A stretch of DNA of 64,000 bases, taken from contig CAXFZM010000186.1 of assembly GCA_964007475.1 (NCBI GenBank), positions 124,001 through 188,000 of the forward strand, read 5' to 3'. This DNA is from Hybos culiciformis. Taxonomy: Eukaryota > Arthropoda > Insecta > Diptera > Hybotidae. The position numbers and the translations under genes are program-made. This document shows, piece after piece, positions 1-64,000 of this stretch. The notes beneath the pieces are model-generated. The model was given only the letters and a program-made list of their open reading frames with translations. It was not told the DNA's origin and did no database searches. Each line of letters opens with the position of its first letter. The first letter of the stretch is position 1.

Positions 1-4
1 TGTA

Positions 5-1119
5 ATGAATAATCAGCAAGAAATCGCTACTGAAATGCACAATCTAAGCACATCTTTCAATGTAAGTAGTGAAATTAATTTAATATCCACATCCCTCACA
101 TCCCATGCTAGAAATGACAAAGATATTAATGAAATATCCACATCCCAATTCCGGCCTACGTTAGCAGATGAATTAAAAGAGTCTTCTATACATACAACAA
201 AAACAAAACAGAAGAAAAAGATAAGCAAGACCAAACCAATCATTGACAAAAAAAAGGATATGGCCTCTATTCGCATATCAAATGCGCCACCTTACGCTAA
301 TACGGAATGGATTAAAGTATTTATTAAGAATAATTTTAAAGTTAGTATTAATGATTGTAAGTCTGTTACTCCGTGAAAAATAACAAAAAAAATCTAACCC
401 ATATGAATTTCAAGATCTCTGCCAGCACCCAAACCTTAACCCTTCTTTTAAATAAGACTTCTATGAATAAGTGGAAAAATATGAAAGTGTCACGCTGGTC
501 TGAAAATGTCCCGAATGAAAAACTCCTCAATAAAAAATATAATAAGATTACTCAAAATCAACATTCGACGTCCCCTAAATATAATAATTTTATACAGGCT
601 GAAACAATAAATCCTTATAAACCTCCTATCAAAAATCAATCTCAGCCAACCCCGATCATTAATCCTTACAAACCTCCTGTTAATCAATTTCAGCCCATCC
701 CGACTCCACCCTCATTTCTCGACCCACTTTTTCCTCCAATCGTTAAATTGACACAAAAATCTCTTGTGTCTGACAATGGCCGTTATGTTCTGGCACGATT
801 GCGTGACAAAAAATTGTATGACGATATAAGACTTTATCTCGCTTACCTGTATGATAAAGATGACTCGTTTAGTATCAATGGAAAGACCACTACTTACATT
901 AGAACCAGACTGTTAGAAGAAGGACTCCCTACCGACATTACAGAACTTAGATGTCTATATGAGAGATACCATGTTGCTATTGGCCTGCCAACCCAACATA
1001 TTAACTCAGATCTCTCTTCCTATGCTTCGGAGCTGAGAGCCAAAAGAATGGACTATGTTCAAAGAATAAGAGAAAATGAACAAAGGTCTTTTCGGCCCAT
1101 CTCCCACTTCCATAAATAA
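5..1119 (+). pseudogene. ORF1 (nucleic-acid-binding protein) fragments of the non-LTR element
   Basis: Two reading frames cover this stretch, 5-376 (123 aa) and 373-1119 (248 aa), meeting by a 4-base overlap in different frames, which suggests one ORF broken by a frameshift. The first is Ser/Thr/Lys rich. The second has two Asn-Pro-Tyr-Lys-Pro-Pro repeats followed by a basic, Arg-rich C-terminal half. Its position just upstream of an endonuclease/RT ORF, overlapping it by 44 bases, is what identifies it as ORF1. No zinc knuckle is visible. Function as an RNA chaperone is inferred from the family. Confidence 0.6.
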
Positions 1120-2230
1120 TAATCTTGTCCCGGTTCAAGTAGTAAATGAACCCCAGCATATCTCCATTTACTACCAAAATGTCAGAGGTCTTCGCACCAA
1201 GACGAAAAATATACGTCTTAATTCATCTGCCCTCGATCTTGATTTATATATCCTGACTGAAACATGGCTAACCTCTTCTATCTCTAATTTAGAAATTTTC
1301 GACTCAACATATTCTGTCTTTAAGAATGATCGATATGCTATGTCTCACACAGAGCCTAATAGCGGGAGAGTGCCTAGGGGCGGGGGTGTTTTAGTTGCTA
1401 TAAAGAATTCTTTTCACGCAACAGAAATTGCTTTCTCGAACCACGACCCATTAGAAATAGTTGGAATTAGTGTAAGAGGGTTTTCTAGTAATTTATTTAT
1501 AATAAATTGTTATATTCCTCCAGGTCGAAATATTGATCTATATCAGAAATTTGTAACAATTATTGAATCCTTTTCTGCAAACTTAGAACCCTCTGATGAA
1601 CTCTTCATTTTTGGCGATTTTAATCTCTCCAACATTAGCTGGATTCCTCATGATGAAGATAATTTCTTAATCCCTTCTGGATATCTTAATGAACTTGAAT
1701 CGATATTCATTGATTCACTAAACTCATGCTTTCTTCAGCAAATCTCATCCATAAAACATCAGCAGGATAAACAACTTGATCTCGTTTTTGTTTCTAACTG
1801 GGACAACATTATTCCGATCGAAAGTTCCTGCCCATTAGTTGATATAGACTCTTTTCATCCCCCTCTAAGTTTTTCGTTATGTATTAATACTCCCTCCTGT
1901 CCTAAAAATTTGACATGCTCTATGCAATTTAATTTTAATAAAACTAACTTCAATGGACTAAACGAATTTTATAATAATATTGACTTCTCTCTATTATTTC
2001 TTGAAAATAATATTGAGCAAATATCGTTGAAATTTTATGAAATCTTAGTAGAAGGTTTTAATATTTTTACTCCTTTGGAACGAGACAAAGACTGCAATTC
2101 CAGTCCGCCTTGGTTTACCCGTGATTTAAAGACATTAAGAAACAGAAAAAACAAGGTATGGCGCAAGTACCTTAAATCGAAAACTGACAGTGACTACAGT
2201 AACTTCATAATTTTATTTAATAACTTTTGA
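1076..2230 (+). pseudogene. ORF2 N-terminal part: apurinic-type endonuclease
   Basis: The 384-aa frame holds an exonuclease-endonuclease-phosphatase fold like that of Jockey-group ORF2 proteins, which nick the target DNA to prime reverse transcription. Visible motifs are YYQNVRGLR near the start (metal-binding Asn), LTETWL (catalytic Glu), GDFNLS, LDLVF and a C-terminal SFHPPL containing the conserved His. All expected catalytic positions look present. The frame ends at a premature stop in the linker to the reverse transcriptase, so the complete ORF2 polyprotein cannot be made. Confidence 0.85.
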
Positions 2231-2269
2231 GAACTTTTAAATCAGTCACATGATCGTTATATTTCAGAC

Positions 2270-3547
2270 ATGTCTGTAAAATTGAAATCCAATCCTAAAT
2301 CCTTCTGGAAATTTGTGAATTCAAGAAGAAAATCAGACCAATACCCTTCATTTATGAAATTCTTTAATTCTTCGAGTGGTGATTCTGGTACAATATGTGA
2401 GTTTTTTCGAAACTTCTTCTCTAAATCGTACCCGGACACCGCATTTAATGCTTCAGATTCCAATTTCACCCATTTGAATAACTGTCCCAAAACAACCTTC
2501 TCCAATCTTTATTTTGACTACGACATGGTAAAAAAATACCTGAACCGTCTCGGAAATAATGCGTCTCCAGGGCCAGATGGTGTCCCAGAAATTATCTTAA
2601 AAAATTGTTCCGACGTTCTTGCTATCCTGCCTCTTCAACCTTTCCTTGTCCTTAGGTATTTTCCCATCCATCTGGAAAAAGCATATATCAGACCCATCCA
2701 TAAAGCCAATGCTAGAAATGATGTCTCTAATTACCCCCCTATCGCAAAGCTTTCCTCAATCCCAAAACTGTTTGAACTCATAATCTTTGACGAAATTTAT
2801 CCTCATTGCACAAAATTTCTTGTTGATAACCAACACGGTTTTATGAAGCATAAATCGACCTCAACAAACTTAGTTGAATGTACTTCCAAATTTCTAGCTA
2901 ACATGGAGGAAGGTTTTCAAACAGACGTCGTCTATACTGACTTAAGTAAAGCTTTTGCCATCTTACCACATAGCGTAATTCTTCTTAAAATGAAAGCTTA
3001 CGGCTTCCCTGAATATTTTCTAAACTGGATACAGTCTTACCTGGATACAGTCTTACCTGGATACAGTCTTTTTATGACTTTGGTCCGACCCAATCTGGAA
3101 TATGCCAGCCAAGTCTGGTCTCCGTTCTATCAAGTTCATATTGATAGAATTGAATCCATTCAGAAAAAATTTCTGAGATTAGCTTTACGCAACTTACCTT
3201 GGTCTGACCCACTTGTTCTTCCATCTTATCAGAATAGACTTAATTTGATTAATTTGACTTCATTAGAGAAAAGGCGAGAGGTGGCTGATCTCATTTTCCT
3301 AATTGAAATTATTAACAATAATATAGTATCCAAATATATTTCCAATAACATTCATTTTACTACAAATTTTAGATTGCGCTCCCCAAATCTTTTTGTTACT
3401 TTTCCCCATAGAAATAATTATTGTAAATTTGAACCTGTCAATCGAATGTTGATTTTGGGTAATGGATACAAAGATTTGATTGACCTTTCCTTATCAAAAC
3501 AAATTAAAAAAACTCGATTATTTAACCATATTGACTTTCGCTTATAA
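2270..3547 (+). pseudogene. ORF2 C-terminal part: reverse transcriptase with deleted active site
   Basis: The 425-aa frame begins with reverse transcriptase fingers (SPGPDGVPE, HGFMKHKSTS, VYTDLSKAF) and ends with the thumb and C-terminal region typical of Jockey-like ORF2 (RPNLEYASQVW). Between FLNWIQSYL and the thumb, the palm segment with the catalytic YADD motif is missing. The junction is marked by a 15-bp unit repeated three times (about 3025-3069), so the deletion probably arose through repair or slippage. The product could not polymerise DNA. Confidence 0.85.
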
Positions 3548-3749
3548 TATTTTATTTCTTACGAATAGAATTATGTTTGTAATTTAATTCTTGCTAAGAT
3601 AATTATTTTTTTGTTTTTTTAGTATAATAAATATTAAATAATAAATTCTTCCATTTATTATGTAAGTTAATTTTTTGCTTAGATATTGTATATTTTTTGT
3701 AAACTGTAGATTTAAGCTTTTTTGTAAACTGTTTGTATTAAGCAGGTAT

Positions 3750-3773
3750 GAAATAAATAAATAAATAAATAAT
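3750..3773 (+). repeat. AAAT simple tail of the non-LTR element
   Basis: About six AAAT/AAATA units follow the 3' untranslated region of the plus-strand element. Short A-rich simple tails of this type mark the 3' end of Jockey/CR1-type insertions. Confidence 0.7.
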
Positions 3774-4104
3774 TTAAACCAAAGCCAATTCAATTTCCTT
3801 GTTGTTTGCTCAAAACTAATTACTTTAATTCTCCACTTTTGCCAATTTTTAATTTAAATATTCAATTTATAAAAAATCTTTTAATTTGTTTTTCTTTGAT
3901 AAAAATTCACGTCATTACCCAGCAAAAAATTATTCAATAGTAGATTGGACATTAGGCAGTCACTTTTCATTCTACCAACAATAACCTTGTGAACAAAACA
4001 AAACGACAAATAAGATCTTCTATGTTCAAGACTTGGTAAATTGAGGAGCTGTAGTCTTTCAGAATAAGGGGGAAGATTAAAGTTATTTTGCCAGTTAAGA
4101 TGTC

Positions 4105-5583
4105 TTAACGCAAAACGTAGGAAGTTTTTCTGAACAGACTCAATTCTGGAAGAATGAACATTATAAAAAGAATTCCAAACTTGACATGCGTATTCGAGCC
4201 AACAATACTACAAGCCTTATTTGAAATACAATTAATATGGTTTATGAAATTTAATTTTCTGTCAAACAAAACGCCAAGGTCATTGACTTCATCTACCTCT
4301 GACAAAGCGGAGGATCCTAAACGGTATTGAAAACTATGAGTATTTGTTTTTCTAGACAGTGACATAAAGTTACATTTACTAATATTCAACTCAAGATTAT
4401 TCGAAGTACACCAATTATAAAAGTTGTCAAGATCATTTTGCAAGTCAAGGCAATCAGAATGGCATGTAATAGTTTTATAAATCTTTGCGTCATCTGCATA
4501 AATAAGAGTTTCGGATGAGTTAAGAATGTTTGGTAAGTCATTAATAAATATGATGAAAAAACTTGGTCCTAGATGACTGCCTTGTGGAACGCCACAATTT
4601 ACTAAAAAAGGGGTTGAAAAATTATTATCAAACAAAACTTGGTAATATCGATTTGACAAGTAATCATCGGTTGCCCATTTAATAAAACCGGCATTAAATC
4701 CCATTTTGTCTAATTTAGAAATTAAAGTTCTGTGACAAAGCCTGTCAAATGCTTTAGAAAAATCTGTGAAAATGCAATCGACTGCATTTTTCGAAAGAAA
4801 GTTGGTGTTACAAAAATTAGTAAAGTCCAAAAGGTTGGTAGTTGTTGATTTACAACGGACAAAGCCGTGTTGCCTTTCTGAAATAATATGTTTTATAAGA
4901 AACTGCAGGCTATCGGCAATAATTGATTCAAACAATTTGGGAATAGAAGAAAGGCGGGCAATGGGCCTGTAATTCTGAATATCATTTTTATTGGACTTTT
5001 TATGAAGTGGAATAATATATGATGTCTTCCAAATACTTGGGAAACTACACAGTGAAATTGATTTATTAAAAAGGATAAAAAGTGGATCAACTATTGTGCT
5101 TGCACAATCGATTAAAAAAACAGTTGGAACACCATCAGGACCAACAGTATTTGATTTGACTAGTTTGCTAATGAATTTTGAAATGTCTGACTTAGATATA
5201 TTGAAATTAAAGTTTGAGAGGAAACTGTATGATTTGACAGCATCAAGGTTAGGGTCATTTGTGGACAGTGGAGAATCAAAAGTTGTCTTGAAAAACTGAG
5301 CAAAAAGATTCGATATAATGAACTTATTGTCAGTGCTAGTGTTATTGTACCGTAATGTTGAAGGATATGTGGATGAATTTCTTTTTAAATTCACAAAATT
5401 CCAGAAACCATTTGGATTTAATTTTAAATTTGTTTGAAGATCATTTAGGTATTCCAGGTAACTATTATTGGACAGTCTTCGAAAATCCTCCCTAAGACAC
5501 AAATAATTATTCAAATAAAATTCATTTCCATTACTACAATATGACCTCCACGATAAATTACGTTTGTTTCTGAGAGATCTCAA
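4105..5583 (-). pseudogene. Reverse transcriptase domain of the minus-strand non-LTR element
   Basis: The 492-aa frame holds a full reverse transcriptase core: NTVGPDGVPT, HGFVRCKSTTT, FTDFSKAFDRL, GVPQGSHLGP and the catalytic LIYADDAKIY. The frame is lost near its C-terminal end. The thumb region continues in another frame down to about 3900, so a frameshift lies near 4130. It is also disconnected from the endonuclease, whose frame ends at 5683. The catalytic core reads intact, but the element as a whole is defective. Confidence 0.85.
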
Positions 5584-5682
5584 CTTGTACCAAGGTGGGG
5601 AAGTATTGCTAAAAGAAATGAGTTTAAATGGTACAAAATCTAGAAATATATTAAAAATAACTGAGTAAAATTTGAGTGAGGC

Positions 5683-6796
5683 CTATTCAACGTTAAAAGA
5701 ATGTAGAAAATTCCAATCAAAACGATTAAGGGCATTATTCATCCCATCAAAATCAGCTCTATTGAAGTTGAATGAGTAAGTATTGTCTATGAAGTGGTTG
5801 TTAGAAACAAGGTCTACGTCCAAGATAACAAGAAGAGAAGGATGATGGCTTTCTTCAGGAAGCAATGGATCAATGCAATGAGTAACAGAAATAGAAGAGA
5901 AATTAAGTGAAAATACAAGATCCAATTGTTTATTATTAGAATTTTTAATTCGAGAAATTTGTTCAAAATCTAATGAGAAAAAATGATCAGTCAACATAGA
6001 TTCAACAGAGCATGTCGATGTAGGGTACAAGCACTCAGTTTCAGAATCAATGTGCCAAGAGGTCGACGATAAGTTGAAACCTCCCAGAACCAACACCTTG
6101 TCAGAATTAGAGATGTTCTCACTTAAAAAATCAAGTGAACTAATTAGTTTTAAATGTAAATCATTTCTTTCTTCGCCAGTTTTGGGTGGTAAGTAAACAA
6201 CAAGAATAAACAAACAACAATCATTAAGTTTGACTTTAATACATAAAGTCTCCAATTCTTCACAAGGAACATTAATTTTTTCATAATTTAGGAAGCTTTT
6301 TTTAGGAATCAATGTGCCAAGAGGTCGACGATAAGTTGAAATCTCCCAGAACCAACACCTTGTGAGAATTAGAGATGTTCTCACTTAAAAAATCAAGTGA
6401 ACTAATTAGTTTTAAATGTAAATCATTTCTTTCTTCGCCAGTTTTGGGTGGTAAGTAAACAACAAGAATAAACAAACAACAATCATTAAGTTTGACTTTA
6501 ATACATAAAGTCTCCAATTCTTCACAAGGAACATTAATTTTTTCATAATTTAGGAAGCTTTTTATTGCTACAGCAACACCACCACCAACAGTGGTCACGT
6601 CTTCATTATGAAAGCGGTCCCGTCTGAACACTTGGTAAGATTGAGAAACCAACTCTGAGTCAGAAACATCTTTATTCAACCAAGTTTCCGTCAAAATTAA
6701 AATGTCAAAATCACAATTAGAAGTAGAGGAAAATAAAGAATTAGATTTTGTTCTAAGACCATGGACATTTTGATAATAAATTGTTAAAAGCCTCAA
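5683..6796 (-). pseudogene. Endonuclease domain of the minus-strand non-LTR element, with internal duplication
   Basis: Two overlapping frames (6796-6302 and 6384-5683) give an apurinic-type endonuclease: IYYQNVHGLR, LTETWLN, a glycine-rich GGGVAVA stretch, GDFNLSSTSW and LDLVFS. A tandem duplication of about 260 bp repeats the middle of the domain. One copy reads GDFNLSS and the other GGFNLSS, where the aspartate of the GDFN motif is lost. The duplication breaks the frame, so no complete endonuclease can be made. Confidence 0.82.
6045..6563 (-). repeat. Tandem duplication inside the endonuclease domain
   Basis: The stretch 6045-6301 recurs at 6307-6563 with an offset of 262 bases and only a few substitutions, both in the same orientation. 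It is an in-place duplication within the retrotransposon copy, not part of the family structure. Confidence 0.9.
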
Positions 6797-7110
6797 ATTT
6801 GACGAGTTGTCTTTTCTTTTTGAAAATGGTTAAAACGTTTATTTTGAAATTCATGAACAATTAAATGACGTGGCCAGAAGTTCACGTTCGTTATTTTATT
6901 GAAGTCGTCTGTAGAACAAAATATCTTAAAGGACGTGTATTCATTTTGGTTTCTAGATCTGGTTTTTTCAATTTTTAAATATTCTGTCTCAATTCTACTT
7001 TCTATGTAGCTACGAATAGACACGTCAGTGAAAATGGGGTCAACATTTGATAAAAAAAGACATTTTGAACGTTTAGCGGCACATAACTCAAAGTTTTGTG
7101 CTAAGTTGTG
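6793..7110 (-). pseudogene. ORF1 C-terminal fragment of the minus-strand non-LTR element
   Basis: A 76-aa frame (7023-6793) can be extended upstream in the same frame to about 7110 without a stop. The C-terminus contains a conserved-looking SFKI...FWPRHLIVHEF segment, which resembles the end of ORF1 proteins in insect Jockey/CR1-like elements and sits directly upstream of ORF2. The rest of ORF1 is missing because the element is truncated. Confidence 0.6.
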
Positions 7111-7115
7111 GTTTT

Positions 7116-7287
7116 GTTGTTCGTGATGCTGCTGCTTTTGCCCTCGTTGATTTTCATGCTGTTGTCATGCTGTTTTGAGGATATCTCATCCGTTTATTGT
7201 TGTTATCATTATTGTTGTTGCCGTTGTTGCTGTTGTTGTTGTTGTTGCTGTTGTTGCTGTTGTTGATGTTGTTGTTCTTGTTGTTAT
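7116..7287. repeat. Degenerate TTG/TGC simple repeat, left end of the repeat domain
   Basis: A mixture of TTG, CTG, TTC and TTA triplets. It ends exactly at the target duplication of a hAT insertion, and the same kind of sequence resumes on the other side at 8385. Confidence 0.8.
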
Positions 7288-8384
7288 CAGGCCCGGTTCA
7301 AGCTGATTCGGCGCCCTGTGCTGATTTTTGAAATTGCGCCCTCAAGCATATAGTATAAGTCATTTCCACGTCACTATTGAGGTAGACTATACTAACGCGC
7401 TTTTTTTAAAGAGGTATCTCCAGTAGGTCCAATGCTAGTCCTCAAATAAATATTCATATACCAAAAAAATATTTACATATATACCAGGCCTGCCCATCCT
7501 TTTTGTACTAAAGTTCGACTTTTTTTAATCCAACTACATCGAGATCTACCCATATACAAAAAAATTTGATCGGTATAACTTGAGTTTATTTCATTTCAAT
7601 TTAAAATACGAAAAAATTGACACACAACAAGTCAAAACAAATGTAAATTATCAATTAAAAAATTTGTCAATTAAAAAATATAACTTTATTTAAAATTAAA
7701 TAAAAAATATAACTTCATTCATCGTGATAATGGTAGATTTTAGTTTTCTTTGCAACGCTCACGATTAGGGCTGGGAAAAGTTAAAAAAAACTTTGTACAG
7801 AAACAATAAAACAAGTAATTCAAAATTTAAATAATATAATTACCAAAATAATAATAAGTAGTTGGTCACGTGAATTCTAAATCGAAACTAAAATATTCAA
7901 ACAAATTTGAGTCAAATTCAAATAAATCGCTAGAATTCAGTAATTTTGAAGTTTTCTCATATTTAAAATAGACAAGTAAAATAAAATTTAAAATAAGATA
8001 CCTAAGAGTCTGTTCACTTATTAGCAATTATTTAAAAAATTTTGGGTTCACAACATTTTTTTTTTTAACATTTTTAGTCTGTAGTATAAGATCGACCCAA
8101 ATTCGTGTCGAGATCGACTGGTAGATTGCGATCGCCTGTTTGGGCAGCCCTGATATATACTATGTTGATTTTATTCTATGATTAATTTTTATTTGCACAT
8201 CAGGCGCTCATGGTATACAATAAAATTGTATAATGTGTTGATTTTTTTCTGGGTAGAGTTTATTTGTGCACAGTAGCCAATTTCGAATGCATTTGCATGT
8301 TCTGGACTACAAATCGATTGGCGCCCTATTCGTTAGGCGCCCTGTGCAAGTGCACATCATGCACATATAGCTGGACCGGCCCTG
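7288..8384. mobile_element. Non-autonomous hAT element inserted in the TTG repeat
   Basis: The ends are CAGGCCCGGTTCAAGCT on the left and, as reverse complement, CAGGGCCGGTCCAGCT on the right, a typical hAT terminal inverted repeat. The 8-bp target duplication GTTGTTAT is perfect (7280-7287 and 8385-8392). Next to each end a GGCGCCCTGTGC motif recurs. There is no transposase gene, and a second hAT element sits inside it. Confidence 0.88.
7485..8152. mobile_element. Second non-autonomous hAT element nested in the first
   Basis: The ends are CAGGCCTGCCCATCC and, as reverse complement, CAGGGCTGCCCAAACAG. The 8-bp target duplication ATATATAC is perfect (7477-7484 and 8153-8160). Inside, near the right end, are repeated GATCGAC/TAGATTGCGATC segments that can fold. 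There is no coding capacity. Nesting shows it is younger than its host element. Confidence 0.88.
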
Positions 8385-23880
<15,496 letters not shown>

Positions 23881-24430
23881 ATACTATTATTGTTGCTGTT
23901 GTTGTTGTTGCTGCTGTCGTTGTTGTTGCTGGTGGTGTAATTGTTATTGCCATTGTTATTATTCCTGTTGCAGATTCTATTGTTGTTATTCTTTTTGTTC
24001 TTGTTAATTTGGTTGTTGGTATTATTGCTACCTCTGTTGTTTTTGTTTTTGTTGCTAATCTTATTGTTGTTGTTGTTGCTGCCGCTGTTGTTGTTGTTGT
24101 TGTTGCTGGTGTTGATATTGTTGTTGTTGTTATTGTTAATGTTGTTGTCATTGTTGCTGCTGCTGCTACTTCAGCTGCTGCTGTTGTTGTTGTTGTTGCT
24201 AATGGTGTTGCTACTGGTGTTGCTGTTAACGTTGTTATTGCTGTTCGTGCTGTTGTTGTTAATGCTTTTGTTGCTCTTCGTGTTGTTGTTGTTAACGTTC
24301 TCATTGCTGTTCGTATGGTTGTTGTTGTTGATATTTTTGTTAATGATGCTTCTGCTGTTGGACCGTAGCTGTTGTTGCTGATTATATTGCTGTTTGTGTT
24401 GTTGTTGGTGTTTGTGTTTATGTTGTTGGT
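23881..24430. repeat. Degenerate TTG/CTG/TTA flank of the repeat
   Basis: The pure tract gives way abruptly to a variant-rich zone of GTT, CTG, ATT and GCT triplets, which grades into non-repetitive sequence near 24430. It probably preserves the older, diverged repeat from which the pure tract grew. Confidence 0.85.
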
Positions 24431-24773
24431 CATTATGCAACTGATCATATTTGTCAAGTTCATCTCTAGTTGAGAATTCATTATCATCGTCATCTGCGAC
24501 GATTACGTCAGATAAGCAATGTAAAATATTATTACAATGTGTCAGTGCAGTATTATTAATTAGCGTGTCCAGTTTGGTCGAAAAATCTGAAAGATTTTCA
24601 ACACATTTTTGCAGTGGGTCAAATTTATTCAATATACTGGATGAAAGTGATGATATAAGATTACCCTGCGTCAATTCGAAACAATTAAAGTCGGACAAAC
24701 GGACTACAGTATCAAATAAATTGGAACATATTTCATTATTATCTGAGATTGATTGAATACAAAAATGAATCAT
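24171..24773 (-). CDS. Hypothetical protein, Asn/Gln-rich C-terminal half
   Basis: The 200-aa frame has two halves. Residues 1 to about 105 look like ordinary protein: mixed composition, several Cys and hydrophobic heptad-like stretches, then an acidic DDDD run. The rest is Gln/His then Asn-rich and is encoded by the edge of the (CAA/AAC) repeat. The family is not recognised. It could be an exon of a host gene or a TE protein into which the simple repeat expanded, or a chance open frame. The Gypsy fragment begins at its 5' end, so the upstream part may have been replaced. Confidence 0.25.
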   Translation of the reverse strand: MIHFCIQSISDNNEICSNLFDTVVRLSDFNCFELTQGNLISSLSSSILNKFDPLQKCVENLSDFSTKLDTLINNTALTHCNNILHCLSDVIVADDDDNEFSTRDELDKYDQLHNDQQHKHKHQQQHKQQYNQQQQLRSNSRSIINKNINNNNHTNSNENVNNNNTKSNKSINNNSTNSNNNVNSNTSSNTISNNNNNSSS

Positions 24774-26189
24774 GTGGATGCATTAAGTCGAGCTCCAACA
24801 GAACCGGAAAAAGAGACTGACACAGTATCGGATATAGTGTTTGCTGTAGGGCTGAATGATGAAGATTGGTTGGCTACTTTACAATTGCAAGATAATAATT
24901 TGACAGAAATTCGAGATAGTTTGAATAATTTTAGCAACTTAACTCAAAAAGAAAAAAATCGGATCAATAATTATAAATTACATCATGGTAGAGTTTACAA
25001 AGTAACTGAGAAGGGGGATAGATTTGTAGTACCAAATGCTGTGAGATGGAAGGTTATCAAAATGGTACATGACGATATGGGGCACGCTGGTCCAGCTAGA
25101 ACCATCGAATATATTAGAAGATATTTCTGGTTTCCAGGTATGAAGCACATTGTAGAGAAATATATTAAAAATTGTGTCGATTGTTTATACAACAAAAGAG
25201 GTAAAGATGAAACCAATTATCACTTGCATACAGTAGAACGAAAGCCAATACCATTCCACACAATTCATGTGGACCATTTAGGTCCTTTTCCAAAAAGCAA
25301 AGGTGGCAACTTGCATATTTTAGGTATAATATGTTCTTTTACAAAATTTATGGTATTGAAAGCTGTGCGTAATACATCGACTCGACTTGTGATTAAAACT
25401 TTAAATGAAATCACTCAATTTTTCGGAATGCCTTCCAGAATAGTAAGCGACCGTGGACCTTCGTTTATGGCAAAGGCATTTGAGAAATATTGTCAGGAGA
25501 ATATGATTAAGCATATTGCTGTGGCAGTAAAAACCCCTCGAGCAAATGGTCAGGTGGAAAGGTATTTTCGAACTGTTATTCCATCAGTTGCAGCAATGAG
25601 TGCAGATGCAGATGGTAGAGATTGGGACAAAAATTTGATAGCTATACAATGGGGATTAAATTCATTACAACATTCAACTTCGGGAAAATCACCTCAGGAA
25701 TTGCTTATGTCTTATAAGCCAAAGTCTATATTACAAAACAAATTGTTATTGGCATTGCAAGAGGAATCGGTTCAAGATGATGTAGATGAAGATGATATTC
25801 CATTATCAGAAATGAGGAAACAAATTAATTCTAAAATGGATTATTTAACTAAAGAGAAATATCAAAAATTTAATGAAAAAAAGAATGCACCAACTAAGTA
25901 TAAACAAGGAGATTTGGTACTTATACGACAAGATGCACCTGCAACAGGACAATCTAGAAAAATTGTACCGAAATATAAGGGTCCTTATGAAGTCAAATCA
26001 GTTTTGAGTAATGATCGCTATGTTATATGTGATTCGTCTGTAGTTCAAATCACGCAAAAGCCCTATGAATCCGTTCATGCAGCTGATAGAATGAAACCCT
26101 GGTGTGACATTAATGATTTTTATTTTATGTATCCAGCATCGTTTGATGAAACAATGTCAGAAGAGGAAGATATTGACAATTCTATTTAA
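24753..26189 (+). CDS. Gypsy integrase, 5'-truncated polyprotein
   Basis: The 478-aa frame opens with MNHVDALSR, the segment that ends RNase H in Ty3/Gypsy polyproteins. It is followed by an HHCC zinc-binding domain (His106, His111, Cys141, Cys144) and the DDE core (Asp174 in HVDHLGP, Asp233 in VSDRGPS, Glu269 in GQVER, a D-35-E spacing). The C-terminal region is basic, with GPYEV and KPW motifs of the integrase tail, and ends acidic. Integrase joins cDNA ends to host DNA. All catalytic residues are present and the frame is uninterrupted, but the first Met is an accident of truncation, so it is a remnant and not a true gene start. Confidence 0.85.
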   Translation: MNTKMNHVDALSRAPTEPEKETDTVSDIVFAVGLNDEDWLATLQLQDNNLTEIRDSLNNFSNLTQKEKNRINNYKLHHGRVYKVTEKGDRFVVPNAVRWKVIKMVHDDMGHAGPARTIEYIRRYFWFPGMKHIVEKYIKNCVDCLYNKRGKDETNYHLHTVERKPIPFHTIHVDHLGPFPKSKGGNLHILGIICSFTKFMVLKAVRNTSTRLVIKTLNEITQFFGMPSRIVSDRGPSFMAKAFEKYCQENMIKHIAVAVKTPRANGQVERYFRTVIPSVAAMSADADGRDWDKNLIAIQWGLNSLQHSTSGKSPQELLMSYKPKSILQNKLLLALQEESVQDDVDEDDIPLSEMRKQINSKMDYLTKEKYQKFNEKKNAPTKYKQGDLVLIRQDAPATGQSRKIVPKYKGPYEVKSVLSNDRYVICDSSVVQITQKPYESVHAADRMKPWCDINDFYFMYPASFDETMSEEEDIDNSI

Positions 26190-26746
26190 TATAAAGTTGA
26201 GATTACAATATTAATGTGCAAACAGACAAAATTGTTTTTTATTGGAAGGAAATAAATGAACGAAAATTATTTTAAATTTGAAATCTTGTTAATTATTTAA
26301 AAGCTTTTGATTTATTTTAAGGTAATGATGGAAAGTTGTCAAAGTAGGATTAACCAAAAGAGGAAAAAAATTAAAATTTGGTAAGCAGTTATTTGGCTTA
26401 AATTATTGAATATATGTTTTGTTGTTGAAAAGGCAAGTTTTATGTGTATTATACCTTGAATCGATCATTTGTGATAAATTGGTTGAATCTGATTTATCTT
26501 ATAATGTTACGATGAAAAGGCAAGATTAAATTAAAGTTTGAAGGATTTAGAAATTCTAATATTTGACCATCGGTTGTGTCCGATGTGTCAAGGAATTTGG
26601 TTGGTGCTATTTATGTTTTGTGTTGAAATAAGAAGAGTTATCGAATTTGATTTAAAATTGAGAATTTTATCTTAGAGAAAAAGATTAATGAGTACCTGAT
26701 ATATAATTCATTCACTGAGGACAGTGAATTTGTAGGTTGGCCGAAC
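26190..26746 (+). other. 3' untranslated part of the Gypsy element
   Basis: AT-rich, with no long ORF. The last 35 bases contain CACTGAGGACAGTGAATT and then GGTTGG just before the LTR. This resembles the conserved block with a purine tract that precedes the 3' LTR in many insect Gypsy elements, though here the tract is weak. Confidence 0.5.
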
Positions 26747-27243
26747 TGTAACATCCGACAAAACCCCGTTGAAGTTGTTACAAAGAGGGCTGTAAAGTCT
26801 TTCATAATTAAGAATGGCTTTCTTCTGCCGACGGTTAGCAATCTCCAAAAGCATTGATGTTAGTGTAGCTGTTAGTTACTATCAGGGTAGAGAAGATATT
26901 TTCTTTGGTTTTAAAAGTTATATAAAGTAGACTGCATACTATAGCTAAATGAAGTAAACATTTAAATATGGATAGCACATGTGCAAATAGATTTATTAGA
27001 TAGAAAGAGAGAGAAGAGTTTAGGAAATATTTAAGGAAATATTAAGTAAAAAGAATTAGGAAGAGGAAATTTAAAAAAAAGGATTTCGTGATAGAAAATA
27101 AGGAGAATCATTCTAGTGATATCAATCGTGAAGTAAAGATATGCTAACAAAGGGCGTCGGCGGAAGTTGGCAAATTTCTTAATTAAATAAAATATTATTT
27201 AAATTTATAATCTAATTCTGAATATTAAAAAGTGGCTCTTACA
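26747..27243 (+). repeat. 3' LTR of the Gypsy element
   Basis: A 497-bp stretch begins TGTAACATCCGAC and ends CTCTTACA, giving a TGTAA..TTACA inverted terminus. It holds TATAAA at 26921-26926 and AATAAA at 27186-27191, in the order expected for promoter and polyadenylation signal. The matching 5' LTR is not in the window, so the boundaries come from termini and context, not from a repeat pair. Confidence 0.65.
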
Positions 27244-28149
27244 TATATTACTTTTTTTAATAAAACTCTCAATTTGTTTTAATTCGAAAAAAGTTTTTTA
27301 CCGAAATTTACCAGTTGTACTGTTAACATGATTGTTAATTTACCGGTAATAGAAAACATACGGTAATTAAGGAACTATACCTGGCCTCTATTAACCAAAA
27401 AGAAAATGTTTTGAGAGGCTTGCCTATATCAAAGAAAATAGAAGTAAGAAGGGAAATGCTGAATAAAAATAATTTTAGACAAGGATAGCATACTTTTACT
27501 TTTTTGTTTTAATTTTATTTGAAAATTGGGATTTAAACGCGTCATCGAAATATATTTTGGGATTTAAACGTGTCATCAAACTTTATTTTAAATTTTTATA
27601 ATGAATTTACAAATAAAATATGAGTGACAAATACAAATAAAAAATTTTAGTCAAAAAAAAATGTTTGTTCATTTCACTTCTTAATCCTTATATTTTCTTT
27701 GCCTATATGGAATATTTTTATATGAATACAAGAAATATTCATAGTGGAGAAAATAAATAAGGAACAAACTGCAATTTTATTTTTAGTTATTCACTTGTTT
27801 AAATGTCCAAATAGCGCCGCCAATGGCCATTTATGGAACGAAGGAGAACATATAAAATATTTATTTTCTTGAAATTTGTATGAAAATTTACGAATTGAAA
27901 TTTAATTTAAGTTATAATTAATTAGTTAATTAATAAAAATGAATAGAAAAAATATTAACGTCTGCGGAATATTATTGGCAAACAATTCTATAGGTAGAAA
28001 TATTTCCATGCATTACTTTTTCATCCAAAATAATTCAAAATCAAAAAAAGTTATTTTACACCTAACAAAAAAATGTTTACACCTAAGAAAACCCGTACAG
28101 GTGGATTGTAATTAGCGGGTCTTTGATTGAAACGATTTTTATTGTTAAG
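27244..28149. other. AT-rich intergenic stretch
   Basis: No gene is visible. A 31-bp unit starting GGGATTTAAACG is duplicated in tandem at 27528-27558 and 27559-27589 with a few differences. The rest is low-complexity A/T sequence. Confidence 0.5.
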
Positions 28150-28299
28150 TTGTGGCGAAAATCTTTTTTTTTTTTAACAACACAAACACTTAATTGAAGT
28201 GAGACAAATTGGAAAATTGACACAAATTCCAGTCCGAGGTGGGAATCGAACCCACGGCCCAACACACCGTAGGATAATGGCTACACTATAACGGCCGAC
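28150..28299 (-). mobile_element. tRNA-derived SINE
   Basis: On the minus strand 28299-28231 reads like a tRNA: an A-box-like TATAGTGTAGCCATTATC, then a perfect T-arm with GTGGGTTCGATTCCCAC as B box. The acceptor stem pairs poorly, so it is not a working tRNA. It continues into a body rich in GTGTCAATTTTCC and an 11-base A tail (T run at 28166-28176 on the plus strand). tRNA head, unrelated body and A tail together define a SINE. It lies in a Gypsy gag fragment. Confidence 0.65.
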
Positions 28300-28319
28300 A
28301 AATAACTGTTCCTATAACT

Positions 28320-28700
28320 GTTTGAATGGTTATTATTGTAACCTTCAGAATTATTATTGTTGGTATTTTTAATTTTTTGAAAATTATTTTTTAAAGGGGT
28401 GTACTAAGTAATAATTTCCTTCCACTAAGACGTCTAACGCGTCTTCAAGAGTTCCCGGATTTCTACTAAAAAGAATTGAACGTTTGGTTTCTGGTATTTT
28501 TTTTTTTAAAACTCGTAAGCCAGGTATTAATATTTTCTCTTCTTAATGCTTCAAAATTTGGATAATCTTGAATTTTATTATTTAATATTCTAAAAATACG
28601 ATTAATTTGATTATAAAAATGAATACAATTCGAAGTAAAATTAACGCCTTTTAATTCATCAAAAATTTGGATTTTTTTTCGCTAAAATTATCAATTAATA
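28320..28700 (-). pseudogene. Gypsy gag fragment (capsid region)
   Basis: Translating the minus strand gives about 110 residues with the character of a Gypsy gag capsid: IFDELKGVNF, INRIFRILN, NFEALRREN, RSILFSRNP and LEDALDVLVEGNYY. A frame break in an A run near 28395 is followed by an Asn-rich tail. It is the continuation of the gag N-terminus at 29205-29461, from which it is separated by an inserted palindromic element. The SINE interrupts its downstream end. Identification is from motif style. Confidence 0.55.
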
Positions 28701-29205
28701 GTAGATTATTGTATATGTGAACTAAATTTGTTATTAATTAAGAGTTCTGTATACACAAAAATACATTGACACGAGTCAATACTTATATCACGAGACCGAA
28801 GGTCGAGTGACATAAATTGACAAAGTGTCAATGTATTTTTGTGTTAATAACAGAACGAGTTGCATAACAAATTTTGTTTACATATCCAATATACTGTTTT
28901 AATGCGTAGAAAAGAGGTAGTTGCAAAGAGAGAATATTTTTTCTTCTCATTTTTTCTCATTTTTTTTTTTTTTGTATTTGGCTGTATTGAAATATTGTGA
29001 GAGATATTATGTTTGTTTAGGTATTACGTAATATTCAATACGAAACATCTAAATGATTTCATTATTTACGCTGATGCATCTAAATTTTTTCATTATATAC
29101 GCTGATGCATCTAAATTTTTTCATTATTTACGCAGATGGATCTAAATGATTGCATGTGTATTGACGCATATAATACTCCATTTAGTGAATTCTATAGCAC
29201 TAAAT
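28700..29205. mobile_element. Palindromic element inserted in the gag relic
   Basis: The left third (about 28705-28890) is an imperfect palindrome whose core arms are identical over 20 bp (28753-28772 and 28825-28844), beginning ACACAAAAATACATTGAC. The middle holds three copies of a 31-bp unit (29046-29138). A further copy of the palindrome arm, including the flanking TAGTAGATTA and AATTTGTTATT, lies inverted at about 30190-30275. Boundaries are inferred from where the gag reading stops and resumes. The family is not recognised. Confidence 0.4.
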
Positions 29206-29461
29206 ACAACATAACGATCCCCAACGCATTAAAATTCTTTTCACTCCTGGCCAATCATTTACGCATGATTATTTATTTCAATTATTTCCCTAGCCTTACC
29301 AGTTAGTTTTGCCAGGATTCCATTTAATAAAATTCTTTGACTTAATAAAAAAAAATAAATAAATCTTCACCTTTTTCGTTAAAAGCTGGTAATCTGTCAA
29401 TGTACTTTAATGGGTCAATGTTTCCTATCACATTACCTTGGTGCTGAAACTGGTACTTCAT
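29205..29461 (-). pseudogene. Gypsy gag N-terminal fragment
   Basis: A Met codon at 29461 starts a reading with NIDPLKYIDRLPAF, then ILLNGILAKLTGKAREIIE and, after a frameshift, GVKRILMRWGS. This is the expected beginning of a Gypsy gag, about 170 bases downstream of a tRNA-Ser primer site. At least two frame breaks show that it is decayed. It belongs with the downstream fragment at 28320-28700. Confidence 0.55.
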
Positions 29462-29631
29462 ATTGTTGTAATATCTTAGATTTAATCTTCTATTAAATCG
29501 ATAAACTTTTAAAAAAATATTATTTTATTAATTTTATTTTGATCTCCACTTTTAAAAATTTTAAAAAATATTTTTTTTTCTTTTATTGATTTTTATTTTG
29601 TTTTTTTTTTTCAACTTGTATTCTTTATTTT

Positions 29632-29649
29632 ATCCTACCGACTGCGCCA
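29632..29649 (-). other. Primer binding site for tRNA-Ser (minus-strand Gypsy relic)
   Basis: The minus strand reads TGGCGCAGTCGGTAGGAT, 18 nt complementary to the 3' end of insect tRNA-Ser (CCA plus acceptor and part of the T-arm, recalled from known tRNAs). A few bases upstream the minus strand has CTCGACA, which may be the 3' end of the 5' LTR. The gag start lies about 170 bases downstream. Confidence 0.7.
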
Positions 29650-30690
29650 GAAATATTTGTCGAGTACAAATTGAATAAAAAAAATTATTTTTGCAGAAAA
29701 ACCTTTATTTAGTTCAATATTTTAATTTTATTTTAAACAAATTATTTGACAGACAATTATTTTATTCTTAGGAAAAATTCTAGCGAAATTTAGTTTCAAA
29801 ATTATTTAACTTTTTTTTTATCTTCTTATAAACCAAAATTTTATTATAAAAAATTATTAACTTTAATTTTTAAATTAATTATTAAATTTTAAATTCACAA
29901 TTTTATTTTACTTTACTTTAAACTTTTAAACTCTTAAACTTAAAATTAAAGCAATTCACGAGATTAATTAAAAATAACCCGTTTTGTTTGAGCGAAAAAA
30001 TCAACTAAAGAACTTATCAAATTTAATTTTGCATTTAAAATTATTTTAATGTGCATGTGATCGGTAAGTTGTATTTACAATCGCAAATTTAGCTCTGTAA
30101 AGGGTATATTACATGCGTATGCGTACACATGTAAATATTGAATTAAGAAAATTTTATTTACATTCTCCGTATGGAGGTGGTGGTCAGTGGGATTTGCGTC
30201 TATGTGTTTTTGTGTATACACAACTCGTTGTAATAACAAATTTTCTTAACATGTGTTGTAATCTACTATGCTGATCTTGCGTCTGGCATTTTCTGCAATT
30301 TCGTTTTACACAGGAAACTTGTGTGGCAAAATTAGAATCATATCAAAAATTAATTTTTAGGGAATGGAATATCGTTGCGATATAACCATATAATATTTAC
30401 TAAATTTAAAAAAAAGAAAATGGAAGAAATCTCATTACATGTACTTAATTTAATAATAAAAAAAAAGTAAAATAATATTATATTGTATGTAAAACGAATA
30501 AAAAAAAATAAAAATAGAGATTTATCTTCACCTTTCTCAAATCCTCATTTTTTTCTTTCCATATTTTAATAAATGTCTTGTCTTGTCGATTTTTTGGTTG
30601 TATTGGGATAATTGAAATCACCATAAATAAATTTACATTTTGTTTTTTTCTTTGCAAAAAAAAAAAAAGAATTAATTGATTAACTAAAAC
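29650..30690. other. AT-rich stretch, probably including the LTR of the gag relic
   Basis: No ORF. If the primer site is correct, the 5' LTR of the minus-strand Gypsy relic starts at about 29655 and runs rightwards, but its outer end could not be placed. An inverted copy of the palindromic-element arm lies at about 30190-30275. Confidence 0.35.
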
Positions 30691-30991
30691 TTAAGGTGAA
30701 TTCACACATATCAAGTCACCGTCACGTACCCTGCTCGTCATTTCAGTCAAAAAAAATATTGTGCCTTGTGATTTAAACAAACTCTTTACACTCATATGGC
30801 GCCATCACCTCACCGAACCATCAGTCTCCCATCATCAACGAACCGTTAAAATTAAGTTACTTTCGAACGATTTTTGTTTTCTGACTGACTATATTTTTGA
30901 AATTGACAAGCCTAAATTTTGACGGACATTTGCAGGTGATGGACCATTGACGAAACTGTGACGTGACTGATATGTGTGCATCAATCTTTAA
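30691..30991. mobile_element. TTAA-flanked MITE (piggyBac-like)
   Basis: A 301-bp unit is bounded by TTAA at both ends. The termini form an imperfect inverted repeat centred on CACACATATCA followed by GTCAC...GTCAC, at 30703-30724 and mirrored near 30960-30980. TTAA target duplication and terminal repeats without coding capacity fit a non-autonomous piggyBac-type element. Confidence 0.65.
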
Positions 30992-31470
30992 ATCTTACAC
31001 TTTGCATAATATATACTATATCCTACTGCTATAACATGATAGACAGTGCATTAGGTGTTTTTTATTTTAATTTGAATTTTCAGTTGCTCGGGTATCTTTA
31101 TACTATAACGATTTCTAACTAAATTTTTAAAACGATTTTGACTTTTGATAATGTATATTATATTTTAATTTGTTTTAGTGGTAAAAAGAAATTGAATCAC
31201 ATACTGTTTTATTTTCCATATAATAACTAAGATGATTGAAATGCTACTAGTAATGAAGAAAGTAAATTTGGAAATTCAAAAAAAAAAAAAATAATTGACT
31301 CATGTTCTGTTCTAAATGAATTTTATTTGACCGTACAAAAATTTTAGTTAGTTGTTTGTTGCATACGTAAAAGTGAGAAGTAAACTTTTTGATCGTTTCG
31401 TATAATATTGTTAAGAGGCCCTCCTGACCCAATCTTCCTGGTCATTATGGGGAAAAAATATAAATTGTCC
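30992..31470. other. AT-rich intergenic stretch
   Basis: No gene, tRNA or recognisable repeat seen. Confidence 0.4.
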
Positions 31471-32146
31471 ATACACGGAGAAAAATAAGATCGTAACGTT
31501 TACGTCAAATAAGTTCGTTATTGAAAGTCTCGTTGAAATAACGAAAATTTAAGAAAATGTAGGTTTTGATTTAAGAAAATGTAGGTTTCACATTACAGAA
31601 AAACTAACTTTTTTAGTACTCGTTAAAAAAGTTCGTTAATCGTTAAATACGGGAAACAAAAATTTTAATCAATACAGAACTTATATTTTTTATTTTACAC
31701 ATTGCCGTAAATTTAGTTCATAGCTCAGTGGCAGAATCGGTGGATTGCAATGTTTAGGACAGTGTCTCGAAGCTACATGCATAAAAAAAATTATTAAAAA
31801 AAAAAAAAAATTAAAAAATAAATAAAAAAAATAAGAGAAACATAAATAAAAAAATTAATAAATAAAAAAAAAAAAAATAAAATAAAAAATAAATAAATAA
31901 AAAATAAAATAAAAAAAAAATTAGATAAAAAATTAAATTAATAAAAAAAAATATTTAGTCTAGTGAATTTTTTTTTGTATTTGCTGAAGAATTTGAAAGG
32001 TTTTTGGTTTTGGGGCATAACGAACTTTTTTAACGAACAACATTCTTTTTTCAACGAAATGTTCGTATGTGCAAAATCAACGAAATTTTCGTTAATTTTT
32101 ACGCATTTTTTAGTTTTCAGTAAGAGCAAATTTCTTTCTGTGTACC
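31471..32146. mobile_element. Fold-back element with tRNA-like core (GTTCGTTA family)
   Basis: The ends read TACACGGAGAAAAATAAG and, as reverse complement, TACACAGAAAGAAATTTG. Both flanks are filled with repeated AACGAA/TTCGTT units that can pair across the element. In the centre (31717-31780) is a tRNA-like A-box sequence, CATAGCTCAGTGGCAGAATC followed by TGGATTGCAATGTTTAGGAC, and then a long A-rich tract. No ORF. It shares only this core with the element at 33034-33858. Confidence 0.5.
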
Positions 32147-33033
32147 ATTTTAAGCTTTATTGAGCAAAACACTAAAATGAAATAAATTCTGCTCTTTTTT
32201 TTTTGCAAAGCAAGGCAAACTAAATGAACTTTAAGAATAAAATGTTTTTAATGTAAAAATATTATTAAAAAAAACAGTATTGTTTTTTAAATATATATAC
32301 TATATGTCTATATATCACGATTTCCATATTACATATTGTTCAATTTTGCGAATTTATTTTAAATAATACCAGATTTAATACTAAGGATTCGGAACCAACT
32401 TAAACTATTGTTGGGCTTAATTTTCCTCTACTTTCCAGAAACAATAACATTTTTGAAATCGAGTAAAAAAAAAAAAAATTTTCCTATCAAAATACGCATT
32501 ACGCACGGTGTACAAAAAAAATCAGGGTTCAAAAATAAGACTCAATTTTTTTCTTTTTTACTCTTTTCCACTCTTTCTCAATCAAAATTGTAATTTAACA
32601 AAATAGTCAATGTCACAAATATAGAATTTGTATTGAAGAAAAGTTTGTATTACTCTATAACAAGTTCTTTTCAAACATTTAAAATCATTAAATATTTGTT
32701 CGAGTTGAATTTAAAAAGCTCAATTTCAAAACAGAGTGATAGTTAACCAGTGAAGAAAATAATTTCCAAGAGTGAATAAAATACACGGTCTAAAAAAATA
32801 ATAAGAATTGAGAAGAATTTTTAAATCTTAAATAAGAATCACTTCTGAGTGAGGTATTTGTTGAAATTTTATTACTCATTAGCAACTGAGAAATAAATTA
32901 ATTTCAAACAAGAAACTCACTAAAATAATTTTTCTACTGTATTATTTTCTAAAATTTTTATTTTTATTTTTGAAAACATATTTAAAATATAGATTTTTTT
33001 TTTTTAATATTTATCAGCTTTATGTTATCTCTG
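32147..33033. other. AT-rich stretch, no gene seen
   Basis: Holds CACGGTCTAAAAA at 32784, which has a weak inverted partner (CACGGATAAAAA on the minus strand) at 37076-37087, with GAGTGA/ACTCA motifs near both. These might be decayed ends of an element enclosing the hAT gene, but no target duplication is visible. Confidence 0.3.
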
Positions 33034-33858
33034 TACTCTCTAAACCAAATTTAACTAGAATCCCTAGCTTTCATCTAGTTAAATGTTTTTAGCTGGAAAA
33101 TTCAGTTATTGAAAATAGTTTTATAGTTTCTCAAAAGCTAGATTTCTAGGTAGAAATTTACAAATTATTTATCGAAAATAGAATCTAGCTCAGATCATTA
33201 ATGTCCTAGTTATTTTCGTAAACCAGATTACAATATTGAAAATTTAAAACTAAAATCTAGTTTTAAAATAATTTTAGGCAAATTTCAAGAATTATTAAAA
33301 TCTAGTTTCTTCAAGTATTACCTATTTCTCCTTACTAGATTTCAATTATTGATACCAGATTTTTTTGCTGTCTTTGGGATTTGAACCTGCGTCCTTAGAA
33401 TTGCAAATCTGTGAAAATGTGTATACTAAATTTATAATTTTCATTTTATGTACATTTTAAATTTCAATACAGTAGCTGAGTGGTAGTGTTGGCGAATTGC
33501 AATGTTAAAGACCCAGGTTCGAATCCGGAAGAAGGTGTAAGAAGTAAAATTAGAATTTAAATAAAATTTAATAAAGAAATTGTAATAAAAAAAAAGAAAT
33601 TGTAATAAAAAAAAAAATCACAATAAAAAAAATTAATTTTTTTTTAAAAAAAAAAAGTCACTAGATTCTAGTAAAAAAAGATGTAGCTTTGGTAACTAGA
33701 ATTGCACTAGAAACCTAGTTTGGTGTTTCAACTAGAATCTAATTAAATTTTGGTAAACTTTGCAAGCTAGATTTCAAACTAGATACTAATTGCTCACAAT
33801 CTAGTTGCTCAATCTAGTTTTATGCACTAGATTCTAGTCAAATTTGTTTTAGAGAGTA
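33034..33858. mobile_element. Fold-back element with tRNA-like core (ACTAGATT family)
   Basis: Terminal inverted repeats of about 28 bp start TACTCTCTAAA and contain CAAATTT and ACTAGAATC. Many ACTAGATT/AATCTAGT copies fill both arms. The right half has a tRNA-like stretch with an A box (AGTAGCTGAGTGGTAGTG) and a B box (GGTTCGAATCC) at about 33470-33530. The left half has a mirrored, diverged copy (33375-33410), so the whole element is a large hairpin. No ORF. Confidence 0.55.
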
Positions 33859-34220
33859 TCTAAGCCAACTTAATATTGATTAAGGTAACTTAATCGAGCC
33901 TAGGAGGAGAAAAGTAAATAAAACTATATAATTAGTCAATTGAATAATTTTTTACTTCACTTTAAAATTATTATTAAACTAAAATATTACATATGTACAC
34001 TATATAATATAGATTATAAATTATACATTACATTCAACAGGTTATTGTATGTACCTTTTTTTTTAAATAAGATAAAATAAGGAATAGAAAAAACATAATT
34101 AATTATAATTCATTTTTAAAGAAGTTTAAAATAATATATTAAAATATAAATTTTTGAAAGGTATTAATAAATATTTGATATTGCAAAATTAATACTTTTA
34201 TAAAAAATAATAAATAATAT

Positions 34221-36508
34221 TTATGTTTCGAATGAATGGTTTAGTCGGACCATTAAAATATTTTCTAAAATATCATTTGAAAGTCTGTTTCTCTCATCAG
34301 ATAGTATCAATTGTAGGGCAGAAAAACAACGTTCAACTGTTACTTGAGTTGCTGGTACAGCATGAATGATTCTGGCTAAAGTTGATAATACTGGAGAGCG
34401 CTGATTGTCCAATATGTAAGAATATTAATGGTATGATCGCATACTCTTTCAGGTTTAAAATTCATTATTTCCTGGTATACCTTATCCCTTACATTTTCAA
34501 CAATATTATTTTTTTTAATCGACTGTATGGCATTAAGGTATTCAGATAAATCATCAGTTGGCTCAGTTTTATCTGAAGAGGAAGAGCTAACTGATTCAAG
34601 AGGGACTACTTTATTTTCCAACGACTGATTAATATTATACAGGTATTTCAAGTGAACTGTAGCTAAATGGTTTTCAACATCTGATAAAATAAAATTGAAT
34701 CTAGGGTCTAAATATAAGGCAGCAACTACAACATTATTTTCTAAAAGCAATTTTTCTCTTTTTTCTACGATAGTTAAAATAGTAGGTATTAAAGTGGAAT
34801 CTATTTTTTTCAAGTCTATTTTTAGGCATAACCAGTGTTTATAAAAATCACCAAGAGTCGTTGGGCTGTTTTGAAGCTGAAGAGTTGCTGTTTTAATCGG
34901 CTTGAACACTTTAAGATATTCTTCCATAAAATTCCAAACTACTTCGTCGAGAAATAATTCTCTATTGTTACTTCTGATGCAGAAGTCTTTTAGCAACAAC
35001 AACCTCTCAATCATTTCAAATGTTGTGTTCCAACGCGTTGGCACGTTTAAAATAGGTTTTTTAAGATTTTGCATTTCAATGGCACTATATATAGTTGGTT
35101 TTCTCAAAACGATTGATAGCTTGCGATATTCTGTTATTTTTAGCGACAGTTCAAAATCCTTAAGAATGTCGTTCACTACAAGATGAAGAGTATGAGCTGC
35201 ACAACGCAAACAATTAATCAAATTATTACTGTCACTAACAATCAGGTTTTTTACGTCTTCAATATCCTGATAAATTGCTTCATCACCGTCTTCATTATCA
35301 TATTCACTTACTTCTTCTAATAATTGCATTTGCAGATCGTCACGTAATAAACTTTTTGATTTAAGCATGTTTCTCCCATTATCTGATGTAATTGTGTAGA
35401 CCTGTTTTAATGAAATACCAAATTCTTTCAGGACTTCAGAAATAATTGATTTTAAGTAAACTGCTGTATGGTTTTGACTAAGTTTTTTTACTGCTAGTGT
35501 TTGTATTTTGATTTGGTTATTCATTTGATATTGAATATTAATACCTAAAATAATTAACAAAATCTAACTTTTGCAAAATTGTGATTCAGCACTTTACTTA
35601 CCTAAAAGACTTCTGCAATGTCTTGTAACGGAGTCGATTTTCAGAGATATCATTTTATTTTTAACATTTTCGGTAATATCTTGTTTTATAAGCCCGGAAA
35701 TCTCAATAATCTTAGATTTTAAGTTAGGAACATTAAGTTCTTTTTTGAATTCATTTTTATGTTTAATGCAACTGACAATTTTGTTAAATCCACTGCTATT
35801 TATTAATGATAGAGCAACTCCTCCCATCGTAGCCATTTCAACACAACCTTCCCATATTATTTGTTCTAAAATATTGATTAAAAAATGTAGAACATTAATG
35901 AAGTACACAGCCCGTTTTACAAGCCACTCTTCAGACCTCCGACGTAAACAAAAACTTTTTAACAAAACTTTTAAGAAAACATTGTTAATGGAAAACAAAA
36001 AATAATTATAGTAGGTATTTATTGGTTGAATTTTTTAATTTTCTTTATTGAAAAAAACGAATATGAAATGGAAAATAAACATTAATAAATTTTTATAAAT
36101 CAAGAATGAACACTATATTTTCATGAAAATTCTTTAAAGCACTAATCAAGAAAGTTAGTAAGATAGTTCGTATTCTGGCCTTAGTTGAAATCCATCTACT
36201 AGTTTAATCGTTTATAAGCCTTTTAGTAAAAGAAGAGATAGAAAATGAACAAATAGAATGTGTTTTTCATCTTTGACAAAAGAAAATACAAACCTTTATT
36301 TTTTTTTATTTTTTTAACTTTTGTTTCGTCAAGCATTTGGATTTTCATAAAAATTTCAAAATGCTTTTTTTCGACATGTCTTTCGACATGTCTAATTTGT
36401 AATATTATCACCCGCAAGCACCTGATTACAATCATCGATTATGTAAATTTATGAATTTTCTTTTTTTTCAAAATATTTTCTTATTTCTGTTGCCTTTTTC
36501 TTCCCCAT
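34221..36508 (-). pseudogene. hAT-family transposase gene, broken
   Basis: Reading the minus strand from a Met at 36508 gives a BED zinc-finger relic (Cys...HV...KKH near 36340-36430, damaged by a stop and a short duplication), then a middle region (35998-35594). A 57-bp intron with a GTAAGT donor (35545-35601) follows, then the RNase H-like catalytic region (35544-34376: TSDNGRNM, CAAHTLHLVV, VPTRWNTTF) and, in another frame, the C-terminal dimerisation domain (34412-34221: TVERCFSAL...ERNRLS). hAT transposases cut and paste DNA with 8-bp target duplications. At least three frame breaks make this copy inactive. It might once have mobilised the short hAT elements seen elsewhere in the window, but their ends were not matched to it. 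Confidence 0.82.
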
Positions 36509-38806
36509 TTTTCAAATTTCACTACTATTTTTGTTGTATTTATTTTTAATTCTTTTAAAAAAGGCAACCAAAATTTTTAATTAAGTAATGAAGACAAAAA
36601 TTAAATTAACTGTAACTTTAAAAAGCTTGTAAGAAAAAATAAATCCTAAATCTTTCGAACATTTCATATTTCCCTAATGAGTTCTATAAATGTATGATAA
36701 AGAATTTTATTGAGGGACATTATTTTTTCTTCGAACAAAAACAAAAGTGTATAGAGAATTTATTTTAGTTCAAACAAATTTTACACCAGAAAATGATTGT
36801 TGCAGTTTTGAGCTAAATATTTAAAACTGAAGCAAACAAAATCTAATATTTTGTGCAGTCTCATTTAACGAAATGTAGGGGTATTTTGATACTGACTCGA
36901 TGATGAGTGATAATACAATTTTTAAATTACTTATCATTCAAAATTGTAAAGCGCTAAATTCAAATAACTTGTACTCAATGAGTTTTGCTATTATTGTTAA
37001 AATAATTACTCATTAAGAAGTGAGTTTTTGAATCACTCGAGGAATTTTTTCAACTCTGAAAAAAATACCCGAGAATTTTTATCCGTGCGTAATCTTAATT
37101 TTTCAGCGAATTGTCTTAAGCTATAGCTTTTGATTTTTTATTACATTTTGGTACGTATATTTACTACAAATTTATGGAGTTGAAGTTTCTAAGAAATGTA
37201 TTCGACCTAAAAATTTTCGTGTTTGTTTGAATTACGTACGTCAATTTTTCCCGAAATCGTTTTGCTAAAATTATTTAAAATATTTATTAGAGAACAGAAA
37301 TGTTGTATTATAGATAGCAACAAAAACGCGTTTTTTGCAAAAATTGGTTTTTTATTCTTGAAAGGGATAGAAAGTGGTATTAGAAATTATGTTTGTTCAC
37401 CAAGTTTGCCGCCATTTTGGTTTTTTGAAGTTTTACCGTTACTTTTTCGTTACTTTGAAATTAAGCATTTTTGAGTATGAAAACTTCGTAATAGCCTTTC
37501 ATGATGTTCTAGATTTTGATTTAGGAGTAGTTGACCTTCATTTTTTTAGAAAGTTTTCCTTCCTGAAAATATTGTATAGATGGGGTTTTAACCTATTTTG
37601 TATATTAAACTAAAATTACTCCACCTTGTGGGCAACTTTTGTACTACAGAAATGAAAAAAAAAGACCGTTTCAAGACCTTTCCAACAAAAAAAAAATTTA
37701 AGAATCGAATAATAAATAAAAGAGGTATGCCAAATTAAGAAAATCACAAAAAAAAAAATCCGTTATTATTCAAGAACTCAATTTTAAAGAACGAATCCAT
37801 AACAAAAATTCCTGAAAAACCAAAATGTATGAGGACTTGTTTTTAGGAAATGTTTGTTGGAACGTGAATGAACGGATAAAACGCTTGAATAATTTAAAAC
37901 AATTATCCACTACTAAAAAAAGTAAAAGCGACTCAAAACAACTCGTGAGTGAGATTTTGAATGATTCGGAGACAGAGCTGGACTGGCCTAGGAAGCTAGA
38001 GGGAGTTTCCTGGTGGGAGGTACTAAAATCCGTTGTCTAAAATTATAATGTTTTCTTTTAATTTTTTTTTTAAGCGTGAGAAAAATTTTTTACAAAGAAA
38101 ATTTGAATTTCCCGGTCCTAAATTGATTCCCAGTCCAGCCGTGTTCGGAGATACTCGATTTTATATGCCTTTCAGAAATTATTGTAAAATCAGATAGGAA
38201 TAAATAATGAAAAAACAATTTACAATTGCAAAAAGTTTAGGTTATAAGTTTGGAAAAGAAAATTAGGAAGAAAATGAAATTGATGTGGAAGAAACGTTAA
38301 AAAAAAGAATTTCGAAGCTTATATGATAATGTTTATGAATGGAAGGAGAGTCTGTTTAAAACAGTTGTCGAAAATATATACAGTAAAAACAACACCAAAA
38401 CTGAGCAAAAATCGAACCAAAAAACTTCAAAACTGGTTTTATATAAAATGCCGCCAATCCGAAAGTACTAGACCGATTTGACCCACGAAAGCAGCTTTCG
38501 AAAGGTATAAATATGTGCTTTTTGACTGCGAAGTTTGAAAAATATCGTAAGATCATAGAGTACAACTTTTTTGAAAATGGCTAAAAATGGTAATTTTTTT
38601 GTATGGGGAAATCCTAAGAAGTGAATTATCTCCTAAAACATTAAAAAATTTCAACCTGCGAAAGCGGCTTTTTAAAGTGGTCTGAAAGACCTATTCAAAA
38701 AATAGAGTGTCTAAAACGGGAGTACATTCAAATGAAAAAACCCATTTTTTGTTTTTTCAGTGTTTTTAGGGTTTGTCTATGGGTTAAACTGGCAACACCG
38801 AGTGAC
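36509..38806. other. Intergenic stretch up to the provirus
   Basis: AT-rich, without a supportable gene. Short open frames (for example 37825-38040, 71 aa, basic with Trp-rich end) have no recognisable family. The segment 38400-38800 has a lower A/T run content and may be a piece of an unrecognised repeat. The provirus begins at 38807 directly after GAGTGAC. Confidence 0.35.
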
Positions 38807-40327
38807 TGTTATGATTAATTTTAAGGTTGATTACGGGGGGTGTACATAAATACAAAGATTCTGAGCTCAAGATGAACTCATGAAGATTTTTATCATATCT
38901 TATGATAAAAGAGAAATTGGTGAAAGTAGCGGCAATAGAAAGTGCTCTACTTTCAACTATGAATCTGGTGTTGAGTCCACTGTCTAAGGACATCCTGTTC
39001 AAAGGCTGGGTCTAAGCTCGTCGGTGGGTGGGTAAGGACAGTGAACACCAGAGGGTTCATAACATAGTTTATAGGATGTCTCTGATAAAAGGTTTAAAAT
39101 TGAGATAATAGCAAAAAAAGAAAAAAAAGGAAACCCCGACCAAAAATAAAAATAAACATTTTAAAATTAAATGACTATGTTGTCATTCTTCAGCTTATGG
39201 CTATGGCCATCTTGAGCTGGACCTTACTTCAGCATTTCAATGTACCTGTTAGGACCTGTGGATGTGAATTTAGTGTAAAGACATTTTCTTTTATTCTGTT
39301 TACATTAAATTTATTAAAAAGTTAAAAAAATTTATAAGCTTAAATAAAACTTAATTACAGCAGTTTGGAATTGTTCTTCATTTACAATGGTTGAAAAATA
39401 TTTCTGTTTGTAATCTTGTATTATAGGATTTTTATTTTACTATTTCCTATTTCATATATCATTTATTAAATATTAGTTTCATCTAAAAAATTTTTATTTG
39501 TAATGATTTAAAGTTTTAATTTACTTTATCATATATATATAAACATTTTCTTTTGAAAAAATTTTTTTTTTTTTTATAGTATTTTTACTATTTTTTTTAC
39601 TATTTGCCTACTTTTGAGGACTTAATTCTGTTTGTTTTTGTTGCCGACAGGCGTCTTCACCCCAATGTTATGGTATGTGGTGGCGCTTTTTAGGTCTGTT
39701 TTCTCCTAGTGGTGGCTTTAAAAACCTTGTCGGTGGGTAAAAAAAAATTTCTTGCTTTTTGCTTTATGATTGTAGAATTTTTTTTAACATGCCGTTGTGG
39801 TTTTTTTTTTTTTTGTTTTTATTTTTTTTTTGAAAATATAAGAAAATAGAATAAAAAATTAGTTTTGTTATTTATAGATAATAAAATTAGTAAGAAGTTT
39901 ATATTGATACAAGTGTCAACCATCCAATAAAAAAATCTTTCTTCAGTCGGTTATAAATTTTGTTCGGCGGCTCGCTGATGATTTTTGTGTTGGGTGGTAA
40001 CATTAAGTTCGATATTGATACGTATTACTTTTTTATACGTGTTAAAACTAAAAAGTGTTTTTTTTTTTATTCGGTGTAAAAAATTTTGTGTTAAAAAAAA
40101 ATTTTGTTTTTTTATTTAATTATTAAAAAATTTTTAAAAAGTTTTCGTATATTTTTTTTTTATTTTTAAATATCTCGGTTAAAAGGTGAAATAGGTAAGT
40201 TTTTTTTGTCTATGAAAAATTTCCTTTTATAAATTTCCTTTTTTTTTTTTTCTTGAATAAAAATTTTTTTTGGGTTGGTTCTTTTTTTTTCTAAAATTAT
40301 ATTTTAAAAAATTTTTCTTTTCAGATT

Positions 40328-40868
40328 ATGAATCGTTGGGATTTTCCAATTGTCGTTCCTTATAGGATTTGTTGGCGCTGTGGCCAAAAAGGTCATCTGT
40401 GGCGTCAGTGTGATGCCCAGGTGGTCGACGATTTAAAGGACACTCGTGACGAGTGTTACGGTTGTGGGAGGAAGGTGCACAAGGGCACCTGCTCCTATAC
40501 TTATGTAAGTATATTTTTTTATTTTTTTTTTATATAATTTTTTTATATATATATATATATATTTTTTTTTTTTTTCAGTATCGCTCGTCCCTTTGGTGTC
40601 AAAGATGTGGGAGTAATCTCCATCTTATCACCGAATGTGACTTTTGTTGGCAGTGTGGGTTAGACCACAGAGATGGAGTTCATCGGGGACCTGAATGTGG
40701 TCAATGTCTTCGGCAGGGACATTATACCTGGACATGTCCTTGGATGTACGAGAATGAGTCTGCTGACTCAGGAGTTGAAGATCCAGGTAAGTTTTATTTT
40801 ATATATATTTATATGATATTTATTTTTTATTTTTTTTATTTTTGTTTTCAGTGATTAATGAAGAATAG
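40328..40868 (+). CDS. Spliced multi-zinc-knuckle protein encoded in the long repeat
   Basis: Predicted exons are 40328-40504, 40579-40786 and 40852-40868, with GTAAGT donors and T-rich CAG acceptors and both junctions in phase, giving 133 aa. A noncoding first exon probably ends at 40193 (GTAAGT) and joins at 40325. The protein is a string of zinc knuckles: CWRCGQKGHLWRQC, the variant CYGCGRKVHKGTC, CQRCGSNLHLITEC and CGQCLRQGHYTWTC, plus a CWQCG pair. Such domains bind single-stranded nucleic acid, as in retroviral nucleocapsid. It runs opposite to gag-pol-env. A regulatory or nucleocapsid-like role is inference; expression is unproven. Confidence 0.6.
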
Positions 40869-40884
40869 GAGGTGAATAAGAAAA

Positions 40885-40968
40885 GTGGATTAGGCCTATA
40901 GGGGACACCACTCTAAAAAAAACGCGCCTATTTCTCTACCTCATATAAGGTGGTGTGGAAAAGAGAAA
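40885..40968 (+). ncRNA. Structured RNA motif, copy 1 in unit A
   Basis: A GTGG...CCAC hairpin (40885-40911) is followed by a linker ending ACGCGCC. A second stem closes with TTTCTCT (40931-40937) pairing AGAGAAA (40962-40968) around ACCTCATATAAGGT, itself a small hairpin. A second copy lies 416 bp downstream. It lies in the predicted last exon, just after the zinc-knuckle stop codon. Confidence 0.55.
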
Positions 40969-41034
40969 GTTTCTTTTGGGTAAGTTTTTTTTTTAAAAAA
41001 TTAATAAAATTTCTTTTCTTTTCTTTTTTTTTAG

Positions 41035-41154
41035 TTTCCTTCAAGTTCCAAGATGTTAGAAAATTTTATGTGTGACTTTCCAGTCCATTTTAGATGTATT
41101 ACCAAAAACATTCCTTGCGGCTTGGAAGCAATGACGGCGTTCAGCTGTCATTTG
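41035..41154 (+). other. Predicted downstream exon with short ORF
   Basis: A T-rich acceptor (TTTTTTTTAG) precedes it and TTTG/GTAAGT follows it. A Met codon at 41053 opens a 34-codon Cys-containing frame up to the donor, but joining the next predicted acceptor (41516) meets a stop after three codons. It may be a noncoding exon or a short peptide. Confidence 0.3.
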
Positions 41155-41300
41155 GTAAGTATATTTTTTTTTGTTCATTTCTTTGGCTTGTGAAAGTCAT
41201 TAAAAATTTTTAAAATAATTAAAAAATAAAAATTTTAAAAAAATTTGGAAAGAAAAAAAAGGTAATTTATAGAAAAATTTTAAATTGTAAAAAAAAAAAA

Positions 41301-41388
41301 GTGGATTATGCCTCTTGGGGATACCACTATAAAAAAAACGCGCCGAGCTCCCTACCTCATATAAGGTGGTGTGGAAACGGGAGCATGG
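41301..41388 (+). ncRNA. Structured RNA motif, copy 2 in unit A
   Basis: Same layout as copy 1: GTGG...CCAC hairpin (41301-41327), ACGCGCC linker, then a stem now formed by GCTCCC (41347-41352) and GGGAGC (41379-41384) around the identical ACCTCATATAAGGT and GGTGTGGAAA core. The stem sequence differs from copy 1 on both sides, keeping the pairing. A further perfect 9-bp hairpin follows at 41402-41426. Confidence 0.55.
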
Positions 41389-41535
41389 CAATATAAAAAT
41401 TTGAAGTCTCTGTGGTGGAGACTTCATCTTTTTCTTCGATTTTTTTGTACATCTGATATTATTAAATAAGAAAAATAAAATAAATTTTAAAAATTTTTTA
41501 AAAAAAGAATTTCAGAAACAACTGTAATTTAGTAA

Positions 41536-41851
41536 GTGGTTCTCCGCTTCCGTCCAAGAAAGGTAAAAAAGGCAACTCGAAAAATCCCAGAAGATAAATT
41601 AACAGAAATAAGAAATCATATTGAAAATTTTCCCTGCATTGATCCAGTACAGTACAAATATATTCATTCCTGATCGTTATTGTAAAAATAAAAATAAAAA
41701 ATTTATAATGATTTTACCTAAAATAAATAATGCCCCAGCTTGTGCTGGAATTTCGAAAGAAAAGAAAAAAGATCTTCAGTCGATGTTGCAATGGATGCCC
41801 ATTGAAGACGTCGAGTTTTATAACGTACTATTAAAAATAAATAATGAATAA
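41536..41851 (+). pseudogene. Relic of an insect transposon-type ORF in the long repeat
   Basis: Two fragments in different frames: 41536-41673 (contains LTEIRNHIENFP) and 41708-41851 (contains ISKEKKKDLQSM and EDVEFYNVLL). Both resemble, from memory, pieces of a widespread family of insect transposase-like proteins, where an IR.HI...P motif and a downstream ISK.K..DL...FY..L motif occur in this order. Most of the gene between them is missing. The matching copy in unit B is at 60865-61180. Assignment is tentative. Confidence 0.3.
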
Positions 41852-42970
41852 TTTGATAAATAATATTCATGGTTGTGAAAACTATAATAATTTTCATTTG
41901 AATAGTATTCATCTGATTTTTTTTTTTTTTTTAAAATCATAATAATAATTAATTGTGAGACAATGTTAAGCTTTTCGTCTTTTTAAAAAAAAATTTAGTT
42001 CACATTTTTTTTATTTTTGAATATACATAGGTAGGTATTAAATTTTTGAAATCATTATTTAAAAAAGAAAATAATTGAAAAACATTGGAAGTCTTTTTTT
42101 CATTAAAATTTAGAAGTATTTGCTTTTAAATCACTTTACATTAATTTGCATAGTATTGAAAACAGTGCATTAAGAAGAGTTATTGCATGTTGTTAAATCG
42201 CTTCTTGGTATCATTATGAAATTTTTAAAGTTATCTAAGGCATAATATTTTACTGTAAAATTATTGAGAGACAACATTAAACAAATAAAAAACAGGAAAA
42301 TTTTATTGGAATATTATAAATTATAAAATGAGTGTAAGTACAAACGAAAAAATTAAGAGAAAGAAATATATTACTATTAATTACAAAAGCGAAAAAATAT
42401 TTCATAAAAAGAAAATTCAACACATCATCTGAGCTATTATTTAAAAAAAAATAATAATATTTTGTTGTTTTTTTTTTTGTTGTTTCAATTCATTTATCTA
42501 TTTTTTTTATTTAATAAATAGTTTTTTTTTTTTATAAATTATAGCATTTTTGTTCTATCTTTATGGCTTTAATTGATATGTTTTAAAATAATTCTGTATG
42601 TTCCCATTTGTCCTATATAAAAAAACTTGTTCAATCTCCACTTTTTGCTACTTTTTGAAACTAAAAGTGAGTATTTGTATGAAATATTGTTCAATGTCCA
42701 TTTTGGTATTTTTTTTTCGTTAATTTTTTAAAAATATATTTTCAATTGTTTTTTCATTTTTTTTAATTAGAATTAGTTAAAGTTTATTCTAAAAATAATA
42801 AAGAACGTTTAATATGCATTTAAACTGAGTCAATTTTATGATAAAGACAAAAAACCCTCTCCTGTAAAATTTAGTTTTTGTGACATTGAACAAATAGGAA
42901 CTCCACCGACGATTTGTTATTTGTTTTGCTTTCTTAAAATTTATTACTTTTTTATGACCGTACAAACAGA
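41852..42970. other. Noncoding interior of unit A
   Basis: AT-rich with long T and A runs; no ORF or RNA gene seen. The corresponding part of unit B (61181-62300) is almost identical. Confidence 0.5.
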
Positions 42971-43591
42971 CTAAAAAGCTCCACCACATACCATAACATT
43001 GGGGTGAAGACGCCTGTCGGCAACAAAAACAAACAGAATTAAGTCCTCAAAAGTAGGCAAATAGTAAAAAAAATAGGAAAAATACTATAAAAAAAAAAAA
43101 AAAATTTTTCAAAAGAAAATGTTTATATATATATGATAAAGTAAATTAAAACTTTAAATCATTACAAGTAAAAATTTTTTAGATGAAACTAATATTTAAT
43201 AAATGATATATGAAATAGGAAATAGTAAAATAAAAATCCTATAATACAAGATTACAAACAGAAATATTTTTCAACCATTGTAAATGAAGAACAATTCCAA
43301 ACTGCTGTAATTAAGTTTTATTTAAGCTTATAAATTTTTTTAACTTTTTAATAAATTTAATGTAAACAGAATAAAAGAAAATGTCTTTACACTAAATTCA
43401 CATCCACAGGTCCTAACAGGTACATTGAAATGCTGAAGTAAGGTCCAGCTCAAGATGGCCATAGCCATAAGCTGAAGAATGACAACATAGTCATTTAATT
43501 TTAAAATGTTTATTTTTATTTTTGGTCGGGGTTTCCTTTTTTTTCTTTTTTTGCTATTATCTCAATTTTAAACCTTTTATCAGAGACATCC

Positions 43592-43626
43592 TATAAACTA
43601 TGTTATGAACCCTCTGGTGTTCACTG
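43592..43626 (+). promoter_or_regulatory. Putative outward promoter in arm L2
   Basis: TATAAA (43592-43597) lies 29 bases before TTCACTG, an initiator-like sequence at 43620. Transcription from there would give about 237 nt before the end of the repeat and then the tRNA-Lys primer site, sensible for an R-U5 segment. The same sequence occurs in all four arms. Placement is by motif only. Confidence 0.3.
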
Positions 43627-43860
43627 TCCTTACCCACCCACCGACGAGCTTAGACCCAGCCTTTGAACAGGATGTCCTTAGACAGTGGACTCAACACCAG
43701 ATTCATAGTTGAAAGTAGAGCACTTTCTATTGCCGCTACTTTCACCAATTTCTCTTTTATCATAAGATATGATAAAAATCTTCATGAGTTCATCTTGAGC
43801 TCAGAATCTTTGTATTTATGTACACCCCCCGTAATCAACCTTAAAATTAATCATAACAAA

Positions 43861-43881
43861 TGGCGCCCAACGTGGGGCTCG
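43861..43881 (+). other. Primer binding site for tRNA-Lys, plus strand
   Basis: Two bases after the repeat end, 21 consecutive bases starting TGGCGCCCAACGTGG are complementary to the 3' end of insect tRNA-Lys(CUU), as recalled. It is oriented for a plus-strand retroviral RNA, opposite to gag-pol-env. The same site follows unit B at 63191-63211. Confidence 0.75.
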
Positions 43882-45009
43882 TAGATGCAGGAATTTGATG
43901 GAAGCTGGACATCACCTGGAGGTGATGGTAAGTATTTTTTTTTTTTTATATTTTTTCCGGTCTCGGTCTTTAGGGATGGGGGATTTAAAGACTTGATTTG
44001 GGAAGCCCGTGGGAGAAAAGGTGGCGGAAGGCCTCGCCCGAAGGTCCACGCCGATTTTTTTTTTCGTCCTTAAGACTTAGGTTTTTTTTTATAAAAAAAT
44101 TTTGTCAAAAAAAAATTTGTTTGACAGTTTCAAAGATATATAAAAGGATAAATATCACTGGATATTTATAAATGTGCAAATTTTAGTTTGTAATTTTATA
44201 AATATCTGGCTGGATATTTATAATCGTGCAATTTTTCTTTAAAAAATTTTATTTATTTTAGTACAAAATTTTTTTTTTATTTTTATTTTTTAGGTGCAAT
44301 GGCATCAGTTCCTGATCTTTCTTGTTTTAGGTAGCCATCTTAGGGGTCGAGGATAGCTGCATCTCCCACAATGGAAGTTTTAAGAAAATATATATATATT
44401 TAAGAATATTTATTAAAATTATTTATTTTATTTTTAAGAAATTTATTTTATTTTTAATTTATTTTTAGGAAATTTAATTTATTTTTAAGAAATTTAATTT
44501 CTCGCGAACGGTGTGCGTAAAAGTTTGAAATTAGGGTATTGGATTCGAAGCCAAAGGACTAAAATACAAAAAAAAAATTGTACTTGAAATAAACTAGAGA
44601 CAAAAAAATAATTTAATGAAACGACCGTTTTGCTCTAGAGTTGAAAATATACTTAATTTATTTTTATATGGTAAAATATTATTTATGATTTACAAAAAAA
44701 GTTTTTTAAGAGATTATTAATTGTACAAAATTTTAAAGAGAATTTTAATACAAAGGCAATTATAAAAATTGAGACAAAAATAAAAATTATTACTACGAAT
44801 ATTAATACAAATATAATAATAAAAATTATCAAGAAATGCAAACGAAATTGGACCCGAAATTTCCTGTACAGAAAAATTTTATATTTTGTATTCTTGGATA
44901 CAATTTCGTTTGCATAAAAAATTTTATCAGTGCTGAATTGCATATTACATTTTTTATGCGATTCAAATAAAATACGAAATACAAAGTAAAATTTTATGTG
45001 CAATATTTT
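43882..45009. other. Core edge behind the plus-strand primer site
   Basis: A Met codon at 43888 opens MQEFDGSWTSPGGDG and meets a GTAAGT donor at 43929, so 43859-43928 looks like a leader exon; a possible acceptor is the T-rich TTTTTTAG near 44293. The remainder is AT-rich with repeated AAGAAATTTAATTTATTTTT units (about 44430-44512). Perfect 15-bp inverted repeats ATGCAAACGAAATTG lie at 44836-44850 and 44901-44915. No long ORF. Confidence 0.4.
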
Positions 45010-45070
45010 ATTTGATTTGTGAGTTGAAATTGTTTTGTAACATCTAACAATTTCAACTCACAAATCAAAT
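45010..45070. repeat. Perfect 25-bp inverted repeat with 11-base loop
   Basis: 45010-45034 (beginning ATTTGATTTGTGAGTTG) is the exact reverse complement of 45046-45070. It would form a strong hairpin or cruciform in RNA or DNA from either strand. Confidence 0.9.
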
Positions 45071-45090
45071 TGTAACATGTAACAATTTTT

Positions 45091-45165
45091 AAGAAATTTA
45101 CTTTATTTTTAAGAAATTTACTTTATTTTTAAGAAATTTACTTTATTTTTAAGAAATTTAATTTA
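45091..45165. repeat. 20-bp tandem repeat
   Basis: AAGAAATTTACTTTATTTTT is repeated three times and then partially. The interval 45166-45540 after it is T-rich, with no gene seen. Confidence 0.85.
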
Positions 45166-45540
45166 TAAAACTCTTTTTTTTTGTTAAGTGTTTGTCTGTT
45201 TGTCTGTTAGTCTTGGGTTTTCTTTGGTCTTTTCTTTTTTTTTTTTTTTTGTTTTGAAGTGCTGGTTTTTTTTTTTTCTTTGTTGTTTTACCAAGTCTCT
45301 GGTGAAAAGTGGAGAAATTTTCTTGGACCACTTTCACCAATAAGGCTTGGTAAAAAAAAATTTTTATTATCAAAAAAAAATGTTTTTGTTCTTCCGCTGG
45401 CAAAAAAAAAAGGAAATTCTTTCAAAAAAATTTTTCGTGGTTGACTCTTGTATCATTTTCTTTCTTTTTTCTTTTTTTTTTTAGTAGGAAAAAAAATCTA
45501 ATTTTTTTTTTTTTTTAGTTAAGAATCCATTAGGATGGTT

Positions 45541-45936
45541 CGTCACTGGTCTGTTTTTCTCGGTTCCTAGCCATCCGGGTACCGCGCGCATTGGGTGGCT
45601 AGGGAACGACCTGTGACGTCCTTCCTCTGTATCGGTTCCTCTGACATACACCGGGATCAAGGCTGCTGATTGCTCAGAGCTCTTAGATCGAGGGGTATGG
45701 CATGAGAACCAGATGCAGCACCACAACGTAGTATGGGTTTCCAAAGGGAAACTCCATGTGGTGAATGGCATTGTCTTAGCTTTGGATTCTTGGATAGACC
45801 CAAGAATCCTCCACTAAGAGCGGGCTTTTGAGATTCACTAGAAGTGGCAGTTGTTTGGCTCACTTTCTAGTGAATACTCTGTTGGACTTGTTTCCATAGC
45901 TTAGTGGAATAACTCCACCAAGTTATGGAAAGCAAG
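45541..45936. ncRNA. Chain of six hairpins, candidate structured RNA
   Basis: Within ~400 bases of GC-richer sequence, six hairpins follow one another: 45541-45618 (outer CGTCAC/GTGACG, inner TAGCCA/TGGCTA), 45634-45710 (GGTTC...GAACC), 45719-45763 (CACCAC/GTGGTG), 45774-45819 (TCTTAG/CTAAGA plus a perfect 10-bp GGATTCTTGG/CCAAGAATCC), 45833-45875 (perfect 11-bp ATTCACTAGAA/TTCTAGTGAAT) and 45887-45936 (CTTG/CAAG, TTCCATA/TATGGAA, GTGG/CCAC). The strand cannot be told. It lies downstream of the minus-strand ORFs and inside the plus-strand leader region, so it could be a 3' element of the gag-env RNA or a leader element of the opposite RNA. Short open frames across it are not credible genes. 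Confidence 0.6.
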
Positions 45937-46520
45937 TGCCAACTCCTAAAGAAAAGGAAAAAAAAATTTAGTTAGTCATATTTACCTTTATGATTGTAGA
46001 ATTTTTTTTTAACATGAAATTGTTGTAAAAATGCATTTCTTTTTATATGTTTTAGAAATGAATTTTTACCACCACTTTCATCATAAAAAAAAATTCTCGT
46101 CAAAAAAAAATTCTTAATGTAGATCAGTATATTGTAAAATTTGCGTTTTTCTTTTTTTTTTCTATATTTTTTTATGTTCTTGACCTACCTATATTTCACA
46201 TAAAGAAAAAATTGGTTTTTTTTTTTTTGTTAAAATTACAATTTATTTTTATTCTTTCTAGGTATAAAAATTCTGATGCAATTTTTTTATTTTTTTCATC
46301 ATCTCTACTAGTTTTTTTTTTCTAATTCCTAATCTAATATAGATTCACCGCAACAAATTAGGTTCAATCTCATTCTTGTATGTAAAAGTATGGATTGAAT
46401 CTAAAACGGGTGTTCTTGTTATAAATTTAAAAGCTAATTTGTATTTTTGAAAAGTTATTTATTTTTTTTTTTTTTTTTTTTTTTAATTTTGGTGGGGCTC
46501 GAAGCCGCCCTGAGATAGTC
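45937..46520. other. Noncoding stretch after the minus-strand ORFs
   Basis: T- and A-rich. A 28-base segment starting TTATGATTGTAGAA (45988-46016) recurs inside each long repeat (39764-39791). No purine tract adjacent to a TG/CA terminus was found. Confidence 0.4.
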
Positions 46521-47009
46521 TCATGCTCTATTCTCTTCATAATACTTTCTTTTTGCGGAACTGGGTTGTTTTTCCGTTGTTCCTGGAAACGTTTTTATCG
46601 TATTGTTTCTTTTATCTATTATTCTAACAGCCCCCGTTTTATTACATCTTAACGTGATCTTTCCGTTTCTTGTTATCCTCACTCGAATCATTGAGATTGG
46701 GCCTTGAGTCATGAATCCATAGGCTGCTTTCTCTTTGGTTGGTCTTATTTCTACACCTTCAAATATTGCTTCTAGCATCGGTGTAGGATTTAAACCTTCT
46801 TCTATTGACACTCGTGGTATTACCTTTGGTTTAAGTGGGGCTAATTTTGGAGGTTCTGTTATTTTTGGAATTTTTGTTTCTCTTTCTACTGTTTTCTTCC
46901 AGAACTTTTCGATTTTCATTGGCTTTGGATTCTCATCTTTTGTGTACCATCGGATTTCTCCAGTACTTGTTTTGATATTGCCAATTAGCTTTGTATCTAG
47001 GTCAGACAT
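46521..47009 (-). CDS. Small basic ORF downstream of env (accessory protein candidate)
   Basis: The 162-aa protein begins MSDLDTKLIGNI, is rich in Lys, Arg and Pro (repeated KP/PK dipeptides in residues 50-75) and ends in a Lys/Arg-rich tail. No membrane segment, signal peptide or known motif is visible. It lies 127 bases after env on the same strand, where complex retroviruses and some insect errantiviruses carry extra genes. The frame is intact despite surrounding AT-rich noncoding sequence, which argues for selection. Its role is unknown; a nucleic-acid-binding or regulatory function would be a guess from charge only. Confidence 0.6.
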   Translation of the reverse strand: MSDLDTKLIGNIKTSTGEIRWYTKDENPKPMKIEKFWKKTVERETKIPKITEPPKLAPLKPKVIPRVSIEEGLNPTPMLEAIFEGVEIRPTKEKAAYGFMTQGPISMIRVRITRNGKITLRCNKTGAVRIIDKRNNTIKTFPGTTEKQPSSAKRKYYEENRA

Positions 47010-47136
47010 CTGAAAGATTGTTTATGTTAGATCTTTGAAAAACCATAACCTTTGTTCCCAAAGAAATTCTTTATTAGTGAAGAAAATAGAGACAGAGAGT
47101 TTATAGAAATAGAAACAGAATAGAATTAAAATATTG

Positions 47137-49431
47137 TTAAACTTCATTTTTCTTTATGTGAATTTCTTTTACTCTAGAGTATCTACTAAGTGATTTGTTT
47201 GTTTCGTCTTGTATTACTAAAATTTCATTTTCTAATTGGTAGTTACTGCCTTTCTTTGTAGGTATTCTATACTGTTGTATAATATTTGTTCCGTCCTTTA
47301 TTCCTGTAAATTCAAGTATTATGTCAGTTTTCTTGTTTTTATTGTCATTCGTTCGTTTGTTCTTTGCAAGAAGTGTTAATTTATGTTGGATTTTAAACCA
47401 GTATTTCGTGACTATGTTATAGGTTATGCAGGCTATTATTAGAAGAAAATTTACTATGTTAAAGCCTATATTTGTGTTGTGTACAGCTATAATATGGGTT
47501 TTGAAGTTTAGCGAGAGATCTGCAAATTCTGATGTCTTTTGTGTAAGGGATTTTACTAGATTTTGATAAGTGAAATTTTTCTGTAGTGAACTAAAGTTTA
47601 CTTTACTGCTATTGTATATTAGCATATCTAGTGAATAATTTTTAAAGCTATATATGTTAGGGATATCATTTACATGATATTGGGTTAGGATTTCTTCAAT
47701 TTTTATTACTTTTTCTTGTCTACAACTGTGAATGGGTACTATTTCTATTCCTTCTGTTGTTAGGATTAAGCATTTATCTATTGTCTCTAAAGTTACATTT
47801 GTATCTCCTTTATTGGAGACACATTTTTCAATTTTTTCGATTTTATTAATGTATGCTACTTTATTGCCTTTTGATTTAAGATGATTGTTCGTATTATTAA
47901 AATTTACCGTCAAAAATTGGAATTTTTGTTTGTAACAGGATTTACAAAGGAATAGTGAATTTTGTAAAGATTGGCATCCTGAATTTAATTGTAGTGAAGG
48001 CAGGATTAAAGTAGGAAGTTTCTTCCATTGTACTTTAGTAGGAGTTGTAAAAATAAAGAAAGGGGTGGCATTCTTGTATACCAAAGTTGGGTGAGGGTTA
48101 AAATTATGTGCTATCAGGTCTGTCCAATATACAATTTTTTTATTTAGAAATTCATTAATTTCGTTACATTCCTGGGTGGCAATGCATTTTCCCACCCATT
48201 GATGGAGACTTAATGATCGTCTTAATGACTCAAAAATTTCTATTGATCTTGCTTGGGTATGGGCTAGGGTATTTACTACATGGCTTTTTTGCTCTAATTT
48301 CCATGTTTTAATATTAATTATTAAATTTATTATTTGGATTGTATTTTGGGTTGTTAGGATTTTATCCTGTATATATTTTTCTATTTTTCCTTGTTGGAAG
48401 TTAAGTTCTTTTAAAATTTTGTCTGTTCTTTGGAATATTTCATTTTCTTTTTTTAATTGTTGGTCTACTACTGAGCTATAATGCTCAATTTCATGTTTAC
48501 TATTTTCAAGATCATTTTTGAAGGTATTTAGGTCTATTTTGCAACTATTGTAGTTGAATCCCCATTTGCCTAACAATGTGAAAGTTGTACATCCTTCGGT
48601 TTCTTCTGTTTCCCTCTTTACCCTTTGAGGTATTCCTTTTATTTTTTTGTACAATTCTACTAATCCTGATAACCCGACTTCACAGAAAGAGGTTTCACAG
48701 TCTTTGAATTCCTCTTTAAATTCAATTGAACTTACCAAAGCTATTATGGGTAGATTTTCAAAAGTTTCTGTGATTTTGATTTCATCTGTTAAAATTTCTA
48801 TTTTTGGTTCTTCGCAGAACCATTCTAATTTTAGGTCTTTTGTAAGTATAGGTTGAAGAATCCATCCTCTTAATTCAGGATATAATGAACTTAACATTCT
48901 TACGTTAGCCTTTTCGTTGTGTGTTAGTCCTCTTCCTATTTCATTAAAATTTTTGTTATCTGGCAGTACTAGGCTTAATGGATGCTTTTTGTTATTATTT
49001 ATTGAGATTGCTGATATATTAGGAGTTAGGATGGGTGGGATTAAAATTCCGTCTTCGCATCCGTGCATTAATTCGACGTTTTTTAAAGATTTTCCAAAGA
49101 TTGGGTATAATATACTATATTTTAGGATTTTTGATGCATAAATTTCCACCTCTTTTTCGTATAGTGGATATATGTTTAGTTCGGTATTGTCGTATACTGG
49201 TCGATATAGGTCTTCTATTATTACTACGCTAGTCTGTATTTTGTGTACTAATGTTAGTAATACTAGTGCCTGCCTAAGTAAGCAGTAACTACGTAGTTGA
49301 CATAGAATCATTAGTAAAATTAGTGCTAGGAAAAGAGCTAATATCGATCCGGTTAAATATAAAAAATATGTTATTGGCTGTGTCATCCAGGACATCGATA
49401 TCCCGATGCAGCCAAGAAAATCGTTGCACAT
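47137..49431 (-). CDS. env: Envelope-like glycoprotein
   Basis: The 764-aa ORF has the layout of an insect retroviral envelope: a long hydrophobic segment near residues 20-45, a surface part with paired cysteines, a furin-type site RVKR at about 270-273, then a predicted fusion subunit with heptad-like helices (about 310-400). Six or more N-glycosylation sites follow at 450-620, then one transmembrane helix at about 656-674 and a ~90-residue charged tail. Position after pol on the same strand fits. In the family it would mediate membrane fusion for cell-to-cell transfer. The exact glycoprotein class cannot be told by eye. The frame is uninterrupted. Start choice is uncertain because env is normally expressed from a spliced RNA. 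Confidence 0.75.
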   Translation of the reverse strand: MCNDFLGCIGISMSWMTQPITYFLYLTGSILALFLALILLMILCQLRSYCLLRQALVLLTLVHKIQTSVVIIEDLYRPVYDNTELNIYPLYEKEVEIYASKILKYSILYPIFGKSLKNVELMHGCEDGILIPPILTPNISAISINNNKKHPLSLVLPDNKNFNEIGRGLTHNEKANVRMLSSLYPELRGWILQPILTKDLKLEWFCEEPKIEILTDEIKITETFENLPIIALVSSIEFKEEFKDCETSFCEVGLSGLVELYKKIKGIPQRVKRETEETEGCTTFTLLGKWGFNYNSCKIDLNTFKNDLENSKHEIEHYSSVVDQQLKKENEIFQRTDKILKELNFQQGKIEKYIQDKILTTQNTIQIINLIINIKTWKLEQKSHVVNTLAHTQARSIEIFESLRRSLSLHQWVGKCIATQECNEINEFLNKKIVYWTDLIAHNFNPHPTLVYKNATPFFIFTTPTKVQWKKLPTLILPSLQLNSGCQSLQNSLFLCKSCYKQKFQFLTVNFNNTNNHLKSKGNKVAYINKIEKIEKCVSNKGDTNVTLETIDKCLILTTEGIEIVPIHSCRQEKVIKIEEILTQYHVNDIPNIYSFKNYSLDMLIYNSSKVNFSSLQKNFTYQNLVKSLTQKTSEFADLSLNFKTHIIAVHNTNIGFNIVNFLLIIACITYNIVTKYWFKIQHKLTLLAKNKRTNDNKNKKTDIILEFTGIKDGTNIIQQYRIPTKKGSNYQLENEILVIQDETNKSLSRYSRVKEIHIKKNEV

Positions 49432-49708
49432 TAAGAAAAAAACTTTTATTTACCCTATATATAATTATGTTTTTTTTTTTTTTTTTTTTGTTTATATATA
49501 TATTGTATGTATTATTTGTTTTACTTATTCTATATTTTAATTATTTTTTTTTTCTTTAACTTAGTAATTCTACAAGAAAATCTTTTGCTTAAATTACTTA
49601 CGGTTGCTAAAAATATATTTTTTTTTCTTTATTTTGTTTTTTTATTATTTTTGAATTTTTTTTTTTGTTTTAGTTTTTTTTTTTTTTGTTTTATTAAAAT
49701 TTTTTTTG

Positions 49709-49744
<36 letters not shown>

Positions 49745-50011
49745 CTTTACAATCTTCAAATCTTATTCTACAGAGGTTTTTGCTATGTTTACTTAAGAAT
49801 TGCTTCTGTTTGCTTTTTCTTTTCACACGTATATATTTTTCCAGAATACGTTTAAGCAGGTTTTTATTATCTGCAGAGGATATTTGCTGAAAGCAACAAA
49901 AAAAAAATTTGTTTAAAAGAAAGTTTTTTTTTTTTTTTTTTTTTTTGTTTTAAGGATAATATACAGAAAGTTTTCGCTTTGATTATAATTTTATTAGTCA
50001 GATTTCTTATC
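49432..50011 (-). other. Gap between pol and env
   Basis: Extremely A-rich on the minus strand, with poly-T/poly-A runs up to about 30 bases. It would have to contain or precede the splice acceptor for env RNA. The pyrimidine runs on the minus strand are weak, and no acceptor was chosen. Confidence 0.4.
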
Positions 50012-52441
50012 TTAACCTTTTAGATCCTTTGCGTGGTATCTACCTATCGTGTTTTTCCCTAACAAGTCTTTAACTTCGTATATACTACCTCCTATGATTT
50101 TTAGTACTATACAGGGTATAAATTTCTTCCCTAGTTTGGCGTTGAAGTGTTTGCTAAAGTCACTTTGTGCAAAGTTTCTTCTATAGATGGTCTGGCCTAT
50201 TTTAAATTTAACGTTCTTACATTTTCTATTATATAATTTCCTGCCTTTTTCCTTAGACTTCTCTAGATTTCGTTTAACTATATCTTTTATAATTTGAAAT
50301 GATCCAGGAGGAGGTAAGATTTCTACATCTTCTCCTTGGATCATATGCATTTTTCTTAGCAACTTGAATGAGCTACCGTGTGTTATCATTTGTTGCCCAA
50401 ACAGAATATAGTAAGGGGACATTCCCGTTGCTTCATGTACCGTAGCGCGAAGAGCTGTGCTTATACTATCTAAGTCAGCATCCCAGTTATATTGCTGGTC
50501 ATCTATATAAGCTCTTATGGCATTTAATATTGAACCATTAACCCTTTCGCTTGCGTTGGCTTGAGGTGCATAAAAAGCAGTTAATTTATGCTCTATTCCG
50601 TAATTTTGAAGATAGGATTCGAAATCTTTTGATACTAATGGAGTTCCGTTGTCACTTAGTATGCATTCCGGGCAACCGAATAAGGTGAATGCTTCATCCA
50701 AAACTTTTATAGCGTTAGCGGTTGTTGCTTTCCTAAGTGGCCGGATTATAACATATTTAGAAAAAGCATCTAATATAATAAATATGCAAGTGTTTCCTGA
50801 TCTAGCTCTAGGATATGGGCCTAAGAAGTCGATATATAGATTTTGAAACGGTCTTGAGGGTATCGGTTTATTTCCCATAGGGGGTCTTAATATCTGGTTG
50901 GAAGGCTTGGTTTCTTTACAGATTGTACACTTTTGTACATATTCTTTCACTTCCGTAAACATACGGGGCCAGTAATATTTAGTTCTTATTCTATAAAGTG
51001 TCTTTCCTAACCCTCCGTGTGCCGAATGTGGTGGATCATGATTGTTTTTTATCACGTCCTTTACTAACTCCTCTGGAACCCATAGTCTCCATAGGTTGAA
51101 TTCTGACTCTTCTTGGTCTTTTCTGAACTCAACTCTTTTGAATACTTTGTTCTCTATTACTTTTAGGTCTGGTAGTCTATCCTTATTGTCTATAATGGCT
51201 TCTCGAATTTCAATGTATTTATTTGATTCGAAAGCTTCTGAGTCTAGATCTAGGTCCGGGCAGCGTAAGGTTATTTCTTCTAACCCAAATGAACGTGAGA
51301 GGGTGTCCGCTACTACATTTTTCTTTCCCGATCTGTGTTGTATATCGAATTCAAATGCCTGTAACTTTAAAGACCACCTAAAAAGTTTACCGTGATGGTC
51401 TTTGCAAGTCATTAGCCATTTAAGTGCTGCACAGTCGGTTAGTACCGTGAATTTAACCCCTTCTACATACATCCTGAATTTTTTTATGGCCTCGACAACC
51501 GCAAAGCATTCCTGCTCCGTAGCTGCCCATCTTGCTTGTGTTTCGTTAAACTTTTTCGACATGTACGCTACAGGGTGTTCTTCGTTTTCTGAGTCGTACT
51601 GGAAAATCACTGCTCCGATTCCTGATTGACTGGCATCGGTTTGGATGAAAAATTGTTTATTATAATCCGGAGGAGCTATTACAGGTTCCGTTATTAGAAT
51701 TTTTTTTATTTTTGTGAAGGCTTCTCTGGCCTCTTTTGTGAAAACAAACTTATTATTACTGTTTTTTATTTTTAAGCAGTCTGTTATGGGAGACACTATT
51801 GTTGAGTAATCCCTTATTAATCGCTGAAACCACCCGGTCATTCCTAAAAACCTTCTGGTTTGTTTTAATGATTTTGGTTCAGGATATTCAGAAATTGCTT
51901 TGATTTTCTCCGGGTCAGGTCTTGTACCATCTGCCCCTATTATATAGCCTAAATACTTTATTTCTTTCCTAAAGAATTTCGATTTTTCGACATTTATGGT
52001 GAGGTTAGCTTTTCTTAATGCATAGGCAACTTGTCTCAAGAGTTCAAAGTGACGTTCTTTAGTTTCCGTTGCGATCATTAAGTCGTCAAGGTAAACTTTT
52101 ACTTCCTCTTTTAATTGTTGAGGTATTACTTTCTCCATTAGGCGGCACATTCTTTGTGCGGCGTTACAAAGTCCGAACGGCATTCTTGTATACTGGTAGA
52201 GAGGTCTACCAGGGACTGCGAAGGTCGTCTTTTCTCTTGAAACCTTTTCCAATGGGATTTGCCAAAATGCATCTTTTAAGTCTATGCTGCTTATATATTT
52301 TGTCTTATCGATTCTTGCGAGTAGTCCTTGTATATTGGGTAATGGATATGCGTCTTTTTTGTTAAATCGTTTACTTTTCTTGAGTCTAAGCATAACCGAT
52401 TCTTCCCAGGTTTCCTTACTAGTACTACGGGAGATGTCCAC
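50012..52441 (-). CDS. pol: Pol, C-terminal part: reverse transcriptase, RNase H and integrase
   Basis: The 809-aa frame carries RT palm motifs SSIDLKDAFWQIPL, MPFGLCNAAQ and the catalytic VYLDDLMIAT (YLDD at about 117-120). RNase H has Asp269 (FIQTDAS), Glu309 and Asp336 (VLTDCAA). Integrase has an HHCC finger (His468 region, CTIC at 505-508) and the catalytic Asp538 (YIDFLGP), Asp597 (LSDNGT) and Glu632 (ASERVNG), followed by a chromatin/DNA-binding tail. This order is diagnostic for Ty3/Gypsy. All catalytic residues are present. The upstream RT fingers are in another frame, the break falling in a six-base homopolymer (T run 52355-52360 on the plus strand), so pol is either freshly inactivated or carries a sequencing indel. 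Confidence 0.88.
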   Translation of the reverse strand: MDISRSTSKETWEESVMLRLKKSKRFNKKDAYPLPNIQGLLARIDKTKYISSIDLKDAFWQIPLEKVSREKTTFAVPGRPLYQYTRMPFGLCNAAQRMCRLMEKVIPQQLKEEVKVYLDDLMIATETKERHFELLRQVAYALRKANLTINVEKSKFFRKEIKYLGYIIGADGTRPDPEKIKAISEYPEPKSLKQTRRFLGMTGWFQRLIRDYSTIVSPITDCLKIKNSNNKFVFTKEAREAFTKIKKILITEPVIAPPDYNKQFFIQTDASQSGIGAVIFQYDSENEEHPVAYMSKKFNETQARWAATEQECFAVVEAIKKFRMYVEGVKFTVLTDCAALKWLMTCKDHHGKLFRWSLKLQAFEFDIQHRSGKKNVVADTLSRSFGLEEITLRCPDLDLDSEAFESNKYIEIREAIIDNKDRLPDLKVIENKVFKRVEFRKDQEESEFNLWRLWVPEELVKDVIKNNHDPPHSAHGGLGKTLYRIRTKYYWPRMFTEVKEYVQKCTICKETKPSNQILRPPMGNKPIPSRPFQNLYIDFLGPYPRARSGNTCIFIILDAFSKYVIIRPLRKATTANAIKVLDEAFTLFGCPECILSDNGTPLVSKDFESYLQNYGIEHKLTAFYAPQANASERVNGSILNAIRAYIDDQQYNWDADLDSISTALRATVHEATGMSPYYILFGQQMITHGSSFKLLRKMHMIQGEDVEILPPPGSFQIIKDIVKRNLEKSKEKGRKLYNRKCKNVKFKIGQTIYRRNFAQSDFSKHFNAKLGKKFIPCIVLKIIGGSIYEVKDLLGKNTIGRYHAKDLKG

Positions 52442-53538
52442 GCACTATTACTTTCTTCGATTACCCCCATTTCTAGCATCCTATCTATTTCTGCATACAT
52501 AAGGTCTTGTATTGCAGGGGAGATTGGGTAATGTTTTTGTTTGATTGGTTCATTGTCCCCTGTGTCTATTATGTGTTCTTCTAGAGAGGTGCATCCTAGA
52601 CCTTCCTCGGCGTATGAGGGAAACATTTTTTTAATGGTGTCTAACTGTATTTGTTCTCTTACTGTTAGATCATGGCTATTCGGATCCGTTTCGGATATTT
52701 CACTAATTGGGTTAAAAATTTGTGGAACTAAATCAAAGGCTTTCCAGAAATTAACTCCAAGATAAAGTTCTTGTGATAACTTCGGGACTACATGTATTTT
52801 TAAAATTTTGGTTTTGTTTTTGAAACTTAATGGAACTAAGATATATCCTATTATTTCAGTTTTACCGCCTGCTGCAGTTATTACTGATTCTTTAATTTTA
52901 TGTAGTTTGAGATTTGTTTCTTCATCTATCCATTTCTTGTCTTTTCCTAGACAGGAGATAGATGCTCCTGAATCTAATAGTCCCATTAAGGGTTGTTCCC
53001 CTATTTTAATTCTTATATATGGTCTATTATCATCAGGGATTTGTATTATCGAGGAAAGAATCTTTTTCTTGTCGTCTTTAGCCTCTGTATAATATCTGTT
53101 TTCTCTTTTTGCTCCCACTGTTCGTCTATTTGATATTTTTTTTTTATATATATTTAGTCTTACTTCACTTATGTTGCTAAATGTTACAATTTCTGCTCTC
53201 CTTTTATCATATCTTTGTTTTCTGATATGATAAGGAGGCCATTGTTTTCTTTCTTTAGGGGGAGCTTCGTCTATTTCAGTTCTTTGTAATATTTTTGTAA
53301 CTTTGATCTCTTTTTCTTCAGTTACTTCATTTTGTTCCTTTTCTTTATTTTGCTCAATTTTTTTGTTTTCTAATATTTCTATATTTTTATTATATTTCTT
53401 TATTATAACTAAGTAATCCTTAATTTTATTTATATCTAATTTTGAATTTTGGCCTTTGTCAACATCTGTGGGTGGCCTTTCCACAGACTGGGAATTTAGT
53501 TTCCCTGAAAACGAACTTCTTTGTGGCAATTTCTGCAC
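52291..53538 (-). CDS. pol: Pol, N-terminal part: protease and RT fingers
   Basis: The 415-aa frame starts inside the end of gag in the -1 frame, so its first Met is probably not used; entry is by ribosomal frameshifting at the GGGAAAC site. It contains a Lys/Glu-rich linker and an aspartic protease with active-site motif LLDSGAS (about 187-193) that would process Gag and Pol. The RT N-terminal region follows (MLEMGVIEES, SPVVLVRKPG, CLDSRKVND). The reading leaves the pol frame at the homopolymer near 52355, after which the RT continues in the next ORF. Confidence 0.85.
   Translation of the reverse strand: MQKLPQRSSFSGKLNSQSVERPPTDVDKGQNSKLDINKIKDYLVIIKKYNKNIEILENKKIEQNKEKEQNEVTEEKEIKVTKILQRTEIDEAPPKERKQWPPYHIRKQRYDKRRAEIVTFSNISEVRLNIYKKKISNRRTVGAKRENRYYTEAKDDKKKILSSIIQIPDDNRPYIRIKIGEQPLMGLLDSGASISCLGKDKKWIDEETNLKLHKIKESVITAAGGKTEIIGYILVPLSFKNKTKILKIHVVPKLSQELYLGVNFWKAFDLVPQIFNPISEISETDPNSHDLTVREQIQLDTIKKMFPSYAEEGLGCTSLEEHIIDTGDNEPIKQKHYPISPAIQDLMYAEIDRMLEMGVIEESNSAWTSPVVLVRKPGKNRLCLDSRKVNDLTKKTHIHYPIYKDYSQESIRQNI
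53465..53505 (-). promoter_or_regulatory. gag-pol -1 ribosomal frameshift signal
   Basis: The minus strand reads G GGA AAC then TAA, with the gag stop (53496-53498) directly after the heptamer GGGAAAC (53499-53505), a classical X XXY YYZ slippery site. Twelve bases later TCTGTGG (53481-53487) pairs perfectly with CCACAGA (53465-53471) in a short-loop hairpin. Slipping back one base reads straight into the pol frame. Confidence 0.85.
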
Positions 53539-55100
53539 GTTGGAGAATATTCATTGGGCATTCCGCACTTATAACAGAATACTCTCTTGTAGTTTTCTTG
53601 ACAGTCCATATATCCATGTCCTGGCTTCTCACAGTTCCAGCAACGCAAGTTCTTTTCAGGTGTTGTTGGTCTTGAAGGCTGCTGTTTTACTTTAGCTGGC
53701 TCTTCATATTTCTTTTTAGTCATGTTTTGTGTTTGTTTTATAGCAGGTTGTACTGCTTCCAATTCATAATATTCGCTGTCTAGGTATTCATCATACATAT
53801 TGTCGTCCTCGTACTGGATTTCTTGTACTCTGTATTTATTTCTTTCTTGACTTGGTCTTGCATACCCGTTCTCTTCACGGTGTAGTCTATATGACAGCTT
53901 GGTTTCTAGATTCGAGTCTATTAACCTAAATTTAGATCTTAAAGCATTCAAATTGTCTATTTCGGAGGCTTGAAAAGGTTCTTTATACTCTCTTCTTACG
54001 TTTCGTCTTATCCTGTTGGTCAGACGACGTTCATTTAAAGGCTCGTCTAGTTTTTGATTCAGGGCATCCATTGCTTGGATAAATTCCCTCCATGTTTCGC
54101 CTTGTTTTTGTTTTCTATTTATCATTTCGGTTAACTTGACGTCTTCGTCAACCGAGTCAGCATATTCTTCTATTAGAGCTGTGCTGAATGCCCTCCAAGT
54201 AGTATCCTCTTTGTCATGCTTTCTGAAATAGCTAAAGTACCATCTTTTAACTATGGGATCTAGAAGTTGGTGAAAATTGTTAATTAGCATCCGGTCTGAA
54301 ATATTGTGGTCTATTCTCTGATTGTTTACATCTTTTACGAAGTTTTCAACTTCTTCCCCGTTAAAGAATAGTCCAAACCGTTTTTTTAAATCTAGCTCAC
54401 GAGTATACCGGTGCTCGTGTTCATATGCCGGATATCTTTCTCGGTCTTCATTTCTTACCGGATTTCTACGTGTATGTTTCGGAGCTGGGGACATATCTCT
54501 AGCTCTAGTGCTAGATCTTAGTTGTGACCCTCCTGTTCTTGAGTTTCCGCTTCCTGACTCTTGTTGTCTTGCAGAAGCTTGTCTTGAATTCCTTCGCCCT
54601 TTTGTTTTTGGAATTTCTAGAGAATCTAGACTATTTTCCCCAGGGCTAGTTGATCTTGGTCTCATTGAAGGGGTTGGTTGTTTAGACAAATAATCTGCCA
54701 CAACCGGTTGGATTTTCTTCTCCAAATTCTCTATCATGGCCATTAATTTGGTCATTGGTTCTGCTTGGTTGTTTGTTCCTTCTGGTTCTTTTTGTTGTTT
54801 TGGGAACTCATAGTTCCTAGCGGTTGATAATGGAGGCAAATTCTTTTTTGATCTTGATACTGCTTGTAGTATCTCTTCTTGCCTGTCCTTTATAAATATT
54901 GGGATATGTTCTTGTTGTTGTCTATTTGGATCTACCCAGGTAGCCATATTCATTCCCCTGTTTGGGACTTTTTGTCTTTGCTTACTTTTGTATAGGTAAG
55001 CTCCTTCGTCATTGGTGGCTGATTCGGAGTCTAATACCGATGATGGGACACTTATTAATTTTTTTATTGCTCCTGTATTTTTCTTTGGTTCTTCTTCCAC
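53496..55100 (-). CDS. gag: Gag polyprotein (capsid and nucleocapsid)
   Basis: The 534-aa frame has a Pro/Ser/Arg-rich N-terminal third, a helical capsid-like domain at about 235-410 (RWYFSYFRKH, WRAFSTALIEEYAD, WREFIQAMDALNQKL) and a C-terminal zinc knuckle CWNCEKPGHGYMDC (about 487-500), followed by a second Cys-rich unit CYKCG...CRNC. Capsid assembles the particle and the knuckles bind genomic RNA. The stop lies at the -1 frameshift signal into pol. Upstream of its first Met the same frame stays open and overlaps the 152-aa ORF, so the true N-terminus is probably further upstream. Confidence 0.85.
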   Translation of the reverse strand: MEEEPKKNTGAIKKLISVPSSVLDSESATNDEGAYLYKSKQRQKVPNRGMNMATWVDPNRQQQEHIPIFIKDRQEEILQAVSRSKKNLPPLSTARNYEFPKQQKEPEGTNNQAEPMTKLMAMIENLEKKIQPVVADYLSKQPTPSMRPRSTSPGENSLDSLEIPKTKGRRNSRQASARQQESGSGNSRTGGSQLRSSTRARDMSPAPKHTRRNPVRNEDRERYPAYEHEHRYTRELDLKKRFGLFFNGEEVENFVKDVNNQRIDHNISDRMLINNFHQLLDPIVKRWYFSYFRKHDKEDTTWRAFSTALIEEYADSVDEDVKLTEMINRKQKQGETWREFIQAMDALNQKLDEPLNERRLTNRIRRNVRREYKEPFQASEIDNLNALRSKFRLIDSNLETKLSYRLHREENGYARPSQERNKYRVQEIQYEDDNMYDEYLDSEYYELEAVQPAIKQTQNMTKKKYEEPAKVKQQPSRPTTPEKNLRCWNCEKPGHGYMDCQENYKRVFCYKCGMPNEYSPTCRNCHKEVRFQGN

Positions 55101-55156
55101 TTCGGTTATTGATAGATCTGCGAAAGGATCCGTTAGTGTTTCTCCTATGTTTTGCT

Positions 55157-55615
55157 CTAGCTCGATTGTTCTGCTCTTTTTGTGAGTAGTTTTTCTATTG
55201 CTACTACTACTACTTCTATACAGTCTTTTAGGCGTGTTAATACGTCTACTTGTTTGCTTTCCCCTTGTCCACCCCTTGAGGTAAATTCTAATATTTTACA
55301 CTTGTGGTGGGTTAACCTACTTACTAAAGGTGCTAAGTTTTCTAATACAGGGGTTTCAAGCGATGCGTTTGCTTGATTAATTACTTTAAATGCTTCTTTT
55401 ATGGCTTTTTCTTTCTCTTCTGTTGACCAGAGAGAACTTTTGCCTGAGCCTGCTAGTACTCTTACGCTCGGATCTTTCGTTTCGCGCTCTAAACATTTCC
55501 TTAACTTTGTCATTGAGTTTTGGTCAGCATAGGAAATCTGATTTCTTTCATATTCAAATTTTAATTCGTCTATTTCCAGATGTTCTGGGACGATATATAA
55601 TTTATTGTCTGACAT
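55157..55615 (-). CDS. Pre-gag ORF, probably the Gag N-terminus (matrix-like)
   Basis: The 152-aa frame is the first after the leader and primer site. It is charged and mostly helical in character, without a zinc knuckle or membrane segment. It ends at 55157, but the gag frame (-1 relative to it) is already open from about 55290 and continues without a stop into the main gag ORF. The overlap contains A-rich stretches (GAAAAAC, ACAAAAAG) where slippage could occur. Either a second -1 frameshift joins the two, or an indel has split one gag ORF. Homology is not recognised. Confidence 0.6.
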   Translation of the reverse strand: MSDNKLYIVPEHLEIDELKFEYERNQISYADQNSMTKLRKCLERETKDPSVRVLAGSGKSSLWSTEEKEKAIKEAFKVINQANASLETPVLENLAPLVSRLTHHKCKILEFTSRGGQGESKQVDVLTRLKDCIEVVVVAIEKLLTKRAEQSS

Positions 55616-56006
55616 TTTTATTATGTTTTTTCTCTTTTATCCTTAAAATTATATTGTTTATATATATATATATCTAAATTTCAACACTGTTGTGTTCTTG
55701 ACTAATATATAGGTGTGAATTCTATATTTACAGTTTGTTTGTGTTTTTTTTTTTGTAAAAAAAAAAAAAAAAATTTATTTTTTTGTTCTTTTAAATTTGT
55801 TAAAAAGAAATTTTTTAAATTTTAGGTTTGTTACCTTGAATAAAAGAATATTAAAGTTTGTTGTTTTGATTTTAATAAAAAGAATGTTTTTTTATTTAAA
55901 CTTGTTGTGTTTGTTTTTTTTCAATTTTTTTAGGTCCTTTTAGGTATTTGAAATGCTTCGTTGGTAGAGATAGATAAAAAATTTTTTAGGGAAAGAAGAA
56001 TTTTGT
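55616..56006 (-). other. Gag leader, gag-proximal part
   Basis: AT-rich, with T and A runs and TTGTTGTTT/TTTGTTGTG segments; no ORF or clear structure seen. Confidence 0.4.
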
Positions 56007-56132
56007 AGTTAGCTCTATTAAGATAGATAGTTAGATAGCTAGATAGTTAGATCGCAGCATGTACAGTGTAGACTTAGCCTACATTTTCTACTGCACTCAT
56101 GCTGTACGATATTAATTGTATTATTTATGTAT

Positions 56133-56163
<31 letters not shown>

Positions 56164-56467
56164 TTTTTTTATATATGAAGAAAAAAAGATCATACAGTTA
56201 TCCTTTTACCTGTTCCCAGCATGTACAGGGTAGATTATATCTACTTTTTCTACTGCACTCATGCTGCAAGAGAGGTAGAAGGAGAACTGTGTATTATTAG
56301 AAATTAAGAAAGAGTTAGATAGTTTAGAGGAAAGAATTTTAATATTTTCAGAAACCTCTTACCCCAGCATGTACAGGGTAGATTATATCTACTTTTTCTA
56401 CTGCACTCATGCTGCAAGGTGAAAAGCTTCTTCTAATATTGTTTGGAAAAATTCCATAGAGCTAACT
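56007..56467 (-). ncRNA. Leader RNA element: three related hairpins within a closing stem, candidate packaging signal
   Basis: Between primer site and gag, three 50-nt copies start CAGCATGTACAG and end CTCATGCTG: 56055-56104, 56217-56266 and 56365-56414 (plus-strand coordinates). Each folds with CAGCATG/CATGCTG at the base and a GTAG...CTAC inner stem; the inner sequence differs in copy 1 but still pairs. Flanks of copies 2 and 3 extend the stems. AGTTAGCTCTAT (56007-56018) and ATAGAGCTAACT (56456-56467) are perfectly complementary and would close the whole domain. Position in the gag leader suggests dimerisation or packaging; that role is inference. Confidence 0.6.
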
Positions 56468-56663
56468 CTTTTTTATTTTTATTTTTATTTATGGGGTTTC
56501 ATTTTTTATAGGGTAAAACTCATTATTTATTCTCTATACTTTTTCTATATATCTATATATAAAAAATTAAGGTTCTGTAAGATTTTATTTCTCACAAAAC
56601 TTGTAAAGGGCATAGACTCTTTAAGCCTTTGCCTCTTTGAGTAGGGTATGACTCCTAGTCTTA

Positions 56664-56678
56664 CCACGTTGGGCGCCA
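56664..56678 (-). other. Primer binding site for tRNA-Lys, minus strand (gag-pol-env direction)
   Basis: Two bases after the repeat end, the minus strand reads TGGCGCCCAACGTGG, 15 bases complementary to the tRNA-Lys 3' end, then diverges where the plus-strand site at 43861 continues to match for six more. It is correctly placed for priming minus-strand cDNA on the gag-pol-env RNA. Confidence 0.75.
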
Positions 56679-56913
56679 TTTGTTATGATTAATTTTAAGG
56701 TTGATTACGGGGGGTGTACATAAATACAAAGATTCTGAGCTCAAGATGAACTCATGAAGATTTTTATCATATCTTATGATAAAAGAGAAATTGGTGAAAG
56801 TAGCGGCAATAGAAAGTGCTCTACTTTCAACTATGAATCTGGTGTTGAGTCCACTGTCTAAGGACATCCTGTTCAAAGGCTGGGTCTAAGCTCGTCGGTG
56901 GGTGGGTAAGGAC

Positions 56914-56947
56914 AGTGAACACCAGAGGGTTCATAACATAGTTTATA
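56914..56947 (-). promoter_or_regulatory. Putative promoter for gag-pol-env RNA in arm L3
   Basis: Mirror image of the L2 site: TATAAA on the minus strand (56942-56947) and TTCACT at 56914-56919. A transcript starting there would run about 238 nt to the repeat end and then the minus-strand primer site. Motif-based only. Confidence 0.3.
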
Positions 56948-57387
56948 GGATGTCTCTGATAAAAGGTTTAAAATTGAGATAATAGCAAAAAAAGAAAAAA
57001 AAGGAAACCCCGACCAAAAATAAAAATAAACATTTTAAAATTAAATGACTATGTTGTCATTCTTCAGCTTATGGCTATGGCCATCTTGAGCTGGACCTTA
57101 CTTCAGCATTTCAATGTACCTGTTAGGACCTGTGGATGTGAATTTAGTGTAAAGACATTTTCTTTTATTCTGTTTACATTAAATTTATTAAAAAGTTAAA
57201 AAAATTTATAAGCTTAAATAAAACTTAATTACAGCAGTTTGGAATTGTTCTTCATTTACAATGGTTGAAAAATATTTCTGTTTGTAATCTTGTATTATAG
57301 GATTTTTATTTTACAATTTCCTATTTCATATATCATTTATTAAATATTAGTTTCATCTAAAAAATTTTTATTTGTAATGATTTAAAG

Positions 57388-58188
57388 CACTGATGCCCAA
57401 GCCTATGCTCGCGAGCAAAATTTTTTTTTTTTATACTCAAATTCATAGGAATAAAAAAATGTGTAATCATTTTCAATGAAAAAAAAAATCGTATACTCGC
57501 ATATAAAATCGTATACTCATTTCATTATTTCGTATGCTCACTTTGATTCACAAAAAAAAAAAAATTTTTTTTTCCTTTTTTATTTCTAGTCTTTTTAAAT
57601 ACACTGTTAAAAATATAAAATTTATATTTCTTACTCTTTTAGACTGGAAGGTCTTTTATACAATTTTATTTTAATTTTTTAAAATCCCGAAGGAATCACT
57701 TTTCATATAAAATATTATTAGAGTACGATTTAAATCAATTGACCGTTGAGTTTTTATGAAAGGGTAAAATTTGAATAAATTTTTAAATCAAGCTTTTTTC
57801 TTCAATCATTTCTCCTTAATTTTATATCTCTATCCCTTTCTGGCTCATACAAATTTCTGTATTAAGTAAAACAAAAAACTGACAGAAAAATCTTCTGTTT
57901 TAAAAGGAAAAGGAAAGCTTTTAAAAAAAATTTGTCAGTTAATGTGAATCGTAATATATCAGCTTAAGAAGCATTTTTGAAATTTTTTAGGATTGAATTA
58001 AAACTGAAAAATAAAACGTAATTTTATTCAAAAAACATACAACACACAATTTAGTTTTCTTAATTATGTCTTTAGAAATAATTTTTTTACAGTGAATGTT
58101 TTTTAAATAAAAATTGCGTTGGTGTGATATGAAAAAAACCTTAGTATTTTCTATATGCTCTAAATTAGTTCTAATTTGGGCTTCGCTG
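57388..58188. mobile_element. Non-autonomous hAT element in arm L3
   Basis: An 801-bp insertion absent from unit A. The ends CACTGATGCCCAAGCC and (reverse complement) CAGCGAAGCCCAAATT are hAT-like, and the 8-bp target duplication ATTTAAAG is perfect (57380-57387 and 58189-58196). Comparison with the empty site in unit A confirms the boundaries. No transposase. Confidence 0.92.
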
Positions 58189-58217
58189 ATTTAAAGTTTT
58201 AATTTACTTTATCATAT

Positions 58218-58979
58218 CGCTCCTCGCATTCTATAATATTGTAAGTGCACTTACAACATAATAGAAAGATGTGAAAACTAAGAAGCTCATGTAAATGAGC
58301 ATCTACTGTATAAATTTTATAGTTCTACGATATGTCCTTAAAAAGTTACATTAAAAAAAAGACTTACAATATTGTGCAATGTGCCCAAAAACTCCCGTAA
58401 ATCAGACTGTATGTAGACTTAAAATAAGTTAGAACGAATTGTTCAATTTATTTTCTTTATAAGTAGACTTACAATATGAATGTCCTTTAATCTTCAAATT
58501 ATTTGGTTTTTAAGTGCACTTACAATGTATATACTTATTTTATTAAAATTATAAGTAATAGTTACAACATTTGTGAACGACAAGCAAATTTAAAACTGTC
58601 CTAACATTAATATTGTAAGTATAACTTACAATAATAGAAGTATGAAATTGTGAAATTATTTATATTGTAAGTATACTTATCACATTATAGCTTCAATTTT
58701 TTTTCAAAATTATTGGTGTAGGTAATCTTACAATCAACTTCTACTGATCTTGTCCATTCTATTATATTAGTTTCTTAAATTACAACTTAACTACTTATAT
58801 TAGCTCAAAATGTTACTTATGTACTCATAAAGCATTACTTTCTTCTTAATTTTGTATAAAAATATATGCTTTACAGAAAACAGGAACAGAAAACGAAGTG
58901 ACAGAAAAAAAAAAATCTTAAAAATGCTCTCCTGAAAACCTGCATTTTTGACTTACAATATTATAGAATGCGAGAAGCG
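58218..58979. mobile_element. MITE with 28-bp terminal inverted repeats in arm L3
   Basis: A 762-bp insertion absent from unit A. The terminal repeats begin CGCTYCTCGCATTC, run through CTATAATATTGTAAG and differ at one base. The empty site in A is consistent with a 4-bp ATAT duplication. The interior contains repeated TTGTAAGT and ACTTACAA motifs facing each other, so it can fold extensively. The superfamily is not recognised. Confidence 0.85.
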
Positions 58980-59779
58980 ATATATATATAAACATTTTCT
59001 TTTGAAAAATTTTTTTTTTTTTTTATAGTATTTTTACTATTTTTTTTACTATTTGCCTACTTTTGAGGACTTAATTCTGTTTGTTTTTGTTGCCGACAGG
59101 CGTCTTCACCCCAATGTTATGGTATGTGGTGGCGCTTTTTAGGTCTGTTTTCTCCTAGTGGTGGCTTTAAAAACCTTGTCGGTGGGTAAAAAAAAATTTC
59201 TTGCTCTTTGCTTTATGATTGTAGAATTTTTTTTTAACATGCCGTTGTGGTTTTTTTTTTTTTATTTTTTTTTTTTTTTTGAAAATATAAGAAAATAGAA
59301 TAAAAAATTAGTTTTGTTATTTATAGATAATAAAATTAGTAAGAAGTTTATATTGATACAAGTGTCAACCATCCAATAAAAAAATCTTTCTTCAGCCGGT
59401 TATAAATTTTGTTCGGCGGCTCGCTGATGATTTTTGTGTTGGGTGGTAACATTAAGTTCGATATTGATACGTATTACTTTTTTATACGTGTTAAAACTAA
59501 AAAGTGTTTTTTTTTTTATTCGGTGTAAAAAATTTTGTGTTAAAAAAAAATTTTGTTTTTTTATTTAATTATTAAAAAATTTTTAAAAAGTTTTCGTATA
59601 TTTTTTTTTTATTTTTAAATATCTCGGTTATTAAAAGGTGAAATAGGTAAGTTTTTTTTGTCTATGAAAAATTTCCTTTTATAAATTTCCTTTTTTTTTT
59701 TTTCTTGAATAAAAATTTTTTTTGGGTTGGTTCTTTTTTTTTCTAAAATTATATTTTAAAAAATTTTTCTTTTCAGATT

Positions 59780-60135
59780 ATGAATCGTTGGGATTTTCCA
59801 ATTGTCGTTCCTTATAGGATTTGTTGGCGCTGTGGCCAAAAAGGTCATCTGTGGCGTCAGTGTGATGCCCAGGTGGTCGACGATTTAAAGGACACTCGTG
59901 ACGAGTGTTACGGTTGTGGGAGGAAGGTGCACAAGGGCACCTGCTCCTATACTTATGTAAGTATATTTTTTTATTTTTTTTTTATATAATTTTTTTATAT
60001 ATATATATATATATTTTTTTTTTTTTTCAGTATCGCTCGTCCCTTTGGTGTCAAAGATGTGGGAGTAATCTCCATCTTATCACCGAATGTGACTTTTGTT
60101 GGCAGTGTGGGTTAGACCACAGAGATGGAGTTCAT
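59780..60135 (+). pseudogene. Zinc-knuckle gene copy in unit B, truncated by a deletion
   Basis: The first coding exon (59780-59956) and the start of the second (from 60031) match unit A. A deletion corresponding to 40684-40806 of unit A removes the last zinc knuckle, the acidic C-terminus and the splice donor. The remaining frame runs into intron-like sequence. A shortened protein with about three knuckles is the most this copy could make. Confidence 0.6.
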
Positions 60136-60213
60136 ATTTATATGATATTTATTTTTATTTTTTTTTATTTTTGTTTTCAGTGATTAATGAAGAATAGGAG
60201 GTGAATAAGAAAA

Positions 60214-60297
60214 GTGGATTAGGCCTATAGGGGACACCACTCTAAAAAAAACGCGCCTATTTCTCTACCTCATATAAGGTGGTGTGGAAAAGAGAAA
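60214..60297 (+). ncRNA. Structured RNA motif, copy 1 in unit B
   Basis: Identical in layout and stem sequence to the motif at 40885-40968. Confidence 0.5.
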
Positions 60298-60629
60298 GTT
60301 TCTTTTGGGTAAGTTTTTTTTTTTAAAAATTAATAAAATTTCTTTTCTTTTCTTTTTTTTTAGTTTCCTTCAAGTTCCAAGATGTTAGAAAATTTTATGT
60401 GTGACTTTCCAGTCCATTTTAGATGTATTACCAAAAACATTCCTTGCGGCTTGGCAGCAATGACGGCGTTCAGCTGTCATTTGGTAAGTATATTTTTTTT
60501 TGTTCATTTCTTTGGCTTGTGAAAGTCATTAAAAATTTTTAAAATAATTAAAAAATAAAAATTTTAAAAAAATTTGGAAAGAAAAAAAAGGTAATTTATA
60601 GAAAAATTTTAAATTGTAAAAAAAAAAAA

Positions 60630-60718
60630 GTGGATTATGCCTCTTGGGGATACCACTATAAAAAAAACGCGCCGAGCTCCCTACCTCATATAAGGTGGTG
60701 TGGAAACGGGAGCATGGC
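60630..60718 (+). ncRNA. Structured RNA motif, copy 2 in unit B
   Basis: Matches the motif at 41301-41388, with the GCTCCC/GGGAGC stem. Confidence 0.5.
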
Positions 60719-60864
60719 AATATAAAAATTTGAAGTCTCTGTGGTGGAGACTTCATCTTTTTCTTCGATTTTTTTGTACATCTGATATTATTAAATAAGA
60801 AAAATAAAATAAATTTTAAAAATTTTTTAAAAAAATAATTTCAGAAACAACTGTAATTTAGTAA

Positions 60865-61180
60865 GTGGTTCTCCGCTTCCGTCCAAGAAAGGTAAAAAAG
60901 GCAACTCGAAAAATCCCAGAAGATAAATTAACAGAAATAAGAAATCATATTGAAAATTTTCCCTGCATTGATCCAGTACAGTACAAATATATTCATTCCT
61001 GATCGTTATTGTAAAAATAAAAATAAAAAATTTATAATGATTTTACCTAAAATAAATAATGCCCCAGCTTGTGCTGGAATTTCGAAAGAAAAGAAAAAAG
61101 ATCTTCAGTCGATGTTGCAATGGATGCCCATTGAAGACGTCGAGTTTTATAACGTACTATTAAAAATAAATAATGAATAA
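60865..61180 (+). pseudogene. Transposon-type ORF relic, unit B copy
   Basis: Second copy of the relic at 41536-41851, with the same frame breaks. The decay therefore predates the duplication of the long repeat. Confidence 0.3.
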
Positions 61181-62300
61181 TTTGATAAATAATATTCATG
61201 GTTGTGAAAACTATAATAATTTTCATTTGAATAGTATTCATCTGATTTTTTTTTTTTTTTTAAAATCATAATAATAATTAATTGTGAGACAATGTTAAGC
61301 TTTTCGTCTTTTTAAAAGAAAATTTAGTTCACATTTTTTTTATTTTTGAATATACATAGGTAGGTATTAAATTTTTGAAATCATTATTTAAAAAAGAAAA
61401 TAATTGAAAAACATTGGAAGTCTTTTTTTCATTAAAATTTAGAAGTATTTGCTTTTAAATCACTTTACATTAATTTGCATAGTATTGAAAACAGTGCATT
61501 AAGAAGAGTTATTGCATGTTGTTAAATCGCTTCTTGGTATCATTATGAAATTTTTAAAGTTATCTAAGGCATAATATTTTACTGTAAAATTATTGAGAGA
61601 CAACATTAAACAAATAAAAAACAGGAAAATTTTATTGGAATATTATAAATTATAAAATGAGTGTAAGTACAAACGAAAAAATTAAGAGAAAGAAATATAT
61701 TACTATTAATTACAAAAGCGAAAAAATATTTCATAAAAAGAAAATTCAACACATCATCTGAGCTATTATTTAAAAAAAAATAATAATATTTTGTTGTTTT
61801 TTTTTTTGTTGTTTCAATTCATTTATCTATTTTTTTTATTTAATAAATAGTTTTTTTTTTTTATAAATTATAACATTTTTGTTCTATCTTTATGGCTTTA
61901 ATTGATATGTTTTAAAATAATTCTGTATGTTCCCATTTGTCCTATATAAAAAAACTTGTTCAATCTCCACTTTTTGCTACTTTTTGAAACTAAAAGTGAG
62001 TATTTGTATGAAATATTGTTCAATGTCCATTTTGGTATTTTTTTTTTGTTAATTTTTTAAAAATATATTTTCTATTGTTTTTTCATTTTTTTTTAATTAG
62101 AATTAGTTAAAGTTTATTCTAAAAATAATAAAGAACGTTTAATATGCATTTAAACTGAGTCAATTTTATGATAAAGACAAAAAACCCTCTCCTGTAAAAT
62201 TTAGTTTTTGTGACATTGAACAAATAGGAACTCCACCGACGATTTGTTATTTGTTTTGCTTTCTTAAAATTTATTACTTTTTTATGACCGTACAAACAGA
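61181..62300. other. Noncoding interior of unit B
   Basis: AT-rich, nearly identical to 41852-42970; no gene seen. Confidence 0.45.
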
Positions 62301-63190
62301 CTAAAAAGCTCCACCACATACCATAACATTGGGGTGAAGACGCCTGTCGGCAACAAAAACAAACAGAATTAAGTCCTCAAAAGTAGGCAAATAGTAAAAA
62401 AAATAGGAAAAATACTATAAAAAAAAAAAAAAAAATTTTCAAAAGAAAATGTTTATATATATATGATAAAGTAAATTAAAACTTTAAATCATTACAAGTA
62501 AAAATTTTTTAGATGAAACTAATATTTAATAAATGATATATGAAATAGGAAATAGTAAAATAAAAATCCTATAATACAAGATTACAAACAGAAATATTTT
62601 TCAACCATTGTAAATGAAGAACAATTCCAAACTGCTGTAATTAAGTTTTATTTAAGCTTATAAATTTTTTTAACTTTTTAATAAATTTAATGTAAACAGA
62701 ATAAAAGAAAATGTCTTTACACTAAATTCACATCCACAGGTCCTAACAGGTACATTGAAATGCTGAAGTAAGGTCCAGCTCAAGATGGCCATAGCCATAA
62801 GCTGAAGAATGACAACATAGTCATTTAATTTTAAAATGTTTATTTTTATTTTTGGTCGGGGTTTCCTTTTTTTTCTTTTTTTGCTATTATCTCAATTTTA
62901 AACCTTTTATCAGAGACATCCTATAAACTATGTTATGAACCCTCTGGTGTTCACTGTCCTTACCCACCCACCGACGAGCTTAGACCCAGCCTTTGAACAG
63001 GATGTCCTTAGACAGTGGACTCAACACCAGATTCATAGTTGAAAGTAGAGCACTTTCTATTGCCGCTACTTTCACCAATTTCTCTTTTATCATAAGATAT
63101 GATAAAAATCTTCATGAGTTCATCTTGAGCTCAGAATCTTTGTATTTATGTACACCCCCCGTAATCAACCTTAAAATTAATCATAACAAA

Positions 63191-63211
63191 TGGCGCCCAA
63201 CGTGGGGCTCG
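63191..63211 (+). other. Primer binding site for tRNA-Lys after unit B
   Basis: Same 21-base match and same two-base spacing from the repeat end as at 43861-43881. Confidence 0.7.
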
Positions 63212-63720
63212 TAGATGCAGGAATTTGATGGAAGCTGGACATCACCTGGAGGTGATGGTAAGTATTTTTTTTTTTTATATTTTTTCCGGTCTCGGTCTTT
63301 AGGGATGGGGGATTTAAAGACTTGATTTGGGAAGCCCGTGGGAGAAAAGGTGGCGTCAGGCCTCGCCCGAAGGTCCACGCCGATTTTTTTTTTCGTTCCA
63401 AAAACTTAGAAATTTTTTATATATATATTTTTTTTTTCTTTTCAGCTATTCTTTTCACTGTGGGACTTGTAGATGCAGGAATTTGATGGAAGCTGGACAT
63501 CACCTGGAGGTGATGGTAAGTATTTTTTTTTTTTTATATTTTTTCCGGTCTCGGTCTTTAGGGATGGGGGATTTAAAGACTTGATTTGGGAAGCCCGTGG
63601 GAGAAAAGGTGGCGGCAGGCCTCGCCCGAAGGTCCACGCCGATTTTTTTTTTCGTCCTTAAGACTTAGGTTTTTTTTTATAAAAAAATTTTGTCAAAAAA
63701 AAATTTGTTTGACAGTTTCA
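63203..63720 (+). repeat. Tandem duplication of the leader exon
   Basis: The exon-like segment with the MQEFDGSW start and GTAAGT donor occurs twice, 258 bases apart (63211 and 63469), where unit A has it once. The second copy is preceded by a good acceptor (TTCTTTTCAG), so it looks like a duplicated exon. From about 63650 to 64000 the sequence follows that at 44070-44410. Confidence 0.75.
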
Positions 63721-64000
63721 AAGATATATAAAAGGATAAATATCACTGGATATTTATAAATGTGCAAATTTTAGTTTGTAATTTTATAAATATCTGGCTG
63801 GATATTTATAATCGTGCAATTTTTCTTTAAAAAATTTTATTTATTTTAGTACAAAATTTTTTTTTTATTTTTATTTTTTAGGTGCAATGGCATCAGTTCC
63901 TGATCTTTCTTGTTTTAGGTAGCCATCTTAGGGGTCGAGGATAGCTGCATCTCCCACAATGGAAGTTTTAAGAAAATATATATATATTTAAGAATATTTA
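63721..64000. other. Start of a further core copy, cut by the window
   Basis: Continues to match 44117-44410 to the last base, so the direct repeat does not end inside the window. Confidence 0.8.

What the first reader, a model, noticed from the sequence alone, without database searches (positions are those of the whole stretch)
38807..63188. Provirus flanked by giant repeats with inverted arms and inward-pointing primer sites at both ends
Each long direct repeat begins TGTTATGATTAATT and ends with the exact inverse, owing to ~0.89-kb inverted arms. A tRNA-Lys primer site lies two bases from the repeat end on both sides of the core: 43861 reading right, 56678 reading left. An ordinary LTR element has one primer site and a polypurine tract at the other end; no such tract was found next to either repeat. 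If the arms carry the promoter, RNAs could start from both ends, and each could be primed: an ambisense retroelement. Other readings are tandem proviruses whose real LTR is only the arm, with an inverted LTR-plus-leader captured inside, or a rearranged or misassembled locus.
Basis: partly seen in the sequence, partly recalled or inferred. Interest (0 to 1): 0.9.

Follow-up and report, generated by a model that had tools for sequence, protein, structure and literature searches.

The report
Provirus repeat holding its inverted copy
An old virus-like jumping element seems to have very long end repeats that each contain a backwards copy of such a repeat with its start signal, which makes an ordinary one-way element look as if it could be copied from both ends.

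Summary
Partly confirmed. The long repeats, the ~0.89-kb inverted arms and the inward tRNA-Lys primer sites (PBSs) are real. But homology between the repeats does not stop at 43858/63188: it runs on at 99.4% to the window's last base (44412 = 64000). A third PBS, 18/18, lies at + 63191. So the plus-strand PBS occurs once per long repeat, while the minus-strand PBS (56678) and the genes occur once: the pattern of one ordinary minus-strand provirus whose LTR contains an inverted LTR, PBS and leader. A polypurine-tract candidate also turns up: the longest purine run before a TG outside the satellite (27 nt, next 14) ends at 45456, minus strand, after a strongly folded stretch. The bases that follow it have an inverted homologue at 39905, which marks a TG...CA unit 39905-43858. 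Best reading: a Ty3/gypsy-like provirus with an envelope-like ORF, gag and pol each split over two frames, and LTRs of ~6.65 kb that carry a nested inverted LTR holding exon-like zinc-knuckle ORFs. Ambisense replication is not needed (about 5%). The right LTR end and any target duplication lie outside the window and could not be fetched, so a tandem array is not excluded.

The parts
38807..45455 (-). Proposed 3' LTR of a minus-strand provirus (6649 bp): U3 start at 45455, U5 end at 38807. Direct repeat proven only for 38807-44412.
   Evidence: homology to 56681-64000; 45455 inferred from the purine run before TG.
56681..64000 (-). Proposed 5' LTR, cut by the window end
38807..39701 (-). Arm B of the left LTR (U5 end at 38807)
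   Evidence: TG at 38807 directly after flank without homology to the core.
42964..43858 (+). Arm A of the left LTR, inverted copy of arm B (99.3%)
39905..43858 (+). Nested inverted LTR-like unit TG...CA (3954 bp)
   Evidence: Start shared with - 45455 (17 of 18 bases); end shared with the provirus's own U5 end and PBS.
39844..39904 (+). Remnant resembling the provirus's internal 3' end (purine tract degenerate)
   Evidence: 39844-39923 against - 45516-45437, score 39, maximum of 60 shuffles 31.
43861..43878 (+). PBS, 18/18, inside the left LTR
63191..63208 (+).
56661..56678 (-). PBS of the provirus, 15/18, running into a splice-donor-like GGTAAGA
43859..44412 (+). Nested leader (short ATG exon, GTAAGT), repeated at 63189-64000
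45456..45482 (-). Polypurine-tract candidate, 27 purines (3 G) directly before TG
   Evidence: maximum of 1000 shuffles 22, 0 reach 27.
45530..45975 (-). Strongly folded block before the purine tract
   Evidence: -183.7 kcal/mol over 446 nt.
53496..55636 (-). gag region in two frames (55636-55157 and 55295-53496)
   Evidence: Retrotrans_gag in the second ORF.
52291..53550 (-). Protease and start of RT
50012..52444 (-). RT, RNase H, integrase; the frame changes inside RT relative to the ORF before it
47137..49449 (-). 770-aa envelope-like ORF (RVKR site, hydrophobic segments near both ends), no relatives found
46521..47021 (-). 166-aa ORF, no family match
40295..40854 (+). Exon-like ORFs with CCHC motifs inside the nested LTR; a copy in the right LTR is cut by a ~121-bp deletion
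   Evidence: zf-CCHC 20.4 bits, just under its cut-off 20.8.
57388..58979 (.). Two later insertions in the right LTR (57388-58186 with a TGATTTAAAG duplication; 58218-58979 with ~28-bp terminal inverted repeats)

Best explanation
This is one minus-strand, Ty3/gypsy-like provirus with an envelope-like ORF. Minus-strand order: 5' LTR (56681 to beyond 64000), PBS at 56678, gag, protease, RT-RNase H-integrase, envelope-like ORF, 166-aa ORF, folded block, polypurine tract ending at 45456, 3' LTR 45455-38807. Each LTR is about 6.65 kb before later insertions. Its U3 holds an inverted piece of a related element: a remnant of that element's internal 3' end (39844-39904), its LTR (39905-43858), PBS and leader. 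Replication follows the usual path: transcription from arm B, first DNA strand primed by tRNA-Lys at - 56678, second strand primed from the purine tract at 45456. The plus-strand PBS is carried along inside U3 and so appears once per LTR. Inferred: the LTR boundary at 45455, the promoter position, the replication steps, and that the arms were made alike by template switching or gene conversion.
For: Homology 43872-44412 = 63460-64000, 3 of 541 columns differ, up to the window edge. Plus-strand PBS at 43861 and 63191, minus-strand PBS only at 56678. 27-nt purine run directly before TG at - 45455: maximum of 1000 shuffles 22; next longest elsewhere outside the satellite 14 on the minus and 13 on the plus strand. 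Start of the proposed U3 recurs inverted at + 39905 and + 59354 and nowhere else from 24.5 kb on with up to 4 mismatches; similarity reaches ~60 bases upstream, above 60 of 60 shuffles. Arm-specific variants (3 substitutions, 1 gap) are shared by both LTRs, so arm-middle-arm was copied as a unit. Gene order, folded block and purine tract all lie on the minus strand.
Against: The right LTR end and any target duplication are outside the window; the genome search did not answer in 13 tries. The purine run is mostly A (3 G in 27) on an A-rich strand, and shuffles do not keep A tracts. The proposed LTR starts TGATACAAG, which mirrors the LTR end (TGTTATGAT inverted) in little more than TG. The nested PBS is better preserved (18/18) than the provirus's own (15/18). 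The folded block's strand preference was not tested, and 11 windows on the plus strand of 38807-44500 also had z below -3.
Confidence: 0.75

Rival explanations
1. Tandem proviruses: the LTR really is 38807-43858, and the right LTR is followed by a second core, through LTR-LTR recombination or integration of a concatemer.
For: 63189-64000 matches the core next to the left LTR, which a second core would also do. 43858 and 63188 are clean ...CA ends two bases from a perfect PBS.
Against: Needs a second, unseen core; leaves 43858 without a purine tract; does not explain the inverted homologue at 39905.
Confidence: 0.13
2. Ambisense retroelement: tRNA-Lys primes RNAs from both strands, or primes both DNA strands.
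For: PBSs face inward on both sides of the core; plus-strand exon-like ORFs with CCHC motifs lie in the LTR; a plus-oriented TG...CA unit 39905-43858 exists.
Against: 43858 is not a repeat end; the purine tract before + 39905 is degenerate; the gag, protease, RT-integrase and envelope-like ORFs all lie on the minus strand. No RNA data.
Confidence: 0.05
3. Misassembly or chimaeric joining in a repeat-rich region.
For: Repeats of ~99% over 5 kb are prone to misjoins; no reads were available.
Against: The arm-PBS-leader junction occurs twice, in copies that differ by 19 substitutions in 5468 aligned sites (my count: 28 rows listed, 8 dropped as aligned to the other leader unit, 1 position listed twice), two insertions and a ~121-bp deletion.
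Confidence: 0.05

Closest known systems
Ty3/gypsy LTR retrotransposons (Metaviridae)
   Same: Protease, RT, RNase H and integrase in that order; best solved match Ty3-G Gag-Pol, E 5.8e-85; only named homologue among the 120 listed is an RNA-directed DNA polymerase of Ceratitis capitata, 50% identical.
   Different: LTR of ~6.65 kb (inferred) with a nested inverted LTR; gag and envelope-like ORFs without detectable relatives.
Insect endogenous retroviruses / Errantivirus (PMC12992720, abstract start and passages)
   Same: A gypsy-like element with an envelope-like ORF after pol.
   Different: Their Env is described as baculovirus-related (PMC12440569, first part); no Pfam family matched here.
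Troyka (PMC12440569, first part of the text)
   Same: LTR retroelement of animals with gypsy-like Pol.
   Different: Troyka ends CG...CG with 3-bp duplications; here the ends are TG...CA.
Retroviruses with a tRNA-Lys1,2 PBS, such as SERV-2 (PMC8775094, passages)
   Same: The same 18-nt PBS.
   Different: RT and integrase score far higher with Ty3 than with retroviral chains; a shared PBS reflects the tRNA, not descent.

Membership tests
Ty3/gypsy (Metaviridae) | Protease, RT, RNase H, integrase in this order | tested here: met
   (spread over two frames).
Ty3/gypsy (Metaviridae) | RT/IN closer to Ty3 than to retroviruses | tested here: met
   Ty3-G 289 bits; PFV integrase and MuLV-type RT chains 80 bits or less, Pr125Pol 88, an 'Enzymatic polyprotein' 139. 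No tree was built.
Ty3/gypsy (Metaviridae) | LTRs with TG...CA ends and 4-6 bp target duplication | tested here: inconclusive
   TG at 38807 and at 45455; right end outside the window.
Ty3/gypsy (Metaviridae) | PBS next to the 5' LTR and polypurine tract next to the 3' LTR | tested here: inconclusive
   PBS met; tract at 45456 fits, but the LTR edge there is inferred.
Errantivirus / insect endogenous retrovirus | Env related to baculovirus F protein | tested here: not met
   No Pfam family at E 0.01, no homologue; a very divergent Env is not excluded.
Troyka | CG...CG ends | tested here: not met
   Ends are TG and CA.
Ambisense retroelement (hypothetical) | Repeat ends exactly at both inward PBSs | tested here: not met
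   Homology continues past 43858/63188.
Ambisense retroelement (hypothetical) | Genomic RNAs from both strands | not testable with these tools
   No transcript data.

The most novel reading that the evidence does not exclude
The element carries two overlapping LTR sets in opposite directions that both work (minus 45455-38807, plus 39905-43858). tRNA-Lys primes a coding minus RNA and also a plus RNA, which reaches the zinc-knuckle ORFs of the downstream LTR by splicing from the nested leader. The near-identity of the arms and the perfect nested PBS would then be kept by use of both strands.
Probability: 0.05. Interest if true: 0.85.

Novelty: new variant of a known kind. Interest (0 to 1): 0.36.

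Why it matters
It shows how an inverted LTR nested inside an LTR can imitate a two-primer, ambisense element, and which checks tell them apart: does homology stop at the proposed LTR end, is the PBS duplicated with the LTR, and where is the purine tract? If the ~6.65-kb LTR is confirmed, a very large LTR was copied into a new site while carrying an inverted LTR, a candidate antisense promoter and exon-like ORFs, beside an envelope-like ORF without known relatives.

Tried and rejected
Other copies. Viral contigs gave no relative of the RT-IN ORF (2 pattern stretches), of the envelope-like ORF (1 stretch) or of alignment A1 (15 stretches), and no match to a degenerate LTR-end-plus-PBS pattern. 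Genome contigs gave 11 relatives among 28 pattern stretches, best-segment identity 25-36%, not examined further. No homologue of the envelope-like ORF (7994 candidates scored) or of the longer gag ORF (6536 candidates). RT-IN: 2826 homologues of 7992 scored, 120 listed. Rfam: no match at E up to 1 in 25-64 kb. Fold of the envelope-like ORF without an alignment: mean pLDDT 34, so no structure search was made.

Rejected. Arm alone as LTR: no TG at its inner end. U3 against U3 similarity: 50 against a maximum of 47 in 30 shuffles, A/T-rich, not used. Plus leader against minus leader: 14 of 30 shuffles reach the score. Minus leader against minus U3: 1 of 30 reaches it.

Literature. Ten searches. 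In the rows listed I saw no title or abstract start that describes a nested inverted LTR in an LTR or two inward PBSs; two searches listed only 15 of 71 and 12 of 3,194 papers, and the library is open access only. Seen: first part of PMC12440569 and PMC11673190; passages of PMC12992720, PMC2253517, PMC5371799 and PMC8775094.
Full report
Setting. The window is AT-rich eukaryotic DNA; the host was not identified. A minus-strand retroelement runs from 38807 to beyond the window end. I re-measured these and asked where the repeats really end.

Repeats. Self-comparison gives 38807-39513 = 56681-57387 (99.9%), 39531-40683 = 58980-60135 (99.1%), 40805-44103 = 60134-63431 (99.2%), and arms 38807-39701 against 43858-42964 (99.3%). 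It also gives 43872-44412 = 63460-64000 (99.4%), which stops only because the window stops. So 43858/63188 is not a repeat boundary. One search lists 28 differences; I drop 8 that come from alignment to the other leader unit and one position listed twice, which leaves 19 substitutions in 5468 aligned sites. The right copy also has two transposon-like insertions and lacks about 121 bp. A leader unit of about 258 bp is present twice on the right and once on the left.

Primer sites. The 18-mer TGGCGCCCAACGTGGGGC, given in print as complementary to tRNA-Lys1,2 (PMC8775094, passages), is 18/18 at + 43861 and + 63191 and 15/18 at - 56678. Apart from these, the best sites in the 64 kb have 5 mismatches. 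The plus site comes once per long repeat, the minus site once. A feature that is doubled with the LTR belongs to the LTR.

Purine tract. On the minus strand from the last ORF to the proven repeat (46517-44413) a run of 27 purines is directly followed by TG at 45455; the maximum in 1000 dinucleotide shuffles was 22, and the next longest in the window outside the satellite is 14. A looser scan of 46520-44001 (runs of 11 or more within 3 nt of TG) found only this one, and 3 runs of 12 in 10.1 kb of the core. Upstream of it lies a 446-nt stretch with a predicted energy of -183.7 kcal/mol. In Ty3, plus-strand synthesis starts from a tract just upstream of U3 (PMC5371799, passages), so I place the U3 start at 45455. 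Caveats: the run is mostly A on an A-rich strand; TGATACAAG mirrors the LTR's other end in little more than TG; the matching end of the right LTR is out of sight.

Nested inverted LTR. The first 18 bases after that tract recur with one difference at + 39905 and + 59354, and nowhere else from 24.5 kb on with up to 4 mismatches. The similarity reaches ~60 bases upstream (39844-39923 against - 45516-45437; score 39, maximum of 60 shuffles 31). On the plus strand this reads: remnant of an internal 3' end, LTR-like unit TG (39905) to CA (43858), two bases, PBS, leader. That is the order found across an LTR in a tandem array or a one-LTR circle. The tract before + 39905 is degenerate. Three substitutions and one gap separate A arms from B arms in both LTRs, so arm-middle-arm was copied into both LTRs as a unit. 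The arms are about 99% alike while the flanks of the nest are about 70% alike or not detectably related, so the arms were probably made alike by template switching or gene conversion. Their homology ends 15 bases into the PBS on one side and in U3 on the other.

Genes. Minus strand: gag in two frames, protease, RT-RNase H-integrase with a frame change inside RT, a 770-aa envelope-like ORF (RVKR site, hydrophobic segments near both ends, 9 N-glycosylation motifs), a 166-aa ORF. Ty3 Gag-Pol is the best solved match of the RT-IN ORF. The envelope-like ORF and the longer gag ORF have no detectable homologue, so 'envelope' rests on layout and motifs only. Inside the nested LTR, plus-strand ORFs with CCHC motifs are bounded by TTTTCAG and GTAAGT; zf-CCHC scores 20.4 bits, just under its cut-off of 20.8.

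Conclusion. The anatomy fits one ordinary minus-strand provirus with an extraordinary LTR. Against this stand the unseen right end, the better preserved nested PBS and the clean CA ends at 43858/63188; a tandem array stays possible (about 13%), an ambisense element unlikely (about 5%). I could not extend beyond 64000 or find another copy: the genome search did not answer in 13 tries, and the contig collections gave no close relative.

Noticed in passing
8.4-24.4 kb: A ~16-kb array of the trinucleotide TTG, with a perfect run of 11,268 bases at 9303-20570.
   Followed up: partly
56411-56055, minus strand: Three copies of a hairpin-like motif (CATGAGTGCAG...CTGTACATGCTG) in the provirus leader; the third differs in its inner stem in a paired manner. 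Possible packaging signals.
   Followed up: partly
40875-40961 and 41291-41377, plus strand, and copies in the right LTR: Two 87% identical blocks whose outer stem changes in a paired manner; no Rfam match.
   Followed up: partly
45530-45975, minus strand: A very stable predicted RNA fold before the purine tract, perhaps an RNA export element.
   Followed up: partly
24753-26186, plus strand: A separate integrase ORF of another gypsy-like element next to the array.
   Followed up: no
1070-6829: ORFs that read like LINE endonuclease/RT pieces on both strands (by eye; no family search).
   Followed up: no
63202-63691: The nested leader unit with its GTAAGT site is doubled in the right LTR, single in the left.
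   Followed up: partly
58218-58979: An insertion with ~28-bp terminal inverted repeats and internal TTACAA-rich repeats, MITE-like.
   Followed up: partly
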